Both the position numbers and the translations under genes were made by a program. Of a stretch of DNA of 64,000 bases, positions 1 through 64,000 are shown piece by piece; position 1 is the first letter of the stretch, and every line of letters begins with the position of its first letter. The DNA comes from Streptomyces globisporus. Lineage in GTDB: Bacteria > Actinomycetota > Actinomycetes > Streptomycetales > Streptomycetaceae. The notes beneath the pieces were generated by a model, which was given only the letters and a program-made list of their open reading frames with translations, was not told the DNA's origin and made no database searches. Where the stretch lies: assembly GCA_014649555.1 (NCBI GenBank), contig BMTG01000012.1, positions 62,001-126,000 on the forward strand. The letters are read 5' to 3'.

Positions 1-495
1 CGTGACGATGCCGTTCGAGAGCACCCTGAAGGCGTCCCGGTCGATGTCCGGGACGCCGAGGAGTTCGCAGATCACGGTCATCGGCAGCGGGAAGGCGAGT
101 GCGTCGACCAGGTCGGCGGAGCCCTGCGGCACCATCGCGTCGAGGAGCCGGTCGGTGATCTCGGTGACACGCGGGCGCAGCGCCTCGATGCGCCGGGCGG
201 TGAACTCGCGGACGACGAGCCGGCGCAGCCGGGTGTGGTGCGGGGCGTCCAGCTCCAGCATGTTGGCGTTGAGCGGGGCCTCCGAGGCCTTCCAGCCCCC
301 TCTGGGGCGCCAGTCCTTGCCGAGCCGCTGGTCGGCGAGGGCGGTGCGGCCCTCCTCGTGTCCGACGATCAGCCAGAGCCGTTCCAGGTGCTCGGTGCGC
401 ACGGTGTGCACCGGGCCCTCGGCACGGAGCTTGGCGTAGTACGGGTAGGGGTCGGCGGTGAAGTCCGGCACGTCGCGCAGATCGAGCTCGGCCAT
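1..495 (-). CDS. Cytochrome P450, N-terminal part (cut by window edge)
   Basis: The frame starts with ATG at 495 and runs 165 codons off the left edge, so only the N-terminal third to half is present. The start is typical of actinobacterial soluble P450s: a DFTADPYPYYAKLRAEGP opening, then LDAPHHTRLRRLVVREFT, the helix-C region whose H and R contact haem propionates, and a PMTVICELLGVP segment. The I-helix, ExxR and haem-Cys loop lie outside the window. Family assignment is firm; substrate is unknown. The gene lies 52 bp downstream of a response-regulator gene on the same strand. Confidence 0.9.
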   Translation of the reverse strand, partial: MAELDLRDVPDFTADPYPYYAKLRAEGPVHTVRTEHLERLWLIVGHEEGRTALADQRLGKDWRPRGGWKASEAPLNANMLELDAPHHTRLRRLVVREFTARRIEALRPRVTEITDRLLDAMVPQGSADLVDALAFPLPMTVICELLGVPDIDRDAFRVLSNGIVT

Positions 496-547
496 GGTGA
501 GCGGCCCCTCTCCCGTCGCGGCCCGCTCCGTTCCGGGCCGTTTCCCT

Positions 548-1285
548 TCACCCTAGGTGGCTCCCACCGCCGTCGTCCGTGTCGAGGAGCCCCGCATCGT
601 GGACCAACAGCGCGATCTGGACACGGTTGTTGAGTTCGAGTTTGGCGAGAATCCGTGAGACGTGGGTCTTGACGGTGGCGACGCTGAGGTAGAGGGAGGC
701 CGCGATCTCGGCGTTGGAGCCGCCGCGCCCGACGGCGACCGCGACCTCCTGCTCCCGCTCGGCGAGTTGGCCGAAACGCCCGCGTGCGCGGTGGGCGCGG
801 TCGGCCCGGTCGTCGCGCCCGCCCCCGGCGGCGCGGGCCATCAACTGACGGGTGATGGCGGGCGAGAGGACCGGGTCCCCGGCGGCGACCCGGCGGACCG
901 AGTCGACGATCCGGGCGGGCGGGGTGTCTTTCAGGACGAATCCCGCCGCCCCGGCTCGGATGGCCCGGAGCACCTGTTCATCGGCGTGGAAGGTGGTCAG
1001 GACGACGACCTCGGGGGCGTCGGGATGTCGGCGCAGCCGCTCGGTCGCGGTGAGTCCGTCCATGACCGGCATCCGGATGTCCATCAGGACGACATCGGGG
1101 CGCAGCCGCTCGACCAGCTCCTCCGCCTCGACGCCGTCCGCGCCCTCCCCGACGATGTCGATGCCCTGGTCGCCGCCGAGCATCAGGGTCAGTCCCGCCC
1201 GGACCAGCGGGTCGTCGTCGACGATCAGCAGGCGGACGGGCGCGGAGAAGGCCGGGGGTGGTGTCGGGGACGCCGGGGTGTTCAT
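548..1285 (-). CDS. NarL/LuxR-family response regulator
   Basis: About 245 aa. An N-terminal receiver domain (residues 18-135) carries the acidic pair in LLIVDDDP, the phospho-acceptor Asp69 in VVLMDIRMP and the conserved Lys119 in FVLKD. A C-terminal LuxR-type helix-turn-helix (about 175-240) contains NAEIAASLYLSVATVKTHVSRIL. It is the partner of the sensor kinase encoded immediately upstream on the same strand (85 bp gap), which points to a two-gene phosphorelay acting on DNA in the cytoplasm. ATG at 1285 is preferred; a GTG at 1294 is in frame, and neither has a strong ribosome site. Target genes are unknown; the neighbouring P450 is a guess only. Confidence 0.9.
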   Translation of the reverse strand: MNTPASPTPPPAFSAPVRLLIVDDDPLVRAGLTLMLGGDQGIDIVGEGADGVEAEELVERLRPDVVLMDIRMPVMDGLTATERLRRHPDAPEVVVLTTFHADEQVLRAIRAGAAGFVLKDTPPARIVDSVRRVAAGDPVLSPAITRQLMARAAGGGRDDRADRAHRARGRFGQLAEREQEVAVAVGRGGSNAEIAASLYLSVATVKTHVSRILAKLELNNRVQIALLVHDAGLLDTDDGGGSHLG

Positions 1286-1379
1286 GACGGCCACCGTAGC
1301 CAGCCGGTGCGCGGCGCCGTTACGGCGGGCGTCACCCGTCCCCGTACGGCGGCCGTTGCTCGTTCCCGTACGGCGACGC

Positions 1380-2600
1380 TCACGCGGTGGGCCACGGCAG
1401 TCGTGCCCGGACCGCGAAGCCGCCGTCCTTCGTCGGGCCGTGCTCCAGCTCTCCCCCGGCGAGGGTGGCGCGTTCGGTGAGGCCGATGAGTCCCTGGCCG
1501 GAGCCGGGGACCCGTTCGAAGGGTTCGGTGGGGGCCGGGTTCACCACCTCGACGGTGAGGTCATCGCCGGGGCCGCCGGTGACGGTGAGGGAGACCTCGG
1601 TGCCGGGCGCGTGCTTGCGGGCGTTGGTCAGGGCCTCCTGCGCGATGCGGTAGACCGTGCGGCCGGTCGCGGCGGGGGCGTCCTGGGGTTCGGCGACCCG
1701 GTTGTCGACGGCGACCTTCATGCCCGCGAGCCGGGATTCGGCGACGAGGGCGTCCAGCGTGGCGAGGGTGGGCTGCGGCCGGTGGGCCTCGTCGGTGTCG
1801 CCGGGGCCGCGCAGGACGCCGATGATCTCGCGGAGGTCCTGGAGGGCCTCGTGGGCGCTGTCCCGGATGACGCCGGCCGCCCGGCCGACCTCGGCGGCGG
1901 GGGCGTCGGGCCGGAACTCCAGGGCCCCGGCGTGCACGCTGAGCAGGGTCAGCCGGTGGGCCAGGACGTCGTGCATCTCGCGGGCGATGGCCTCCCGGGC
2001 GAGGCGCTGGGCCTGTTCGGCGCGCAGCTCCGCCTCGGCCTCGGCGCGGCGGGCCCGTTCGCGGAGGCTGACGACGAGCTGGCGCCGGGACCGTACGGCC
2101 ATGCCCCAGCTGATCACCAGGAGGATCAGCAGGGCGCCGAAGAGGACCGAGGCGAGGAAGGACGTCGTCGGGTCGGGGCGCAGGAACGGTTGCACGGGTA
2201 CCAGGGCCAGCGCGAGCGCCCCGACCATCGCGACCGGCTTGAACGGGCGGTGGACGGCCAGGCTGAAGAGGGCGACCAGGAGGGCCCCGGCGGCCACCGG
2301 CTCGACGACGGACACGAGGGTCAGGGCGACGGCGAGGGCGACGGGCCAGCGGCGCCGGAGCCAGAGGGCGCAGCAGGCCAGCGCGCCGACGATCGAGTCC
2401 ACGAAGACGACGACGTCGGCCGTGGTGTCGTCGGCCTCGATCGTGCCGAGGGCCAGCATGCCGATGCCCGCGGCGATGAGGAAGGCCGTGATGTCGACGG
2501 CCCAGTCCCGCACGGTCCGCCGCGTCCGGACCCGGTCGTCCGGCAGCTCGGGGCCGGCCATCGCCGACGGGAGCAGCCAGCGGTACTCGGTGCGCGTCAT
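1380..2600 (-). CDS. Membrane sensor histidine kinase (HisKA_3 type)
   Basis: A 406-aa kinase. Residues about 33-165 form several hydrophobic segments that match the DUF-type membrane sensor of streptomycete kinases, with no large extracellular loop. The HisKA_3 dimerisation helix carries the phosphorylated His210 in REMHDVLAHRLTLLSVHAG. A HATPase_c domain follows, with the N-box in YRIAQEALTNARKHA and a G-box GSGQGLIGLTERA near the end. It should autophosphorylate and pass phosphate to the response regulator encoded 85 bp downstream. The signal sensed cannot be read from the sequence. Confidence 0.92.
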   Translation of the reverse strand: MTRTEYRWLLPSAMAGPELPDDRVRTRRTVRDWAVDITAFLIAAGIGMLALGTIEADDTTADVVVFVDSIVGALACCALWLRRRWPVALAVALTLVSVVEPVAAGALLVALFSLAVHRPFKPVAMVGALALALVPVQPFLRPDPTTSFLASVLFGALLILLVISWGMAVRSRRQLVVSLRERARRAEAEAELRAEQAQRLAREAIAREMHDVLAHRLTLLSVHAGALEFRPDAPAAEVGRAAGVIRDSAHEALQDLREIIGVLRGPGDTDEAHRPQPTLATLDALVAESRLAGMKVAVDNRVAEPQDAPAATGRTVYRIAQEALTNARKHAPGTEVSLTVTGGPGDDLTVEVVNPAPTEPFERVPGSGQGLIGLTERATLAGGELEHGPTKDGGFAVRARLPWPTA

Positions 2601-2675
2601 GTCGACAAAGTTACGCAGCCGGACGGCCCGAAAGGGCTCCGAGCGGCACGGGAGCTACCAAAGTCGCACCCTGCG

Positions 2676-3911
2676 CTACTTTCGGCGCGGCGGACGGGAC
2701 CGGTGGCCGACGCGGCGGGCGCGGAGCGGGCGGGAGGCTCGGCCCATGAAGAAAATCGTCGAGACGATCGGGTTCCTCGTCTTCATCCAGGGCGCGGGCG
2801 GGCTGCTGTACGAGTGGACGGGCTGGTTCCGTTTCTGGACGCTGGTGCGGCACGTCGACTTCCTCAGCGACCGCACGCTCTTCGTCAACATCGTGCTGAT
2901 CGTGGCGGGGGCCGCCGTGATGATCGCGGCGGATTCGATCAAGACCTGACCCGGACGCCCCAGGGGGTGTCCGGCGGATCGGGGCCGGGCACCCCCGAGG
3001 GCGGCGCGCCGCCCCCACGCGGTGCCCGCCAGGACGAGAACGGCCCCGGCCACCCCCAGGGCGCCGAGCTGTTCCCCGCCGAGGCTGATGCCGACGGCGG
3101 CGGCCCACAGCGGTTCCGTTCCGAGCAGCAGGCTGACCCGGGACGGCGAGGTGCGGCGTACGGACCACATCTGCACGAAGAACGCGAACAGCGTGCAGAA
3201 CACCGAGAGGAAGACGAGGCCCGCCCACTCCCGGGCGCCGAAGCCCACGGCCGTGCTCCACGGTGAGGCCCCGGTGCCGGGGAGGGCGGCGAGGACGGCG
3301 AAGACGGCGACCGCGCCGCCGAGCTGGACGGTGGTCAGGGAGAGCGAGTCGGCGTCCCGTACCGCCTTGATCCGGGCCATGGCCAGGACGTGGACCGTAC
3401 GGGCGAGGGCGGCGAGCAGCATCAGGAGGTCGCCGGCCGAGGGGCTGGTGAATCCGCCGCCCTGGGTCAGCAGGACGACCCCGGCGACGGAGAGTCCGGC
3501 CGCGGCGACGAATCCGGCCGAGGGGCGGACGCGGGTCACGGCGGCCTCGGCCAGCGGTGTGAAGATCATGGTCAGGCTGATGATCAGCCCGGCGTTGGTG
3601 GCGGAGGTGTGCACCACTCCGTACGTCTCCAGCAGGAAGATCCCGCTCAGCACCAGACCCAGCACTCCGGCGCCCCGCCACTGCGCACCGGTCAGCGCCC
3701 GCAGCTTGCGCCATCCGACCGCCACGAGCACCGGCAGCACGATCGCGAAGCGCAGGACGAGCACGGCGACGACGGTGTATGTGGTGGTGATGCCCTTGGC
3801 GGCGAGATAGCTCGCGCCCCAGACGACGGCGACCGCCAGCACGGGCAGGTCGGTGACCCAGGCGCGGCGCGGGGAGAGACTCCCCGCGGCGGACACGGCG
3901 GCAGCGGACAC
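2676..3911 (-). CDS. EamA/DMT-family transporter, C-terminus probably frameshifted
   Basis: Inner-membrane permease of the drug/metabolite transporter superfamily, two EamA repeats with about ten helices, for example VWGASYLAAKGITTTYTV near residue 30 and LLGTEPLWAAAVGISLGGEQ near residue 255. GTG at 3911 is chosen because GGGAGAA precedes it by 6 nt. As written the frame continues to 2676 (411 aa), about 90 residues longer than usual, and the tail is the antisense of a small membrane gene. Removing one C from the C5 run at 2992-2996 would instead end the protein at 2939-2941 after about 323 aa, the normal length. Divergent from a TetR gene, its likely regulator. Substrate unknown. Confidence 0.8.
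   Translation of the reverse strand: MSAAAVSAAGSLSPRRAWVTDLPVLAVAVVWGASYLAAKGITTTYTVVAVLVLRFAIVLPVLVAVGWRKLRALTGAQWRGAGVLGLVLSGIFLLETYGVVHTSATNAGLIISLTMIFTPLAEAAVTRVRPSAGFVAAAGLSVAGVVLLTQGGGFTSPSAGDLLMLLAALARTVHVLAMARIKAVRDADSLSLTTVQLGGAVAVFAVLAALPGTGASPWSTAVGFGAREWAGLVFLSVFCTLFAFFVQMWSVRRTSPSRVSLLLGTEPLWAAAVGISLGGEQLGALGVAGAVLVLAGTAWGRRAALGGARPRSAGHPLGRPGQVLIESAAIITAAPATISTMLTKSVRSLRKSTCRTSVQKRNQPVHSYSSPPAPWMKTRNPIVSTIFFMGRASRPLRARRVGHRSRPPRRK
2746..2949 (+). CDS. Small two-helix membrane protein
   Basis: A 67-aa protein beginning MKKIVETIGFLVFIQGAGG, with two predicted membrane helices (about residues 6-22 and 47-62) and a short charged loop with aromatic residues between them. A good ribosome site (GGGAGG) lies 8 nt before the ATG. 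Function is unknown; I believe similar short proteins occur in other streptomycetes, but this is memory, not a search. It faces the EamA gene, whose open frame on the other strand runs right across it (see that entry). The hydrophobic pattern and ribosome site make it more credible than the antisense C-terminus. Confidence 0.7.
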   Translation: MKKIVETIGFLVFIQGAGGLLYEWTGWFRFWTLVRHVDFLSDRTLFVNIVLIVAGAAVMIAADSIKT

Positions 3912-4096
3912 GTGGTTCTCCCGGGTTCTCCACGGAATGTGATGTGGAGACCTCACCGGCTCGCACGCGGAGTGATCACGCTACCCGCCGGGTTCCGGGG
4001 AAGGGAACACCTGTCTCAGCGGTCGGATCGCTCCCGGGCGCCTCCCGCCGCTCCCTAGACTGACGCATCGGTAACGCTGAGGCACGGAGTGGTCAC

Positions 4097-4738
4097 ATGG
4101 CGTCGGTAAGAGCGGACGGGCGGGTCGAGCGGGGGAACCAGACCCGGCAGTTGGTCCTGGGGCGGGCGGTGCAGATCGCCTCGGTCGAAGGTCTTGAGGG
4201 CCTGTCGCTGGGACGGCTGGCCACCGAGCTCGGGCTGAGCAAGAGCGGGGTGTTCGCGCTGTTCGGCTCGAAGGAGGGGCTCCAGCTGGCCACCGTGCGG
4301 GGAGCGGTGGCCGTCTACGTCGACCATGTGCTGCGCCCCACCCGGTCGGTGCCGCCGGGGCTGGGCCGGGTCTGGCGGATGTGCGAGGCGTGGATCGCGT
4401 ACTCCCGCGAGCGGGTGTTCCGGGGCGGCTGCTTCTTCTACGCCGCCACCGCCGAGTTCGACGCCCGCAGCGGCCGGGTGCACGACGCCCTGGCGTCCGC
4501 GCAGACGGGCTGGGTCACCTTCGTGGAGGAGACGATCGAGGAGGCCAGGGCCGCCGGGGAGCTGGCCGGGGACACCGACGTGTGCCAGCTGGCGTTCGAG
4601 GTGATCGCCCTGCTGGAGCTGGCCAACGCCGAGTCGGTGCTCCAGAACAACAACCACGGCTACGACAAGGCGGCCCGCGCCATCCTGGCCCGCCTGCGGG
4701 CGGCGGCGACGGACCCCGCGCGGCTGCCGTTACGGTGA
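4097..4738 (+). CDS. TetR/AcrR-family regulator
   Basis: A 213-aa repressor-type protein. The N-terminal helix-turn-helix spans about residues 35-60 (LSLGRLATELGLSKSGVFALF, ending in GSKEGL, typical of TetR). The C-terminal ligand domain is of the kind seen in AcrR-like proteins with a C-rich RGGCFFYAATAEF segment. It is divergent from the EamA transporter with 185 bp between starts, the standard arrangement for a TetR repressor that controls an exporter and itself. I did not find a convincing palindrome in that gap. Confidence 0.88.
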   Translation: MASVRADGRVERGNQTRQLVLGRAVQIASVEGLEGLSLGRLATELGLSKSGVFALFGSKEGLQLATVRGAVAVYVDHVLRPTRSVPPGLGRVWRMCEAWIAYSRERVFRGGCFFYAATAEFDARSGRVHDALASAQTGWVTFVEETIEEARAAGELAGDTDVCQLAFEVIALLELANAESVLQNNNHGYDKAARAILARLRAAATDPARLPLR

Positions 4739-4803
4739 GCGGCCCCGGGCTGCGGTAGGCGTCCGATACCCGCCGGTGCGCGGGCCCCGGCGCGCGTTTG
4801 CTG

Positions 4804-4832
4804 GGGGATGCCGTCGGTGCGACGGCGTCCCC
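4804..4832 (+). promoter_or_regulatory. Hairpin just before the SDR ribosome site
   Basis: The arms GGGGATGCCGTC (4804-4815) and GACGGCGTCCCC (4821-4832) pair across a 5-nt loop with one G-T pair. The hairpin ends only about 6 nt before the GAGGA ribosome site of the SDR gene. It could be the tail of the tetR transcript terminator or a 5' leader structure that affects translation; there is no T-run. Confidence 0.4.
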
Positions 4833-4849
4833 GTCAGCGAGGAACAACC

Positions 4850-5665
4850 ATGTCCAGCAACGCTTCCAGCACCCCGTCCGGATCCCTGTCCGGCACCGCT
4901 CCCGCCACCGTTCCCGCCGCCGTTCCAGTCGGCCTTCCGCACCGGGCCGCCCTGGTCACCGGGGGCAGCCGGGGCATCGGCGCCGCGATCGCGCTGCGGC
5001 TCGCCCAGGACGGCGCCGACGTCGCCGTCACCTACGTCCAGGACGAGGAGGCGGCCCGTGCGGTCGTCGCGAAGATCGAGGGCTTCGGCCGCCGGGGCGT
5101 CGCCCTGCGCTGCGACGCGGCGGACGCCGACGCGGCCGCCGACGCCGTGCACCGGGCGGCGGACGCGCTCGGCCGGCTGGACATCCTGGTCAACAACGCG
5201 GGCATCGGCGTCCTCGGCCCGATCGCCGCACTCTCCGGGCCTGACGTGGACCGGACGCTGACGGTGAACGTACGAGCGGTCTTCCTCGCCTGCCGGGCGG
5301 CGGCGGACCGGCTGGCCGACGGCGGCCGCGTCATCTCCGTGGGTTCCGCCCTGAGCCGGTACGCGGGCGGACCCGGCTCCACCCTCTACGGGCTCAGCAA
5401 GTCCGCGCTGACCGGGCTGACCAAGCCGCTCGCCCGGGAGCTGGGGCCGCGCGGCATCACCGTGAACGTGATCCAGCCGGGGGCCGTGGACACCGATCTC
5501 AACCCGGCCGACGGTCCGCTGGCCGAGGGCCAGCGCGCGGCGAACGCGCTGGGCCGCTTCGGCACGACGGAAGAGATCGCCTCGCTCGTCGCCTACCTGG
5601 TGAGCGCCGAGGCGGGCTTCATCACGGGCACGGAGCTCGTCGCGGACGGCGGCCACGCGGCCTGA
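4850..5665 (+). CDS. SDR-family NAD(P)-dependent oxidoreductase
   Basis: A 271-aa classical short-chain dehydrogenase/reductase. It has the nucleotide-binding TGGSRGIG motif at residues 37-44, NNAG at 115-118, and a catalytic Ser166-Tyr180-Lys184 set in the order expected (YGLSK). The C-terminus FITGTELVADGGHAA is the usual SDR ending. The ATG at 4850 has GAGGA 7 nt upstream. Cytoplasmic; likely reduces a ketone or oxidises an alcohol, but the substrate cannot be inferred. An aldo/keto reductase gene follows after a strong terminator, so they are probably separate units. Confidence 0.92.
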   Translation: MSSNASSTPSGSLSGTAPATVPAAVPVGLPHRAALVTGGSRGIGAAIALRLAQDGADVAVTYVQDEEAARAVVAKIEGFGRRGVALRCDAADADAAADAVHRAADALGRLDILVNNAGIGVLGPIAALSGPDVDRTLTVNVRAVFLACRAAADRLADGGRVISVGSALSRYAGGPGSTLYGLSKSALTGLTKPLARELGPRGITVNVIQPGAVDTDLNPADGPLAEGQRAANALGRFGTTEEIASLVAYLVSAEAGFITGTELVADGGHAA

Positions 5666-5722
5666 GCACCGCCGCCCGGGCGTACGCGGGGGCGTCCTCC
5701 CGGCTCACCCGTGGCCCACAGC

Positions 5723-5756
5723 CCGGGGGAGCGCGCCCCGGGGCGCGCTCCCCCGG
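5723..5756. terminator. Perfect 34-bp palindrome after the SDR gene
   Basis: CCGGGGGAGCGCGCC followed by its exact reverse complement with a CCGG centre. It lies 58 bp after the SDR stop and before the aldo/keto reductase gene. High-GC hairpins without U-tracts are common streptomycete terminators. Confidence 0.75.
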
Positions 5757-5836
5757 CGTACGCCCGGCTGCCCCCTACCGGCCTCGCCCCTACGCTGGCC
5801 GGGACGGGGCAGCGAGGGGAAGGACAGGACCAGTAC

Positions 5837-6667
5837 ATGTCCGGCACACCGGTTCACACGCTCAACGACGGCACACGGCTCCCCGCGGTGGGGCTCGGCA
5901 CCTACCCGCTGGACGACGCGGCGGCCGAGGAGGCCGTCGCCGGGGCCCTGGAGCTGGGCTACCGGCTGGTCGACACGGCCCTCAACTACGGCAACGAGAC
6001 CGGTACCGGCAGGGGCATCGCCCGCAGCGGCGTCCCCCGCGAGGAGGTCGTCGTCACCACGAAGGTGCCCGGCCGGCATCAGGGGTACGAGGAGACGCTC
6101 GCCTCGTTCGAGGAGTCACGGGCCCGTCTGGGCGTCGAGTACGTCGACCTGTATCTGATCCACTGGCCGCTTCCCCGCGTGGACAAGTACGTGGATACCT
6201 GGAAGGCGATGATCCGGCTCCGCGAGGACGGTCTCGTCCGCTCGATCGGCGTCTCCAACTTCACCGCCGCGCATCTGGAACGGCTGGAGCGTGAGACGGG
6301 GGTGCTGCCCTCGGTGAACCAGATCGAGATGCATCCGCTGCTTCCGCAGGAGGAGTTGCGGGCGGTGCACGCGGCGAAGGGCATCGTCACGGAGAGCTGG
6401 AGCCCGCTGGCCCGGGGCCGGGAGGTGCTGGAGGACCCCTCGATCGTGGCGATCGCGGACGACCACGGGGTGACGCCCGGCCAGGTGGTGCTGCGCTGGC
6501 ACACCCAGGTGGGCGCGGTGCCGATCCCGAAGTCGGCGGATCCGGGACGGCAGCGCGAGAACCTGGATCTGTTCGGGTTCGAGCTGACGGCGCAGGAGTT
6601 GACGACGATCGCGTCCGGGCGGCAGCGGCGGTTCGGCGGCGACCCGGAGTCCCACGAGGAGTTCTGA
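5837..6667 (+). CDS. Aldo/keto reductase
   Basis: A 276-aa NADPH-dependent reductase of the AKR5-like 2,5-diketo-gluconate reductase group. The catalytic tetrad is visible: Asp46 and Tyr51 in VDTALNYGNE, Lys76 in TTKVPG and His109 in LYLIHWPLP. The SIGVSNF signature and the cofactor-binding IPKSADPGRQRENLDLF follow. ATG at 5837 is chosen over an upstream in-frame codon because an AGGAC site is 6 nt away and homologues start at this point. Substrate unknown. Confidence 0.92.
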   Translation: MSGTPVHTLNDGTRLPAVGLGTYPLDDAAAEEAVAGALELGYRLVDTALNYGNETGTGRGIARSGVPREEVVVTTKVPGRHQGYEETLASFEESRARLGVEYVDLYLIHWPLPRVDKYVDTWKAMIRLREDGLVRSIGVSNFTAAHLERLERETGVLPSVNQIEMHPLLPQEELRAVHAAKGIVTESWSPLARGREVLEDPSIVAIADDHGVTPGQVVLRWHTQVGAVPIPKSADPGRQRENLDLFGFELTAQELTTIASGRQRRFGGDPESHEEF

Positions 6668-6703
6668 GCTCGCTCCTGCGGCACCTGCCTTCGCGCAACG
6701 ACC

Positions 6704-6749
6704 GGCCCGGGTGCACCGCGATCCCCCTGCGATCGCGGTGCGCCCGGCC
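6704..6749. terminator. Convergent terminator between AKR and allantoicase genes
   Basis: Arms GCACCGCGATC and GATCGCGGTGC pair perfectly, extended by imperfect GGCCCGG/CCGGGCC ends, in the gap between two convergent genes. It can serve both strands. Confidence 0.7.
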
Positions 6750-6766
6750 CTGTGCCCTGCTCGGGG

Positions 6767-7888
6767 TCAGCCGCCGAGCTCCCGGTGACGGGCCGCGAGG
6801 GCGGCCGCGCCCTCGTCGGTGAGCGATCCGTACAGCCGGAGCCGCGAGATGCCGCCGTCCGGGAAGATGTCGATCCGTACGTGGGTGGCGCGGACGGTCC
6901 CGTCGAGCACGAAGCGGTGGTTGGTGTCGGGCTGGAGGCGGGTCCGGGGCAGGACCTCCGTCCAGTCGCCGTCCTCGCCGTCCCGTACCGAAAGGCTCGC
7001 CCAGCCCGCCGAGTTGCCCTTGAGGTAGGCGGTGTCGATCTCGACGGCCCGGATCCCGGACCGGGCGGCGAGCCGGTAGCTGATCCAGTCGTTGCCCTTG
7101 TCGCGCCGGCGGCGGGTCTCCCAGCCGTCGTCCATCTTGCGGGAGCGGCCGGGCTGGATGGTGTTGGTGGCCGGGGAGTAGAAGCGGTCGGAGGCGTCCT
7201 CGACCTGGCCGCCGTTCTCCAGGGCCGCAAGGTCGAACGTACCGAGGGCGGCGAGCCACGCGGGGTCCGGGGCGACCTCTCCGTACACGCGCAGCCGGGC
7301 GATCCCACCGTCCGGGTGCTGGTTGACCCGCAGGTGGGTGAAGCGCTGCTCGGCGTCGACAGCGAAGCCGTTGGCCGCGTGGCCGCCGACCGCCGTACGG
7401 GGGACGAGCGTCGTCCACTTCACGTCGGGGGCGAGGAGGTCCTCGGGGGACGGGGAGCCGGGCAGGGCGACGGCCTCGACGGAGACCGCCTGCGGGTAGT
7501 TGCCGCGGAAGTGGGCGGTGTCCAGGACGATGCCCCGGATGACGCCGGGCGCACCGAGGCGGACGAGGGCCCAGTCGTGGTCGTCGGCGGTGGGGTGCGG
7601 CTCGGCGGCGCTGACGCCGCGTCGGCGGCGGGTCTCCCAGCCGTCCATGATCTTGCCCTTGTGGCCGAAGTGCTCCGGGTCGAAGACGGCGGGCTCGGGC
7701 TTGAGGAGGTTCTCGCGCTCGGCGAAGAACTCGTCGTTGGCCGCGATGACCCCGGCGCCGAGCCGGCGGTCGGCCAGGTCGACGAGGTGGGTGAAGGGGA
7801 AGTCGGCGGTGCGGTGGTCGGCGTACGGGTCGCCGCCGCCGTAGGGGCTGGCGTCGCCGGTGAAGCGGGGTATCGAGGCGTCCGTCAT
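6767..7888 (-). CDS. alc: Allantoicase
   Basis: Hydrolyses allantoate to ureidoglycolate and urea (EC 3.5.3.4) in the urate-to-glyoxylate pathway. The 373-aa length matches the family. The protein shows two tandem allantoicase repeats, each with the landmark MDGWETRRRR (near residue 83) and MDDGWETRRRRD (near residue 247), and an N-terminal DLADRRLGAGVIAANDEFFA. It lies downstream of the allantoinase gene on the same strand with a 116-bp gap holding short GGGCCGGTC repeats, so the two are probably one operon driven from the promoter near 9400. Confidence 0.96.
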   Translation of the reverse strand: MTDASIPRFTGDASPYGGGDPYADHRTADFPFTHLVDLADRRLGAGVIAANDEFFAERENLLKPEPAVFDPEHFGHKGKIMDGWETRRRRGVSAAEPHPTADDHDWALVRLGAPGVIRGIVLDTAHFRGNYPQAVSVEAVALPGSPSPEDLLAPDVKWTTLVPRTAVGGHAANGFAVDAEQRFTHLRVNQHPDGGIARLRVYGEVAPDPAWLAALGTFDLAALENGGQVEDASDRFYSPATNTIQPGRSRKMDDGWETRRRRDKGNDWISYRLAARSGIRAVEIDTAYLKGNSAGWASLSVRDGEDGDWTEVLPRTRLQPDTNHRFVLDGTVRATHVRIDIFPDGGISRLRLYGSLTDEGAAALAARHRELGG

Positions 7889-8004
7889 GGTCGAGGGGTC
7901 CTTTCGGGCACGGGCGGTGGTCGCGTTCCGCGTTCGCGGAGGGGCCGGTCGGGCCGGTCGGGCCGGTCAGCGGTACCGGCCGAGGGGAGGCCGGTCGGGC
8001 CGGT

Positions 8005-9349
8005 TCAGCGGTCCCGTTCCAGGAGGCGGCCGGTGGGCTCGGCGAGGACTCCGTCGGAGGCGATGCGGACGCCACGCAGCCAGCTGGAGCGGACCACGCC
8101 GTGCAGGGTCTTCCCGGCGTACGCGGTGACCTGGTTGCGGTGGAAGAGCTCGGCGGGGTCGACGGTGAAGGTCGCCTCGGGGGCGAGGACCGCGAAGTCG
8201 GCGTCGCGGCTGGCCTCGATGGCGCCCTTGCGGGTCAGCCCCGCGAGTTCCGGCGGGGGCGGCGGACATCCAGCGGGCGACGTCGTCGAGGGAGTGACCG
8301 CGCCTGCGGGCCTCGGTCCAGATGGCGGGCAGGCCGAGCTGGAGGGAGGAGATACCGCCCCAGGCGGAGGCGAAGTCCGGAGTCTTGAGGTCCGTGGTGC
8401 ACGGGGAGTGGTCGCTGACGATGCAGTCGATCGTGCCGTCGGCGAGCCCGGCCCACAGGATGTCCTGGTTGGCGGCCTCGCGGATCGGCGGGCAGCACTT
8501 GAACTCGGTGGCCCCGTCCGGGACTTCCTCGGCGGTGAGGGTGAGGAAGTGCGGACAGGACTCGACGGTGATACGGACGCCCTCGCGCTTCGCGGCGGCG
8601 ATCAGCGGCAGGGCGTCGCTGGAGGAGAGGTGCAGGACGTGGACGCGGGCGTTGAGCCGCTTGGCGTGGGCGATGAGCCCTTCGATCGCGGTGTTCTCGG
8701 CGTCGCGCGGGCGGGAGGCCAGGAAGTCGGCATAGGCAGGGCCGGGGCGCTGCGGGGCGTCGGCCAGGTGGTGCGGGTCCTCGGCGTGCACGATGAGCAG
8801 GCCGCCGAATCCGGCGATCTCCGCCATGGAGCGGGCCAGTTGCTCCTGGTCCAGCTCCGGGAACTCCTCGACCCCGGAGGGCGACAGGAAGCACTTGAAG
8901 CCGAAGACCCCGGCCTCGTACAGCGGACGGAGGTCCTTGACGTTGGACGGGATCGCACCGCCCCAGAAGCCGGTGTCGATGTGCGCCTTGGGGGCGGCGA
9001 CCTGCTGCTTGGTGCGCAGGTGGTCGACGGTGGTGGTGGGCGGGAGGGAGTTGAGCGGCATGTCCAGGAGCGTGGTGATGCCGCCGGCGGCGGCCGCGCG
9101 GGTGGCGGTCCAGAAGCCTTCCCACTCGGTGCGCCCGGGGTCGTTCACATGGACATGGGTGTCGACCAGACCGGGCAGCAGGACGTCGTCGCCGAAGTCC
9201 TCCAGACGGGCACCCGCGGGCACGTCGGCGTCGTACGGCAGGACCGCGTCGATCGTCCCGCCCGCGACGGCGACCGCCGCCGGGCGGGTGCCCTCGGGGG
9301 TGACGACGCGCGTCGAGCGCAGTACCAGGTTCACGTCCACACCGGACAC
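8005..9349 (-). pseudogene. allB: Allantoinase, frameshifted near the C-terminus
   Basis: Cyclic amidohydrolase converting allantoin to allantoate (EC 3.5.2.5). Metal-site motifs are present: [10 protein letters not shown], the carbamylated-lysine region [27 protein letters not shown] and SDHSPC. GTG at 9349 follows GAAGGAG by 7 nt. The frame breaks after residues MSAAPA: an extra C at 8250/8251 shifts the reading. Correcting it restores [14 protein letters not shown] and a normal tail ending LLERDR at 8005, 447 aa in all. As written, translation continues out of frame to 7967 with an Arg/Pro-rich tail. The lesion removes the last 85 or so native residues, so either the enzyme is dead or the base is a sequence error. 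Confidence 0.9.
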
Positions 9350-9372
9350 CTGTGCTCCTTCACTCCAAGATG

Positions 9373-9414
9373 ATCAAAAGGATGATCACAACAGCAATTC
9401 AACGAACTGTTGAA
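9373..9414 (-). promoter_or_regulatory. Allantoinase promoter with TTCAAC-N5-GTTGAA operator
   Basis: A perfect inverted repeat TTCAAC-GAACT-GTTGAA lies at 9398-9414. On the minus strand its distal half forms a -35 element (TTGAAT, 9402-9397), followed after 18 bp by TTTGAT (9378-9373) and then the allB GTG at 9349. A repressor bound here would cover the -35. The same arrangement occurs before malate synthase, uraD and catalase. Confidence 0.65.
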
Positions 9415-9510
9415 GCTCTGATGGAGTCTTCACTCGGGAAACCCCCTCGTCAAGACCCACCTTCCGGCACGGGGGCCCGTCGGGCCGGCCCTGCCGTCGC
9501 GACTGGAGGT

Positions 9511-9546
9511 TTCCACAAAGTAAAAGTCAGATTTCGAACTGCGGAA
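9511..9546. promoter_or_regulatory. Tandem IclR-type operator between allB and allR
   Basis: Two degenerate 15-bp sites, TTCCA-CAAAG-TAAAA (9511-9525) and TTTCG-AACTG-CGGAA (9532-9546), have centres exactly 21 bp apart. They match the better-preserved pairs before hyi and gcl. They lie in the 362-bp divergent gap, about 165 bp before the allR start, and suggest autoregulation by AllR. Confidence 0.5.
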
Positions 9547-9711
9547 CGTAGCATGGGCCAGGAGGGGCGGCGCCGAGCCGTGCGAACCGACCGGCGGCAC
9601 CCGGACAAAACAGGCCCTGACCGGCACGGACGCCGACCGGGGAGCTGTGGGCCCTATCGGAACCGCCCGGTAGGCTGCTGCCTTGCCTTCCGCTTCGAAA
9701 GGACCGTTGAC

Positions 9712-10515
9712 GTGCCGCCGTCCCACGCCAGCACAGCCGACTCCAAGCCCTCCGGTACCAGCGGTGGGGTGCAGTCCCTTGAGCGCGCCTTCGATCTGCT
9801 GGAGCGGATGGCCGACGCGGGGGGCGAGGTCGGGCTGAGCGAGCTGTCCGCGAGCAGCGGTCTGCCCCTGCCGACCATCCACCGGCTGATGCGCACCCTG
9901 GTCGTCTGCGGATACGTACGCCAGCAGCCCAACCGCCGTTACGCGCTGGGCCCCCGGCTGATCCGTCTCGGCGAGTCCGCCTCCCGGCTGCTGGGCACCT
10001 GGGCGAGGCCCTACCTCAGCCGGCTGGTCGAGGAGACCGGCGAGACGGCGAACATGGCGCTGCTGGACGGGGACGAGATCGTGTACGTCGCCCAGGTGCC
10101 GTCCAAGCACTCGATGCGGATGTTCACCGAGGTCGGCCGGCGCGTCCTGCCCCACTCCACCGGCGTGGGCAAGGCGCTCCTCGCGCACACCCCCGCCGAC
10201 GAGGTCCGCGCGCTCCTGGCCCGTACGGGCATGCCCGCCGCCACGGAGAAGACGATCACCACGCCCGAGGGCTTCCTCGACGCCCTGGAGCAGGTGCGCC
10301 GCGCCGGATACGCGGTGGACGACAACGAGCAGGAGATCGGGGTGCGGTGCCTCGCGGTCTCCGTGCCGAACTCCCCCACCTCGGCCGCGATCTCCATCTC
10401 GGGCCCGGCGGGACGGGTGACGGAGGCGGCCACGGAGCGGATCGTGCCGATCCTCCAGCAGGTCGCGGGCGAGCTGTCGGAGGCCCTGGCGAGCAGTGGG
10501 ACGAACGGGGGCTGA
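9712..10515 (+). CDS. allR: IclR-family regulator, AllR-like
   Basis: A 267-aa regulator with an N-terminal winged helix (GVQSLERAFDLLERMADAG, then LSELSASSGLPLPTIHRLMRTL at about 40-75) and a C-terminal IclR effector domain (ILLP-type region RRVLPHSTGVGKALLAH). GTG at 9712 is chosen because GAAAGGA is 8 nt upstream and the protein then starts just before the DNA-binding domain. It is divergent from allantoinase. In Streptomyces coelicolor an IclR protein in this position (AllR) is known to repress allantoin and glyoxylate genes; assigning that role here is inference from position and from the shared operators. Likely effector: allantoin or a downstream metabolite. Confidence 0.88.
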   Translation: MPPSHASTADSKPSGTSGGVQSLERAFDLLERMADAGGEVGLSELSASSGLPLPTIHRLMRTLVVCGYVRQQPNRRYALGPRLIRLGESASRLLGTWARPYLSRLVEETGETANMALLDGDEIVYVAQVPSKHSMRMFTEVGRRVLPHSTGVGKALLAHTPADEVRALLARTGMPAATEKTITTPEGFLDALEQVRRAGYAVDDNEQEIGVRCLAVSVPNSPTSAAISISGPAGRVTEAATERIVPILQQVAGELSEALASSGTNGG

Positions 10516-10522
10516 GCCCCCG
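10506..10522. terminator. Compact hairpin at the allR/ABC convergence
   Basis: CGGGGGC-TGA-GCCCCCG overlaps the allR stop codon and sits 6 bp from the stop of the convergent ABC ATPase gene. It is a plausible shared terminator. Confidence 0.5.
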
Positions 10523-10527
10523 GCGTT

Positions 10528-11208
10528 TCACACCCCGGCCGGGACCGTGAGCCGTCCGTCGTCCATCGTCACCGTGCGGTCCACCCGGTGCAGGTGCGCC
10601 CGGTCGTGCGTGACCAGCACCGTGGCTGTGGCGCGCTCCCGGGTCAGGGTGACGATGAGGTCGAGCACGGCCCCGCCGCGTACGTGGTCGAGCGCGCTGG
10701 TCGGCTCGTCGACGAGCAGGACCGCCGGTTCGTTCATCAGGGCCCGCGCGATGTTGACGCGCTGGCGCTGACCGCCGGAGAGCTGATGCGGCCGCCGGTC
10801 GGCGCGGTCGGCGAGCCCGACCGCGTCGAGCAGTTCCAGGGCCAGGCGCCGGGCGCCGCGGGCGGATCCCCCGGACAGATGGCACATGGCCTGGAGCTGT
10901 TCGGCGGCGGTCAGCGAGGGCAGCAGATTGGCTTGCTGGAAGACGATGCCGATCCGGTCCCGGCGCAGCGCCGCCCGCCCCGCCCGGCTCAGCCCGGCGG
11001 TCGGTGTCCCTGCAATCACGACCTCGCCGGAGTCCGGGGTGACCAGGGTGGCGGCGGCCGCGAGCAGGCTCGACTTGCCCGAGCCGGACGGCCCGACGAC
11101 GGCGGTGAGCGTGCCCGCCGGGACGTCCAGCGAGACCCGGTCCAGGGCAGTGAGCCAGCCCTCGCCGTCCGGGTAGGTGAGGGTGACGTCGGTCAGGGTG
11201 AGCGTCAT
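10528..11208 (-). CDS. ABC transporter ATPase (MacB/LolD type)
   Basis: A 226-aa ATP-binding subunit. Walker A GPSGSGKSS (about residues 38-46), Q-loop VFQQANLLPSL, signature LSGGQRQRV, Walker B VLLVDEPTSALD and the switch His in LVTHDRAH are all present and in order. It shares a 4-bp ATGA overlap with the upstream FtsX-type permease gene, so the two form a translationally coupled exporter. A two-component system is divergently encoded next door and may control it, a common arrangement for envelope-stress or peptide exporters. Cargo is unknown. Confidence 0.93.
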   Translation of the reverse strand: MTLTLTDVTLTYPDGEGWLTALDRVSLDVPAGTLTAVVGPSGSGKSSLLAAAATLVTPDSGEVVIAGTPTAGLSRAGRAALRRDRIGIVFQQANLLPSLTAAEQLQAMCHLSGGSARGARRLALELLDAVGLADRADRRPHQLSGGQRQRVNIARALMNEPAVLLVDEPTSALDHVRGGAVLDLIVTLTRERATATVLVTHDRAHLHRVDRTVTMDDGRLTVPAGV

Positions 11209-12284
11209 CGGGCACTCCCGAGTGCGGTGAGCGGATCGACGGCGGTGATCCGCCGGACGGACAGGGCGGCCCCGAGCGCGCCGAGGGCGATCATCACGGC
11301 GGCCGGGACGAGGACGGTCGCCGCGTCCAGGACGAACGGCACGGCTCCCCCGCCGATCAGGGCCCCGGCCCCGGCGGCGAGGGCGGCGCCCAGTCCCGTA
11401 CCGAGGACGAGCATCACGACGGCCTGTCCCAGCGCGTCGCGCAGGAGGTACGGGGTCGACGCGCCGAGCGCCTTCAGTACGGCGACGTCGCCGCTGCGCT
11501 GGATGGTCCAGACGGTGAAGAACGCGCCGATGACGAGCGCGGAGATGGCGAAGAGGAAGCCGCGCATCAGTTGCAGCGAGCCGTTCTCCGCCCGGTAGGA
11601 CCCGATCGCGGTGAGGGAGTCGTCGAGGGTGAGGGTGCTGGTCCCCGCCGCCGAGTCCCCCGCCGCGAGGTCCACCCCGCCGGTCGTGGTCAGGGCGATC
11701 ACGGTGGCCTGTTCGGCGGGCCCGGCGCCGTCGTGGCCGACCTGCTGCCAGTCGTCGAGTGTGGTCCAGACGACGGGCGTGTGGCTGTAAGAGGCGTCGG
11801 TGGCGACGGCGGCGACCTCGCGTTCGGTCCCGCCGAGCGCGATCCGGTCACCGGCGGCGGCGCCCAGCTCCTCGGCCGCCTCCTCGGAGAGCACGACTCG
11901 CCCGGGGCCGATCCCGGCCGGCCCGAGCGTGCCGTCCGGTTCGACGCCGAAGGCCGACACGGCGGCGCTCCGCTCACCGGCGGTGGTGTTCAGGGTGCGG
12001 ATGCCGACCGGCTGGGCGGCCTCGACCCCGGGCCGGGCGGCCCAGGCCCGCCAGTCGTCCTCCCGGACGGTCGAGTCGGCGAACGACTCCGCCTGCCCGT
12101 CAGGGGGCGCGGCAAAGGCCAGGTGGTCGGCGTCGAGCCCGGTGACGGCCGAGGTGTTCTCCCGGGCGAGCCCGGCGGTGAGGCCGGACAGCAGGCCCAC
12201 GAGCAGCGTGATCAGCACCACGACCGAGCCCATGAGCGCGAACCGGCCCTTGGCGAAGCGGAGGTCTCTCCATGCGACGAACAT
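11205..12284 (-). CDS. ABC transporter permease (FtsX/MacB type)
   Basis: A 359-aa membrane subunit. One helix at the N-terminus (FALMGSVVVLITLLVGLLSG) is followed by a large extracytoplasmic MacB-like region (about 40-225) and three C-terminal helices with the FtsX signature, including WTIQRSGDVAVLKALGAST. It is the membrane partner of the overlapping ATPase gene. The gene starts 110 bp from the divergent histidine kinase gene. Confidence 0.9.
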   Translation of the reverse strand: MFVAWRDLRFAKGRFALMGSVVVLITLLVGLLSGLTAGLARENTSAVTGLDADHLAFAAPPDGQAESFADSTVREDDWRAWAARPGVEAAQPVGIRTLNTTAGERSAAVSAFGVEPDGTLGPAGIGPGRVVLSEEAAEELGAAAGDRIALGGTEREVAAVATDASYSHTPVVWTTLDDWQQVGHDGAGPAEQATVIALTTTGGVDLAAGDSAAGTSTLTLDDSLTAIGSYRAENGSLQLMRGFLFAISALVIGAFFTVWTIQRSGDVAVLKALGASTPYLLRDALGQAVVMLVLGTGLGAALAAGAGALIGGGAVPFVLDAATVLVPAAVMIALGALGAALSVRRITAVDPLTALGSAR

Positions 12285-12394
12285 GGCCCCAGCGTCGTCC
12301 GGCGCGGACGGGAAAACATCGCGCGGCGGACGGGCCCGGGATCAACCTTTCGATTGACCGGGTCCGGGGAGCCCGCGGCTACGCTGGACGGACC

Positions 12395-13606
12395 ATGGAT
12401 TCGCGTTCGCACACCCACGTCACGGCTGCCCTGCGGCTCTGTCTGCACGCACTGCTGGCGGGGCTGCTGGCCCTGGTGGTGGTGCGCGCGGTGGGCGAGG
12501 GCGCGCCGGACACGGCGGCGGTCGTTTCCGTGACGCTGCTGACGGGGGCCCTGTACGCGGCGGGGGCGGCGCGCTCCTCCTCCGTACAGCCGGGAACGCC
12601 GGCGGGGGCATGGTGGCTGGGCGGGTTGTGGGCACTGTGGGCGGTGCTGCTGGTGCTGTCGCCGGACGCCCTGTGGATGGCCTTCCCCCTCTACTTCCTC
12701 CAGCTCCACTTCCTGCCGATGCGCTGGGCGCTGCCCGTCGTCGTGGTCACCGCCGCAGCCGCGATCACGAGCTTCGTCGTGCACCGGCAGGAGATCGAAC
12801 CCGGCGCCTTCATCGGGCCGCTGATCGGAGCGGCGGTCGCCGTCGCCACGGTCCTCGGGTACGACGCCCTCTTCCGGGAGAGCGAGCGGCGGCGGGAGCT
12901 GATCGTGGAGCTGGTCGCCACCCGGGCGGACCTCGCCGAGGCGGAACGTACCGCCGGGACGCTCGCCGAGCGCGAGCGCCTGGCCCGGGAGATCCACGAC
13001 ACACTGGCCCAGGGGCTGTCCAGCATCCAGTTGCTGCTGCGCGCCGCCGAACGCTCGCTGCCCGAGAACGCCCCGGCCGCCCCGCACGTACGGGCCGCCC
13101 GTGAGGCGGCGCAGGCCAATCTGGCCGAGGCCCGGTCCTTCGTACGGGCGCTGACCCCGCCGGACCTGGAGCACGGGTCGCTGGCCGCCGCGCTGGAGCG
13201 GCTCTGTGCCCGGACGACCGCCCCGGAGCTGGCCGTACGGTTCGCGGTCAGCGGCACCCCGGCGGAGCTGCCGACCCCGTACGAGGTGGCGCTGCTGCGG
13301 ACCGCGCAGTCGGCGCTGGCCAACACGGTGCGCCATGCGGAGGCCCGGCGGGCGGAGATCACCCTGAGCTTCATGGACACCTCGGTGGCGCTGGACGTGG
13401 TGGACGACGGGCGGGGCTTCGATCCGTCGGGGGCTCCGGTCCATGAGCGGGGCACGGGCGGCGACGGCGGCTTCGGGCTGCCGGCGATGCGGGCGCGCGC
13501 CGGATCGCTCGGCGGTGCGCTGAGCGTGGAGTCGGCGCCCGGCCAGGGCACGGCGGTGGCGCTCACGCTGCCGCTGCCCGACACGGAAGCGGAGCGTGCG
13601 GCGTGA
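12395..13606 (+). CDS. Sensor histidine kinase (HisKA_3 type)
   Basis: A 403-aa kinase with five or six hydrophobic segments over residues 14-155, a coiled linker and the phospho-acceptor His201 in REIHDTLAQGLSSIQLLLRAAE. HATPase_c follows, with N-box LRTAQSALANTVRHA and DDGRGFDPSG. ATG at 12395 lies only about 13 nt after a TACGCT -10-like hexamer, so the transcript leader may be very short. It overlaps the response regulator gene by GTGA and is divergent from an ABC exporter operon, which is its likely target. Confidence 0.92.
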   Translation: MDSRSHTHVTAALRLCLHALLAGLLALVVVRAVGEGAPDTAAVVSVTLLTGALYAAGAARSSSVQPGTPAGAWWLGGLWALWAVLLVLSPDALWMAFPLYFLQLHFLPMRWALPVVVVTAAAAITSFVVHRQEIEPGAFIGPLIGAAVAVATVLGYDALFRESERRRELIVELVATRADLAEAERTAGTLAERERLAREIHDTLAQGLSSIQLLLRAAERSLPENAPAAPHVRAAREAAQANLAEARSFVRALTPPDLEHGSLAAALERLCARTTAPELAVRFAVSGTPAELPTPYEVALLRTAQSALANTVRHAEARRAEITLSFMDTSVALDVVDDGRGFDPSGAPVHERGTGGDGGFGLPAMRARAGSLGGALSVESAPGQGTAVALTLPLPDTEAERAA

Positions 13607-14256
13607 CCCGGGGCGCGGGCGAGGGCGAGGACGCGATCCGGCTGCTGCTCGCGGACGACCATCCGGTGGTCCGGGCGGGGCTGCGGGCCGTGCTGGACAC
13701 CGAGCCGGGCTTCCGGGTCGCCGGTGAGGCCGCCACCGCCGAGGAGGCTGTCACTCTGGCGGCGGCGGGCGGCTTCGACGTGGTCCTGATGGATCTGCAG
13801 TTCGGTGCGGGGATGCACGGGGCGGAGGCCACGGCGAAGATCACCGCCGAGCCGGACGGCCCCCGGGTCCTGATCCTCACCACGTACGACTCCGACGCGG
13901 ACATCCTGGCGGCGGTCGAGGCCGGGGCGAGCGGCTATCTGCTCAAGGACGCGCCGCCGCAGGAGCTGGCGGCCGCGGTGCGCACGGCAGCGGCGGGCCG
14001 TTCGGCGCTGGCGCCCTCGGTGGCGCACCGGCTGATGGACCGGATGCGCACCCCGGCCGAGGCGCTGACGCGGCGGGAGCTGGAGGTGCTGCAGCTGGTC
14101 GGGGAGGGCCTGTCGAACCTGCGGATCAGCAAGCGGCTTTTCCTGAGCCAGGCCACGGTGAAGTCCCACCTGGTGCACATCTACGCCAAGCTGGGCGTCG
14201 ACTCCCGTACGTCGGCGGTCGCCGCGGCCACGGCCCGCAGGCTCATCCGCCGCTGA
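13603..14256 (+). CDS. NarL/LuxR-family response regulator
   Basis: A 217-aa partner of the kinase just upstream (4-bp GTGA overlap). The receiver domain has the acidic pair in LLLADDHPVV, phospho-acceptor Asp64 in VVLMDLQFG and Lys in YLLKDAPP. The LuxR helix-turn-helix near the C-terminus reads LSNLRISKRLFLSQATVKSH. It has a GMHGAEA insertion after the phosphorylation loop that is common in this subfamily. It probably regulates the adjacent ABC genes. Confidence 0.92.
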   Translation: MTRGAGEGEDAIRLLLADDHPVVRAGLRAVLDTEPGFRVAGEAATAEEAVTLAAAGGFDVVLMDLQFGAGMHGAEATAKITAEPDGPRVLILTTYDSDADILAAVEAGASGYLLKDAPPQELAAAVRTAAAGRSALAPSVAHRLMDRMRTPAEALTRRELEVLQLVGEGLSNLRISKRLFLSQATVKSHLVHIYAKLGVDSRTSAVAAATARRLIRR

Positions 14257-14303
14257 CGGGACACGCCCGGCGGGTCATCCGGCCGGAGGCTCCGCGGGTG
14301 GGG

Positions 14304-14618
14304 TCACCCGCGCGGGGGCTCGCCGAAGAGGTCGACCGCGTTGCGCACCTCGCGCAGGGCCGCGGCCACCGCGCTCACCGAGCCGATCGCCCCCGCGATC
14401 AGCAGCAGGGAACGGCGCATCCGGGGGATCTCCGGGACACCGCTGACAGCCATGGCGTCCAGGGCCGCCAGCTCGTCCTCGGCGATGGGCCGGTCGGGGA
14501 AGTCGGTCCGGAGGCCGGCCAGCTCCCGGCGCAGCCGCGAGACGGCCATCCGCAGCTCGGCCACCCTCGGGTCCTCGTCGCTGCCGGTCAGCGGCTTCTG
14601 TCCCACGCTTCGCAACAC
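14304..14618 (-). CDS. Small conserved protein with one membrane helix
   Basis: A 104-aa protein starting at GTG 14618, chosen because GGGGGAG lies 5 nt before it. The first half is charged and helical (DPRVAELRMAVSRLRRELAG, a short coiled-coil-like stretch); the second half has one hydrophobic segment, SLLLIAGAIGSVSAVAAAL. It resembles what I recall as the DUF5955 family of streptomycetes, but I cannot confirm this. Function unknown. The stop faces the response regulator gene and overlaps a GC hairpin. Confidence 0.65.
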   Translation of the reverse strand: MLRSVGQKPLTGSDEDPRVAELRMAVSRLRRELAGLRTDFPDRPIAEDELAALDAMAVSGVPEIPRMRRSLLLIAGAIGSVSAVAAALREVRNAVDLFGEPPRG

Positions 14619-14807
14619 AGCACTCCCCCTCGCACGTCCTTGTGCCGGTGTCTCCCCGAATCCGGGGTGGTGGCCAAGTCCCCGGGTTCGCCCGCAAGTT
14701 AACGCCATAACAGGCAGTGCGCGCCAGCCCACGGAAAGAAATCAGGGTTACCCCTGAGGGTGACATGCGTGTCGCGTGTGCGAAGGACTCAGTGGTATCC
14801 AGACCTC

Positions 14808-15437
14808 ATGGCTGAGGACATGACGACGGACAGGCCGCGCAGGGCGGAGAACCGCGAGGTCGCGGGGGTGCTGCTGGCCGCCGGAGGGGGCCGTCGGCTC
14901 GGCGGCCGCCCGAAGGCGCTGCTGGAGCACCGGGGCCGCCCGCTGATCGAGCACGCGGTGCGCTCCCTGCGCAACGGCGGCTGCGGCCCAATCCACGTGG
15001 TGCTGGGCGCGGCGGCCGAGGAGGTGCGGGCCCGGGCGGATCTCACGGGGTGCGCGGTGAGCGTGAACCCGGGCTGGGAGGAGGGCATGGGCTCCTCGCT
15101 CCGGCTGGGTCTGGCGGCGCTGACGGCGACGGACGCGGATGCGGCGCTCGTCCTCCTGGTCGATCAGCCGGGGATCGGTGCGGAGGCGGTGGCGCGGGTG
15201 CGGCTCGCGTACCGCTCGCGCATGAGCCTGGCGGCGGCCTCGTACGGCGGGGAGCGGAGCCATCCGGTGCTGTTCGGGGCGGACCGGTGGCCGGACATCG
15301 CGGCGGCGGCCGTCGGCGACCAGGGGGCGCGGAGCTATCTGCGGGAGCACCGCGATGCGATCACGCTCGTGGAGTGTTCGGATGTGGCCGAGGCGTACGA
15401 CATCGACACCTCGCGGGACCTCAAGCACCTGGAGTGA
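14808..15437 (+). CDS. MobA-like NTP transferase (MocA/PucB type)
   Basis: A 209-aa nucleotidyltransferase with the signature LAAGGGRRLGGRPKALLEHRG near residues 23-43 (the Lys contacts the nucleotide) and DQPGIGAEAV, which carries the metal Asp. Proteins of this group load CMP or GMP on molybdopterin; one homologue, PucB, matures xanthine dehydrogenase in purine catabolism. That role would fit this neighbourhood, but no xanthine dehydrogenase gene is present. ATG at 14808 has no clear ribosome site; an ATG at 14820 is the alternative. Confidence 0.8.
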   Translation: MAEDMTTDRPRRAENREVAGVLLAAGGGRRLGGRPKALLEHRGRPLIEHAVRSLRNGGCGPIHVVLGAAAEEVRARADLTGCAVSVNPGWEEGMGSSLRLGLAALTATDADAALVLLVDQPGIGAEAVARVRLAYRSRMSLAAASYGGERSHPVLFGADRWPDIAAAAVGDQGARSYLREHRDAITLVECSDVAEAYDIDTSRDLKHLE

Positions 15438-15451
15438 CGCTGGGCCGCCGG

Positions 15452-15475
15452 CCTCGGCGGGGCGACCCGCCGAGG
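15452..15475 (+). terminator. Terminator of the nucleotidyltransferase gene
   Basis: CCTCGGCGGG and CCCGCCGAGG pair perfectly across a GCGA tetraloop, 14 bp after the stop codon. Confidence 0.8.
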
Positions 15476-15552
15476 GCGGTCAACAGTCCGTGGCCGCTCT
15501 GGCACGCTGCGCCGCCGAAGGCCCGTTTCTGTCGACCCGGAGAATCTCGACA

Positions 15553-15605
15553 TCAACAAACCATTGAACTTCCACCATGAGGAAACTACTATCCACTGGT
15601 CAGAA
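15553..15605 (+). promoter_or_regulatory. Malate synthase promoter with both operator types
   Basis: TCAAC-AAACC-ATTGA (15553-15567) supplies a -35 TTGAAC (15564-15569); 17 bp on is a -10 TACTAT (15587-15592). The 15-bp sites TTCCA-CCATG-AGGAA (15570-15584) and ATCCA-CTGGT-CAGAA (15591-15605), centres 21 bp apart, fill the spacer and cover the -10. The start codon is about 120 bp downstream. The rest of the 285-bp gap holds the upstream terminator and nothing else I can name. Confidence 0.6.
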
Positions 15606-15722
15606 GCCCTCTGAACCTCAGACGGCACCCACGGCCGTATCTCGGAGCCATGGCACGCCGTGCCGTCTCAGGCGACCCGGCGGCCGTCGAGACGCCGCCG
15701 CCCGCTGAAGGAGTGACAGCTC

Positions 15723-17342
15723 ATGTCCGCACCAGCGCCGTCCACGCTGGCCATCGTCGATGCCGAGCCCCTGCCCCGGCAGGAAGAGGTCCTGACCGAC
15801 GCGGCCCTCGCGTTCGTGGCCGAGCTGCACCGGCAGTTCACCCCGCGCCGCAATGAGCTGCTCACCCGGCGCGGTGAGCGCCGCGCCGAGATCGCCCGCA
15901 CCTCCACGCTGGACTTCCTGCCCGAGACGGCGGCGGTCCGCGCGGACGACTCCTGGAAGGTCGCGCCCGCCCCGGCGGCGCTGAACGACCGCCGGGTGGA
16001 GATCACCGGTCCGACCGACCGCAAGATGACCATCAACGCCCTGAACTCGGGCGCGAAGGTCTGGCTCGCCGACTTCGAGGACGCGTCCGCCCCCACGTGG
16101 GAGAACGTCGTCCTCGGCCAGCTCAACCTCACCGACGCCTACGAGCGCCGCATCGACTTCACCGACCCGAAGTCCGGCAAGTCGTACGCGCTGAAGTCCG
16201 CCGACGAGCTGGCCACGGTGGTCATGCGCCCGCGCGGCTGGCACCTGGAGGAGCGCCACCTCCAGCTGGACGGCGTCTCCGTGCCCGGCGCGCTGGTCGA
16301 CTTCGGCCTCTACTTCTTCCACAACGCGCAGCGCCTGATCGACCTCGGCAAGGGCCCGTACTTCTACCTGCCGAAGACGGAGTCGCACCTCGAGGCCCGC
16401 CTCTGGAACGACATCTTCGTCTTCGCCCAGGACTACGTCGGCATCCCGCAGGGCACGGTCCGCGCGACCGTCCTGATCGAGACGATCACCGCCGCGTACG
16501 AGATGGAGGAGATCCTCTACGAGCTGCGCGACCACGCCGCCGGGCTGAACGCGGGCCGCTGGGACTACCTCTTCTCCATCGTCAAGAACTTCCGTGACGG
16601 CGGCGCCAAGTTCGTCCTGCCGGACCGCAACGCGGTGACGATGACCGCCCCGTTCATGCGGGCGTACACCGAACTCCTGGTCCGCACCTGCCACAAGCGC
16701 GGTGCGCACGCGATCGGCGGCATGGCGGCCTTCATCCCCTCGCGCCGCGACGCCGAGGTCAACAAGGTGGCCTTCGAGAAGGTCAAGGCCGACAAGGACC
16801 GCGAGGCGAACGACGGCTTCGACGGCTCCTGGGTCGCCCACCCCGACCTGGTCCCGATCGCGCTGGCCTCCTTCGACGCGGTCCTCGGCGAGAAGCCCAA
16901 CCAGAAGGACCGGCTGCGCGAGGACGTCTCGGTGGCCCCGGGCGATCTCATCGCCATCGACTCGCTCGACGCGAGCCCCACGTACGACGGCCTGCGCAAC
17001 GCCGTCGCGGTCGGCATCCGCTACATCGAGGCCTGGCTGCGCGGCCTGGGCGCGGTCGCCATCTTCAACCTGATGGAGGACGCGGCCACCGCCGAGATCT
17101 CCCGCTCCCAGATCTGGCAGTGGATCAACGCGGACGTGGTCTTCGAGAACGGCGAGCACGCCACCGCGGACCTGGCCCGCAAGGTCGCCGCCGAGGAACT
17201 GGCCGCGATCCGCGAGGAGATCGGCGAGGAGACGTTCACCGCCGGCAAGTGGCAGCAGGCCCACGACCTCCTGCTCCAGGTCTCCCTGGACCAGGACTAC
17301 GCGGACTTCCTGACCCTGCCCGCGTACGAGCAGCTGCGCTGA
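15723..17342 (+). CDS. aceB: Malate synthase A
   Basis: Condenses glyoxylate with acetyl-CoA to malate (EC 2.3.3.9). The 539-aa length is that of the A form. The family signature with catalytic and metal residues lies near 245-290: LIETITAAYEMEEILYELRD, then LNAGRWDYLFSIVKNF; PRGWHLEERH and GGMAAFIPSRRD are also typical. Here it belongs with the allantoin genes, drawing off the glyoxylate they release, rather than with isocitrate lyase, which is absent. Operator sites upstream tie it to the same control. A very strong terminator follows 21 bp after the stop. Confidence 0.97.
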   Translation: MSAPAPSTLAIVDAEPLPRQEEVLTDAALAFVAELHRQFTPRRNELLTRRGERRAEIARTSTLDFLPETAAVRADDSWKVAPAPAALNDRRVEITGPTDRKMTINALNSGAKVWLADFEDASAPTWENVVLGQLNLTDAYERRIDFTDPKSGKSYALKSADELATVVMRPRGWHLEERHLQLDGVSVPGALVDFGLYFFHNAQRLIDLGKGPYFYLPKTESHLEARLWNDIFVFAQDYVGIPQGTVRATVLIETITAAYEMEEILYELRDHAAGLNAGRWDYLFSIVKNFRDGGAKFVLPDRNAVTMTAPFMRAYTELLVRTCHKRGAHAIGGMAAFIPSRRDAEVNKVAFEKVKADKDREANDGFDGSWVAHPDLVPIALASFDAVLGEKPNQKDRLREDVSVAPGDLIAIDSLDASPTYDGLRNAVAVGIRYIEAWLRGLGAVAIFNLMEDAATAEISRSQIWQWINADVVFENGEHATADLARKVAAEELAAIREEIGEETFTAGKWQQAHDLLLQVSLDQDYADFLTLPAYEQLR

Positions 17343-17363
17343 CCCGAACCGCGTGAACGAGGC

Positions 17364-17408
17364 ACCGCCCCGTCCCCGGTACCGCACAGGTACCGGGGAC
17401 GGGGCGGT
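17364..17408. terminator. Strong terminator after malate synthase
   Basis: A perfect 20-bp stem (arms beginning ACCGCCCCGTCCCCGG) encloses the 5-nt loop GCACA. It starts 21 bp after the aceB stop and also bounds the convergent remnant on the other strand. Confidence 0.9.
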
Positions 17409-17457
17409 AGCCCGGCCCCTGGCCCCGTGGACGTCTGCCGACCGGCCAGAAGCTCGC

Positions 17458-17628
17458 TCAGACGTCCCCCCGTCCACCGTCCGTGCATTCCCTGCCGGCC
17501 GCCCCGGGCAGCGCCCGCTCGATGCTGCGGCGCACCTCCGCGATGTCGCCGCCGCGGTAGGAGGTGACGTACACGGTCGGGTCGCGGTCGATCACGAACA
17601 GCAGGTGCTCCCCCGGCTTCCACGGCAC
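17458..17628 (-). pseudogene. Possible 3' remnant of a gene of unknown function
   Basis: The minus frame ending at 17458 reads VPWKPGEHLLFVIDRDPTVY followed by VTSYRGGDIAEVRRSIERAL and a short tail. The stretch has protein-like composition, with alternating strands then an amphipathic helix, unlike the Arg/Pro-rich translations of random frames here. No ribosome site precedes the GTG at 17628 and the downstream half of a longer domain seems to be all that is left. I do not recognise the family. It could equally be a chance frame. Confidence 0.3.
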
Positions 17629-17685
17629 GACAGGAGGGCGGCAGGGGGCGGCACGGGGATGACCTGGTGCCTGCCCCCCGGATCG

Positions 17686-18663
17686 TCAGTCCGTCAGGAC
17701 CACCGTCCGCTGGGCCGAGAAGTCGCCCCACGTGCCGTCCGGGAGCTTGGCCCTGAGCTTCACCGAGTAGCGGGTGCCCGCCGGGTCGGGAAGGTCGAGC
17801 CGGTAGGTGGCACGGCCCTTGGGGGGTGTACCGCCCCAGACGATGGTGGTGGTCAGCTTGCCGTTCATGTACAGCTCGTAGGCGGGGATGGTGCCGCCCG
17901 TGTCGGGCTGGTCCCAGGACAGGTCCAGGGTGAACAGGTCGCCCGCCTTGGCCGCTTCGGTCCGCAGGCCGGTGGGAGCGGTGCTCGCGGGGGCGCCGGG
18001 GGCGGACGCGGTGGCGAGGTCGAGGGTGTTGCTGTCGGCCGAGGACTTGTCGGAGGCGTCCCGGGCCCGGACGGTGAAGGTGTAGACGGTCCCCGGGCGC
18101 AGCCCCGTGAGCTTCGCCGTGGTCTCGGAGGCGGGGACGCTGTGGATCCGGGAGTCCTCCTGGTAGATGTCGTACGAGGTGACGCCGACGTCGTCCTTGG
18201 CCGCACCCCAGGTGAGCGTGGCTCCACGGCTTCCGTCGGCGCGGCCCGTCAGCTTCGCCGGGGTGGTGGGGGGCTCGTCGTCCTCGGGCGGGGTGGCCTG
18301 GGTCGTGACGGGGACGGCCTTGCTGGGCGCGGAGAGGTTCCCGGCCGTGTCCTTGGCCCGGACGCTGAAGGTGTAGTCCGTCGAGGCGGTGAGACCGTCG
18401 ACGTCGATCATGGTCTTCGTCACCGGGACACTCTTGACCTTGGCCTTCCCCCGGTAGACCTCGTATCCGGCGACCTTCTCGTCGTCGGGGGCGGCCTTCC
18501 ACATGACATGGACCGAGGTGGAGCTGCTGGCCTGGGCGGTCACGTTCTGCGGCGTGCCGGGCGGCTGGGTGTCGGCTTCGGCGGAACCACCGCAGGCGGC
18601 GAGGAGGGGGGTGAGAAGCAGGGCGGAACAGGCCAACGCGGCAGATATGTGGGGGCGTTGCAC
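17686..18663 (-). CDS. Fibronectin type III lipoprotein
   Basis: A 325-aa exported protein. The signal peptide ends in the lipobox LLAAC with Cys24, so it should be anchored outside the membrane. Three fibronectin-III-like domains follow (about residues 36-125, 130-220 and 230-325), each starting PPGTPQNVTA, PPTTPAKLTG or STAPTGLRT and carrying a Trp and a YxxYxxG or TxYxFxVRA strand. No catalytic domain is present, so a binding or spacer role is likely. GTG at 18663 is chosen since GGAAGG lies 6-8 nt upstream; ATG at 18678 is in frame. Confidence 0.85.
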   Translation of the reverse strand: MQRPHISAALACSALLLTPLLAACGGSAEADTQPPGTPQNVTAQASSSTSVHVMWKAAPDDEKVAGYEVYRGKAKVKSVPVTKTMIDVDGLTASTDYTFSVRAKDTAGNLSAPSKAVPVTTQATPPEDDEPPTTPAKLTGRADGSRGATLTWGAAKDDVGVTSYDIYQEDSRIHSVPASETTAKLTGLRPGTVYTFTVRARDASDKSSADSNTLDLATASAPGAPASTAPTGLRTEAAKAGDLFTLDLSWDQPDTGGTIPAYELYMNGKLTTTIVWGGTPPKGRATYRLDLPDPAGTRYSVKLRAKLPDGTWGDFSAQRTVVLTD

Positions 18664-18838
18664 GGTGGTGCCTTCCATCCGGACAGCAATGGTCCAGACC
18701 TGTATGACATGACGTGGGGGCCTCCGACAAGAGTCCGGCCGGGAACCTTCCGCTATGTGCCGGGTTGCGTCGCCCGCCGGGCCGCTCCGAGCGGTCCGTC
18801 GACCGATGAGTTTCCGGTGGTGGAGGTGTCTTCTCTGT

Positions 18839-19477
18839 ATGGACACGCATGAGACCCCCGCGCCTGCCGCGCACGAGACCGCCTCGTCGGCCGTCGGCCT
18901 GACCGACCTGGAACCGACCGCCCGGCGGATCGCCGAACTGCTCGGTCCGGTCGACGACGGCGCGCTGGACGGCCCCACCCCCTGCCCCGACTACGCCGTA
19001 CGGGAACTGCTCGGCCATCTCACCGGGCTGGCCACCGCCTTCCGCGACGCCGCCCGCAAGGACCTCGGGCCGACCACGGACACCTCCCCCGACGCGGCCC
19101 TCCCCGTCCTCGACGACGACTGGCGCGAGGTGCTGCCCCGGCGGCTGGAGGAGGTGGCGGCGGCCTGGCGCTCGCCCGACGCCTGGACGGGCATGACCCG
19201 GGCGGGCGGGATCGAGCTGCCCGGCGAGGTGGCCGGGGCCGTCGCGCTCAACGAACTCGTGATCCACGGATGGGACCTGGCCCGCTCGACGGGGCAGCCG
19301 TACACGGCGGGCGAGGCCGAGCTGCGGTCCTGCGAGGTGCTGCTCGCCCCGGACGAGGACGACCCGGACCGCGGAGGCATTTTCGCGCCGCCCGTACCGG
19401 TGCCGGCCGACGCCCCGCTGCTGGACCGGGTGATCGCGCTCAGCGGCCGGCGTCCTGACTGGCGGCCGGGCGGCTGA
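18839..19477 (+). CDS. TIGR03086-type DinB/maleylpyruvate-isomerase-like protein
   Basis: A 212-aa protein of the mycothiol-dependent maleylpyruvate isomerase N-terminal group. It shows the family landmarks LDGPTPCPDYAVRELLGHL (first metal His) near residue 45 and ALNELVIHGWDLARSTGQP (second His region) near residue 142. Such proteins are four-helix bundles that bind a divalent metal; many act as mycothiol S-transferases, fitting an actinomycete. The specific substrate is unknown. GGAGGTG precedes the ATG by about 11 nt. Confidence 0.82.
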   Translation: MDTHETPAPAAHETASSAVGLTDLEPTARRIAELLGPVDDGALDGPTPCPDYAVRELLGHLTGLATAFRDAARKDLGPTTDTSPDAALPVLDDDWREVLPRRLEEVAAAWRSPDAWTGMTRAGGIELPGEVAGAVALNELVIHGWDLARSTGQPYTAGEAELRSCEVLLAPDEDDPDRGGIFAPPVPVPADAPLLDRVIALSGRRPDWRPGG

Positions 19478-19501
19478 GAGCAGCCTCCGCCACGCGGACC
19501 G

Positions 19502-19636
19502 GGGGCGCCGCTCGGTTTCGTCGAGGTGCCTCTCTCACCGAAAAGTGCCTTCTTCCCGGTGGCGGACCTGCCCGCCTACGGATTCCAGGACACGGACAGG
19601 GCACGGGAAGAGACCGCTGGGAGCGCCCCCTCATGA
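19502..19636 (+). pseudogene. Possible gene-end remnant overlapping the next start
   Basis: The frame holding LGFVEVPLSPKSAFFPVADL then PAYGFQDTDRAREETAGS ends at TGA 19634-19636, sharing ATGA with the VOC-like gene that follows. Composition looks protein-like and the stop/start overlap is typical of coupled genes, yet no start codon is available after the preceding stop at 19475. It may be the tail of a deleted gene. Confidence 0.2.
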
Positions 19637-20011
19637 CCATCCTCAAAACCTACGCACGCCTCTGGGCCGACGACCTCGACCAGGCACTGCCGCTGCTGGA
19701 GGAGCTGACCGGCGAGCAGCCCCATCTGCGGACGGCCTTCGAGGAGATCGCCCTCGCCGCCATCGGGAACTTCCTGGTCATCGCGGGTCCGGCCGAGGAG
19801 CGCGCGCGGTACACCCACGCCTCCGCGACGGTCGTCGTCGACGACCTGGGCGCTCTGCGGGCCACGCTGAAGTCCGCCGGGCGCCACGATCACCACTCCG
19901 GAGACGGCCGGGCCGACGGGACGGTTCCTCTACGCCCGGCACGCCGACGGAGCGGAGATCGAGTACGTCGAGTGGACGCCGGAGCTGGTCCGCAGGGTCA
20001 TCGGCCCCTGA
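19633..20011 (+). pseudogene. VOC/glyoxalase-like protein, frameshifted
   Basis: A 125-aa VOC-fold protein if corrected. The N-terminal part reads MTILKTYARLWADDLDQALP with NFLVIAGPAEERARYTHASA, typical of the first half of a small vicinal-oxygen-chelate domain. After LKSAG an extra C at 19882 shifts the frame; skipping it restores ATITTPETAGPTGRFLYARH and an end in ELVRRVIGP at 20011. Uncorrected, translation runs to 20052 in Arg-rich nonsense. No clear metal ligands are seen, so it may bind a ligand rather than catalyse. Real mutation or sequence error cannot be told apart. Confidence 0.65.
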
Positions 20012-20041
20012 CCGCCACGCGCACCCGGGAGCGTAAGCCCC

Positions 20042-20725
20042 TCAGCTGGTGAAGAACTCCGTGATGTGCGCTGCCACCTGGTCCGCCCGGGTCTCGTGCA
20101 TGCGGTGGCCGCCCGGGACCGTGATCAGGCGGCAGTCCGGGACGAGGGCGGCCACATCCGGCTGGCGGTGCTGTTCCATCGCGCTCTCCGGGCCCCCGGT
20201 GATGATCAGGGTCGGGGAGACGATGTCACCGAGGTGGTCGGCCGCGTCCGGGCCGGGGTCGGCGAGCTGGTCGTGGACGGCGGGCACCGCGTTCTCGTCG
20301 TAGTCCACCGGGCCCTCGGCGCGACCCGCCGGGCCCGGGTCGCCGGGGAACGGGGCAGGGGTCTCCACCAGCACCAGCCGCTCCACCCGGTCGGAGTGCT
20401 CCTGGGCCACCAGCCGGGCGACGACGCCTCCCATACCGTGGCCGACGAGGCCGACCCGGTCCAGCTCCAGTTCGTCGAGGAAGCCCACGACGTCCTCGGC
20501 CATCAGCTCCAGGTCGTAGTCGTCTGGCCAGTCGCTCTCGCCGTGGCCCCGCAGGTCCAGGGCGTAGACCCGCCACTCCTGGCCCAGCAGGGTGCCGGCC
20601 GCCTCCCAGCGCGCGGCCGAACCGCCGAGGCCGTGCAGCAGCACGACGGGCGAGCCGAACGCGTCGCCCCAGGCCCGGTACGCGAGGCGCACATCGCCGA
20701 CATCCACAACAGACTGATCTTCCAT
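20042..20725 (-). CDS. Alpha/beta hydrolase-fold protein lacking the nucleophile Ser
   Basis: A 227-aa alpha/beta-hydrolase fold. The oxyanion strand VVLLHGLGGSAARWEAA (about 27-43), RGHGESDWP and the C-terminal His in VPGGHRMHETR are normal. The nucleophile elbow reads VGHGMGG: residue 97 is Gly (GGT) where family members have Ser (AGT in GHSMGG), a one-base difference. With no Ser, Cys or Asp at this point it should not hydrolyse esters by the usual mechanism; a lyase-like, cofactor-free or binding role is possible, or the gene is decaying. Cytoplasmic, no signal peptide. Confidence 0.88.
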   Translation of the reverse strand: MEDQSVVDVGDVRLAYRAWGDAFGSPVVLLHGLGGSAARWEAAGTLLGQEWRVYALDLRGHGESDWPDDYDLELMAEDVVGFLDELELDRVGLVGHGMGGVVARLVAQEHSDRVERLVLVETPAPFPGDPGPAGRAEGPVDYDENAVPAVHDQLADPGPDAADHLGDIVSPTLIITGGPESAMEQHRQPDVAALVPDCRLITVPGGHRMHETRADQVAAHITEFFTS

Positions 20726-20834
20726 GCCACCGACGCTACAGCCGACGGACGGCGGCCCGCGCCACGGCCCCCGGACGCGCGCCGGCCCGGCGGAACCGTG
20801 CGGGGTCCCACCGGGCCGCTGTCAGGGGCGTGGG

Positions 20835-22301
20835 TCAGTGGACGCCCACCCCGGCGGCCGCCGGCACCACGTGTTCGCCGGGCTGCTGCTCCTCGTCCAC
20901 CGCGTCCGGCTTGCGGCCGAAGTGGTTGAAGGCGAGGTTCAGCACGATCGCCACCACACAGCCGGTGGAGATGCCCGAGTCGAGGACGACCAGGAGGCTC
21001 TCCGGGAAGGCGTGGTAGAACTGCGGCGCCGCGATCGGGATCAGGCCGATACCGAGGGCCGCCGCCACGATCAGCGCATTCTCGCCCTTCTCCATGGCAG
21101 CGGTCGCCAGGGTCTGGATGCCGCTGGCCGCGACCGTACCGAAGAGGACGATGCCCGCGCCGCCGAGCACCGGCAGCGGTACGAGGGCGATGACCGAGGC
21201 CGCGACCGGGACCAGGCCGAGCACGATCAGGATCCCGCCGCCCGCCGCGACGACGAAACGGCTGCGGATCTTCGTCATGGCGACGAGGCCGACGTTCTGC
21301 GCGAAGGCGCTGCACATGAAGCCGTTGAAGAGCGGGCTGATGGCGCTGCCGAGGGTATCGGCGCGCAGGCCGCCCTCGATGATCTTCTCGTCCGCCGGGC
21401 GGCCGACGATCTTGCCGAGAGCCAGCATGTCCGCCGTGGACTCGGTCATGCAGACGAGCATCACGATGCACATGGAGATGATGGCGGCGATCTCGAACTG
21501 CGGGGCGCCGAAGGCGAACGGGGTCGGGAAGCCGACCACGTCTGCTTCCTTGATGGCGCCGAAGTCGGTGATCCCGGCGGGGATGGCGATGAGTGTGCCG
21601 ATGACCAGGCCGAGCAGGATCGCGATCTGCTGGAGGAAGCCGCGCAGCAGCTTGCGCAGGGCCAGCACGATGACCAGGGTCACGGCGGCCATGGTGATGT
21701 TGGTCATCGAACCGTAGTCGTCGGCCGCGGCGTTGCCGCCCTGGGACCAGTTGAAGGCGACCGGCAGCAGCGAGACGCCGATCAGGGTGATGACGGTCCC
21801 GGTGACGACGGGCGGGAAGAAGCGGACCAGTTTGCAGAAGTACGGGGCGAGGACGAAGCCCAGAAGACTCGCGACGATGATCGCCCCGAAGATCACGGCT
21901 ATCCCGTCGTGTCCCCGGTCCTTGCCTATCGCGATCATCGGGGCGACTCCGGCGAACGAGACGCCGTTGACGAAGGGCAGCCGGGCGCCGACCTTCCAGA
22001 AGCCGATGGTCTGGAGCAGGGTGGCGATGCCCGCGGTGAACAGGCTCGCCCCCATCAGGAAGGCGGTCTCCTTGGCGGTGAGGCCGACGGCCGGCCCCAC
22101 GATGAGCGGCGGGGCCACCACGCCCGCGTACATGGCGGCCACGTGCTGGAGGCCGCTGGTGAACATCTTCAGTGGGGGGAGGGTCTCGTCGACCGGATGT
22201 TTCCGGCCGTCACCTGCTGCAACTGCTCCTGTGACGGAGTCGTCCGTCACGTCGGGGGCGGCTGCGTCTGCGTCTTTGCGAAACCTGGGCTTAGCGGCCA
22301 C
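20835..22301 (-). CDS. NCS2-family nucleobase (xanthine/uracil) permease
   Basis: A 488-aa inner-membrane transporter of the nucleobase:cation symporter-2 family with about 12-14 helices. The family signature QNVGLVAMTK (near residue 330) ends in Lys rather than the Arg of its sister gene at 24019. LQHVAAMYAGVVAPPLIVGPA and FFPPVVTGTVITLIGVSL are diagnostic. It is separated from the upstream deaminase gene by tandem terminators, so it probably has its own promoter in the 22302-22450 stretch, where I see no clear elements. Expected to bring xanthine, urate or uracil into the cell for the enzymes encoded nearby. Confidence 0.93.
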   Translation of the reverse strand: MAAKPRFRKDADAAAPDVTDDSVTGAVAAGDGRKHPVDETLPPLKMFTSGLQHVAAMYAGVVAPPLIVGPAVGLTAKETAFLMGASLFTAGIATLLQTIGFWKVGARLPFVNGVSFAGVAPMIAIGKDRGHDGIAVIFGAIIVASLLGFVLAPYFCKLVRFFPPVVTGTVITLIGVSLLPVAFNWSQGGNAAADDYGSMTNITMAAVTLVIVLALRKLLRGFLQQIAILLGLVIGTLIAIPAGITDFGAIKEADVVGFPTPFAFGAPQFEIAAIISMCIVMLVCMTESTADMLALGKIVGRPADEKIIEGGLRADTLGSAISPLFNGFMCSAFAQNVGLVAMTKIRSRFVVAAGGGILIVLGLVPVAASVIALVPLPVLGGAGIVLFGTVAASGIQTLATAAMEKGENALIVAAALGIGLIPIAAPQFYHAFPESLLVVLDSGISTGCVVAIVLNLAFNHFGRKPDAVDEEQQPGEHVVPAAAGVGVH

Positions 22302-22459
22302 GGCGGTTCCTCCGGTCGGTTACACGTCGTCGGCGACGTGGGGTTCAGGGAGGTGGTGCGTAAGTGGTGCGGTGGTGCGGCTCTCTCAGGTGGTGCAGGT
22401 CGTGCAGAGGGGGGTGCGGAAGGGGCGCGCACGGGGGTGTGTGCGGGCAGCGTTCATCA

Positions 22460-22530
22460 CCGGTCCGGCGGACGCGCACCATGCGCGCGTCCGCCGGACC
22501 GGCTGCCGTGGACCCCGCTCGGGTCCACGG
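22460..22530 (-). terminator. Tandem terminator hairpins after the deaminase gene
   Basis: Two perfect stem-loops: an 18-bp stem (arms starting CCGGTCCGGCGGACG) at 22460-22502 with a 7-nt loop, and CCGTGGACCC/GGGTCCACGG at 22506-22530. They end the deaminase transcript. The rest of the 283-bp gap up to the permease start has no other recognisable element. Confidence 0.85.
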
Positions 22531-22584
22531 CGGCCGGTCTCGGGCCGTCCCCCTCGACCGGCCGGTCGGGGATACCGCCGGGGG

Positions 22585-23973
22585 TCAGGCCCCGGCGGCG
22601 ATCTGCGCGAGGCGGCGGGCCTCGTCGCGGGTGACGCGGGCGATGGCGTCCTCGTCCACCGTGGTGAGGTGGTTGCCCTCGACGACCGGCTTGCCGTCGA
22701 CGAGGGAGAGGGTCACCGGGGCGGCCGCGCCGAAGATGAGCGCGGTCACCGGGTCGGCGATCGAGGAGTGGGCCAGGGTGTCCAGCTTCCACAGGACGAG
22801 GTCGGCGAGCTTGCCGGCCTCCAGGGAGCCGATCTGGTCGGCGCGGCCCAGGACCTGGGCCCCGCCGAAGGTCCCGAGGCGCAGGGCCTGACGGGCGTTC
22901 AGGGCGGCCTCGCGGTGGGCGCCGAGGCGGTTGATGAGCAGCGCGTTGCGCAGCTCGGTGTGGAGTTCGCCGGACTCGTTGGAGGCCGTGCCGTCCACAC
23001 CGAGGCCTACGGGTACGCCGGCGGCAAGCATGTCGGGGACCCGGGCGATACCGGCGGCGAGGCGGGCGTTGGAGGACGGGCAGTGGGCGACGCCGGTTCC
23101 CGTACGGGCGAAGGCGGCGATGTCGGAGTCGTTCATGTGGACGCAGTGGGCCATCCACACGTCGTCGCCGAGCCAGCCGGTGGACTCGAAGTAGTCGGTC
23201 GGGCCCATCCCGAACAGCTCCTTGCAGAACTGCTCCTCCTCGACGGTCTCCGAGCCGTGGGTGTGCAGCCGTACGCCCTTGCGACGGGCCAGTTCGGCGC
23301 CTTGGCGCATCAGTTCGGTGGAGACCGAGAACGGCGAGCAGGGGGCGACGGCGATCTGGGTCATCGCGTCGAAGGAGGCGTCGTGGTGGGCGTCGATCGT
23401 CGCCTCGGTGGCGGCGAGCGCGCCCTCCAGGGTCTCGACGGCGAAGTCCGGGGGCAGGCCGCCGTCCTTCTCGCTGCGGTCCATGGAGCCCCGGGCGAGG
23501 GTGAACCGTACGCCCATCTCACGGGCGGCCCCGATGATGGCGCCGGACAGATCGCCGGAGCCCTGCGGGAAGACGTAGTGGTGGTCCATGGCGGTGGTGA
23601 CACCGCCGCGGGCCAGCATGGCGAGCGAGCCCTGCGCGGCGGCGCGGGCCATCGGCTCGTCGATGCGCGCCCAGGTCGGGTAGAGGGCGACCAGCCAGTT
23701 GAAGAGGTTGTGGTCGGTGGCCAGGCCCCGGGTGATCCACTGGTAGAAGTGGTGGTGGGTGTTGACCAGGCCGGGGGTGGCGAGGTGCCCGGTGCCGTCG
23801 ATGCGCCGCACGACACCGGTGAGGCCCTCCGGGGCCTTGCCCGCGCCGACGGACTCGATGCGGTTGCCCGCCACGACGATGTACCCGGACGCGTACTCCG
23901 TGTCCTGGGCATCGACGGTGGCGATCGAACAGTTCTCGATGACGATGCGCTGAGGGTCTGCCGAAGCTGCCAT
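22585..23973 (-). CDS. 8-oxoguanine/guanine deaminase
   Basis: A 462-aa amidohydrolase. Metal ligands are visible: HxH in LVNTHHHFYQWITRG, His in VRLHTHGSE, His in WMAHCVHMND and Asp in LGVDGTASNES. Close relatives deaminate 8-oxoguanine to urate (EC 3.5.4.32) or guanine to xanthine, either of which feeds the urate pathway encoded next door. ATG at 23973 follows AGAAGGAAG by 6 nt. It is 45 bp downstream of the second NCS2 permease gene and likely in one operon with it, pairing uptake with the first reaction. Confidence 0.88.
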   Translation of the reverse strand: MAASADPQRIVIENCSIATVDAQDTEYASGYIVVAGNRIESVGAGKAPEGLTGVVRRIDGTGHLATPGLVNTHHHFYQWITRGLATDHNLFNWLVALYPTWARIDEPMARAAAQGSLAMLARGGVTTAMDHHYVFPQGSGDLSGAIIGAAREMGVRFTLARGSMDRSEKDGGLPPDFAVETLEGALAATEATIDAHHDASFDAMTQIAVAPCSPFSVSTELMRQGAELARRKGVRLHTHGSETVEEEQFCKELFGMGPTDYFESTGWLGDDVWMAHCVHMNDSDIAAFARTGTGVAHCPSSNARLAAGIARVPDMLAAGVPVGLGVDGTASNESGELHTELRNALLINRLGAHREAALNARQALRLGTFGGAQVLGRADQIGSLEAGKLADLVLWKLDTLAHSSIADPVTALIFGAAAPVTLSLVDGKPVVEGNHLTTVDEDAIARVTRDEARRLAQIAAGA

Positions 23974-24018
23974 GGCGCTTCCTTCTTCTCTCTGTGGCGA
24001 TGTGGGCACGGCAGGACC

Positions 24019-25422
24019 CTAGGAGGATTTGAGTGCCACAGCGTTACGGCTGTGGGTGCCGAGATGGTGGAAGAACAGGTTGAGCACGACCGCGACCAGT
24101 GCTCCCGCGCTGATCCCGGAGCCGAGGACGGTCTGCGCCCAGGCCGGGAATCCGGCGTAGAAGGTGGGCGCGGCGAGCGGGATGATGCCCGCGCCGAGCG
24201 CGACGGCAACCAGGATGATGTTGGAGCTGTCGTCGAGCCCCGCCTCGGAGAGCGTACGGATGCCGCTGACCGCGATGGAGCCGAAGAGGACGATGCCGGC
24301 ACCGCCGAGGACGGGCATGGGCACGAGCGAGACGACCGCGCCGAGCACCGGGAAGGCGCCGAGGATCAGCAGGGCCCCGCCCGCCGCCGCGACGACGTAC
24401 CGGCTGCGGACACGGGTCAGTGAGACGACGCCGACGTTCTGGGCGAAGGCGCTGGTCGGGAAGCCGCCGAAGACCGGGCCGAGGAGGGTGGCGATGCCGT
24501 CCGTGCGCAGGCCGCGGGTGATCGTACGGCCGTCGGTGCGGCGCTCGCAGATCTCGCCGAGGGCGAGCATCCCGGCGGAGGACTCCGTCATCAGGACGAG
24601 CATGACGATGCAGAGCGAGAGGATCGCGGCGGGCTGGAACTCCGGCGCTCCGAAGGCGAAGGGGGTCGGCAGGGCGGCGAGCGGGGCGGACTTCAGCGCG
24701 GAGAAGTCGGCGAGTCCGAACGGGATCGCGGCCAGCGTGCCGACGAACATGCCCACCAGCAGGGCGACTTGCTTGAGGAAGCCGCGGCCGAAGCGCTGGA
24801 CGAGCAGGATGACGACGAGGGTGAAGGCGGCCAGCGCCAGGTACTTCATGGCGCCGAAGTCCTCGGCGGTGGCGTCCCCGCCCTGCGCCCAGGCGACGGG
24901 CACGGGCATGAGGGTGACGCCGATGAGGGTGATGACCACGCCGGTGACGAGCGGCGGGAAGAAGCGCAGCAGCCGGCCGAAGAAGGGGCCGACGGCCAGG
25001 CAGAACACTCCGGCGACGAGCACCGCCCCGTAGATCGCGGGGAGTTGGTGGCCCGGTGCGCTGGTCTCGGCGATGGCGAGCATCGGCGCGATCCCGGCGG
25101 AGGAGGCGGCGTTGACGAAGGGGAGCCGGTTCCCGGCGAAGGGGCCGAGACCGATCGTCTGCAGGATGGTGGCGAGACCGGCGATCAGGAGGCCGGCCGC
25201 GATGAGCCGGGTCATCCCGGCGGTGTCCAGGCCGACGGCCTGGCCGATGATGAGCGGAGGGGTGACGACGCCCGCGTACATGGCGGCGATGTGCTGGAGC
25301 GCGGCGGGGACGAGCCGCGCGGGGGGAAGCTTCTCGTCGACCGGGTGAACTGCCGGGGCGGCGAGGGTTTTCGAGGGGTCTTTGCCTGGGCTTTCGGCCG
25401 GCCCCGTTGCAGGCTGTGCCAT
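24019..25422 (-). CDS. NCS2-family purine permease (second copy)
   Basis: A 467-aa paralogue of the permease at 20835. It carries the canonical NCS2 signature QNVGVVSLTR and LQHIAAMYAGVVTPPLIIGQA. The two copies flank the deaminase gene and share most of their length, so they probably arose by duplication and may differ in substrate (for example xanthine versus urate). It starts 68 bp after the urate oxidase stop, with a hairpin between. Confidence 0.93.
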   Translation of the reverse strand: MAQPATGPAESPGKDPSKTLAAPAVHPVDEKLPPARLVPAALQHIAAMYAGVVTPPLIIGQAVGLDTAGMTRLIAAGLLIAGLATILQTIGLGPFAGNRLPFVNAASSAGIAPMLAIAETSAPGHQLPAIYGAVLVAGVFCLAVGPFFGRLLRFFPPLVTGVVITLIGVTLMPVPVAWAQGGDATAEDFGAMKYLALAAFTLVVILLVQRFGRGFLKQVALLVGMFVGTLAAIPFGLADFSALKSAPLAALPTPFAFGAPEFQPAAILSLCIVMLVLMTESSAGMLALGEICERRTDGRTITRGLRTDGIATLLGPVFGGFPTSAFAQNVGVVSLTRVRSRYVVAAAGGALLILGAFPVLGAVVSLVPMPVLGGAGIVLFGSIAVSGIRTLSEAGLDDSSNIILVAVALGAGIIPLAAPTFYAGFPAWAQTVLGSGISAGALVAVVLNLFFHHLGTHSRNAVALKSS

Positions 25423-25441
25423 GGGTGTTCCCTCCGGGATG

Positions 25442-25479
25442 ACCGGCCGCCGCCCGTCTGCGGGCGGACGGCGGCCGGT
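25442..25479 (-). terminator. Hairpin between urate oxidase and NCS2 genes
   Basis: ACCGGCCGCCG and CGGCGGCCGGT pair perfectly, with further inner pairing. It can end the uraD-uraH-pucL transcript, although partial read-through into the permease gene is possible. Confidence 0.75.
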
Positions 25480-25490
25480 TCAGTGCCGCG

Positions 25491-26414
25491 TCAGAGGTTG
25501 GTCATGTCGACCGGGATCTTCGGCTCGACGCCGTCCCGGAGCACGGTGGCCTCGATCAGACCGTAGGGACGGTCCGCCGCGAAGTAGACCTCGTTGTCGT
25601 TCTTGAGGCCGAACGGTTCGAGGTCCACCAGGAAGTGGTGGTTGTTCGGCAGCGAGAAGCGGATCTCGTCGATCTCGCTGCGGCTGTTGATGATGCGCGA
25701 ACCCATTTGGTACAGGGTCTGCTGGAGCGAGAGGGAGTACGTCTCGGCGAAGGCCTGGAGCATGTGCTTGCGCGCCTGCTCGTAGGACTTCTCCCAGTTC
25801 GGCATGCGCTGCTCGTCGCTGGTCCAGTTGTAGCGCCAGCGGGCCGAGACATCCGTCGCCAGGATGCGGTCGTACGCCTCCTTGAGCGTCGTGTACTTGT
25901 CCTTGACGTAGCCCCAGAACTCGGAGTTGGTCGAGTTCATCACGGTCAGGTCCTTGAGGCCCGAGATGACCTCCCAGTTCTCACCGTCGTAGGTGATCTG
26001 GGAGACGCGGGTCTCCATGCCCTTGCGGGCGAAGGAGTGCCTGACCTCGTCGGCGCCGATGAACTTGGAGTTGCCGTCGGAGGTCGCGATGCGCTCCCAG
26101 CTGTACTCCTCGATCCGGATCCGGGCGCGGTGGATCGGCTCCTGGGAGGAGACGAAGTGCCGGGCGAGGTGGATGCCGAACTGCTCGGCGGACTCGATCC
26201 CGTGCTCCTTGGCGAACGCGAACACCGTGTTCTTGGTGGTGTCGGTCGGCAGGACGTTGGCGTTGGAGCCGGAGTAGTGCACGTCGTCCATGTCGCCGGA
26301 GAGGGCGACCGAGACGTTCAGGTCCTTGATGTGGTGGGTGTCGCCGTCCCGCGTGATCTTGACGACGCGGTTCTCTGCTTTGCCGTACTGGTTCTGGCCG
26401 AGAATCGTGGGCAT
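25491..26414 (-). CDS. pucL: Urate oxidase (factor-independent urate hydroxylase)
   Basis: Oxidises urate with O2 to 5-hydroxyisourate and H2O2 (EC 1.7.3.3). The 307-aa length and two T-fold domains match cofactor-free uricase. Catalytic-triad regions are present: Lys in NQYGKAENRVVKI, Thr in VLPTDTTKNTVFAFAKEHGI and His in LPNNHHFLVDLEPFG. It is the third gene of uraD-uraH-pucL, 7 bp after uraH, so all urate-to-allantoin steps are co-transcribed. Its H2O2 may be removed by the catalase encoded at 39315, which shares a promoter motif with this operon. Confidence 0.97.
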   Translation of the reverse strand: MPTILGQNQYGKAENRVVKITRDGDTHHIKDLNVSVALSGDMDDVHYSGSNANVLPTDTTKNTVFAFAKEHGIESAEQFGIHLARHFVSSQEPIHRARIRIEEYSWERIATSDGNSKFIGADEVRHSFARKGMETRVSQITYDGENWEVISGLKDLTVMNSTNSEFWGYVKDKYTTLKEAYDRILATDVSARWRYNWTSDEQRMPNWEKSYEQARKHMLQAFAETYSLSLQQTLYQMGSRIINSRSEIDEIRFSLPNNHHFLVDLEPFGLKNDNEVYFAADRPYGLIEATVLRDGVEPKIPVDMTNL

Positions 26415-26421
26415 GTCGGTG

Positions 26422-26811
26422 CTAGCTCCCTCGGTAAACGGAGTAGCCGAACGGGTTGAGCAGCAGCGGTACGTGATAGTGCTCGCCCGGGGAGACCGCG
26501 AACGCGATCGTCACCTCGGGGAAAAACGCACCGCTGTCCCTTACGCGGGGGGCGTCCTGCTGCGCCTCGGCTTGCTTCTTGGAAAAGTACGTCTCGGTGT
26601 CGAATTCGAGGCGTACGTGGGTCGTTCCCTCCGGCAGGGCCGGGAGGTCCTTGCAGCGCCCGTCCGCATCGGTCGCGGACGCTCCGAGCGTGACGTACGG
26701 CGCGTCGCTTCCGCTCCGGGCGGCGAGCGAGACGGCGACGGACGCGGCGGGGCGGCCGATGCTGGTGTCCAGGATGTGGGTGGACACCGATGCGGTCGTG
26801 TCGGTACTCAA
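26422..26811 (-). CDS. uraH: 5-hydroxyisourate hydrolase
   Basis: Transthyretin-like enzyme opening 5-hydroxyisourate to OHCU (EC 3.5.2.17). The family ends are both present: VSTHILDTSIGRPA near the start (active-site His) and the C-terminal YRGS tetrapeptide. TTG at 26811 is chosen: it gives the usual STDTTASVSTHILD start and has AGGAGA about 9 nt upstream, while the GTG at 26820 sits too close to that site. The gene starts 20 bp after the uraD stop. Confidence 0.94.
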   Translation of the reverse strand: MSTDTTASVSTHILDTSIGRPAASVAVSLAARSGSDAPYVTLGASATDADGRCKDLPALPEGTTHVRLEFDTETYFSKKQAEAQQDAPRVRDSGAFFPEVTIAFAVSPGEHYHVPLLLNPFGYSVYRGS

Positions 26812-26831
26812 GACCGTCACTCTCCTAGATC

Positions 26832-27368
26832 TCAAGAGTCCTGTGCGGGAGCGCCCTCGGCGAGGGTCTCCGTCACGAGACGGGTCAGCCGGATGCGGTT
26901 GATCTTGCCCAGTTCGGTGCGCACGATCTCCTGCTCCTGCTCGGGCGAGTTCCCGATCCGGGACTTCACCGCGTCGCGCATCTGCTCACCGGTGGCGCCG
27001 GTGGCGCAGATCAGGAAGACATGTCCGAACCGCTCCTGGTAGGCCAGGTTCAGCTCGAGCATCTCGGTCTTGAGCTCCTCGGAGGCGCCGGCCATCCCCC
27101 GCTGCTCACGGGAGGAGGTCGGGTCGCCGGGCTTCGGGCGGCCGATCGGCGGGTGGCCCGCCATCGCGTCGGCCAGGTCCGCCGCGGTGAGCTGCGCCGT
27201 GGCGGCGTCGCTCGCGGCGAGCAGGGCTTCTTCGGTGGCGTACGGACGCCCGGCGAGAATCGTGTTTCCCCAGCTCGCACTGGCACATACCTCGTGCAGT
27301 GCGGGGGTGGCCTCGCCGTCCGCCAGGGTGTTGAACCGGGTGAGGCCCGGTGTGGAGCTCGAAGTCAC
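26832..27368 (-). CDS. uraD: OHCU decarboxylase
   Basis: Decarboxylates 2-oxo-4-hydroxy-4-carboxy-5-ureidoimidazoline to S-allantoin (EC 4.1.1.97). A 178-aa helical protein with the conserved FNTL, CASASW, the catalytic His in AGHPPIGRP and LNLAYQERFGHVFLICATG. GTG at 27368 has GGAGG 6 nt upstream. It is the first gene of uraD-uraH-pucL; its promoter with the TTCAAC-N5-GTTGA operator lies about 50 bp upstream. Confidence 0.95.
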   Translation of the reverse strand: MTSSSTPGLTRFNTLADGEATPALHEVCASASWGNTILAGRPYATEEALLAASDAATAQLTAADLADAMAGHPPIGRPKPGDPTSSREQRGMAGASEELKTEMLELNLAYQERFGHVFLICATGATGEQMRDAVKSRIGNSPEQEQEIVRTELGKINRIRLTRLVTETLAEGAPAQDS

Positions 27369-27415
27369 GGGAGCCTCCGTGGCTGTTTTTCGCTGTGCGT
27401 TGTTCGGGCTGCGGA

Positions 27416-27457
27416 TAGCTAACGCCCTCCGCAACACGACGTCAACACTTTGTTGAA
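27416..27457 (-). promoter_or_regulatory. Promoter/operator of the urate operon
   Basis: Read on the minus strand: TTCAACAAAGTGTTGACG, in which TTGACG (27445-27440) is the -35, then 18 bp, then TAGCTA (27421-27416) as -10. TCAAC-N5-GTTGA occupies 27442-27456. The catalase promoter has the same string with one base changed and the same spacing. Confidence 0.72.
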
Positions 27458-27472
27458 ATCTCGCGAACGAAG

Positions 27473-27506
27473 AAAGCCGCCGTCCCGGCATGCGGACGGC
27501 GGCTTT
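27473..27506 (-). terminator. Terminator after the DauR-like gene
   Basis: AAAGCCGCCGTCC and GGACGGCGGCTTT form a perfect 13-bp stem with an 8-nt loop, 27 bp after the HTH gene stop. It insulates that operon from the urate operon promoter. Confidence 0.88.
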
Positions 27507-27532
27507 CCTGTGCGTTCGGCGGGTTCGGCCAA

Positions 27533-27931
27533 CTACTCACCCTTGGCCGAATGTTCCCGGTTCAGATAGTTGTACACGGTGAATCTGGATACGCCCAGGG
27601 CACCGGCCACGGTCTCCACTCCGTGCCGTACGGAGAAGGCACCGCGTGCCTCCAGGGTCCGGACGACGCTCTGCTTGGCCTTGCGGTCCAGGTCGGCGAG
27701 CGGCATCCCGTGCCGTCGCTCCATCGCGGCGAGGATGTGGTCCAGCGAGTCGGAGAGCTGGGGCAGGCGTACGGCTATGACGTCCTGCCCCTCCCAGGCG
27801 AGCACCACATCGTCCGGCTGGGCCTGCTCGGGGCCCAGCAGCTCGGCGCCCATCGCGTCGACGAGCGGCTTGACGGCCGATACGAAGGGGTGGTCGACGG
27901 TGACCGGAACGTTATCGGCGGATTCGGTCAC
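27533..27931 (-). CDS. Short DauR/YheO-like HTH protein
   Basis: A 132-aa protein. The C-terminal half matches the HTH_22 domain of DauR/YheO regulators: KAKQSVVRTLEARGAFSVRH, then ETVAGALGVSRFTVYNYLN. The N-terminal half is much shorter than the PAS-like domain of full-length YheO proteins (about 220 aa), so the sensing part is reduced. GTG at 27931 has GGAGGAG 6 nt upstream and overlaps the stop of the thiamine-binding-protein gene by GTGA. Position directly upstream of the urate operon makes it a candidate regulator of that operon and of the other TTCAAC-N5-GTTGA promoters; this is inference. Confidence 0.78.
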   Translation of the reverse strand: MTESADNVPVTVDHPFVSAVKPLVDAMGAELLGPEQAQPDDVVLAWEGQDVIAVRLPQLSDSLDHILAAMERRHGMPLADLDRKAKQSVVRTLEARGAFSVRHGVETVAGALGVSRFTVYNYLNREHSAKGE

Positions 27932-28179
27932 CGGATCTCCTCCTCGATCACGTTCACCTGGAGCGAGACCCGGGTGGCGCCCGAGGCCAGAGCCTGGCGC
28001 AGCAGGGAGTCCACGGCGGTGAGCACCTCGTCCGCGCCCCCTTCCGCGGTGTTGCCGAAGGGGCCGACGTCGACGGCGTCCAACTCGGCGCCCTGGATCA
28101 CCTCCCGGGCCACCACCGCGTGGGTGGGCGCCTCGTCGAGATCGAAGGGCTCGGTGGTGAATTCCACCCTCAAGCGCAC
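27928..28179 (-). CDS. Thiamine-binding protein family (DUF77/MTH1187-like)
   Basis: An 83-aa ferredoxin-like-fold protein. It opens VRLRVEFTTEPFDLDEAPTH, has the VGPFGNTAEGGADEVLTAVD core and ends TRVSLQVNVIEEEIR, matching the DUF77 pattern. Some members bind thiamine and form tetramers; others are uncharacterised. GTG at 28179 follows GGGAGG by 5 nt. It is the first gene of a pair with the DauR-like HTH protein (4-bp overlap), so it may act as a small-molecule sensing partner. Confidence 0.78.
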   Translation of the reverse strand: MRLRVEFTTEPFDLDEAPTHAVVAREVIQGAELDAVDVGPFGNTAEGGADEVLTAVDSLLRQALASGATRVSLQVNVIEEEIR

Positions 28180-28289
28180 TGTGCCTCCCTGATGTCCTCG
28201 CCGCGGGTGCGGGCGCGCGGCTCGGCCACGACTGTAACCGCTGCCCGGGGCCCCGCCCCCGGTGTGCGCGGGGCCCCGTACGGCGGTGG

Positions 28290-29507
28290 TCACGGGAGCG
28301 GCAGGACGCACACCGCGACCGGGGCCGGGAAGGGGTCGCCGACGGCGGTGAGGGAGCCGTCGGGACCGATACCGAAGACGGTGACGGTGGAGGAGCGCTG
28401 GTTGGCGGCGAAGAGGAGCGAGCTGTCCGGGGACAGGGCGAGCTGCCGGGGCCAGTCGCCACCGACGGGCACGGTGTCCAGCAGCCGCAGGGTCGCCCCG
28501 TCGTCCTCCACGGCGTAACGGGTGAGGCTGTTGGGGCCCCGGTTGGCGAGGTAGACGTACGCACCGTCGCCGGTGACGACCGGCTGGGAGGGGTAGCTGG
28601 TGCCGGACCCCGTGCCGGTGGGCTGCCCGGGCCCCGGGGTGAGGGCGCCGGTGGCGGGGTCGTACGCGCAGACGACCAGGGTGTTGTCCAGCTCGCAGGC
28701 CAGGTAGGCGAAGCGCCCGTCGGGGTGGAAGGCCAGGTGGCGGGGGCCGGCGCCGGGCGTCAGGGCGGCGCGGGAGACCTCGGTGAGCGTCCCGGCGGAC
28801 TCGTCGAGCGCGTACGTGTACACGGTGTCGGTGCCCAGGTCGACGGCGAGGACATGGCCTCCGTCGGGGGCGGTGACGATCTGGTGGGCGTGCGGCCCGC
28901 CCTGGCCGGGGCCGGGCGGCGGCGAGCTGTGGGTGACCAGGTCGGTGCGCTCGCCCAGTGCGCCGTCCTCGGCGACCGGGTGCACGGCGACGCTGCCGGA
29001 GCCGTAGTTCGCGCTCAGCAGCCAGCGCCCGGACGGGTGGACGGAGAGGTGGGTGGTCCCGGAGCCGCCGGTGGGGCGGCTGCCGAGCACCTCGTACGTC
29101 CCGTCCGGCGCGAGCGCCACGGCGGTGACCGCGCCCGCGTCCTGCTCGGCGACCGCGTAGACGGTCGAGCCGGAGGGGTGGAGGGCCAGGTAGGAGGGGT
29201 TGTCGACGCCGGTGATCACGGAGCCCGGAGTGATCGCGCCGGTGGCCGTGTCGTACGCGGCGGTGCCGATGCCGGCGCCGCCTCCCGCCTCGGAGGTGTA
29301 CGTGCCGAGGAGCAGCGGGCGGGTGGCGCGCGGGGCGGTCGGCGGGGCGGGCGCGGGGGCCGGGCGGGCCGCGGCGTGGGCGGGCCCCGCGGCTGCCACG
29401 GCGGCGGTGGCCAGCAGGCCGCCGAGGAAGCCCCGGCGGCCTGGACGGGCGGGGAGGCCGGGCGCGGGGCGTTCGGGGCCGGAGTACGGGTGGGGGGACG
29501 GCTTCAT
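28290..29507 (-). CDS. Tat-exported lactonase/YVTN-type beta-propeller protein
   Basis: A 405-aa protein of the Pgl-type lactonase family, seven-bladed propeller. The N-terminus has a twin-arginine signal, RPGRRGFLGGLLATAAVAAA, ending near AHAAA, so it is exported folded. Propeller hallmarks include LLLGTYTSEAGGG, NPSYLALHPSGSTVYAVAEQ, GPHAHQIVTAPDGGHVLAVD and GAGPRHLAFHPDGRFAYLA. Cytoplasmic homologues hydrolyse 6-phosphogluconolactone; the export signal argues for a different, extracellular substrate here. ATG at 29507 follows GAGGTG by 7 nt. Confidence 0.88.
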   Translation of the reverse strand: MKPSPHPYSGPERPAPGLPARPGRRGFLGGLLATAAVAAAGPAHAAARPAPAPAPPTAPRATRPLLLGTYTSEAGGGAGIGTAAYDTATGAITPGSVITGVDNPSYLALHPSGSTVYAVAEQDAGAVTAVALAPDGTYEVLGSRPTGGSGTTHLSVHPSGRWLLSANYGSGSVAVHPVAEDGALGERTDLVTHSSPPPGPGQGGPHAHQIVTAPDGGHVLAVDLGTDTVYTYALDESAGTLTEVSRAALTPGAGPRHLAFHPDGRFAYLACELDNTLVVCAYDPATGALTPGPGQPTGTGSGTSYPSQPVVTGDGAYVYLANRGPNSLTRYAVEDDGATLRLLDTVPVGGDWPRQLALSPDSSLLFAANQRSSTVTVFGIGPDGSLTAVGDPFPAPVAVCVLPLP

Positions 29508-29631
29508 GCGAGGCACCTCGGGTGGGGGTCGGCTGCTTCGGATGCGTCCGCCACCCTGGCCCGCCGACGCCCGCACGGCAAGAGGTGCAACCGGAGTTGC
29601 ATCCTCTGCAACGTCGGCGGATGACGGGCGT

Positions 29632-30471
29632 TCAGCCGCCCGCCTGGATGTCCCCCCTGGTCGACGAGGCGATCGCGTCGCCGTGCGCGAAGTCGCCGGG
29701 CGGGATGCCCGGGTGGTGCCCCTCCCGGTCGGGGGCGACCTCGGCCGCCGGGCCGAGCGCGAGCCGGGAGACGATCCGGTAGCGGTCGCCCCGGTAGAGC
29801 GAGTGGACGTACTCCACCGGACGGCCCGTGGTGTCGGAGGTCAGCCGCTCGAACAGCAGCGCCGGGGAAAGCTCCGGAACGTCGAGCAGCCTGGCCTCGG
29901 CGCGACTGACGACCGTGGGCTCGATCGCCTGGACCGCCTCGTGGACGTGCACCCCGTGCGTGGCGCGCAGATGCTCGTACAGGTCGCCGCTCTCCAGCTC
30001 CTGCGCGCTCAGCCCCGGCACCAGCTCGGCCCGGATGTGCAGGTGCTCGATGGCCATCGGCGCGCCGTCGACCAGCCGCAGCCGCGCCACGTAGACGATC
30101 TCGGCGGCGGGCGACATCCGCAGCTTGCGGCCGACCCGGGCCCCCGCCTGGAGCGTGGTGAACTCCAGCAGCCGGCTCGACCAGGCGCCGGCCGCCTGCG
30201 GCACGCTGAGCGCGCGGTCGCCGGCGACCAGCTCCTGGGTGATCTTGGCGGGGGCGACGAACATGCCCCGGCCGTGTTCGCGCACCAGGAGCCCGGCGGC
30301 GACCAGCTCGTCGACCGCCGCGCGCACGGTGGGCCGGGAGACGCCGAGCAGGGCGCACAGCGCGCGCTCCGAGGGGATGGCGTCCCCGGGGCTGCGCGAC
30401 TCGATCAGCTCCAGAACGGCATCGCGGGTGCGCTCCCGTTTGAGCACCGTCCCCGGCACGTCCGCGTCCAC
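29632..30471 (-). CDS. GntR/HutC-family regulator of the adjacent sugar transporter
   Basis: A 279-aa repressor-type protein. The winged helix (about residues 10-72) contains IPSERALCALLGVSRPTVRAAVDELVAAGLL; a UTRA effector domain follows (about 95-245) with PVEYVHSLYRGDRYRIVSRL at the end, closely resembling DasR-type regulators that sense phosphorylated amino sugars. GTG at 30471 is preferred because GGGAGGGG lies 5 nt upstream; the GTG at 30495 lacks a site. It is divergent from a sugar ABC importer with a hexosaminidase, and DasR-like sites lie between them. Confidence 0.9.
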   Translation of the reverse strand: MDADVPGTVLKRERTRDAVLELIESRSPGDAIPSERALCALLGVSRPTVRAAVDELVAAGLLVREHGRGMFVAPAKITQELVAGDRALSVPQAAGAWSSRLLEFTTLQAGARVGRKLRMSPAAEIVYVARLRLVDGAPMAIEHLHIRAELVPGLSAQELESGDLYEHLRATHGVHVHEAVQAIEPTVVSRAEARLLDVPELSPALLFERLTSDTTGRPVEYVHSLYRGDRYRIVSRLALGPAAEVAPDREGHHPGIPPGDFAHGDAIASSTRGDIQAGG

Positions 30472-30635
30472 AGGTTCCCCTCCCGACGGGTCCACTTTTC
30501 TTACCAGTTGGCGATCGATCCGGCCGAACTGGCCTGCTGGTCAGGTGAAGTGTAGCGCTTTCCCCGGGACGCAAAAGCGATCTCGTTGCGCACAGATCAT
30601 CAAATTGCCTTTGTACGCAGGGGGTTGACGACCCC

Positions 30636-30651
30636 ATTGGTCTATGCCACC
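30636..30651 (+). promoter_or_regulatory. DasR-like operator after a TTGACG element
   Basis: ATTGGTCTATGCCACC matches 12 of 16 positions of the DasR-responsive consensus as I know it (ACTGGTCTAGACCACT). It lies just downstream of TTGACG (30625-30630), a good -35 element. It should be bound by the divergent GntR protein or by a global DasR. Confidence 0.55.
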
Positions 30652-30678
30652 TTCAACCCCCATCGAGAGGTGAGCTGT

Positions 30679-30695
30679 CCAGTGGACTCCACTGG
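30679..30695 (+). promoter_or_regulatory. 17-bp palindrome and GGTCAGG direct repeats
   Basis: CCAGTGGA-C-TCCACTGG is a perfect palindrome with one central base. It is followed by a run of TGGTCAGG/GTCAGGT direct repeats up to about 30727, ending roughly 30 bp before the start codon of the binding-protein gene. A second GntR-type operator or leader element is likely. Confidence 0.5.
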
Positions 30696-30755
30696 TCAGG
30701 TGGTCAGGTCAGGTCATGTCAGGTCCGTCAGATCAGTCTGCTTCCGAGGTGAACC

Positions 30756-32024
30756 GTGAAGTACCGCTTGCTTGCCGGTGGGTCCGTGCTCGTCCTGACC
30801 GCCGTGCTCAGTGCCTGCAGTTCGTCGTCCGGATCGGACTCGGGCAACGGGGACGGCCGGACGACGGTGGACGTCTGGCTGATGCGCGACAGCGTCTCGG
30901 CGCAGTTCCAGAAGGAGTTCACCGCGGACTTCGAGAAACGCCACCCGACGATCGACGTGAAGATCCAGATCCAGGAGTGGGACGGGATCGGCCAGAAGAT
31001 CACCGCCGCCCTGGCGAGCAACGACGCCCCGGACGTCATCGAGGCGGGCAACACCCAGGTGGCCCAGTTCGCGGAGAGCGGCGGACTGCTCGACCTCAGC
31101 GACCGCAAGGACGAGCTGAACGGCGAGGACTGGCTGAACGGCCTCGCCGAGCCGGGCTCGTACGAGGGCAAGCAGTACGGCATCCCGTATTACGCGGCGA
31201 ACCGGGTGGTCATCTACCGCACCGACCTCTTCGAGAAGGCGGGCGTCGACGCGGCGGGCATCAAGACCCGCGAGCAGTGGATCGACGCCACGGCCGAGCT
31301 CAACAAGGGCGGCACGCAGGGCATCTACCTGCCGGGACAGATGTGGTACGCGCTGGCCGGGTTCATCTGGGACGAGGGCGGCGACCTCGCCGCCGAGTCC
31401 GGCGGGAAGTGGTCCGGCGCACTGGACACCCCCGAGGCGCTGCGCGGCATGGCGTTCTACGAGGAGCTCCAGGCGCTCGGCAAGGGCCCCAAGGACTCCG
31501 ACGAGGACGACCCGCCGCAGGCCGAGGTGATGGCCCAGGGTCAGGTGGCCCAGGTCATCTCCACGCCGGGCGGGGCCAACGTCATCGCGGAGAACAACCC
31601 CGAACTCAAGGGCAAGCTCGCCTTCTTCCCGATCCCGGGCAAGACGGCCGACACCCCGGGGGCGGTCTTCACCGGCGGCTCCGACCTGGTCGTGCCGGCC
31701 GCGGCGGCCCACCCCGACGAGGCGGTCACCTTCATCAAGGAGCTGACCGGGGACACCTGGCAGAAGAAGCTCGCCGTCGCCATGAGCTACGTGCCGAACC
31801 GGACCTCCCTGGCCTCCGCCGTGGCCGACGACCCGGGGGCCGCCGCGATGGCGGTCGGCGCGGCCAACGGGCACGCCACCCCCAACACCCCGGGCTGGGC
31901 GGCGGTCGAGGCGGAGAACCCGATCAAGGACTACATGACGGCGGTGCTCACCGGCGGCGATCCCGCGAAGGAGGCGGCGAAGGCCTCGCAGGACATCACC
32001 CGGGCCATGAACGCCGGTTCCTGA
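30756..32024 (+). CDS. Sugar ABC transporter substrate-binding lipoprotein
   Basis: A 422-aa extracellular binding protein of the carbohydrate CUT1 type. The signal peptide ends in LSAC with Cys21 as lipid anchor. SBP landmarks include TVDVWLMRDSVSAQFQKEFT, APDVIEAGNTQVAQFAESGG, GIPYYAANRVVIYRTDLFEK and GAVFTGGSDLVVPA. GTG at 30756 has GAGGTG 6 nt upstream. With two permease genes and a GH20 hexosaminidase downstream, the ligand is probably a chito-oligosaccharide or GlcNAc-containing sugar. The ATPase is not in the operon; such systems usually borrow the shared MsiK. Confidence 0.93.
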   Translation: MKYRLLAGGSVLVLTAVLSACSSSSGSDSGNGDGRTTVDVWLMRDSVSAQFQKEFTADFEKRHPTIDVKIQIQEWDGIGQKITAALASNDAPDVIEAGNTQVAQFAESGGLLDLSDRKDELNGEDWLNGLAEPGSYEGKQYGIPYYAANRVVIYRTDLFEKAGVDAAGIKTREQWIDATAELNKGGTQGIYLPGQMWYALAGFIWDEGGDLAAESGGKWSGALDTPEALRGMAFYEELQALGKGPKDSDEDDPPQAEVMAQGQVAQVISTPGGANVIAENNPELKGKLAFFPIPGKTADTPGAVFTGGSDLVVPAAAAHPDEAVTFIKELTGDTWQKKLAVAMSYVPNRTSLASAVADDPGAAAMAVGAANGHATPNTPGWAAVEAENPIKDYMTAVLTGGDPAKEAAKASQDITRAMNAGS

Positions 32025-32026
32025 CC

Positions 32027-32080
32027 CGGATCCGCCCTCTCCCGGCCCTGAGACGGATCCGCCCTCTCCCGGCCCTGAGA
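32027..32080 (+). repeat. Two exact 27-bp tandem copies between transporter genes
   Basis: The unit beginning CGGATCCGCCCTCTCCCGGC occurs at 32027-32053 and again, without a mismatch, at 32054-32080, filling the 70-bp gap between the binding-protein stop and the permease ribosome site AAGGAGG. It looks like a recent slippage duplication. Confidence 0.95.
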
Positions 32081-32094
32081 CAAGGAGGCATGCC

Positions 32095-33087
32095 GTGCCG
32101 GTCGTCGACCAACGGACCGCACCCAGCACCCCCCGGCGACGCCCGGCCCCGCGCCTCGCCCTCCGCACATCCCCGCCCCGGCGCCGGGGAACGGGCAGGG
32201 CCCAGGGCCTCTGGCCGTACGCCCTGGTCGCCCCCGCCGTCGGCGGCATGCTCTATCTGCTGGTCTACCCGCTGGTGCGGGCCGTCCTGATCTCGTTCCA
32301 GGACTTCCGACTGCGGCAACTGATCGCCGGCGATGCCGACTTTGTCGGCCTGCGGAACTACCGGACGCTGCTGACGGACCCCCGCTTCTGGGAGGTGGTC
32401 CGCCGCACCTTCCTCTTCATGGCGGTCAACGTCGTCCTGATCATGGTGATCGCCACCCTGGTCGCCCTGATGGTGGAGCGGCTGGGCCGGATCGGGCGGA
32501 CGGTGGTGCTGTGCTCGCTCGTGCTGGCCTGGGCCATGCCGGTGGTCGCGGCGACCACCGTCTTCCAATGGCTGTTCCACTCGGAGTTCGGCATCGTCAA
32601 CTGGTCGCTGACCTCGCTCGGCCTCGACTCCTTCGACCGCTATCCGTGGTTCGCCAACGGCACCGCGGCCTTCGCGATCCTGGTGACGCTGATCGTCTGG
32701 CAGTCGGTGCCGTTCGCCGCGATCACCCTGTACTCGGCGCTGACCACCGTCTCCCCCGAGCTGTACGAGTCGGCGCGGCTGGACGGGGCGGGCGCGGGGC
32801 GGATCTTCCGCTCGGTCACCTTCCCGATCCTGCGGCCGATCTTCCTGCTGGTGGTGTCGCTGGAGGTGATCTGGACCTTCAAGGCGTTCGTCCAGATCTG
32901 GGTGATGACCCGGGGCGGGCCGGGCGACGCCACGACGATCCTGCCGGTCTACGCCGTGCAGACCGCGCTCTCCAGTCAGCGGTACGACCTCGGTTCCGCC
33001 GCCTCGATGGTCACCGTGGTCCTGATGTCCGGGGTGCTCGTCCTCTACTTCCGCCAGATGCTCCGCCAGGAGGACGAGACCCGATGA
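32095..33087 (+). CDS. Sugar ABC transporter permease (MalF-like)
   Basis: A 330-aa membrane subunit with six predicted helices after a basic cytoplasmic N-terminus rich in Arg and Pro. The EAA loop that docks the ATPase reads YESARLDGAGAGRIFRSVTF followed by PILRPIF near residues 223-250. GTG at 32095 has AAGGAGG upstream. It overlaps the next permease gene by ATGA and works with it as a heterodimer. Confidence 0.94.
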   Translation: MPVVDQRTAPSTPRRRPAPRLALRTSPPRRRGTGRAQGLWPYALVAPAVGGMLYLLVYPLVRAVLISFQDFRLRQLIAGDADFVGLRNYRTLLTDPRFWEVVRRTFLFMAVNVVLIMVIATLVALMVERLGRIGRTVVLCSLVLAWAMPVVAATTVFQWLFHSEFGIVNWSLTSLGLDSFDRYPWFANGTAAFAILVTLIVWQSVPFAAITLYSALTTVSPELYESARLDGAGAGRIFRSVTFPILRPIFLLVVSLEVIWTFKAFVQIWVMTRGGPGDATTILPVYAVQTALSSQRYDLGSAASMVTVVLMSGVLVLYFRQMLRQEDETR

Positions 33088-33929
33088 ACTCACCTGTCGC
33101 GCGCCTTCGGCTCCGGCGCCTTCCGCTGCACCTCGCGGCCGCCGTGACCGTCGTGGTCTGCCTCTTCCCCGTGTACTGGATGATCTCCACGGCCTTCAAG
33201 CCGTCCAAGGACATCCAGTCGTCGGACCCGCAGCTCTTCCCGCACACCTGGACCCTCGACCACTTCCAACGGGCCGTGGACGCCGACGGGTTCGCCCTGT
33301 TCTGGCGCAACAGCATCCTCGTGACGCTGGGGGCCGTCCTGCTGGCGCTGCTGGTGGCGCTGGGCGCGGCGTACGCCGTGGCACGGCTGCGGTGGCGGGG
33401 CCGGCGGCAGTTCATGCTGATGATCTTCATCGCGCAGATGGCGCCCTGGGAGTCACTGATCATCCCGATCTACATCATCTCCCGGGACACGAACATGCTC
33501 GATCGGCTGCCGACGCTGACGCTGATCTACTTCATGATCACGCTGCCGTTCACCGTCGTGGTGCTGCGCGGCTTCATCGGGACGATCCCGCCGGAGCTGG
33601 AGGAGGCGGCGCAGGTCGACGGCTGCACCCGGACCGGGGCGTTCCGGCGGGTGGCGATGCCGCTGCTGGCGCCGGGGCTGATGGCGACCTCGCTGTTCGG
33701 CTTCATCACCGCCTGGAACGAGTTCGCCTACGCCAACTTCCTGATCATCAAACAGCAGGACAACCGGACGCTGCCGGTCTGGCTGTCGTCCTTCCAGAAC
33801 ACCTTCGGCACCGACTGGGGCGCCACGATGGCCGCCTCCACCCTCTTCGCGCTGCCCGCCCTGGTGATCTTCCTGCTGCTCCAGCGCCATGTCACGTCCG
33901 GCTTCGCCGCCGGTGCCGTGAAGGGCTGA
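33084..33929 (+). CDS. Sugar ABC transporter permease (MalG-like)
   Basis: A 281-aa membrane subunit with six helices; it opens with VVCLFPVYWMISTAFKPSKD, typical of MalG-type CUT1 permeases. The EAA loop is ELEEAAQVDGCTRTGAFRRV near residues 172-191. ATG at 33084 overlaps the preceding stop by 4 bp, so translation is coupled. Partner of the MalF-like protein and the upstream binding lipoprotein. Confidence 0.95.
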   Translation: MNSPVARLRLRRLPLHLAAAVTVVVCLFPVYWMISTAFKPSKDIQSSDPQLFPHTWTLDHFQRAVDADGFALFWRNSILVTLGAVLLALLVALGAAYAVARLRWRGRRQFMLMIFIAQMAPWESLIIPIYIISRDTNMLDRLPTLTLIYFMITLPFTVVVLRGFIGTIPPELEEAAQVDGCTRTGAFRRVAMPLLAPGLMATSLFGFITAWNEFAYANFLIIKQQDNRTLPVWLSSFQNTFGTDWGATMAASTLFALPALVIFLLLQRHVTSGFAAGAVKG

Positions 33930-34011
33930 GCGGCGGGGAACGCCGATCGGCCCCCTCCGCCACCCGCCCCTCCGCCAGTCCGCCTGCCCGCGAACCGAAT
34001 CCGGAGTCCCC

Positions 34012-35622
34012 GTGCCCGCATCGCGCCCCGACCTCACCCTCCTCCCCCGCCCGAGCAAGGTCTCCTCGCTCGGCGGCCGGCTCACCCTGGACCGGGACAC
34101 CACCGTCCGCGCGCTGCCGGGCGCGGAACCGGCGGCGGACCTGCTGCGCACCCTGGTCGGCCACCCCGCCGGGCTTCCTCTCACCCCCTCGTCCGACGGC
34201 CGGGTCGTCCTCGCCCTGGACGACCGGCTCGGCGGCCTCGGCGAGGAGGGGTACGGGCTGACGGTCGCCCCGCAGGCGCTCCAACTGCGCGCCGCCCACC
34301 GCACCGGGCTGCTCCGGGGCATCCAGACGATCCGCCAACTCCTGCCCGCCGAGGCCCTGTCGGGCGGGGCGTCGGGCACCGGCCGCTGGGAGCTGCCCTG
34401 CGTCGAGATCACCGACGTACCGGACCGGCCGTGGCGCGGGGCGATGCTGGACGTGGCGCGCCGCTTCCAGCCGATCGGCTATCTGCACCGGTACGTGGAC
34501 CTGCTGGCGCTGCACAAGCTGAACGTCCTGCACCTCCACCTCACCGACGACCAGGGCTGGCGGATGCCGGTCGACGCCTACCCCCGGTTGATCTCGGTCG
34601 GCTCCCGGCGGGCGAGGTCGCAGAAGGGCCCGACCGGTCCGGACGGGGCGCACTTCGACGCGGTACCGCACGAAGGTGCTTACACCAAGGCGGAGTTGAG
34701 GGGGCTGGTGCGGTACGCGGCGGAGCGCGGGATCACCGTCGTGCCGGAGATCGAGATGCCCGGCCATGTACGGGCCGCGCTCGCCGCCTACCCGGAGCTG
34801 GGCAACCATCCGGGGCGACAGCTGGACGTGTGGACCCGGTGGGGGGTGTGCGACACGATCCTCGGCGTGCACGAGGGGGTCTTCGACTTCTGCCGGGCCG
34901 TGCTGGAGGAGGTGATGGACGTCTTCCCGTCGCCGTACATCCACATCGGCGGCGAGGAGTGCCCGACCACCGAGTGGGAGGACAGCCCGGCCGCCCGGGA
35001 ACGTGCGGCGGCGCTGGGACTCGCGGGCCCGGCCGAGCTGCACGGCTGGTTCATGGGCCGGGTCGGGGCGTTCCTGGTGGAGCGCGGCCGGATCCCGCTC
35101 GGCTGGGTCGAGAACGGCGCCGAACTCCCCCCGGAGTTCACGGTGATGACCTGGCGCGACGCCACGCACGCCCGCGCTGCCGCCCGCCGCGGCCATCAGG
35201 TGATCGCCGCGCACCACCGGGCGACCTATCTCGACTACGCCCAGTCCACGGACCCGTCCGAGCCGGTCGCCCAGCCCGGCGCGGCGGTCCCGCTGCACAC
35301 GGTCCACGGCTACGAACCGGCTCCGCACGACTGGCCGGAGGCGGAGCGGGCCCGGGTGCTCGGGACCCAGGTCCAGCTGTGGACGGAGTACGCATGCACC
35401 CCCGAGGAGATCGAGTACCTCAGCTTTCCCCGGCTCTGCGCGCTGGCCGACCGTTCCTGGTCCGGCGGGCGCGGCGACTGGCCGGGGTTCGTCGAGCGGC
35501 TGCGCCACCACGCCGCCCGGCTGGACGCCCTGGGCGTCCCCTACCGCCCCCTGGACGCGCGGTCGCTCGCGACGGCCGGGTCCGCGTCCCCCTCCGCAGG
35601 TACAGCGCGACTCCACCCGTAA
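34012..35622 (+). CDS. GH20 beta-N-acetylhexosaminidase
   Basis: A 536-aa enzyme that should release terminal GlcNAc or GalNAc from oligosaccharides. The GH20b domain covers about residues 10-140 and the TIM barrel about 145-495 (WRGAMLDVARRFQPIGYLHR, NVLHLHLTDDQGWR, VVPEIEMPGHVRAALAAYPE). The catalytic motif is HIGGEE at 311-316: the general acid is Glu316, but the preceding residue, which polarises the substrate acetamide and is usually Asp, is Glu315. No signal peptide, so it acts on imported sugars. It follows the permease genes after 82 bp in the same operon direction. Confidence 0.92.
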   Translation: MPASRPDLTLLPRPSKVSSLGGRLTLDRDTTVRALPGAEPAADLLRTLVGHPAGLPLTPSSDGRVVLALDDRLGGLGEEGYGLTVAPQALQLRAAHRTGLLRGIQTIRQLLPAEALSGGASGTGRWELPCVEITDVPDRPWRGAMLDVARRFQPIGYLHRYVDLLALHKLNVLHLHLTDDQGWRMPVDAYPRLISVGSRRARSQKGPTGPDGAHFDAVPHEGAYTKAELRGLVRYAAERGITVVPEIEMPGHVRAALAAYPELGNHPGRQLDVWTRWGVCDTILGVHEGVFDFCRAVLEEVMDVFPSPYIHIGGEECPTTEWEDSPAARERAAALGLAGPAELHGWFMGRVGAFLVERGRIPLGWVENGAELPPEFTVMTWRDATHARAAARRGHQVIAAHHRATYLDYAQSTDPSEPVAQPGAAVPLHTVHGYEPAPHDWPEAERARVLGTQVQLWTEYACTPEEIEYLSFPRLCALADRSWSGGRGDWPGFVERLRHHAARLDALGVPYRPLDARSLATAGSASPSAGTARLHP

Positions 35623-35659
35623 CCACTCCCCCACCACCGTTCCGGAGAGGAACACGCCT

Positions 35660-37090
35660 GTGAACACATCACGCAGGAATCCGCACAGGTCGAGGCTGCG
35701 CACCGCCGCCGCATCGGCCGCCGCCGTGGCCCTGGCCGCCACCGGTCTGGCCGCCCTGCCGTCCTCGGCGTCCGCCGCGGCCGACGGGGTCGTGGTCCAG
35801 TACCGTACGAGCGCGTCCGGAGCGAGTGCCGACCAGAGCGAACCGTGGCTGAAGGTCCGTAACGCCGGCTCCGCCTCCGTACCGCTGAGCAGCGTCAAGG
35901 TCCGCTACTACTTCAAGGCCGACTCGGCGTCCGCCGCCTACCGGTTCGCCTGTTCCTGGGCGGTGAAGGGGTGCGCGAACATCACCGGTACGTTCGGGAC
36001 GCTCGCGAACCCGACCGCCACCGCCGACCGCTACCTGGAGATCGGCTTCACCGCCGGGGCGGGCTCGCTCGCCCCGGGCGCGGACACCGGGGACATGCAA
36101 CTCCGGTTCCACCAGAGCTCCTGGGCCTCGCTCGTCCAGTCCGACGACTACTCCTTCGGCCCGGACCGGACGGCGTACGGCGACTGGGCCAAGGTGACGG
36201 CCCACGTGAACGGGGCGACCGTGTGGGGCGAGGCGCCCGGCGGCAACGGCCCGACGGACCCGCCCACCGACCCGCCGGGGGACGCGCCGACGCTGTTCGA
36301 CGACTTCAACTACAGCTCGCACACCGACCCGAAGATCGGAGCCAACGGCTGGAGCGTACGGTCCAACTCGGGCGGCCCCGGCGTACCGGGCGCGACATGG
36401 GCGCCCGAGAACGTCACCTTCGCCTCGCAGAGCGGCAACTCCGTGATGAACCTGGAGACGTCGACGGCGGGTACGGGCGCTTCGACGAAGCACACCGAGA
36501 TCCTGACCAAGTCGATGAAGTTCAAGAACGGGACCTACGCGTCCCGGGTGAAGTTCAGCGACGCCCCGCGCTCGGGCCCGGACGGCGACCGGATCGTGCA
36601 GACCTTCTTCACCATCAACGACCTCAAGGCGCCGATGGCGGACGACTACGCGGAGTACGACTTCGAGTATCTGCCGAACGGCGGCTGGGGCGAGCCGGCC
36701 AACATCCTCTACACGACCTCGTGGGAGACCTACCGGCCCGACCCGTGGGAGGCGGTCAACGCGCACAGCGAGGTCCGGGCGTCGTACGCGGGCTGGCACG
36801 ACCTGGTGGTGACGATCGACGACAACCAGATCACGTACTACGTGGACGGTCAGCACTTCGGCACGCACGGGGCGGCGTATCTGCCCGAGCGGCCGATGTC
36901 GATCAACTTCAACCAGTGGCTGATCGATCTGGAGGGCCAGCCGAGCACGACGCCCCGCGCCTACGACCAGCAGGTGGACTACGTCCTGCATGTGAAGGAC
37001 CAGGTGCTCACCCCCTCCCAGGTGAACGCGATGGTCGGGGCGTACCGCAGTGCGGGGACGAGCTTCGAGGACACGGTTCCGGGGAGCTAG
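35660..37090 (+). CDS. Secreted CBM3-GH16 protein (putative beta-glucanase)
   Basis: A 476-aa exported protein. After a signal peptide (cut near SASAA, about residue 40) comes a CBM3-like cellulose-binding domain (VVVQYRTSASGASADQSEPW, VRYYFKADSAS, QLRFHQSSWASL; about 42-195), a Pro/Thr linker (PTDPPTDPPGD) and a concanavalin-type GH16 domain (about 215-475). The GH16 catalytic motif EYDFE is at 332-336. Likely substrate is a beta-1,3- or mixed-link glucan on cellulose-containing material. GTG at 35660 follows GGAGAGGAA. It lies 37 bp after the GH20 gene and ends at a strong terminator, so it may be the last gene of the sugar operon. Confidence 0.82.
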   Translation: MNTSRRNPHRSRLRTAAASAAAVALAATGLAALPSSASAAADGVVVQYRTSASGASADQSEPWLKVRNAGSASVPLSSVKVRYYFKADSASAAYRFACSWAVKGCANITGTFGTLANPTATADRYLEIGFTAGAGSLAPGADTGDMQLRFHQSSWASLVQSDDYSFGPDRTAYGDWAKVTAHVNGATVWGEAPGGNGPTDPPTDPPGDAPTLFDDFNYSSHTDPKIGANGWSVRSNSGGPGVPGATWAPENVTFASQSGNSVMNLETSTAGTGASTKHTEILTKSMKFKNGTYASRVKFSDAPRSGPDGDRIVQTFFTINDLKAPMADDYAEYDFEYLPNGGWGEPANILYTTSWETYRPDPWEAVNAHSEVRASYAGWHDLVVTIDDNQITYYVDGQHFGTHGAAYLPERPMSINFNQWLIDLEGQPSTTPRAYDQQVDYVLHVKDQVLTPSQVNAMVGAYRSAGTSFEDTVPGS

Positions 37091-37117
37091 GAGCGGTAGG
37101 TACGGCGTGAGAGCCGG

Positions 37118-37151
37118 GCGGGGCGGGGGTCGAAGGCGGCCCCCGCCCCGC
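37118..37151 (+). terminator. Terminator after the GH16 gene
   Basis: GCGGGGCGGGGG pairs perfectly with CCCCCGCCCCGC across a 10-nt loop, followed by TTTCGT, 27 bp after the stop codon. Confidence 0.88.
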
Positions 37152-37224
37152 TTTCGTATGCCCGGATGGGCTGCTGCCACCGATTCCGTACGCCGCCGAC
37201 CGGGGCGAATTTTGCGGCACCCCC

Positions 37225-37289
37225 TTGACAGCCCTGCCCCCCTCCGGGCAATCTTCCGTTAAGCAGAAACTAACTTCCGCAATACGGAA
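37225..37289 (+). promoter_or_regulatory. hyi promoter with tandem TTCCG-N5-CGGAA operators
   Basis: A consensus -35 TTGACA (37225-37230) is followed by a weak -10 (CAATCT, 37249-37254). Directly after it lie TTCCG-TTAAG-CAGAA (37254-37268) and the perfect TTCCG-CAATA-CGGAA (37275-37289), centres 21 bp apart. The gcl promoter carries an almost superimposable pair in the same order. AllR is the likely ligand. Confidence 0.72.
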
Positions 37290-37306
37290 GGAGCGCCGAA
37301 ACCCTC

Positions 37307-38146
37307 ATGGGATACCCGGACCAGCGCTTCAATGTGAACCTCTCGATCCTCTTCACGGAACTCCCGCTCCTGGAGCGTCCCGCGGCAGCCGCCGCGGCGG
37401 GCTTCACCGCGGTCGAGCTGTGGTGGCCCTGGATCGAAACCCCCACCCCCATCAGGGCAGAGCTCGACGCCCTCAAGAAGGCGCTCGACGACGCCGGCAC
37501 CCAGCTGGTGGGACTGAACTTCTACGCCGGACAGCTGCCCGGCCCCGACCGCGGCGCGCTCTCCGTGCCCGGCGCGGAGTCGGACCGCTTCCGGGAGAAC
37601 ATCGAGGTGGCGGCCGACTTCGCCGCCTCGGTCGGCTGCACGGCGCTCAACGCGCTGTACGGCAACCGCGTCGAGGGCGTGGACCCGCAGGTCCAGGACG
37701 CGCTCGCGCTGGAGAACCTGGTGCTGGCCGCCCGCGCGGCGGACCGCGTCGGGGCGATCCTCCTGGTCGAGACCCTGAACAAGCCGGAGTCGCCGCTCTA
37801 TCCGCTGGTCAGCGCACCGGCCGCGATCGAGGTCGTCGACAAGGTCAACGCGGCGACGGGCCTCGGGAACGCGAAGTTCCTGCTGGACCTGTACCACCTC
37901 TCGATGAACGGCGAGGACCTCAGCCAGGTCATCAAGGCGTACGCCGCGAAGACCGGCCACGTCCAGATCGCCGACAACCCGGGACGCGGCGCGCCGGGCA
38001 CCGGCTCCCTCCCGCTGGAGCGGCTCCTGGACGAGCTGAAGGACGCCGGTTACACGGGCTGGGTCGGCCTGGAGTACAAGCCGGGCGACCGGCCGAGCGC
38101 CGAGTCCTTCGACTGGCTCCCGGCGTCGGCCCGAGCGGCCGGCTGA
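37307..38146 (+). CDS. hyi: Hydroxypyruvate isomerase
   Basis: Interconverts hydroxypyruvate and tartronate semialdehyde (EC 5.3.1.22). A 279-aa xylose-isomerase-like TIM barrel beginning MGYPDQRFNVNLSILFTELP, with metal-site segments ILLVETLNKPESPLYPL, FLLDLYHLSMNGEDL, HVQIADNPGRGAPGTG and WVGLEYKP, as in the bacterial Hyi family. First gene of hyi-glxR; it handles the product made by Gcl, encoded 5 kb away under the same kind of operator. Confidence 0.93.
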   Translation: MGYPDQRFNVNLSILFTELPLLERPAAAAAAGFTAVELWWPWIETPTPIRAELDALKKALDDAGTQLVGLNFYAGQLPGPDRGALSVPGAESDRFRENIEVAADFAASVGCTALNALYGNRVEGVDPQVQDALALENLVLAARAADRVGAILLVETLNKPESPLYPLVSAPAAIEVVDKVNAATGLGNAKFLLDLYHLSMNGEDLSQVIKAYAAKTGHVQIADNPGRGAPGTGSLPLERLLDELKDAGYTGWVGLEYKPGDRPSAESFDWLPASARAAG

Positions 38147-38192
38147 CCGGCCGCCCCCCTTACGTACGCACGTTTTTCAGGAAGGCACCCTC

Positions 38193-39086
38193 ATGAGCAA
38201 CAACCTCCCCAAGGTCGCCTGGATCGGTCTCGGCATCATGGGCTCCCCCATGTCGGAGAACCTGATCAAGGCCGGTTACTCCGTCACCGGATACACCCTG
38301 GAGCAGGACAAGATCGACCGGCTGGTCGCGGCCGGCGGCACCGGCGCCTCCTCGATCGCGGACGCGGTCAGGGACGCGGATGTCGTCATCACGATGGTGC
38401 CCGCGTCGCCGCAGGTCGAGGCCATCGCGTACGGCCCGGACGGCATCCTGGAGAACGCGAAGCGCGGCGCGCTGCTGGTGGACATGTCCTCCATCACCCC
38501 GCAGACCTCGGTCGACCTCGCCAAGAACGCGGCCGAGAAGGGCATCCGGGTCCTGGACGCGCCGGTCTCCGGCGGCGAGGCCGGCGCCATCGAGGCGGTC
38601 CTGTCCATCATGGTCGGCGGTGAGCAGGCGGACTTCGACGCCGCGAAGCCCCTCCTGGACGCACTCGGCAAGACCATCGTGCTCTGCGGCCCCCACGGCT
38701 CCGGCCAGACGGTGAAGGCAGCCAACCAGCTGATCGTCGCGGTCAACATCCAGGCCTGCGCCGAGGCCGTGGTCTTCCTGGAGAAGTCCGGGGTCGACCT
38801 CACCGCCGCGCTCGACGTCCTCAACGGGGGCCTCGCCGGCTCGACCGTGCTGACCCGCAAGAAGGACAACTTCCTGAAGCGGGACTTCGCCCCCGGCTTC
38901 CGGATCGACCTGCACCACAAGGACATGGGCATCGTCACGGACGCCGCCCGCAACGTCGGCGCGGCCCTGCCCGTCGGCGGTGTGGTCGCCCAGCTGGTCG
39001 CCTCGCTGCGCGCCCAGGGCGACGGCGGCCTCGACCACTCGGCGCTGCTGCGGTCGGTCGAGCGGCTCTCCGGCTCCCAGGTCTGA
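38193..39086 (+). CDS. glxR: Tartronate semialdehyde reductase
   Basis: Reduces tartronate semialdehyde to D-glycerate with NAD(P)H (EC 1.1.1.60). A 297-aa beta-hydroxyacid dehydrogenase: Rossmann motif GLGIMGSPMSENLIKAGY near the N-terminus, substrate loop DAPVSGGEAGA near 123 and the catalytic Lys in TVKAANQLIVA near 172. It follows hyi after 46 bp with its own ribosome site (CAGGAAGG) and is almost certainly co-transcribed. Confidence 0.94.
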   Translation: MSNNLPKVAWIGLGIMGSPMSENLIKAGYSVTGYTLEQDKIDRLVAAGGTGASSIADAVRDADVVITMVPASPQVEAIAYGPDGILENAKRGALLVDMSSITPQTSVDLAKNAAEKGIRVLDAPVSGGEAGAIEAVLSIMVGGEQADFDAAKPLLDALGKTIVLCGPHGSGQTVKAANQLIVAVNIQACAEAVVFLEKSGVDLTAALDVLNGGLAGSTVLTRKKDNFLKRDFAPGFRIDLHHKDMGIVTDAARNVGAALPVGGVVAQLVASLRAQGDGGLDHSALLRSVERLSGSQV

Positions 39087-39230
39087 CCCCTCCGGCTCCG
39101 CGAGGAGCCCCTGGCCTCGTACGGGGCCACGGCCCGCACGGCGGGCCCCCTGATCTCCGGGCCGCGGTGGCGCTGACACCTGTCCTGTCGCGCCCAGGCG
39201 CTGCCGCGGCCCGGAACCACACACTTCGTT

Positions 39231-39272
39231 TTCAACAAACTGTTGACGTTCTCTCCGCGGCGAATCTACGCT
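39231..39272 (+). promoter_or_regulatory. Catalase promoter with TTCAAC-N5-GTTGAC operator
   Basis: TTCAACAAACTGTTGACG (39231-39248) contains the -35 TTGACG at 39243-39248; 18 bp on is TACGCT (39267-39272). The operator, -35 and spacing copy the uraD promoter almost base for base. The start codon is 43 bp after the -10. Confidence 0.72.
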
Positions 39273-39314
39273 CCTCAAGCCGTCAGCAGCTCGTACGAAA
39301 GGTCATCCCGCCAC

Positions 39315-40772
39315 ATGGCTAAGCGTGTGCTCACGACCGAGTCAGGCGCCCCGGTCGCCGACAACCAGAACTCCGCCACCGCCGGTGTCGGTGGACCGAT
39401 CCTCCTCCAGGACCAGCACCTCCTGGAGAAGCTCGCCCGCTTCAACCGTGAGCGCATCCCGGAGCGCGTGGTCCACGCCCGTGGCTCCGGTGCGTACGGC
39501 TACTTCGAGGTGACCGACGACGTCACCGGCTTCACCAGCGCCGACTTCCTGTCCTCGGTCGGCAAACGCACCGAGACGTTCCTGCGCTTCTCGACCGTCG
39601 CCGACTCGCTCGGCGGCGCGGACGCGGTCCGCGACCCGCGCGGCTTCGCCCTCAAGTTCTACACGGACGAGGGCAATTACGACCTGGTCGGCAACAACAC
39701 CCCCGTGTTCTTCATCAAGGACCCGATCAAGTTCCCCGACTTCATCCACTCGCAGAAGCGCGACCCGTTCACGGGCAAGCAGGAGCCGGACAACGTCTGG
39801 GACTTCTGGGCGCACGCCCCCGAGGCGACGCACCAGGTCACCTGGCTGATGGGCGACCGCGGCATCCCGGCCTCGTACCGTCACATGAACGGCTACGGCT
39901 CGCACACCTACCAGTGGACGAACGCCGAGGGCGAGGCCTTCTTCGTCAAGTACCACTTCAAGACGAACCAGGGCGTGCGGTCCCTCTCCGCCGACCAGGC
40001 CGCCGAGCTCGTCGGCAAGGACGCCAACTCGCACCAGACGGACCTGCTCCAGGCCATCGAGCGCGGCGTCAACCCCTCCTGGACGCTGCACGTCCAGGTG
40101 ATGCCGGCCGCCGAGGCCGCGGACTACCGGTTCAACCCGTTCGACCTCACCAAGGTGTGGCCGCACAGCGACTACCCGCTCCAGCGGGTCGGCCGTCTGG
40201 TCCTCGACCGGAACCCGGACAACGTCTTCGCCGAGGTCGAGCAGGCCGCGTTCTCCCCGAACAACTTCGTGCCCGGCATCGGTCCCTCCCCGGACAAGAT
40301 GCTCCAGGGCCGGCTGTTCGCCTACGCGGACGCGCACCGCTACCGCCTGGGCGTCAACCACACCCACCTGCCGGTGAACGCGCCGCGCACGGCGGTCGTC
40401 GACAACTACGGCCGGGACGGTCTGCACGCGACCCGCAACGGCTCGCGCCACGACAAGAACTACGAGCCCAACTCGTACGCCGGTCCGGCGCAGACCGACG
40501 CGGCGCTCGCCGCGCCGCTCGCGATCCACGGCTGGACGGGCACGCACGAGGCGCCCGCCCACACCAAGGACGACGACTTCTTCCAGGCGGGCGAGCTCTT
40601 CCGGCTCATGTCGGAGGACGAGAAGGGCCGCCTGGTCGCGAACATCGCCGGAGGCCTGTCGCAGGTCACCCGCGACGATGTGATCGAGAAGAACCTCGCC
40701 CACTTCCACGCCGCCGACGCCGACTACGGCAAGCGCGTGGAGGAGGCGGTCCGCGCCCTGCGCGAGGACTGA
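39315..40772 (+). CDS. Monofunctional haem catalase, clade 3
   Basis: Splits H2O2 to water and O2 (EC 1.11.1.6). The 485-aa small-subunit length and motifs are canonical: distal-side [15 protein letters not shown] with the essential His, [21 protein letters not shown] with the distal Asn, and the proximal haem-ligand Tyr in [17 protein letters not shown] at 39315 has GAAAGG upstream. Shared promoter design with the urate operon suggests it is induced to clear H2O2 made by urate oxidase, not (or not only) by general oxidative stress. No CatR/OxyR gene is adjacent. Confidence 0.96.
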
Positions 40773-40966
40773 GCCTCCCCCAGGTCCCTGCCCGTACCGC
40801 GTACCCGGATGAGGGGTGTCGCGCGGTGGGGGCAGGACGACGAGGCCGCGGCGGCTGTGCGATGCCAGTGCGGTGGTGAAGGCCCGGGGACCGTCTCCTG
40901 ACCTGAAGGAGACGCCCTCGCCCGGGCCGATCGCCGCCGCCGCGGTCCCTGTCACCCCCTGAACGA

Positions 40967-41004
40967 GGGCGTGGAGTACGGATACGGTCCCGTACTCCAC
41001 GCCC
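40967..41004. terminator. Hairpin in the post-catalase gap
   Basis: GGGCGTGGAGTACGG and CCGTACTCCACGCCC form a perfect 15-bp stem, followed by TTCT. It is 195 bp after the catalase stop. A smaller perfect hairpin, CGTCTCCT/AGGAGACG, lies at 40892-40914. The 544-bp stretch 40773-41316 holds these hairpins and the repeats listed next, and no gene I can support. Confidence 0.65.
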
Positions 41005-41021
41005 TTCTCGCGTGCGCCCGC

Positions 41022-41191
41022 ACCCTCGCGGTGGTGGGGCCGCACCCTCATCTCCAGCCCGTGAGCCCGCACCACCCCAGCCCGTGGGGCCGCGCCGTTC
41101 CAGCCCGTCTCCTCGCAATGGGCCGAGCCCGGAAATCCAGCCCGTCCGGCGCTTGAGGACGGAACCCTCGCGGTGGTGGGGCCGCACCCTC
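41022..41191. repeat. 28-bp direct repeat, 142 bp apart
   Basis: The 28-bp unit starting ACCCTCGCGGTGGTGGGGCC is found at 41022-41049 and again, identical, at 41164-41191. Between the copies lie several CCAGCCCGT fragments. This looks like a mosaic of intergenic repeat elements, not coding sequence. Confidence 0.9.
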
Positions 41192-41279
41192 CATGCAGGG
41201 ACACGGGCGATTCGCTGCCAGAAGGGTTTCAGGCCCACCAAGCCCAGGGTTCCGCCCTCAAACGCCGGGCAGGCTGGAA
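41135..41279. repeat. Inverted pair of a streptomycete intergenic repeat
   Basis: ATCCAGCCCGTCCGGCGCTT plus GAGGAC at 41135-41160, and a diverged reverse copy (CCCTCAAACGCCGGGCAGGC plus TGGA) near 41254-41278. From memory, close relatives of this CCAGCCCGTCCGGCG-TTGAGGAC element are scattered between genes in many Streptomyces genomes. Partial copies also lie at about 41052 and 41098. Confidence 0.75.
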
Positions 41280-41316
41280 GTGCGCTCGGGCAGGCCGGGT
41301 TGGCGCGGGCCCACGC

Positions 41317-41836
41317 TCAAGCGCCGCCCGGGGCCAAGCCGCCCCGCAGCAAAGCGAGATACGCGTCGGCAGCCGCAGCCCTCCGCTCCACCGGATGCTC
41401 CCCCACCGCATGCACCAGCCCGCACAACAGCTTCAGCAGATTCTCACCGGTGAGCGCGGGGACCGGGTGCACCAGCCCGAGCAGGCCCGAGACGGCCGCG
41501 ACCAGCTCCCCCTTGGCCCGGCTCAGCGACTCCGTCTCGTCGGACCCGGTGATCAGCACGTCGATGAGACCGGGCCGGGCCAGGGCCGCCGCGAGCGCCG
41601 TGCGCAGAAAGTCCACGAGGGCCGAGGCGGGATCGGGCCGCCCGTGGGCCTCCTCGGCCGCGTCGGCGAGTTGGCGCACCGCCTCCTCCAGGACGGCTCT
41701 CCAACATCGCCCGCTGCGTGGGGAAGACCCGGTAGACCGTCCCGACCCCCACGCCCGCCCTGCGCGCGAGTTCGTTGAGGGTGAGCCCGGTCTCCCCGTC
41801 GGCGACGGCCCCGTCATGACCGTCGTGTTCGTCCAT
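41317..41836 (-). pseudogene. TetR-family regulator, truncated and frameshifted
   Basis: Recognisable TetR remains. The recognition helix region LTLNELARRAGVGVGTVYRVF then PTQRAMLE is in one frame and AVLEEAVRQLADAAEEAHGR with the rest of the ligand domain is in the next; an extra T at 41698 separates them. The first 20-25 residues (helix 1) are missing: upstream of the ATG at 41836 the DNA is the coding start of a hydrolase on the other strand. With both defects it is unlikely to bind DNA. Confidence 0.82.
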
Positions 41837-42565
41837 GGAGTGCCGGAAACCCCCGCCGTCTGGAATGCCCTCCGGGAGCGGATCGACCGCCCCACCCTGG
41901 CCCTGCGGCTGCCCGGATTCGGCAGCCCCCGACCGGCCGGCCTGGTGGACAAGGAGGCGTACGCCGCCTGGCTCGCCGACGAACTGCGCGCGCTCGGCGG
42001 ACCGGTGGACCTGGTCGGCCACGACTGGGGCGCGCACCTGGCGATGCGGGTCGTCTCCGCGTACGACGTCCCGGTGCGCAGCTGGGTGTCGGACGTGGCC
42101 CACGGCTGGCACCCCGGCTACCGGTGGCACGAGGCGGCCGTCCTCTTCCAGCAGAGCCCGCAGGGCGAGGAACTGCTCGCGTCGCTGCGCGCCGACTCCC
42201 CCGACAGCCCGTCCTTCGGCGACTTCCTGCGCCCCCGCGGGATGAGCGCCGAACTGGCGACCGAGGTCGACGCCGTGCACGACGAGGTGATGAGCGCGGC
42301 CGTCCTCGCGCTCTACCGGTCGGCCCGGCCCCACCTCCACGCCGACTGGGGCCGGGAGTTCGGCGGCCCCGCCCCGGCGCCCGGGCTCGTCCTCGTCCCG
42401 ACCGGCGATCCGATGGCACAGCCCGCGCTGGACCACGAGGTGGCCGCCCGCCTCGGAGCGCGGACGGAGGAACTGGGCGGACTCACCCACTACTGGATGC
42501 TCCAGGACCCCGACCGGGGAGCGGAGGCGCTGGAGCGCTTCTGGGCGGCGTGCGCATCCGCCTGA
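41816..42565 (+). CDS. Alpha/beta hydrolase, haloalkane dehalogenase/epoxide hydrolase-like
   Basis: A 249-aa alpha/beta-hydrolase starting MTVVFVHGVPETPAVWNALR. The nucleophile elbow is GHDWGAHLA with Asp70, as in dehalogenases and epoxide hydrolases, not Ser; the late His is in GGLTHYWMLQDP. Substrate unknown. No ribosome site precedes the ATG, and its first 20 bp overlap the decayed tetR gene head-to-head. A deletion that removed both promoters and the tetR 5' end would explain this, so expression of this gene is doubtful. Confidence 0.85.
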   Translation: MTVVFVHGVPETPAVWNALRERIDRPTLALRLPGFGSPRPAGLVDKEAYAAWLADELRALGGPVDLVGHDWGAHLAMRVVSAYDVPVRSWVSDVAHGWHPGYRWHEAAVLFQQSPQGEELLASLRADSPDSPSFGDFLRPRGMSAELATEVDAVHDEVMSAAVLALYRSARPHLHADWGREFGGPAPAPGLVLVPTGDPMAQPALDHEVAARLGARTEELGGLTHYWMLQDPDRGAEALERFWAACASA

Positions 42566-42578
42566 ACGGAGACGCACG

Positions 42579-42621
42579 GAGGGCCCTTGGCCCGGAGCGC
42601 GGCTCCGGGCCGAGGGCCCTC
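42579..42621. terminator. Bidirectional terminator between hydrolase and gcl
   Basis: GAGGGCCC-tt-GGCCCGGAG and CTCCGGGCC-ga-GGGCCCTC pair around a 5-nt loop: a 17-bp stem with one symmetrical internal mismatch, sited between two convergent stop codons. Confidence 0.9.
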
Positions 42622-42637
42622 GTCGGTGACGGGTCCG

Positions 42638-44422
42638 TCAGGAAGCCGTCAGGGGGCGGATCGCCGTCGGGGCGTGGGACGGGTCCGTCGCCAGGTCCTC
42701 GAACTCGTTCACCGACGCGATGTCGGTCCCGCTCATCGCGATGTTCGTGACCCGCTCCAGGATCGCCTCGACGACGACCGGGACGCGGAACTCCGCCGCC
42801 AGCTTCTTCGCCTCCTCGAAGGCCGGCAGCAGCTGGTCCGGCTCGGTGACCCGGATCGCCTTGCAGCCGAGGCCCTCGACGACCTTGACGTGGTCGACGC
42901 CGTAGACGCCCAGCTCCGGGGAGTTGAGGTTCTCGAATTCCAGGTTGACCTGGAAGTCGATGTCGAAGTTGCGCTGGGCCTGGCGGATGAGCCCCAGGTA
43001 GGAGTTGTTCACCAGGACGTGGACGTACGGGATGCGGTGCTGCGCGCCGACCGCCAGCTCCTCCAGCATGAACTGGAAGTCGTAGTCGCCGGAGAGGGCG
43101 ACGACCGTGCCCTCCGGGTCCGCGGTGGCGACACCCAGCGCGGCCGGGATCGTCCAGCCCAGCGGACCCGCCTGGCCGCAGTTGATCCAGTGGCGCGGCT
43201 TGTACACGTGCAGCATCTGCGCGCCCGCGATCTGGGAGAGCCCGATCGTGGTGACGTAACGGGTCTCCGGGCCGAACGCCCGGTTCATCTCCTCGTACAC
43301 GCGCTGCGGCTTGAGCGGCACGTTGTCGAAGTGCGTCTTGCGCTGGAGGGTCGCCTTGCGCTCCTGCGTGGAGGCGGCCCAGGCCGAGCGGTCCTTCAGC
43401 TCGCCCGCGGCCTTCAGCTCGCGCGCCACCTCGACGAAGAGCGTCAGCGCGGCCTTGGCGTCGGAGGCGATGCCGAGGTCCGGGGCGAAGATCTTGCCGA
43501 TCTGGGTGGGCTCGATGTCGACGTGGACGAAGGTGCGGCCCTGGGTGTAGACGTCCAGCTTGCCGGTGTGGCGGTTGGCCCAGCGGTTGCCGATGCCGAG
43601 GACGAAGTCGGACTCCAGGAAGTTCGCGTTGCCGTAGCGGTGCGAGGTCTGCAGGCCCACCATGCCGGCGTTCAGCTCGTGGTCGTCGGGGAGGATGCCC
43701 CAGCCCATCAGGGTCGGGATGACCGGGACGCCGGTCAGCTCGGCGAACTCCACGAGCAGCTCGGAGGCGTCGGCGTTGATGATGCCGCCGCCCGCGACGA
43801 GCACCGGGCGCTCCGAGGCGTTCAGCATCTGCACGGCCCGCTCGATCTGCTTGCGGGAGGCCGCGGGCTTGTGCACCGGGATGGGCTCGTACAGCTCGGG
43901 GTCGAACTCGATCTCGGTGAGCTGGACGTCGATCGGCAGGTCGATGAGGACCGGTCCGGGGCGGCCGGTGCGCATCAGGTGGAAGGCCTGCTGGAAGACG
44001 CCGGGGACCTGCGCGGCCTCCAGGACGGTGGTCGCGGCCTTGGTGACCGGCTTGGCGATCGAGGAGATGTCGACGGCCTGGAAGTCCTCCTTGTGCAGGA
44101 CGGCCGTCGGCGCCTGGCCGGTGATGCAGAGGATCGGGATGGAGTCGGCGATGGCCGAGTACAGCCCGGTGATCATGTCGGTGCCCGCGGGGCCCGACGT
44201 ACCGATGCAGACGCCGATGTTGCCGGCCTTGGCCCGGGTGTACCCCTCCGCCATGTGGGAGGCGCCCTCGACGTGGCGGGCCAGCGTGTGGTTGACCCCG
44301 CCGGAGGCCTTGAGGGCCGCGTAGAAGGGGTTGATCGCCGCGCCCGGAACGCCGAACGCGTTGCTGACGCCTTCGCGCTTCAGGATCTCAACTGCCGCTC
44401 GGGCAGCGGTCATACGAGGCAT
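42638..44422 (-). CDS. gcl: Glyoxylate carboligase
   Basis: Joins two glyoxylates to tartronate semialdehyde and CO2 (EC 4.1.1.47) using ThDP. The 594-aa protein has the three thiamine-enzyme domains and the Gcl hallmarks [16 protein letters not shown] and [20 protein letters not shown] near the N-terminus, where the usual catalytic Glu is naturally absent, and the ThDP/Mg segment [19 protein letters not shown] with [14 protein letters not shown] at 44422 follows AGGAG by 6 nt. Although transcribed apart from hyi-glxR, it makes their substrate and shares their operator. Confidence 0.96.
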
Positions 44423-44481
44423 GGAAGCTCCTGCTCGGGATTGGTGGAGTCGGGCTCTGTCGCGCCACCTGAGAGCACCAA

Positions 44482-44548
44482 TTCCGTATTACGGAAACTT
44501 AGTTCTGCTATATGGAAGCAATCTAGAAGCTGGGGCGATCGCAGTCAA
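44482..44548 (-). promoter_or_regulatory. gcl promoter with tandem TTCCG-N5-CGGAA operators
   Basis: On the minus strand: -35 TTGACT (44548-44543), 17 bp, -10 TAGATT (44525-44520), then TTCCA-TATAG-CAGAA (44517-44503) and the perfect TTCCG-TAATA-CGGAA (44496-44482), centres 21 bp apart. The sites cover the expected start point, so binding should repress. Confidence 0.78.
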
Positions 44549-44682
44549 GGGCGTACACCGCCGCACGCGCCGCACGAAGTACGTCGATCCCCTCCCCAGA
44601 GCCTCGCTCCTGGTGGACGATGGGGTGACGAGTCAGGCACGGAGCGGAGTCGGTCGCGCGGCCGTGCCGGAGGGAGAGATAC

Positions 44683-45393
44683 GTGGAGTCCGTGCCGGTC
44701 CGGTGCCCCGTCTGCAGCCGGGACCACGCCTACAGCACCCCGGCCTACCCCTGCCCGTGCGGCATGCCCACCGCCCCGCCGCTGCTGGCCGGCGCCCCGG
44801 CGGTCCGGGTCGGCCACCGCAGCTGGAACGACGTCTGGGTCACCGTCCGCTGCTCGTCCTGCGCCCGGGAGGACCAGTGGCCGCAGCCCGAGCTGTGCTG
44901 CCCGTGCGGCACCGTCCTGCGGATACCGGTGCGCCCCGTGGCCACCGCCGGGTCCCCCGCCGCACCGGTCTCGCCGGCCCACATCCCCCTGCCGCGCACC
45001 GCCGCGCACCCGCGCCCCGCATTCAGCCCGATGACGATCCGTACGAGCCACGACGCGGTGAGCACGGCCGGCCTGTATCTGACCTGGCTCGGCTACCGGG
45101 ACGTCGGCCGGCCCGGCGCGGGCCCGGCCTCCAGCATCGATCTGCGGGGCGACGGCGTCATCGCCCGGGTCGACTCCAGCACCCGCCCGGCCACGCTGCG
45201 CGCGATCGAGACCCTCTGGCTCAACGCGCTGGGCACCTCGGCGACCGGGGTGTTCTTCTCCCTCGCGGGGTACGCCCCCGACGCCCGGGCCCGCGCGGAC
45301 GGCGTCGGTCTTCCGCTCTTCGTGCTGGACCTGACCGGAACCCCTCAGCCGGTGAACAGCCCGGCCGACGAGCTGGTCAGCACGGGCGCCTGA
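44683..45393 (+). CDS. Double zinc-ribbon protein with restriction-endonuclease-like C-terminus
   Basis: A 236-aa protein. Residues 8-30 (CPVC ... CPCG) and about 57-80 (CSSC ... CPCG) are two four-cysteine ribbons. A linker rich in Pro and Ala leads to a C-terminal domain (about 120-230): GLYLTWLGYRDVG, GDGVIARVDSS, a helix TLRAIETLWLNALG, then GVFFSLAGYAPDARARADGV and LPLFVLDLTG. This order resembles Mrr-type nuclease folds, but the usual D-(E/Q)xK active site is not clear (VIARVDSS where VVQVK would be expected), so it may bind but not cut DNA. GTG at 44683 follows GGGAG by 7 nt. Confidence 0.7.
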   Translation: MESVPVRCPVCSRDHAYSTPAYPCPCGMPTAPPLLAGAPAVRVGHRSWNDVWVTVRCSSCAREDQWPQPELCCPCGTVLRIPVRPVATAGSPAAPVSPAHIPLPRTAAHPRPAFSPMTIRTSHDAVSTAGLYLTWLGYRDVGRPGAGPASSIDLRGDGVIARVDSSTRPATLRAIETLWLNALGTSATGVFFSLAGYAPDARARADGVGLPLFVLDLTGTPQPVNSPADELVSTGA

Positions 45394-45475
45394 ACGGACG
45401 GCCCGGGCACCGCCCGGGGAGGCGGATCCGGCCACCCGCGTACCGGTCCGGCCTCCGGCGCGGCACACTGAGTAC

Positions 45476-46105
45476 ATGCGTATCCGCTCCGCCAGACGCT
45501 CGGATCTCCCGGTGCTCCAGGACATCGAGCGCGCCGCAGGGGAACCATTCCGCGCCCTGGGCATGGCCTTCGTGGCCGATGACGATCCGCCCCCGCTCGA
45601 CCTGCTGGAGAGCTACCGGCAGGCAGGCCGTTGCTGGGTGGCCACCGACCCCCTCTCCGCCACCGGCGACCGGCCGCTCGGCTATGTGCTCGCCGACCCC
45701 GTCGACGACGCCCTGCACATCGAGCAGGTCTCGGTCGACCCCGCCGCCGCCCGCCGGGGTATCGGCCGGGACCTCATCGCCCATCTCGCCGCCCTGGCCG
45801 CGCGGCGGGGCATGACGGCGCTCACCCTGACCACTTTCACCGACGTGCCGTGGAACGCCCCGTACTACGCCCGGATCGGCTTCCGGGTCCTGGCCGAGGG
45901 CGAACTCACCGACGGGCTCCGCGCGATCCGCGCCGAGGAGGCCCAGCACGGCCTCGACCGCTGGCCCCGGGTCTGCATGCGACGCGAACTGTCGCCCGTC
46001 CCCCGGCCGTCACCTGCCCCGAAGCCCGCGAAGACCCCACCGGTTCCGGACACTTCGGGGGCCGCCGACGATTCGGGAGCCCTCGCTGTCAGTGGCGGCG
46101 CGTAA
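45476..46105 (+). CDS. GNAT-family N-acetyltransferase
   Basis: A 209-aa acetyltransferase. The acetyl-CoA-binding motif A reads HIEQVSVDPAAARRGIGRDL near residues 82-101, with NAPYYARIGFRVL as motif B. The last 40 residues are a Pro/Ala/Ser-rich tail without predicted fold. Acceptor substrate is unknown; a protein N-terminus, amine or aminoglycoside are all possible. Separated by 82 bp from the zinc-ribbon gene. Confidence 0.88.
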   Translation: MRIRSARRSDLPVLQDIERAAGEPFRALGMAFVADDDPPPLDLLESYRQAGRCWVATDPLSATGDRPLGYVLADPVDDALHIEQVSVDPAAARRGIGRDLIAHLAALAARRGMTALTLTTFTDVPWNAPYYARIGFRVLAEGELTDGLRAIRAEEAQHGLDRWPRVCMRRELSPVPRPSPAPKPAKTPPVPDTSGAADDSGALAVSGGA

Positions 46106-46114
46106 GCTGTGCGC

Positions 46115-46312
46115 ATGGCTTTACTCCCCGACAGCTCCCACCCCGCAGACCGCCCCGCGCCCGCCGCCGAGCAGGCCAACGAGGCCATCCGCGCGCTCGT
46201 CGACGCCACCGGACCGGACTGGTCCGCCGTGGAGGCGGCGACGTACGAGGTGCTGCTCATCGAGTGGGCAGCGGCGACCAGGGGCGGCCCCGACATCATC
46301 GAAGCCGCCTGA
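46115..46312 (+). CDS. Small hypothetical protein
   Basis: A 65-aa acidic protein starting MALLPDSSHPADRPAPAAEQ, with a helical second half (ANEAIRALVDATGPDWSAVE, then ATYEVLLIEWAAATRGG). It starts 9 bp after the acetyltransferase stop and has coding-like composition. No family is recognised. A GTG at 46109 is an alternative start. Its closeness to the GNAT gene suggests co-transcription. Confidence 0.55.
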   Translation: MALLPDSSHPADRPAPAAEQANEAIRALVDATGPDWSAVEAATYEVLLIEWAAATRGGPDIIEAA

Positions 46313-46334
46313 CCCGGCGCCCCGCCCATCCCTC

Positions 46335-47942
46335 TCAGTCCGCGTACGTCTCGCGCAGTTCGATCTTGCGGACCTTCCCACTGACCGTCATCGGGAAGGT
46401 CTCCAGGATCCGCAGCCTGCGCGGGATCTTGTAGTGCGCGAGCCGCTCCCGGCAGTGCTCGGTGAGCTCCTCCAGGGTGGGCGGTTCGGCCGGGTCCCGG
46501 GGGATGACGCAGGCCAGGATCTCCTCGCCGTAGCGCTCGTCCGGGACCCCGACCACCTGCACGTCGGCGATCTTCGGGTGGCCGTGCAGGAACTCCTCGA
46601 TCTCCCTCGGGTACACGTTCTCGCCGCCCCGGATGATCATGTCCTTGATCCTGCCGACGACCTGGACATAGCCGTCCTCGCCCATGACCGCGAGGTCCCC
46701 CGTGTGCATCCACCGCCCCGCGTCGATCACCTCGGCGGTGCGGTCGGGCTGGTCCCAGTAGCCGAGCATCACGCTGTAGCCCCGGGTGCGCAGCTCGCCC
46801 GAGCTGCCGCGCGGCAGCGTGACGCCGGTGACCGGGTCGACGACCTTGACCTCGATGTGCGGCAGCACGCGGCCCACCGTGCCGGTGCGGCGCTCCAGGT
46901 CGTCGTCGCGGCGGGTCTGGGTGGAGACGGGTGAGGTCTCCGTCATGCCGTAGCAGATCGACACCTCGGCCATGTGCATCTCGGCGACGACCCGCTTCAT
47001 CACCTCGGCCGGGCAGGGGGAACCGGCCATGATCCCGGTGCGCAGCGAGGAGAGGTCGTACGCGGCGAAGTCCGGCAGGTTCAGTTCGGCGATGAACATG
47101 GTGGGCACCCCGTACAGCGAGGTGCAGCGCTCCCGCTGCACGGCGGCGAGCACGGCGGCGGGTTCGAAGGACGGGCCGGGGATGACGATGCAGGCGCCGT
47201 GCGAGGTGGCCGCGAGGCTGCCCATCACCATGCCGAAGCAGTGGTAGAAGGGCACCGGGAGGCAGACCCGGTCCGCCTCGGTATAGGCGATCGTCTCCCC
47301 CACGAAGTAGCCGTTGTTGAGGATGTTGTGGTGGGAGAGCGTCGCGCCCTTGGGGAAGCCGGTGGTGCCCGAGGTGTACTGGATGTTGACCGGGTCGTCG
47401 CAGGACAGCTCCGCCTCGCGGGCGGCCAGTTGTTCGCGTGTGACGGCGGGGGCGGCCGCGGTCAGCTCCGCCCAGGACGGATCGCCGATGTAGTGGACGG
47501 CCCGCAGGCCGGGGCAGTTGCCGCGGACCTCCTCGACGAGGGCGCGGTAGTCGCTGGTGCGGTGGGAGAGCGAGGCGATCAGCAGGGAGATGCCCGCCTG
47601 CTTCAGGACGAACTCCACCTCGTGGGCGCGGTAGGCCGGGTTGACGGTGACCATGACGGCCCCGATCCGGGCCGTGGCGTACTGGACGAGCACCCACTCG
47701 GGGCAGTTGACCGCCCAGATGCCGACCCGGTCGCCCTTCGCCACCCCCGACGCCATCAGGGCCCGCGCCAGCTCGTCGACGTCCGCGACGAATTCCGTGT
47801 ACGTCCAGCGCCGACCCGAGGCCACGTCGACCAGGGCCTCGCGGTCGCCGTGCACGGCGGCCGTCCCGTCGAGGTTGCGGCCGATGGTGTCGCCGAGCAG
47901 CGCGGTGTCGCCGGTGCCGTGCGCGTACGAGAGCAGGCTCAC
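46335..47942 (-). CDS. Fatty-acyl-CoA synthetase family protein (AMP-binding)
   Basis: A 535-aa adenylate-forming ligase. P-loop [20 protein letters not shown] (near 180-200), the YGMTETSP motif near 320, the [18 protein letters not shown] hinge near 425 and the C-terminal catalytic Lys in [14 protein letters not shown]. It should activate a medium or long-chain acid to acyl-CoA. GTG at 47942 overlaps the stop of the upstream synthetase gene by GTGA, so the two are translated together. Confidence 0.93.
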
Positions 47943-49615
47943 TTCAGGTCTCCCTCGTCGTACTCGGCGCCGGTGCCGAGAGCGGTGCGTTCGCGGAGTT
48001 CGATGCGGCGGATCTTGCCCGAGACGGTCTTGGGCAGTTCCGCGAACTCCAGCCTGCGGATGCGTTTGTACGGGGCGAGGACCGCCCGGGAGTGCTCGAA
48101 GAGGATCTTCGCCGTTTCCGGCCCCGGCTCCCAGCCCTCCGCGAGCACGACGTACGCCTTCGGGACGGCGAGGCGGAGCGGATCGGGGGCGGGTACGACG
48201 GCGGCCTCGGCGACCGCTTCGTGTTCCAGCAGGGCGCTCTCCAGCTCGAACGGCGAGATCTTGTAGTCGGAGGCCTTGAACACGTCGTCGGCGCGGCCGA
48301 CATAGGTGATGTAGCCGTCCTCGTCGCGGGCGCCGATGTCCCCGGTCCGGTAGTAGCCGCCGGCCATCGCCTCGGCCGTGCGGTCGGGGTCGCCGTGGTA
48401 GCCGGTCATCAGGCCGACGGGGCGGTCGGCGAGGTCGAGGGAGATCTCCCCCTCGACCGCCCCGGGCTGCCCGGTCACCGGGTCGAGGAGTTCGACGGTG
48501 AAGCCGGGGCTCGGGCGGCCCATGGAGCCGGTCTTGAGGGGCTGGCCGGGGCTGTTGGCTACCTGGACGGCGGTCTCGGTCTGGCCGAAGCCGTCCCGGA
48601 CGGTGACGCCCCACTCCCGCCGGACCGTCTCGATGACCTCCGGGTTCAGCGGCTCTCCGGCTGCGACGACCTCACGCGGCGGGGTGGCCAACTGGCCCAG
48701 GTCCGCCTGGATGAGCATCCGCCAGACCGTGGGCGGGGCACAGAAGCTGGTGATGCCCGAGCGGTCCATCTCGGCCATCAGGCGGCCCGCGTCGAAGCGG
48801 GTGTAGTTGAAGATGAAGACGGTGGCCTCGGCGGTCCACGGAGCGAAGAGGTTGGACCAGGCGTGCTTGGCCCAGCCGGGCGACGAGATGTTCAGATGGA
48901 CGTCGCCGGGCTTGAGGCCGATCCAGTACATCGTCGCCAAGTGGCCCACGGGGTAGGAAACATGGGTGTGCTCGACCAGCTTGGGGCTGGCGGTGGTGCC
49001 CGAGGTGAAGTAGAGCATCAGCGGTTCGTCCGCGTCCGTCTCCCGGCCGGGCGTGAACCCGGCGGGCGCGTCGGCCGCCTCGGCGTACGACCGCCAGCCC
49101 GCCACCTCCTCGCCGACCGCGATCCGCGTGTAACGACCGGGGACCTCGTCGAACTTCGCGGTGTCCGCGTCCCGCACCAGCACATGGCGCACCCGCCCGC
49201 GCTCCACCCGGTCGCGCAGGTCGGCGGGGCCGAGCAGCGGGGTCGCGGGGATGACGACGGCCCGCAGCTTCATCGCGGCGAGCGCGGTCTCCCACAGCTC
49301 GACCTGGTTGCCGAGCATCACCAGGATGCGGTCGCCCTCCCGTACACCCTGCGCCTTCAGCCAGTTGGCGGTCCGGTCGGAGCGCTCCGACATCGCGGCG
49401 AAGGACACCTCGGTGCGCCGGCCGTCCTCCTCCACGATGTGCAGAGCGGTGCGGTCGTTGTTCTCGGCGATGACGTCGAACCAGTCCAGCGCCCAGTTGA
49501 AGTGGTCCGCCCGCGGCCAGCGGAAGCCGGCGTACGCCCGCTCGTAGTCCTCGCGGTGCTCCAGCAGGAAGTCCCGGGCGGCCCGGAACGTCTCGGTCGC
49601 GCTGGTTGCCGACAT
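47939..49615 (-). CDS. Medium-chain acyl-CoA/benzoate-CoA-type synthetase (AMP-binding)
   Basis: A 558-aa ligase of the ACSM/acetyl-CoA synthetase-like branch: [20 protein letters not shown] near the N-terminus, P-loop [46 protein letters not shown] and catalytic Lys in [15 protein letters not shown]. Its partner gene overlaps by 4 bp. Two different acyl-CoA synthetases in one operon suggest breakdown of a mixed or branched/aromatic acid. A LuxR-type regulator with a GAF-like domain is divergent and may control them. Confidence 0.92.
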
Positions 49616-49673
49616 GTGCCCTCCTCATTACGGACCGGTCGCCTAACATCATGTAAACAGTGACCCAGGTCTC

Positions 49674-49695
49674 ACCACCCCCGGACGGGGGTGGT
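49674..49695. promoter_or_regulatory. 22-bp palindrome in the synthetase/LuxR divergent gap
   Basis: ACCACCCCCG-GA-CGGGGGTGGT is a perfect inverted repeat midway between the two divergent starts. It could be an operator for the LuxR protein or a structural hairpin in its leader. Confidence 0.4.
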
Positions 49696-49745
49696 CCGCT
49701 CCCCCGTCCGGAGGAGCTGCGCGGGCCGGGTGGAGGGGCGTCGGA

Positions 49746-50588
49746 GTGCCGGAAGCGGTCGATGCGGTGGAGATGCAGGCAGCGCTGCTGAGGCTGCGCC
49801 GCACGAGCGGACTTCCCGTGGTGTTCGGCGGGCTGCTGTCGGACGCGCGCCACGCGCGGATCGCCGAGCTGAACGGGGCGCAGACCAGCGCCCTGCGGGG
49901 TCTCGTCATCTCCTCCGGGAGCGGCCTCGGCGGCAAGGCCATTGCGCTGTCCCGGCCCTGCGCCGTGACGGACTACGCCACTTCCCGCCACATCAGCCAT
50001 GAGTACGACGCGGCGGTGGCGGCGGAGGGCCTGCGTTCGGTCGTCGCGGTCCCCGTCGTCGTCCGGCGTGCGGTGCGGGGCGTGCTGTACGGGGCGCTGC
50101 GTACGCCGGTGACGCTCGGCGACCGGACGTTCGACGCGGTGGTGGCGGCGGCCCGTGATGTGGAGCAGTCGCTCGCGGTACGGGACTCGGCACGGCAGTT
50201 GCTGGCGGCGGGCCGGGAGCGGGTGAGCGATCCGGACGCGGTGCCGGGTGCGTGGGAGGACGTACGCGAGGCCCACCGCGACCTGCGCGCCCTGGTTCCC
50301 AAGGTCGTGGACCCGACCCTGCGCGACGAGCTGCTGGAGGTCTGCGGGCGGCTCGCCTCGGCGTCGGGGGCCAAGGCGTCCCCGGCCCGGGAGGTCCGCC
50401 TCGCGCCGCGCGAGGTGGACGTGGTGGCGTGCGTTGCGGCGGGCGCGACGAACGCGGCGGCGGCCGAGCGGCTGGGGCTGCGGCCCGAGACGGTGAAGGG
50501 GTATCTGCGGTCCGCGATGCGGAAGCTGGGAGCGCACACCCGGCTGGAGGCGGTGGTGGCGGCCCGCCGGGCGGGGCTGCTGCCCTGA
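49746..50588 (+). CDS. LuxR-family regulator with GAF-like domain
   Basis: A 280-aa regulator. Residues about 10-150 form a GAF-like sensing domain (TSGLPVVFGGLLSDARHARI, LRSVVAVPVVVRRAVRGVLYG); a helical linker leads to a C-terminal LuxR helix-turn-helix (LAPREVDVVACVAAGATNAA, then ETVKGYLRSAMRKLGAHTR). It is divergent from the acyl-CoA synthetase pair, so an acyl-CoA or aromatic-acid effector is a reasonable guess. GTG start at 49746. Confidence 0.87.
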   Translation: MPEAVDAVEMQAALLRLRRTSGLPVVFGGLLSDARHARIAELNGAQTSALRGLVISSGSGLGGKAIALSRPCAVTDYATSRHISHEYDAAVAAEGLRSVVAVPVVVRRAVRGVLYGALRTPVTLGDRTFDAVVAAARDVEQSLAVRDSARQLLAAGRERVSDPDAVPGAWEDVREAHRDLRALVPKVVDPTLRDELLEVCGRLASASGAKASPAREVRLAPREVDVVACVAAGATNAAAAERLGLRPETVKGYLRSAMRKLGAHTRLEAVVAARRAGLLP

Positions 50589-50615
50589 CCTGACCTCGGG
50601 CCGCCGGTCGCGCGC

Positions 50616-51752
50616 TCAGTCCCCGAAGTCCAGGAACGTGCCGAACCGGACGTCGTGGTCCGTCGCGTCCGTCATCACCGTCAGCATCCCCGCCGCCTCC
50701 TCGGTGATCTCCGTACGCTGCGCGCGGGTCGGTTTCCCCAGTGCCTGCACGGTCAGGATGGCTGTCCCGCCCTCGCGGTCGACGCGCCAGAGGGCGTCGA
50801 GGAAGCCGTCGACGAGGACACTCCCGTACGTCTGGTTGCCCTTCCCGTTGCGGCCCTTGTTGACCTCGGGGATGACCCGGGTGCGGTCGGCGTGGCCGAG
50901 CAGGACGTTGTCGAACTCGGGCAGGAAACGCGGTGGGGCCGGGGTCTCCGGGTCGGGGCGCGGGGCGTCCGGGAGGTCGAACAGCTCGACGCCCCGCTCG
51001 TCGCGGAAGGTGAGGAGCCGGGGCCGCAGCCGTTCGAAGACCTCCTTGGTGCGGGTGAGGCCCGCCCATGACTGGAAGTCCATCACCGAGGCGGGGCCGA
51101 ACGCGCCCAGGTAGCGCAGCACGGTGTCATCGAGCTCGGGCGCGGGCGCGGCGGACCGGCCGAGCCAGTGCTCGACGGTGGTCAGGGCGACCTGTCCGCT
51201 GCGGCCCCACAGTCCGCGCGGGGTGACCTGGACCAGGGGCAGCAGACAGCGGGCGGCGACGGAGAGCGCGAGGGGGTCGGCGTCCGGCCAGTGGGTGAGG
51301 AGCTCCTCGCGCAACTCCCCCGGCGGACGCGGGCGCTCCTCGACGAACTCCTCGGTCACCGCCGCCAGCCGGTCCAGGTCCACCCCTTCCAGCCCGCGCC
51401 GGAAACCCTTCAGCTCCCGGTCGCGCGGCGCCCGCACCAGCGGGACCAGGGTGAGCGCGTCGTCCGCCGTATGGGTGTGGAGGGTGGAGCGCAGGGAGAC
51501 GGTCCGGACGGCCTCCCGGGACTCCATCAGGGCGGACAGCTCCTCGGGGTCGAAGTCCGCGAGCCGGGCGTACAGCTGGAAGTACGGGGGCTTGGTGTTC
51601 TGGGCCTGGAGTCCGACGAGATGGGTGACCGCGCCCTTGGCGGACATCGGTGACCGGCGCAGCAGGAGCTGCCGGTCCAGGGTCGCCCGGTTCAGCGCCC
51701 GGGTGGTGAGGACGGCGGGCGGTGCGGCGGTGCGGTGCGTCTTCGCGGCCAT
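50616..51752 (-). CDS. Winged-helix HTH_42 protein (YcaQ/AlkX-like)
   Basis: A 378-aa protein of the family that includes E. coli YcaQ and streptomycete AlkX/AlkZ, DNA glycosylases that unhook alkylated or crosslinked bases. Landmarks: LVGLQAQNTKPPYFQLYARL near residue 50, SLRSTLHTHTADDALTL, LPLVQVTPRGLWGRSGQVAL and the late VLLGHADRTRVIP with VLVDGFLDALWRV. The QxQ motif typical of the active glycosylases corresponds to QAQ in LVGLQAQNT, which supports activity. ATG at 51752 is chosen; GTG 51761 is in frame. Confidence 0.85.
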   Translation of the reverse strand: MAAKTHRTAAPPAVLTTRALNRATLDRQLLLRRSPMSAKGAVTHLVGLQAQNTKPPYFQLYARLADFDPEELSALMESREAVRTVSLRSTLHTHTADDALTLVPLVRAPRDRELKGFRRGLEGVDLDRLAAVTEEFVEERPRPPGELREELLTHWPDADPLALSVAARCLLPLVQVTPRGLWGRSGQVALTTVEHWLGRSAAPAPELDDTVLRYLGAFGPASVMDFQSWAGLTRTKEVFERLRPRLLTFRDERGVELFDLPDAPRPDPETPAPPRFLPEFDNVLLGHADRTRVIPEVNKGRNGKGNQTYGSVLVDGFLDALWRVDREGGTAILTVQALGKPTRAQRTEITEEAAGMLTVMTDATDHDVRFGTFLDFGD

Positions 51753-51836
51753 GGTCCGCACGCTACCGGGGCTTGCGGAGTACCCGCGTTACGCCCACCG
51801 GACCTGTGCGCCGCGCGCCCCGGGCGGGCCGCCGCC

Positions 51837-52721
51837 ATGATGGGCCGGGTGATCAGTGTCCTGTTCGCCGTCCTGACCGCCCTCAGCAACGGTTCCGCCT
51901 CGGTGCTCCAGCGCCGGGCGGCGATGGAGGTGCCCGACAGCGAGGCGATGCGGCTGTCGCTGATGACCCGTCTGGTGCGGCAGAAGGTGTGGCTGGCGGG
52001 GATCGGGCTGGTGATCGTGGCGGCGGTCTGCCAGGCGATCGCGCTGGCCACCGGGCCGATCGCGGTGGTCCAGCCGATCTTCGTCATCGAGCTGCCACTG
52101 ACCCTGCTGGTCGCCGGTCTGGTGATGCGGGTGCGGGCGGACGCGGCCGTCTGGTCCGGGGTCGCGGCGGTCACGGCGGGCCTGGCGCTCGGTATGGCGG
52201 CGGCCGCCCCGGTCGAGGGCCGCGACACGGTGGAGGACTTCGCGTGGATTCCGGCGCTGCTGGTGACCGGGGTGTTCGAGGCGGGGCTGATCGTCGCCGC
52301 GCTCCGCACCCGGGGCAACGCCCGGGCGGCGCTGCTGGGTCTGGCCGCCGCCTGCGGGTACGCGCTGACGGCGGCGCTGATGAAGGACGCGATGGCGAAC
52401 CTGGACGACGGCGGGGTGGTCGCGCTGCTGGTGTCCTGGCAGCTGTACGCCACGGCGGCGGCCGGGGTGGGTGCGCTGTTCCTGCTCCAGAACGCCCTGC
52501 AGGCGGGCAGTCTGGTGGCCGTTCAGCCGATGCTGACGCTGGGGGACGCGCTGATCAGCGTCCTGTACGGGGTGACGCTGTTCGACGAGGAGCTGCGGAC
52601 CGGGTGGTGGCTGCTGCCCGAGCTGGTCGCGCTGGCCCTGATCGCCACGGGCTGCGTGCGCCTGGCCCGTACGCCGCTGGCCAGGGGCACGCTCGCGCCA
52701 CCACCGGCCGCCCCTCGCTGA
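51837..52721 (+). CDS. DMT-family membrane transporter
   Basis: A 294-aa protein with nine or ten predicted helices, two DMT-like halves (VISVLFAVLTALSNGSASVL at the start; SVLYGVTLFDEELRTGWWLL near the end). This subgroup is often annotated as a multidrug or NIPA-like transporter; the substrate is unknown. Two adjacent ATG codons (51837, 51840) are possible starts. The stop faces the glutathione-transferase-like gene 9 bp away. Confidence 0.85.
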   Translation: MMGRVISVLFAVLTALSNGSASVLQRRAAMEVPDSEAMRLSLMTRLVRQKVWLAGIGLVIVAAVCQAIALATGPIAVVQPIFVIELPLTLLVAGLVMRVRADAAVWSGVAAVTAGLALGMAAAAPVEGRDTVEDFAWIPALLVTGVFEAGLIVAALRTRGNARAALLGLAAACGYALTAALMKDAMANLDDGGVVALLVSWQLYATAAAGVGALFLLQNALQAGSLVAVQPMLTLGDALISVLYGVTLFDEELRTGWWLLPELVALALIATGCVRLARTPLARGTLAPPPAAPR

Positions 52722-52730
52722 GCGGCCCGG

Positions 52731-53771
52731 TCAGCGGGAAGGAAGCGGGGTGACCCGCTCACCCGCCGGTACGGGGCCCGGGGGTGTGCCGTCGCCGAAG
52801 GGGCGGCCGCCGAGCTGTTCGCGGTGGTGCGGGGTGGTCCAGCCCGAGAGGTCGGGTCCTGCGGGGACGATGCCGGTCGGGTTGATGCCCGTGTGCACCT
52901 GGTAGTAGTGCCGCTTGATGTGGTCGAAGTCGACCGTGTCGCCGAAGCCGGGCGTCTGGTAGAGGTCGCGGGCGTACGCCCACAGGACGGGGTCCTCGGT
53001 CAGCTTGTTCCGGTTGCACTTGAAGTGGCCGTGGTAGACGGGGTCGAAGCGGACCAGGGTGGTGAAGAGGCGGATGTCGGCCTCGGTGATGGTGTCGCCG
53101 ACCAGGTAGCGGCGGTCGGCGAGGCGGGCGGAGACCTCGTCCAGGCGGGCGAAGAGGGCCTCGTAGGCCTCCTCGTACTCCTGCTGCGAACTGGCGAAAC
53201 CGCACTTGTAGACGCCGTTGTTGATGTCCCGGTAGATGCCCTCCATCACCTCGTCGATCTCCGCGCGCAGCGGTTCGGGGTAGAGGTCGGGGGCGCCGGG
53301 GCGGTGCAGGGCGGTCCACTCGGTGGCGAGGTCGAGGGTGATCTGCTGGTAGTCGTTGGTGACGAGCTGCCCGCTCGGTACGTCCACGATCGCCGGCACG
53401 CTGACACCGCCGGGGTAGTCGCGCTCCCGGGCGTCGTAGGCCTCGCTGAGGTGGCGGATGCCGAGGACGGGGTCCTTGCCGTCCGGGTCGAGGGTGAAGC
53501 GCCAGCTCCGGTCGTCCTGGATCGGGTCGGCGACGGCGAGGGAGAGGGCGTCCTCCAGGCCGAGGAGCCGCCGGGAGACCAACGCGCGGCTCGCCCAGGG
53601 GCAGGCCCGGCTGACGGCGAGCCGGTAGCGGCCGGGTTCGACGGGCCAGCCGTCGCGGCCGTCCGCGGTGATCCGGTCGGGGAAGTGGCTCTTGGACCGC
53701 TTGAACGGCTTGTGGCCGTAGGAGTCGTTGCCGCCGCTCCCGGCGCTGTCGTCGGTGGTCGTGTCATTCAT
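52731..53771 (-). CDS. Xi-class glutathione S-transferase-like hydroquinone reductase
   Basis: A 346-aa member of the glutathionyl-hydroquinone reductase (YqjG/ECM4) family: the catalytic Cys57 lies in SRACPWASRALVSRRLLGLE; FTLDPDGKDPVLGIRHLSEA and DIRLFTTLVRFDPVYHGHFK are diagnostic. In E. coli it reduces glutathionyl-hydroquinones. Streptomycetes make mycothiol instead of glutathione, so the natural thiol adduct is probably different. The ATG overlaps the stop of an MFS exporter gene by ATGA, suggesting one detoxification unit. Confidence 0.93.
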   Translation of the reverse strand: MNDTTTDDSAGSGGNDSYGHKPFKRSKSHFPDRITADGRDGWPVEPGRYRLAVSRACPWASRALVSRRLLGLEDALSLAVADPIQDDRSWRFTLDPDGKDPVLGIRHLSEAYDARERDYPGGVSVPAIVDVPSGQLVTNDYQQITLDLATEWTALHRPGAPDLYPEPLRAEIDEVMEGIYRDINNGVYKCGFASSQQEYEEAYEALFARLDEVSARLADRRYLVGDTITEADIRLFTTLVRFDPVYHGHFKCNRNKLTEDPVLWAYARDLYQTPGFGDTVDFDHIKRHYYQVHTGINPTGIVPAGPDLSGWTTPHHREQLGGRPFGDGTPPGPVPAGERVTPLPSR

Positions 53772-55267
53772 GCCGTGCTCCTCGATACGTCGGTGTCCTG
53801 TCGCTCATCACGTCGTCTGCCCCGTCGGCCGGCCCCGACATCGGCCACCGCCACGATCAGGGCGGCCAGCACGAAGGCGACGGAGACGATGAGCCCGTGG
53901 TCGTACGCGTCGGCCCAGCCGTCCGGGCCGACCTGGGCGAAGAACATCGCACCGACGGCGGCGATGCCGATCGCGGAGCCGACCCGCTGGCCGGTCTGGA
54001 GGGTGCCCCCGGCGCTGCCCGCCTGGTGGACGGGGACCTCCGCCAGGGTCAGGGTCTGGTTCGGGGCGATGACCAGACCGCTGCCGAGGCCGGCGAACAG
54101 CAGCGGGGCGGCCATGGCCCAGCCCGCACCGCGGCCGGGGACCAGGTGGACGGCGAGCGCGGTGCCCGCGAGGCCGAGCGCGACCATGGCCAGGCCCGCC
54201 GCCACCAGCGGGCGGCCGAAGCGGCCGACGAGCCGGCCGCCGATGGACGCGGCGACGCCGGAGCCGAGGGCGAAGGGGGTGATGGCGAGTCCGGCCAGGA
54301 GGGCGGAGTAGCCGAGGCCGGACTGGAGGTAGAGGGTCGTGACGAAGAAGATCGAGGTGAACCCGGCGAAGTAGAGCAGGATCAGCAGGCACCCCAGCCA
54401 GTAGGAGCGCAGCCGGAACAGCGACAGGTCCAGGACCGGCTGGACGCGTCCGCCCGTGCACCGCGACTCCCAGGCGACGAACGCCGTGAGCAGGGCGGCG
54501 GCCAGGACGAGCAGCAGCCATTTCGTGTTGCCGGGCCACTGCTGGGCCTGGACGAACGGCAGCAGCAGGGCCAGTACCCCGGCGCCGAGGAGCAGCACCC
54601 CGAACGGGTCCAGGTCGCGGGGGCGGACCCGGGTCGCGGAGGGGGTGTCGGGCAGCAGCCGGTGGGCGAGCAGGAGGCAGACGACGCCGAGCGGGAGGTT
54701 GACGTAGAAGACCCAGCGCCAGCCGTGCTCGGGTCCGGCGGCCTGGATGAGCAGCCCGCCGAGCAGCGGGCCGACGGCCGTGGAGATGCCGACGACGGTG
54801 CCGAACATGCCGAAGGCCCGCCCGCGCTCGCGCCCGGAGAACATCTGCTGGATCAGGGCGGAGATCTGCGGGGAGATCAGACCTCCGGCGATGCCCTGCA
54901 CCAGACGGGCGATCACCAGCCACAGGCTGGACTGGGCGGCGCCGCAGGCGGCGGAGGCCAGCGTGAAGAGGGCGAGTCCGGCCATGAAGACCGCCCGGCG
55001 GCCCCGCGCGTCGCCCAGGCGTCCGGCCGGGATGAGGAAGAGGCCGAAGGCGAGGGCGTAGCCGGAGAGCACCCATTGGAGGTCGGACTCGGGGGTGTTC
55101 AGGCCCTCCCGGATGGAGGGGAGGGCGACATTGACGATGGAGACGTCCAGCAGGGTCATGAATCCCGCGACCAGGCAGACGGCGAGTGCCTGCCAACGCC
55201 GGGGGTCGGGGCCGTCCGGGGCGGCGTCGCCCCCGGTCGGCCCGGGCTGCGCCGTGCTCCGTGCCAT
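53768..55267 (-). CDS. MFS drug exporter (DHA2, 14-helix)
   Basis: A 499-aa inner-membrane antiporter. It has the DHA2 motifs: TLLDVSIVNVALPSI in the first helix, the motif-A loop GRLGDARGRRAVFMAG, motif C in GTVVGISTAVGPLLGG, and WRWVFYVNLPLGV. Fourteen helices are expected. ATG at 55267 is the natural start after MARSTAQPG. First gene of a two-gene operon with the Xi-class GST-like reductase, pairing quinone or drug reduction with export. Confidence 0.93.
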   Translation of the reverse strand: MARSTAQPGPTGGDAAPDGPDPRRWQALAVCLVAGFMTLLDVSIVNVALPSIREGLNTPESDLQWVLSGYALAFGLFLIPAGRLGDARGRRAVFMAGLALFTLASAACGAAQSSLWLVIARLVQGIAGGLISPQISALIQQMFSGRERGRAFGMFGTVVGISTAVGPLLGGLLIQAAGPEHGWRWVFYVNLPLGVVCLLLAHRLLPDTPSATRVRPRDLDPFGVLLLGAGVLALLLPFVQAQQWPGNTKWLLLVLAAALLTAFVAWESRCTGGRVQPVLDLSLFRLRSYWLGCLLILLYFAGFTSIFFVTTLYLQSGLGYSALLAGLAITPFALGSGVAASIGGRLVGRFGRPLVAAGLAMVALGLAGTALAVHLVPGRGAGWAMAAPLLFAGLGSGLVIAPNQTLTLAEVPVHQAGSAGGTLQTGQRVGSAIGIAAVGAMFFAQVGPDGWADAYDHGLIVSVAFVLAALIVAVADVGAGRRGRRRDERQDTDVSRSTA

Positions 55268-55396
55268 GGTTCGCACCTTAGGTCGCGTGGGGTGTTTCCT
55301 CATCCGGGACGCGGCCGCACCGGTGGCCCGGATTCCGGTTTCCCGGAGCGGATCCGGCGCGGCGTGCCGTCGTCCGCCGGGGGTAGGGGTTCCCCC

Positions 55397-55792
55397 ATGA
55401 CTGTGGAGAAAACGAGCGTCCTCGTCCTTGACTGTGCCGAGCCCATGGAACTGGCCGAGTTCTACGCCGGTCTGCTCGGCGCCGAGACCCGGATCGGCAC
55501 CGACCCCGATTTCGTCGAGATCGTCGGCAACGACGGCGTCCGGCTCGCGATCCGCCGCGACCACGGCTACGCCCCGCCGAGCTGGCCGCGCCCCGAGGAC
55601 TCGCAGCAGGCGCATCTGCGGATCCTGGTGGCGCGTGAGGACATCGACGAGGCGGAGCGGGAGGCGATATCCCTGGGCGCCCGGCCCGTCGACACCGGTG
55701 AGAGCAACAGCGGACCCCGGGACGTGCGGGTGTACGGGGATCCGGCGGGGCACTCGTTCTCGCTGGCGGTCTATCCGCTGCGGGAGGACTGA
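55397..55792 (+). CDS. VOC-family (glyoxalase/bleomycin-resistance-like) protein
   Basis: A 131-aa two-module VOC protein: VLDCAEPMELAEFYAGLLGA starts the first module, and the second ends in VYGDPAGHSFSLAVYPL. His and Glu positions typical of metal binding are only partly present (the late His in AGHSFSL; no clear first-module His), so enzyme or binding role is open. It is divergent from the MFS exporter gene, and a strong terminator follows. Confidence 0.85.
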   Translation: MTVEKTSVLVLDCAEPMELAEFYAGLLGAETRIGTDPDFVEIVGNDGVRLAIRRDHGYAPPSWPRPEDSQQAHLRILVAREDIDEAEREAISLGARPVDTGESNSGPRDVRVYGDPAGHSFSLAVYPLRED

Positions 55793-55827
55793 GCAGCACA
55801 CAGGCACACCGGCGCATCCAGGACGAA

Positions 55828-55867
55828 CGCTTGGCGGAAGAGCCCCAACGGGCCCTTCCGCCAAGCG
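55828..55867 (+). terminator. Terminator after the VOC gene
   Basis: CGCTTGGCGGAAG and CTTCCGCCAAGCG form a perfect 13-bp stem, with inner GCCC/GGGC pairing around a CAAC loop. Confidence 0.92.
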
Positions 55868-55873
55868 CGTTAA

Positions 55874-55928
55874 TGGGAAGGAAAGTTTCCCACCACCGTT
55901 GACGTCAATTGGTAGGAACCTTTACTTT
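55874..55928 (+). promoter_or_regulatory. Cellulase promoter with TGGGAA-N7-TTCCCA palindrome
   Basis: An inverted repeat TGGGAA-GGAAAGT-TTCCCA (55874-55892) is followed by -35 TTGACG (55899-55904), 18 bp and -10 TACTTT (55923-55928). The start codon is about 50 bp on. The half-site TGGGA recalls CebR-type LacI operators (TGGGAGCGCTCCCA), but the spacing differs, so the regulator is uncertain. Confidence 0.5.
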
Positions 55929-55979
55929 CAGTTCTGCCGCCATGGCGCCTCCCACCCCCCCTCCGAAGGGAGCACCACC

Positions 55980-57050
55980 ATGCACCAGCGCCCCACTCCC
56001 CCCACCGTTACGACCGGCCGCCGCAGGATGACCCGCAAGGCCCTGCTCGCCGCGTCCGCGCTCGGTGTCGTCACCGCGCTGATGGCTCCCGTCCGCGCCG
56101 GAGCCGCACCGGCGCCCGCCGCTCCCACCGCCGCCACCCCGCTCGCCGCCAACGGGCAGCTCTCGGTCTGCGGCCGTCAGCTCTGCAACGCCTCCGGCCA
56201 GGCGGTCGCGCTCAACGGCATGAGCACGCACGGCACCCAGTGGTACGCCCAGTGCGTCACCGGCGGCTCGCTCGACGCGCTCGCCCAGGACTGGCGCTCC
56301 GACGTGCTGCGCGTCTCCACCTACGTACAGGAGGGCGGATACGAGACGGACCCGGCCGGATTCACCGCCCGTGCGCAGAAGTTCGTCGACGCGGCGCACG
56401 CGCGCGGCATGTACGCGGTGATCGACTGGCACATGCTGACGCCGGGCGATCCGAACGCGAACCTGGCGCGGGCCAAGACCTTCTTCACGGCGATGGCGAA
56501 GAAGTACAAGAATCACCCGGGTGTGCTCTACGAGATCGCCAACGAGCCCTCGGGGGTGAGCTGGTCGGCCATCAAGTCGTACGCCGAGCAGATCATCCCG
56601 GTGATCCGGGCCGAGGACCCCGACGCGGTCGTACTGGTCGGCACGCGCGCCTGGTCGTCCTTCGGGGTGTCCGAGGGCTCCGACGAGTCGGAGGTGGTGA
56701 ACAACCCCGTCAACGCCTCGAACATCATGTACACCTTCCACTTCTACGCGGCCTCGCACCGCGAGGAGTACCTCAACACCCTCGACCGGGCCTCCGACCG
56801 ACTGCCCGTCTTCGTCACGGAGTTCGGCACGCAGAACTACGCGGGCGAGGGCGCGAACGACTTCACCATGTCGCAGCGCTACCTCGACCTGATGAAGCGC
56901 AAGAAGATCTCCTGGACCAACTGGAACTACTCCGACGACCACCGCTCCGGCGCCGTCTTCAAGACCGGCACCTGCAACGGCTCCACCTGGGCGGGGACCG
57001 GGGTCCTGAAGGAGGCCGGGGTCTGGATCCGCGACCGCATCCGTCAGTGA
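55980..57050 (+). CDS. GH5 endoglucanase (cellulase), secreted
   Basis: A 356-aa exported enzyme. The N-terminus has a long signal with RRRMTRKALLAASALGVVTA and a cut near RAGAAPA. The GH5 barrel starts at QLSVCGRQLCNASGQAVALN; the acid/base is Glu189 in YEIANEPSG and the nucleophile is Glu281 in VFVTEFGTQ, with HFYAASH between them. No carbohydrate-binding domain is attached, unlike the CBM3-GH16 protein at 35660. Expected to cut internal beta-1,4-glucan bonds outside the cell. ATG at 55980 follows GAAGGGAG. Confidence 0.94.
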   Translation: MHQRPTPPTVTTGRRRMTRKALLAASALGVVTALMAPVRAGAAPAPAAPTAATPLAANGQLSVCGRQLCNASGQAVALNGMSTHGTQWYAQCVTGGSLDALAQDWRSDVLRVSTYVQEGGYETDPAGFTARAQKFVDAAHARGMYAVIDWHMLTPGDPNANLARAKTFFTAMAKKYKNHPGVLYEIANEPSGVSWSAIKSYAEQIIPVIRAEDPDAVVLVGTRAWSSFGVSEGSDESEVVNNPVNASNIMYTFHFYAASHREEYLNTLDRASDRLPVFVTEFGTQNYAGEGANDFTMSQRYLDLMKRKKISWTNWNYSDDHRSGAVFKTGTCNGSTWAGTGVLKEAGVWIRDRIRQ

Positions 57051-57053
57051 CCC

Positions 57054-57143
57054 GGTTCCGCCCCGGCCGCCGCCGATCGGACGGGGCGGGAACCTTCGCG
57101 ACACGCCCGGGCGCGGTCCACCCCAGGACCGCGACCGGGCGTG
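57054..57143 (+). terminator. Two terminator hairpins after the cellulase gene
   Basis: GGTTCCGCCCCG/CGGGGCGGGAACC (57054-57094, one bulged C) is followed by CACGCCCGG...CCGGGCGTG (57102-57143), which also pairs internally through GCGGTCC/GGACCGC. Confidence 0.82.
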
Positions 57144-57258
57144 TTGTTGTCACGATCACCATGGATACGCGGGGAATTAACCTCCAGCGCCTTGTCATGC
57201 CCCGTTCTACGCGCATAGCTTTTGCCCCTACTACTCAGTTCAGTTGGGGGCTCCTCCC

Positions 57259-59670
57259 GTGCAGATATACAGATCCGGTTCCGTCCTGCTGACCGGCGCC
57301 GTCGCCGTCGCTCTCGCGGTGACCGCCCTGCCCGCCGCCCAAGCGGCGCCGTCGGCCACCGCCGTCATCTCCGAGGTGTACGGCGGCGGGGGCAACTCCG
57401 GCGCGACGCTGACCCGGGACTTCGTCGAGCTGGCCAACGCCGGCTCGGCGCCCTTCGAGGTCGGCGGGCTCAGCGTCCAGTACCTGCCGGGCAGCCCGTC
57501 GGCCGGATCGCAGTGGCAGGTCTCCGAGCTGTCCGGGTCGATCGCGCCCGGCGGCCGCTATCTGGTCGCGCAGGCCGCGGGCACCGGCGGTACGGTCGCG
57601 CTGCCCACTGCGGACGCCACCGGCACCGTCGCCATGGCGGCGGGCAGCGGAACCGTCGCTCTGGTCTCCGGGACGGCCCCGCTGACCTGTAAGTCGGCGG
57701 CGGACTGCGCGGCGGACACCCGGATCGTCGATCTGGTCGGGTACGGCTCCGCGGTCGTCCGGGAGGGCAGCGGCCCGGTCCCCGGCGCCTCCGCCACCGC
57801 GTCCGTAGCCCGCGCCGCCTCGCTCGCCGACATCGATGACAACGCCGCCGACCTCGCCGCGGGCGCGCCCACCCCGGTCAACGCCAAGGGCGAGACGTCC
57901 GGCGGCGGGCAGCCGCCGGAGGAGCCCGGCCCGACCGAGCCCGGCGACGTCCGGATCCACGACATCCAGGGCACCACCCGTGTCTCCCCGCTGGAGGGCA
58001 CGGCGGTCACCGGTGTCCCGGGCATCGTCACGGGCGTCCGGGCCGGCGGCTCGCGCGGCTTCTGGATCCAGGACACGGCACCCGACAACGACCCGCGCAC
58101 CGGCGAGGGCCTGTTCGTCTACACGGGCTCCACCGCACCGACGGTGAAGGTTGGGGACTCCGTCCTGGTCAGCGGCAAGGTCGCGGAATACTACCCGGGC
58201 ACCGGCACCCAGTCGCTCACCCAGATCACCGCGCCCCGCGTCACCGTGCTCTCCTCCGGCAACGCGCTGCCCGCCCCGGTCGTCCTCGACGCCCGATCGG
58301 TGCCCGGCCGTTACGTGCCCTCCGCGGACGGCGGGGCGATCGACGCGCTCCCGCTGGACCCGGCCACGTACGCCCTGGACCTGTACGAGGCGCTGGAGGG
58401 CTCCCGGATCCAGATCGCCGACACCCGGGTGACCGGGGCGACGACCGCGTACGACGAGATCTGGGTGACGGTCAAGCCGAAGGAGAACGCGACCCGGCGC
58501 GGCGGCACGCTGTACGCCTCGTACGAGGACCAGAACACCGGCCGCCTCAAGGTGATGTCGCTGGACCCGGCCCAGCCTGTTCCGACGGCGAACGTGGGCG
58601 ACGTGCTCAAGGGCCGCACCACCGGCGTGCTCGACTACGCGAGCTACGGCGGCTACAACGTGCAGGCCACCGAGCTGGGCACGGTCGTCGACAACAAGCT
58701 GCGGCGCGAGGTGACCCGTAAGCAGAAGAAGGACGAGCTGGCGGTCGCCACGTACAACGTGGAGAACCTCGACGCGGGCGACGACCAGGCCAAGTTCGAC
58801 ACCCTGGCCGAGGGCGTCGCGGTCAACCTCTCCTCCCCCGACATCGTCTCGCTGGAGGAGATCCAGGACGACAACGGTGCGGTGAACGACGGTACGACGG
58901 GCTCCGAGGCGACGCTGAAGCGGTTCACGGACGCGGTCGTCGCGAAGGGAGGTCCGCGCTACGCCTGGCGCTACATCGCTCCCGAGAACAACAAGGACGG
59001 CGGCGAGCCGGGCGGCAACATCCGCAACGTCTTCCTCTACAACCCGAAGCGGGTCTCCTTCACCGACCGGCCGGGCGGCGACGCCACCACGCCGGTGCGG
59101 GCCGTCGACACCTGGCTGGGCGTCAAGCTGTCCGCGTCCCCGGGCCGGATCAACCCGGCGAGCCCGGCGTGGGCGGACAGCCGCAAGCCGCTGGTGGGCG
59201 AGTTCGTCTTCCGGGGCAAGCCGGTCTTCGTCATCGGCAACCACTTCGCGTCCAAGGGCGGCGACCAGCCGCTGCACGGCCGCTACCAGGAGCCGACGCG
59301 GTCCTCGGAGACGAAGCGGATCCAGCAGGCCGCCGAGGTCAACACCTTCGTCAGCTCGCTGCTGAAGGCGGACCGGTCGGCGCGGGTCGTCGCGCTCGGG
59401 GACTTCAACGACTTCGAGTTCTCCCCGACGATGAAGGCGCTGACCAAGGGGAAGGCGCTGAAGCCGCTGATCAGCACGCTGCCCGTCGGCGAGCGGTACA
59501 GCTATGTCTTCGACGGCAACTCGCAGACGCTGGACCACATCCTGACGAGCCCCGGCATCCGCCGGCTCGACTACGACGTGGTGCACATCAACGCCGAGTT
59601 CGCGGACCAGGCGAGCGACCACGACCCGCAGGTGGTGCGGATCAAGGTCGGCGGCCTCTGGCCCTGGTAG
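57259..59670 (+). CDS. Secreted ExeM/NucH-family nuclease with lamin-tail domain
   Basis: An 803-aa exported protein. After the signal peptide (cut near AAQAAPS) comes a lamin-tail domain (TAVISEVYGGGGNSGATLTR, DFVELANAG), then an OB-like DNA-binding region (about 235-480) and an endonuclease/exonuclease/phosphatase domain (about 490-800). Catalytic features: TYNVENLDAG, SLEEIQDDNG (metal Glu), FVIGNHFASKGGDQP, VALGDFNDFEF and the final SDHDPQVV His. Extracellular DNA degradation to gain phosphate or nucleosides is likely. GTG at 57259 has GGGGG about 9 nt before it; a TTG at 57244 is in frame. Confidence 0.92.
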   Translation: MQIYRSGSVLLTGAVAVALAVTALPAAQAAPSATAVISEVYGGGGNSGATLTRDFVELANAGSAPFEVGGLSVQYLPGSPSAGSQWQVSELSGSIAPGGRYLVAQAAGTGGTVALPTADATGTVAMAAGSGTVALVSGTAPLTCKSAADCAADTRIVDLVGYGSAVVREGSGPVPGASATASVARAASLADIDDNAADLAAGAPTPVNAKGETSGGGQPPEEPGPTEPGDVRIHDIQGTTRVSPLEGTAVTGVPGIVTGVRAGGSRGFWIQDTAPDNDPRTGEGLFVYTGSTAPTVKVGDSVLVSGKVAEYYPGTGTQSLTQITAPRVTVLSSGNALPAPVVLDARSVPGRYVPSADGGAIDALPLDPATYALDLYEALEGSRIQIADTRVTGATTAYDEIWVTVKPKENATRRGGTLYASYEDQNTGRLKVMSLDPAQPVPTANVGDVLKGRTTGVLDYASYGGYNVQATELGTVVDNKLRREVTRKQKKDELAVATYNVENLDAGDDQAKFDTLAEGVAVNLSSPDIVSLEEIQDDNGAVNDGTTGSEATLKRFTDAVVAKGGPRYAWRYIAPENNKDGGEPGGNIRNVFLYNPKRVSFTDRPGGDATTPVRAVDTWLGVKLSASPGRINPASPAWADSRKPLVGEFVFRGKPVFVIGNHFASKGGDQPLHGRYQEPTRSSETKRIQQAAEVNTFVSSLLKADRSARVVALGDFNDFEFSPTMKALTKGKALKPLISTLPVGERYSYVFDGNSQTLDHILTSPGIRRLDYDVVHINAEFADQASDHDPQVVRIKVGGLWPW

Positions 59671-59683
59671 GACGTAGGCGGCG

Positions 59684-59732
59684 CGGCCCCGGCTGCGGCG
59701 GACCGAAGCTCAGGTCCGCCCGGCCGGGGCCG
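59684..59732. terminator. Bidirectional terminator between nuclease and hydrolase genes
   Basis: CGGCCCCGGC/GCCGGGGCCG encloses a second stem GGCGGACC/GGTCCGCC. It overlaps the hydrolase stop codon on the minus strand. Confidence 0.8.
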
Positions 59733-60630
59733 TGGCCTGACGCGGCAGCACAACAGCACCGGTCGCCCAGGCAGTTGCGGCCGCCGGCTCCCGCCCGGTG
59801 AAGAACCCGGTGACCAGCGAGGCCACCTCCTCGGCCCGCTCCAGGACCACCCAGTGGTCGGACTCCCCGATCGTCAGGAACCGGCTCCCCTCGATGGTCG
59901 CGGCGAACTCCCGCTGCCGCGCGGGCGAGGTGACCGTGTCGTGCTCCCCGGCGAAGACGAGCGCCGGTACGCCGGTGAGCCCCCCGGTGAAGTCGGGCCG
60001 GTCGGCCAGCGCCCGGTGGAGCGAGTCCGCGGCGTGGGGCGAGTGGGTAAGCGCGTGGAGGAAGGAGCGCCGCACATAGCGCCGGGCCAACTCCCTGCGA
60101 TGTACGGGGCGTTCGGGATCAAGGCACATCAGCGCGTCGGCCGCCGTGGCGGCGAAGCCCTCGCGGTCCCCGGCGGCCAGTTGCCGCCGGGCCCGCTCCC
60201 AGCAGGCGACCTGGGCGGCGTCGATATGGACCGGCACCCCGCCGAGCGCGAGCCGGGCCACCCGCTCCGGATGGTGCTGGGCGAAGCCGAAGGCGATGGC
60301 GGTGCCGTAGGAGAAGCCGAAGACGTTGAGCCGGGGGGCGCCGAGGTCGTCGGCGATGCCGAGGACGGCGCGGCGCAGCAGATCGGCGCTGGGTCCCGGC
60401 GGGAGCGGGTCGGCGCCGCCCATGCCGGGCAGGTCGGCGGTGACCACGTCGGTGGCCGGCCCCAGGTGGTCGTCCATCTGGGGCCAGCCGAACATGCCCT
60501 GGAGCGCGCCGCCGAGAATGAGCGTCGGTTCGGTACGGGGGGCGGCCCCGCCGCTCCGGTCGTACGGCAGGACGCGGTAGCCGTAGCGCACTCCGTCGGC
60601 CGACAGGGTCCGGATGATCTCCTCGGGCAT
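59710..60630 (-). CDS. Alpha/beta hydrolase, possible thioesterase of the ACP-KAS cassette
   Basis: A 306-aa alpha/beta hydrolase with nucleophile Ser107 in VFGFSYGTAIAFG, an acid in FAGEHDTVTSPARQ and His in IGESDHWVVLERAEE. It begins 22 bp after the KAS stop in the ACP-KAS-hydrolase direction, so it may release or edit the acyl chain made by that pair. Cytoplasmic; no signal peptide. The link to ACP chemistry rests on gene order only. Confidence 0.87.
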   Translation of the reverse strand: MPEEIIRTLSADGVRYGYRVLPYDRSGGAAPRTEPTLILGGALQGMFGWPQMDDHLGPATDVVTADLPGMGGADPLPPGPSADLLRRAVLGIADDLGAPRLNVFGFSYGTAIAFGFAQHHPERVARLALGGVPVHIDAAQVACWERARRQLAAGDREGFAATAADALMCLDPERPVHRRELARRYVRRSFLHALTHSPHAADSLHRALADRPDFTGGLTGVPALVFAGEHDTVTSPARQREFAATIEGSRFLTIGESDHWVVLERAEEVASLVTGFFTGREPAAATAWATGAVVLPRQATAPAGRT

Positions 60631-60652
60631 GGGGTGCTGCGTTCCCTTCCGC

Positions 60653-61918
60653 TCAGGGCCTGGTGAGGACGAGTGCCGCGTTGTGCCCGCCGAAGCCGAG
60701 CGACGTTTTCACGGCGCAGTCGAAGGAGGCGGCGCGGGCCTCCTTGGCGACCACCTCGATCGGGATCTGCGGGTCGGGTGCGTCCAGGTTGACCGTCGGC
60801 GGGACCAGTTGGTGCTGGAGGGCGAGCACGGTGAGCGCGGTCTCGATGCCGCCCGCCGCGCCGAGGGTGTGGCCGGTCATCGCCTTGGTGGAGGTCACCA
60901 GAGGGCTGTCGCCGAGGACGCGGCGCAGCATCGTCGCCTCGATCAGGTCGTTGGAGAGCGTCGAGGTGCCGTGGGCGTTGACGTGCCCGACGTCGTCCGG
61001 GGAGAGGCCGGCGTCGGCGAGCGCGGTGCGCAGGGCGCGTTCGATGCCGAGTCCTTCCGGGTCCGGGGCGACGGCGGAGTGGGCGTCGCTGGAGGCCCCG
61101 TAACCGTTCACGTGGGCGCGGACGGTGGCGCCGCGGGCACGGGCGTGGTCCGGGTGTTCCAGGACGAGCAGGCCCGCGCCCTCGCCGACGACGAAGCCGT
61201 CGCGGTGGGTGTCGAAGGGGCGGCAGGCGGCCGCGGGGTCCTCGCGGCGGGTGGAGACGGCCTTGAGGCTGCAGGCGCTGGCGATCAGGAGGCGGGTGCA
61301 GGTGGATTCCGCGCCGCCCGTGATGACGATGTCGCAGGCCCCGGAGCGGAGCATCTGGTGGGCGGTACCGATGGCGACCGTGCCGGAGGAGCACGCGGTG
61401 GAGACGGCCTGGCTGGGTCCGTGGACGCCGAGGTCCAGGCTGACGCTGCTGGCCGCGCCGTTGACGACGCTGAGCGGGGCGAGTTTCGGGGAGACGCGGC
61501 GGGGGCCGCGCGCGGCGAGAGCGGCGGCCTGTTCGTCGTAGAAGGACAGTCCGCCGTGGGCGGAGCCGATGACGACGCCGACGCGCCCGCTGTCCCAGAC
61601 GGCCGGGTCGAGCCCGGCGTCGGCGACGGCCTCACGTGCGGCGATGACGGCGAGCTGGGCGAAGCGGTCCATCAGCCGCTGGGTGGCCACGCCGAGGACG
61701 GCTCCCGGGTCGCAGTCGGTGACGGAGTAGAAGAAGTCGCAGGGCAGACCGTCGAGTTCGGGCCGGGCTGCGGCGGACGGCGCGAGTCCTTCGGTGACGC
61801 CGTGCCAGGCGGCGGTCACGCCCGTACCGGCCGAGGTGACCAGGCCGACGCCCGTGACGGCGGCGGCGAACGGGGCGAGCGGGGTCCGGCGGTAGGGGGC
61901 TGCGGCGGCCGGGCTCAT
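60653..61918 (-). CDS. Beta-ketoacyl-ACP synthase (KAS II/FabF-like)
   Basis: A 421-aa condensing enzyme. The Cys-His-His triad is complete: Cys175 in STACSSGT, His315 in NAHGTST and His349 in GHTLGAAGG; the GFGGHNAALVL end is typical. It has the intact elongating Cys, so it is not a chain-length-factor partner. The ATG at 61918 overlaps the ACP stop by 4 bp. The stand-alone ACP-KAS pairing, apart from fabD/fabH, suggests a dedicated acyl or short polyketide product instead of bulk fatty acid synthesis. Confidence 0.93.
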   Translation of the reverse strand: MSPAAAAPYRRTPLAPFAAAVTGVGLVTSAGTGVTAAWHGVTEGLAPSAAARPELDGLPCDFFYSVTDCDPGAVLGVATQRLMDRFAQLAVIAAREAVADAGLDPAVWDSGRVGVVIGSAHGGLSFYDEQAAALAARGPRRVSPKLAPLSVVNGAASSVSLDLGVHGPSQAVSTACSSGTVAIGTAHQMLRSGACDIVITGGAESTCTRLLIASACSLKAVSTRREDPAAACRPFDTHRDGFVVGEGAGLLVLEHPDHARARGATVRAHVNGYGASSDAHSAVAPDPEGLGIERALRTALADAGLSPDDVGHVNAHGTSTLSNDLIEATMLRRVLGDSPLVTSTKAMTGHTLGAAGGIETALTVLALQHQLVPPTVNLDAPDPQIPIEVVAKEARAASFDCAVKTSLGFGGHNAALVLTRP

Positions 61919-62148
61919 GCGGTGACCTTCCCCTGCACGGCCTCGACGAGGCGGCCGACGGTGTCGCGCGAGGTGAGCGCGACGTCCTCCAGGTCCACGT
62001 CCAGCCGGTCCTCGATGTGCAGCCGCAGCTCCTCCAGGGCGAGGGAGTCCAGCCGCAGCCGGTGCAGCGGAACATCGGGGCGGATGGCCTCGGGGTCGGT
62101 TCCGAACTTCGTCACCAGCAGCGCGCTGATCTCTTCCGACGTGGTCAT
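61915..62148 (-). CDS. Acyl carrier protein
   Basis: A 77-aa ACP with the phosphopantetheine-accepting Ser35 in LRLDSLALEELRLHIEDRL and the acidic helix II expected for docking partners. ATG at 62148 follows AGGAG by 7 nt. First gene of ACP-KAS-hydrolase, with ATGA coupling to the KAS gene. It is more divergent from FabC-type ACPs (DSLD replaced by DSLA), consistent with a specialised role. Confidence 0.9.
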   Translation of the reverse strand: MTTSEEISALLVTKFGTDPEAIRPDVPLHRLRLDSLALEELRLHIEDRLDVDLEDVALTSRDTVGRLVEAVQGKVTA

Positions 62149-62412
62149 TCGGCTCTCCTGGGCTCGGTGACGCGGTGACGCCGGCCGCGTGGTGAGGGGA
62201 GGTGGGGGGAGGGGCCATCGGGGGACGCCGGCTGCTCCGGAAGGAACCTTTATACGCCTTCGCGGGCGGGCCCCCGGCCCGCGTTCCCCCGTGCGGTGGG
62301 CGTCCTGTCCAGGTGTACGAATCCGGGGTGCGGTGACGAGGGAGGGCGGGGGACGGGGATGCCAGGATGGAGGCGTAGCCCGTACGGGGCGCCACGAGAG
62401 AAGGAGATACCC

Positions 62413-62859
62413 ATGACGGCCGAGCAGGACGGCAATGCGGAGGTCGCGCTGAGCCCCGCCGACTGGGTCGCCCGGCAGGCCGAGCTGTACGAGTCCTCCG
62501 GCGGCACGAAGGGCACGACGCAGCTCGGTGTCCCCTGCCTGCTGATGGACTACGTCGGCCGGCGCAGCGGGACGGTGCGGCGCACGGTGCTGATGTACGG
62601 GCGGGACGGCGAGGACTATCTCATCGTGGCGTCCAACGGCGGCTCGGACCGCCCGCCGCTGTGGTATCTGAACCTCCAGGCGAACCCGGAGGTCCAACTC
62701 CGAGTGAAGACCGAGCGGTTCGAGGCGGTCGCGGCAACGCTGCCGGCCGAGGAGAAGGCACGGGTCTGGCCGGGCCTGGTGGAGCTGTTCCCGCGCTACG
62801 GGGAGTATCAGGCGGGCACCGAGCGGGACATCCCGGTGGTGCGGCTGACGCGGGCCTGA
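62413..62859 (+). CDS. Deazaflavin (F420)-dependent nitroreductase-family protein
   Basis: A 148-aa split-barrel protein of the DDN family: TTQLGVPCLLMDYVGRRSGT then VRRTVLMYGRDGEDYLIVAS and GGSDRPPLWYLNLQANPEVQ are the family core. Such actinobacterial enzymes use F420H2 to reduce quinones or nitro compounds. AAGGAG lies 6 nt before the ATG. It is divergent from the ACP-KAS cassette; the 264-bp gap has a TATAAA on the minus strand (about 62248-62253) as a weak promoter hint and no other clear element. Confidence 0.9.
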   Translation: MTAEQDGNAEVALSPADWVARQAELYESSGGTKGTTQLGVPCLLMDYVGRRSGTVRRTVLMYGRDGEDYLIVASNGGSDRPPLWYLNLQANPEVQLRVKTERFEAVAATLPAEEKARVWPGLVELFPRYGEYQAGTERDIPVVRLTRA

Positions 62860-62890
62860 GCCGGCGGGGCGGCGGAGCGGCGGCGAGAGG

Positions 62891-63444
62891 TCACCGCCCC
62901 GCGTCCTCCGGGAGCAACTGGGCCAGCAGCAGCTTGATCACCAGGACGGGGGCGAACCAGGCCAACTCGACGGGGACGGCCACCGAGGTCGACGTCACCG
63001 TGATCGCCAGGGCGGAGACGGCGAAGGCGACCGGGCGCCGCAGATCCCGGGGGGGCGAGCAGGATCACGGCGGCCCCGCCGAGCGTGAGCGCGTAGACGG
63101 TCGAGGCGGAGAGCAGGCCGAACCCCGGGACGAGCAGAGCCAGTACGAACGGCATGGACGGCCACGAACCCGAGGTGGTGCCGGGAGGAGCGCCCCGGGC
63201 GGTGAAACCGGTGTTCGGCGGACCGCGTGGCGTTGACGACCGTGCCGCCGAACAGATCGAAGGCCACCACGGCGATCACGGTCAGCGGCAACCACGTGTG
63301 CTGGGCGCGCAGAGCGAGGGCCGTCGCGAACACGGCACCGACGAGCGCACCCGCGTAGCAGACGATCCGCTCACCCCGCTCGGCCTCCGGAGCCACCAAC
63401 TGAGCGTCGAGCCACCGGGCTGTCGTGACCCCCGCGGCCCTCAC
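62891..63444 (-). pseudogene. Membrane protein with two frameshifts
   Basis: Reading across frames gives a 183-aa protein with about five helices: ERIVCYAGALVGAVFATALA, then TWLPLTVIAVVAFDLFGGTV, VLALLVPGFGLLSASTVYAL, and PVAFAVSALAITVTSTSVAV near the end. Two extra bases break it: a C at 63153 (after GFVAVH) and one G in the G7 run at 63049-63055 (after LLAP). Deleting both gives an uninterrupted frame that ends PEDAGR at 62891. GTG at 63444 overlaps the tetR stop by GTGA. Function unknown; the adjacent TetR is the likely regulator. Confidence 0.72.
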
Positions 63445-64000
63445 GCCGCGCCCCTGCGGCGCAGGCCCTCGACGCAGACGTCGACGATCGGCGCCGCCAG
63501 CTCCGCGATCGGCAGCGCGGGATCGACGATCCACTGCAGCACACAGCCCTCGATCGCCCCGACGACGACGGCCGCATGACCTTCGCCCACCCCTGCGCGG
63601 GAGATCCCCTCGGCCTCGGCGTCCGCGAGCAGCTCGGCGATCACCGCGCGGTACTCGCGATACACGGCCCGTATGTCCACCCCGGTGGCCTCGCCCTGCC
63701 GTCGGGCGGCCCACAGGTCGACGAGGATCCGGGCGAGCTCGGGTTCGGCCGCGACCGTGTCCACCACCGACCGCACCAGCGAGGCGAGCCGCTCCAGTCC
63801 GTCCCCTGCACCGCTGCGGGCCTCTGGATCACCGCCTGCGCCTGCGCCGCGTACTCCTCGAAGGCGGCCACGAGCAGGGCGTCGCGGCTGTCGAAGCAGA
63901 GGTAGACGCTGCCCTTGGCGACGCCCGCTTCCGCGGCCACGTCCTCCACCCGCGTCGCGGCGAACCCCTGCCGGGCGAACACCCGCACGGCTGCCCTCAG
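63441..64000 (-). pseudogene. TetR-family regulator, frameshifted and cut by window edge
   Basis: The DNA-binding part is intact: VFARQGFAATRVEDVAAEAG then VAKGSVYLCFDSRDALLVAA. After AQAVIQ the frame slips; a missing C near 63822-63824 would restore EARSGAGDGLERLASLVRSV and the normal ligand domain through RRRGAA. The N-terminus lies beyond 64000. It overlaps the downstream membrane-protein gene by 4 bp, so the two are a regulator-target operon in which both members carry indels. Confidence 0.78.

Follow-up and report, generated by a model that had tools for sequence, protein, structure and literature searches.

Regulators described in related systems

DauR of Pseudomonas aeruginosa is a two-domain transcription factor with a PAS_6 sensor (PF08348) and an HTH_22 DNA-binding domain (PF13309), and it regulates the dauBAR operon, as described in the available part of PMC7789669. 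CfiR (Cj1387c) of Campylobacter jejuni is a YheO-like protein with PAS6 and helix-turn-helix domains that represses its neighbour gene; the terms "binding site" and "palindrom-" are absent from the main text of that source (PMC4519771). HucR is a MarR-family, urate-responsive repressor of uricase in Deinococcus that acts through one site located between divergently transcribed genes, and no catalase partner appears in the available part of PMC5487221.

The urate locus of Streptomyces globisporus considered here lies in a stretch of 64,000 nucleotides, all of which was analysed and is called the window. It encodes a 132-residue HTH_22 protein that shares its DNA-binding domain with DauR and belongs to the same regulator class as CfiR. 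DauR relies on a PAS_6 sensor and is tied to arginine genes, whereas the window protein has no PAS_6 match, accompanies urate genes, and has a Thiamine_BP-like partner. CfiR likewise differs in having a PAS6 sensor, and its target is unrelated. HucR belongs to a different DNA-binding family and differs from the regulon proposed here in its apparent lack of a catalase partner.

AllR of Streptomyces coelicolor is an IclR-family protein that reportedly regulates allantoin genes, which occupy the same kind of neighbourhood as in the window. Unlike the HTH_22 protein, it is an IclR-type regulator whose likely site here is TTCCG-N5-CGGAA, and its ortholog is missing in five genomes that keep the operator described below. 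The partner protein is a weak match to the Thiamine_BP (DUF77) family of MTH1187 and TM0486. Unlike the genes for those two proteins, the window gene lies in a purine cluster and overlaps the gene for a DNA-binding protein, to which it is fused in some relatives.

Putative operator sequence and promoter geometry

The proposed regulon comprises a urate operon, a catalase gene, and two genes of the downstream route:

26832..27368, minus strand: uraD (OHCU decarboxylase), which opens the regulated operon; scores above the cut-offs of NCBIfam NF010372 and TIGR03180
26422..26835, minus strand: uraH (HIU hydrolase/transthyretin family); PF00576
25491..26414, minus strand: uricase; PF01014, E 2.3e-63
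39315..40772, plus strand: catalase; PF00199, E 1.4e-187, open frame from 39243
7967..9349, minus strand: allB, allantoinase; TIGR03178 over cut-off
15723..17342, plus strand: aceB, malate synthase A; TIGR01344 over cut-off

Four putative operator sites precede these genes:

27440..27457, minus strand: TTCAACAAAGTGTTGACG at the uraD-uraH-uricase promoter; last six bases form the -35 box (27445-27440), -10 TAGCTA at 27421-27416
39231..39248, plus strand: TTCAACAAACTGTTGACG at the catalase promoter; -35 box at 39243-39248, -10 TACGCT at 39267-39272
9398..9415, minus strand (that of allB): diverged form TTCAAC-N5-GTTGAA upstream of allB; two mismatches to the 18-mer
15552..15569, plus strand: weak operator-like site ATCAACAAACCATTGAAC upstream of aceB, overlapping the -35 TTGAAC

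Judged by its sequence, the 18-bp block at the first two promoters is an operator-like palindrome. An earlier note had described it as an inverted repeat, TCAAC-N5-GTTGA, followed at both promoters by the same 18-bp spacer and a -10 of TAGCTA or TACGCT, and the coordinates, geometry, and register agree with that description. The genome (8.2 Mb) contains two copies of the exact form TTCAACA-N3-TGTTGACG, one at the uraD-uraH-uricase promoter and one at the catalase promoter; in both, the right arm of the palindrome TTCAACA-N3-TGTTGA serves as the -35 box and TTGACG precedes the spacer. The perfect core is present three times in the window against an i.i.d. expectation of at most about 0.016. With up to three mismatches allowed, the 18-mer matches three positions in the window (catalase and uraD with none, allB with two), and the same scan of 100 dinucleotide shuffles returned no match. 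A whole-genome scan with TTCAACANNSTGTTGA, a check proposed in the earlier note, found exact matches only at the uraD and catalase promoters, which argues against a generic -35 element; the allB copy is one of five one-mismatch matches genome-wide.

Where allB is present in the fetched loci of the same genus, its copy is kept at up to three mismatches in every case (15 of 15). The aceB site is weak when taken alone, being one of 31 matches with up to two mismatches to TCAAC-N5-GTTGA (9.4 expected), and its acceptance depends entirely on its retention in relatives: of 78 aceB loci, 44 show a match with up to three mismatches within approximately 200 bp, and 34 have none.

Conservation among relatives

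The exact 16-mer is present in 82 of 101 family genomes, and the reversed control in none. Among 98 exact sites fetched from relatives, 91 have an assigned target, either uraD (80) or catalase (11), and always share its orientation. A uraD-linked HTH_22 gene is found in 93 of the 101 genomes, and 92 of these carry the site, which is exact in 82 and differs at no more than one position outside the spacer in 10; the ten missed by the exact pattern have both arms within one mismatch, and eight differ in the spacer alone. None of the remaining eight genomes has the exact 16-mer; six of them lack PF13309, and the PAS-type paralogue is all that G053 and G086 possess. Counted by locus, 101 uraD loci have both HTH_22 and the site, and three, from three genera, have uraD but no HTH_22 and no site. 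One genome (G056) has an identical altered spacer at its uraD and catalase sites. Outside the family, the 18-mer occurs in two of 312 class genomes, both times directly between HTH_22 and the urate operon, one of which begins with uricase.

In G022, an intact-looking HTH_22 gene adjoins uraD and the site is absent. In G053, which has no uraD-linked HTH_22, a site is kept between allR and aceB, so sites of the allB and aceB type may have another binder.

Genus g14 has five stray exact sites that resemble noise at first sight. Four precede a malic-enzyme-like start by 34-77 bp; the fifth (L071) is inside an ORF reading into the same malic-enzyme-like N-terminus. The NCBIfam malic-enzyme model scores below its cut-off in the two genes tested.

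Membership of catalase in the regulon is clade-specific. The link between catalase and urate oxidation drawn in the earlier note stands within the genus, where 19 of 20 fetched catalase loci (the window not counted) have the site without mismatch, and in one other genus, where all three fetched loci have it with one mismatch. These three are the only ones among 41 loci outside the genus; of the other 38, 32 lack the site and six have only a half-site-like form. Overall, 39 of 61 fetched catalase loci are without a site at up to one mismatch, including one of the same genus (L114, from G095).

The HTH_22 protein and its Thiamine_BP-like partner

The analysis adds to the earlier note a likely regulator, an HTH_22 protein, whose gene stands beside uraD together with that of a Thiamine_BP-like partner:

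27533..27931, minus strand: HTH_22 (PF13309) regulator, 132 aa, proposed operator binder; PF13309 E 6.4e-20, AF2 model pLDDT 87.6, co-occurrence
27928..28179, minus strand: Thiamine_BP (PF01910)-like protein, 83 aa, proposed ligand-sensing partner; Pfam E 4.2e-5

The HTH_22 gene lies just upstream of uraD, and its product passes the PF13309 gathering score (71.4 bits vs 29.6). PAS_6 (PF08348) gave no match in this protein at E up to 1, and does match in the relative in L206. A Foldseek search of the PDB with the model found no relative at E up to 0.001.

The tie between site and regulator extends to another order, where TTCAACANNNTGTTGA is present in 44 of 56 HTH_22-bearing genomes and four of 24 others (Fisher p 5e-7, unmatched by family; the controls were hand-picked, belong mostly to other families, and include G606 with its marginal HTH_22 match). 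In that order, 40 of 66 exact sites have an HTH_22 domain no more than 1 kb away and 26 do not, 35 sites are located 3' of HTH_22, and an exact site is near only 37 of 93 HTH_22 genes. In G386, a PAS_6 and HTH_22 gene (helix TRYTVYNYLN) is preceded by a perfect TTCAAC-N5-GTTGAA. The site beside a PAS_6 and HTH_22 gene that faces a permease-like ORF has no urate gene in the 4.5 kb covered. Two of three more distant PAS and HTH_22 relatives have TCAAC-N5-GTTGA upstream, and the third (L211) is without such a palindrome. For PAS-type HTH_22 proteins with other recognition helices, L181, L183, and L185 show no such palindrome among those listed with arms of at least 6, and L204 and L205 have nothing better than two mismatches in 5 kb. 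In L161, the operon order is changed and the site stays with HTH_22. From this pattern in sequence data, the HTH_22 protein is very probably the binder of the operator.

A literature search, mainly of open-access papers, found no paper on the HTH_22 regulator or its site. SLCG_7083 was considered as a published ortholog and set aside; "uric-", catalase, and allantoin are absent from the main text of PMC10717218.

The Thiamine_BP-like protein scores 23.9 bits, just under the cut-off of 24.9, and a fused relative (L203) scores 40.7 bits, above it. Its PDB profile matches are 1yqh and 1vk8. Its stop overlaps the HTH_22 start by 4 nt, an overlap found in 97 of 102 loci, and the two domains are fused in one ORF in two genomes (L203 and L161). 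Overlap and fusion together suggest a repressor whose detached ligand sensor replaces the PAS_6 of DauR/YheO relatives. The chance that the partner is the sensor of the HTH_22 regulator is rated as about even.

Proposed mechanism and alternative explanations

The 18-bp block would be the operator of the HTH_22-family regulator (27533-27931) encoded directly upstream of uraD. An HTH_22 dimer may bind TTCAACA-N3-TGTTGA and block RNA polymerase at the -35 of the uraD and catalase promoters. The Thiamine_BP-like protein, translated together with HTH_22, would probably bind the inducer (urate or a neighbouring purine product) and thereby free the uraD-uraH-uricase and catalase promoters; with the promoters freed, it is proposed that uricase and the catalase removing its H2O2 increase jointly. 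Through the weaker copies upstream of allB and aceB, control may extend towards glyoxylate and malate. An HTH_22 operator that is released by inducer and couples uricase to catalase is the best overall explanation and is considered probable. Urate or xanthine as the ligand is a doubtful assignment.

That the HTH_22 protein is a repressor is fairly likely. It may instead bind as a class II activator, since the palindrome is centred near -40 relative to the expected start, as are the sites of activators that overlap the -35. This is unlikely, as the promoters already combine a near-consensus -35 with a usable -10, and the characterised relative CfiR is a repressor in the available part of PMC4519771.

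A second, different system in the window supplies another candidate binder:

9712..10515, plus strand: AllR-like IclR regulator, start approximate; IclR-family NCBIfam models
37274..37290, strand not assigned: IclR-type site CTTCCGCAATACGGAAG at hyi, of the TTCCG-N5-CGGAA type, distinct from the 18-bp operator

All IclR-family NCBIfam models, including the AllR model NF007548, score this regulator below their cut-offs. It could bind the 18-bp motif with allantoate or glyoxylate as inducer, given that the group 2 consensus of the IclR family, TGRAACA-N1-2-TGTTYCA, is similar in shape (available part of PMC8222616) and that weak motif copies lie at allB and aceB near allR, one of them kept in G053. 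However, the motif is not confined to genomes with AllR: six genomes have HTH_22 and lack an AllR ortholog, and five of them keep the uraD site; G008, G025, and G068 have AllR and uraD without it. Because of this phyletic pattern, AllR is judged an improbable binder. It also appears to have its own palindrome, TTCCG-N5-CGGAA, at hyi, allR, aceB, and gcl, and the 18-bp motif differs from it, as the earlier note had held. The E. coli AllR-type site, TTGGAAA-N4-TTTCCAA, has no match in the window at up to three mismatches.

Binding by a peroxide or purine regulator encoded elsewhere (Fur/PerR-, OxyR-, or MarR/HucR-like), with HTH_22 as a passenger of the urate cluster, is improbable too. A catalase target suits a peroxide sensor, and urate-responsive MarR repressors such as HucR are known (available part of PMC5487221), but the site stays with HTH_22 in the rearranged operon of L161, lies beside a PAS_6 and HTH_22 gene with no urate gene found within the 4.5 kb covered, and is lacking at the three uraD loci without HTH_22. 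Mere conserved -35 context or chance, for which the consensus-like right half speaks, is refuted by the genome, family, and cross-order counts (two exact copies in 8.2 Mb and none at unrelated promoters, the empty reversed control, the arms preserved in ten HTH_22 genomes, and the tie to one transcription factor family in another order) and has a negligible probability.

Significance

Under the HTH_22 reading, a transcription factor family with few studied members, exemplified in Pseudomonas and Campylobacter, gains a proposed regulator together with its operator and regulon. A broader class is suggested only tentatively: HTH_22 proteins without PAS_6 that use a translationally coupled or fused Thiamine_BP-fold sensor of purines (urate-type) and control urate oxidation, the catalase that removes its H2O2, and the later steps towards malate in several actinobacterial families. 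Such control would explain how these bacteria could couple uricase to catalase. If the Thiamine_BP-like protein is the sensor, it would add a new module to the ligand sensors of bacterial repressors and would be a candidate for use as a urate biosensor.

Copies of the putative operator in the window

The 64-kb window (72% GC) is a purine-to-glyoxylate gene region containing alc, allB, the IclR gene, aceB, purine permeases, an 8-oxoguanine-deaminase-like gene, uricase, uraH, uraD, hyi, glxR, catalase, and gcl. Three of its genes encode the proteins considered here:

9712..10515 (+), AllR-like IclR-family regulator (start approximate)
27533..27931 (-), HTH_22 protein (PF13309, 132 aa), just upstream of uraD
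27928..28179 (-), Thiamine_BP-like partner (83 aa)

The 18-bp inverted repeat that the earlier note placed at both the uraD and catalase promoters is exact at each, with two mismatches in the allB copy, and 0 of 100 shuffles match it. Both promoters also keep the proposed register, in which the right arm of the block forms the -35 box and is followed by an 18-bp spacer and the -10. The note's own refuting option, a generic -35 context, fares poorly, as a genome scan finds exact TTCAACANNSTGTTGA at these two promoters only.

Two xanthine/urate permease genes (window 20835-22301 and 24019-25422) lie on either side of the 8-oxoguanine-deaminase-like gene and are 71-75% identical in DNA across their longest matching stretches. 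Between the HTH_22 gene and hyi, window 28290-37090 holds a lactonase, GntR-UTRA, solute-binding, ABC, GH20, and CBM block. The same block occupies this position in genome G024 (L100), and in many relatives the HTH_22 module directly adjoins hyi.

Conservation of the site

The exact 16-mer TTCAACAAASTGTTGA occurs in 82 of the 101 family genomes and the reversed pattern in none. Leaving out the window itself, the loci fetched for this search hold 98 exact sites: 80 before uraD, 11 before catalase, and 7 left without a target. Each of the other 91 runs in the same direction as its target gene. Sixteen bases are fixed by the search itself; the C and G that follow, outside the search pattern, are 100% and 99% conserved (69 uraD rows scored), and the flanks are variable. 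The exact pattern misses another ten HTH_22 genomes in which the arms are retained: eight differ in the N3 spacer alone and two have one mismatch. G056 has an identical altered spacer at its uraD and catalase sites. In a class sample, TTCAACANNNTGTTGACG is found in 29/33 same-genus genomes versus 2/312 others; three of the four same-genus genomes without it lack a close HTH_22 ortholog, and the fourth has a one-mismatch site.

Two class genomes outside the family carry the 18-mer directly after HTH_22 and before the urate operon (loci L161 and L162), with uricase the first gene in one, and a genus-mate (L203) has the site with one mismatch. In a different order, that of G386, 63 of 298 genomes have a PF13309 match above the cut-off. 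Eighty of the order's genomes were searched for TTCAACANNNTGTTGA: 56 with PF13309 E below 1e-9 and 24 others chosen by hand, of which 11 have no match and 13 have weak ones; one of the 13, G606, is flagged as exceeding the cut-off together with its neighbours. The site occurs in 44/56 HTH_22-bearing versus 4/24 other genomes, groups that differ in family make-up. Of 66 distinct sites, 40 have an HTH_22 domain no more than 1 kb away, and 35 of these sit downstream of it on the same strand; 37 of 93 HTH_22 genes have such a nearby site. Distances from site to domain end spread over all three frames, which would argue against coding constraint as the source of these sites. G610, G646, G710, G722, G725, G733, G735, G760, and G790 each have another exact site, 5.7-6.4 kb 5-prime of HTH_22.

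G386 itself encodes a full PAS_6+HTH_22 protein (L206:2453-3463) with a perfect TTCAAC-N5-GTTGAA ~76 bp ahead of the probable start; the frame also stays open further upstream, with earlier starts available. This palindrome lies between the likely starts of the gene and a divergent ORF, which from its translation reads like an amino-acid permease. A Mycobacterium montefiorense relative, 91% identical to the G386 protein, has a one-mismatch palindrome at the same place. Among three more distant relatives, TCAAC-N5-GTTGA is upstream in L209 and L210 and absent upstream in L211.

The HTH_22 protein as candidate binder

Computation establishes the site, its conservation, and its tie to HTH_22. Phyletic evidence favours the HTH_22 protein encoded next to uraD over the IclR protein as the probable binder. 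PF13309 finds no match in six of the 101 family genomes and only a PAS-type paralogue in G053 and G086; none of these eight, which are without a uraD-linked HTH_22, contains the exact 16-mer. A uraD-linked HTH_22 is present in the other 93, of which 92 also have the site, 82 in exact and 10 in variant form. Counted by locus, HTH_22 and a site with at most one mismatch occur together at 101 uraD loci, and the three uraD loci without HTH_22 (G008, G025, G068) are all without a site. In G048 the site is present at the uraD locus with HTH_22 ~13 kb off. HTH_22 without a site before uraD is found in two loci, L161, whose operon begins with uricase and has the site there, and that of G022, the exception among the 93 genomes. 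The G022 HTH_22 gene (L180:8391-8765) looks intact and adjoins uraD, yet there is neither an operator nor an AllR ortholog.

The best IclR match is no better than E 4e-44 in 8 of the 101 genomes; in the remaining 93 it reaches at least 1.6e-63. HTH_22 is present in six of those eight, and five of the six retain the uraD site.

The recognition helix of HTH_22 is almost invariant among 50 aligned orthologs. In G074, a 76% complete genome, the reading frame (L090:9515-9844) shifts inside this helix, which may be an assembly error. The HTH_22 protein has no PAS_6 match. Its confident model (pLDDT 87.6) places a small alpha/beta part ahead of the helices, and a search of the PDB with it found no match at E up to 0.001. 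The stop of the 83-aa gene and the start of HTH_22 share 4 nt in 97 of 102 loci. The 83-aa protein scores 23.9 bits against Thiamine_BP, just under the 24.9 cut-off, and its profile matches among solved proteins are 1yqh and 1vk8 (TM0486). L203 and L161 contain both parts within one ORF; that of L203, the one scored, is above both family cut-offs.

A second palindrome

The block is indeed distinct from the IclR-type site: a different palindrome, TTCCG-N5-CGGAA, is found at hyi, allR, aceB, and gcl, with these copies in the window:

37274-37290, TTCCG-N5-CGGAA at hyi
44481-44497, TTCCG-N5-CGGAA at gcl
9531-9547, diverged TTCCG-N5-CGGAA at allB/allR

Three matches stand against 0.54 expected, a count reached in 3 of 100 shuffles. 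Allowing one mismatch, and set against a marked AllR-lacking group that takes in L161 and L162, whose AllR absence is assumed, the palindrome occurs at gcl in 30/58 versus 0/3 loci, and before the Thiamine_BP-like gene in 73/96 versus 1/6, but at hyi in 74/78 versus 3/3. Because of these two loci, its assignment to AllR is tentative. Some relatives' catalase promoters have a similar sequence after the -10.

Proposed mechanism and regulon

Most likely, HTH_22 represses its targets and is released by a purine product through its Thiamine_BP-like partner; binding, repression, and ligand are what we infer. HTH_22 dimers would cover the -35 of the uraD-uraH-uricase and catalase promoters and so repress them, and binding of the purine product by the partner would release HTH_22. 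Alternatively, HTH_22 may act as an activator at these promoters, or the promoters may respond to peroxide alone. For S. coelicolor, PMC4991794 names the urate genes as SCO6209-SCO6211, and a table in PMC3897704 gives SCO6208 as a putative transposase; gene order suggests that SCO6208 may be the HTH_22 protein.

The core of the proposed HTH_22 regulon is uraD-uraH-uricase. The suggested link of catalase to urate oxidation holds in 19 of 20 same-genus catalase loci (fetched loci with a catalase gene, window left out) and, with one mismatch, in 3/3 of another genus, but does not extend to 32 loci with no site or to 6 with only a half-site-like form in the opposite orientation. The diverged allB copy is retained in all 15 fetched same-genus loci containing allB and, at up to three mismatches, in 32/60 allB loci of all genera. 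At the same threshold, the aceB copy is present in 44 of 78 aceB loci (all genera) and missing from the rest. The binder of these diverged sites is less certain because G053 has one of the allB/aceB type even though it lacks a uraD-linked HTH_22. In genus g14 (L054, L058, L062, L068, L071), the exact 16-mer is closely followed by a malic-enzyme-like gene, a target that would carry the regulon beyond malate.
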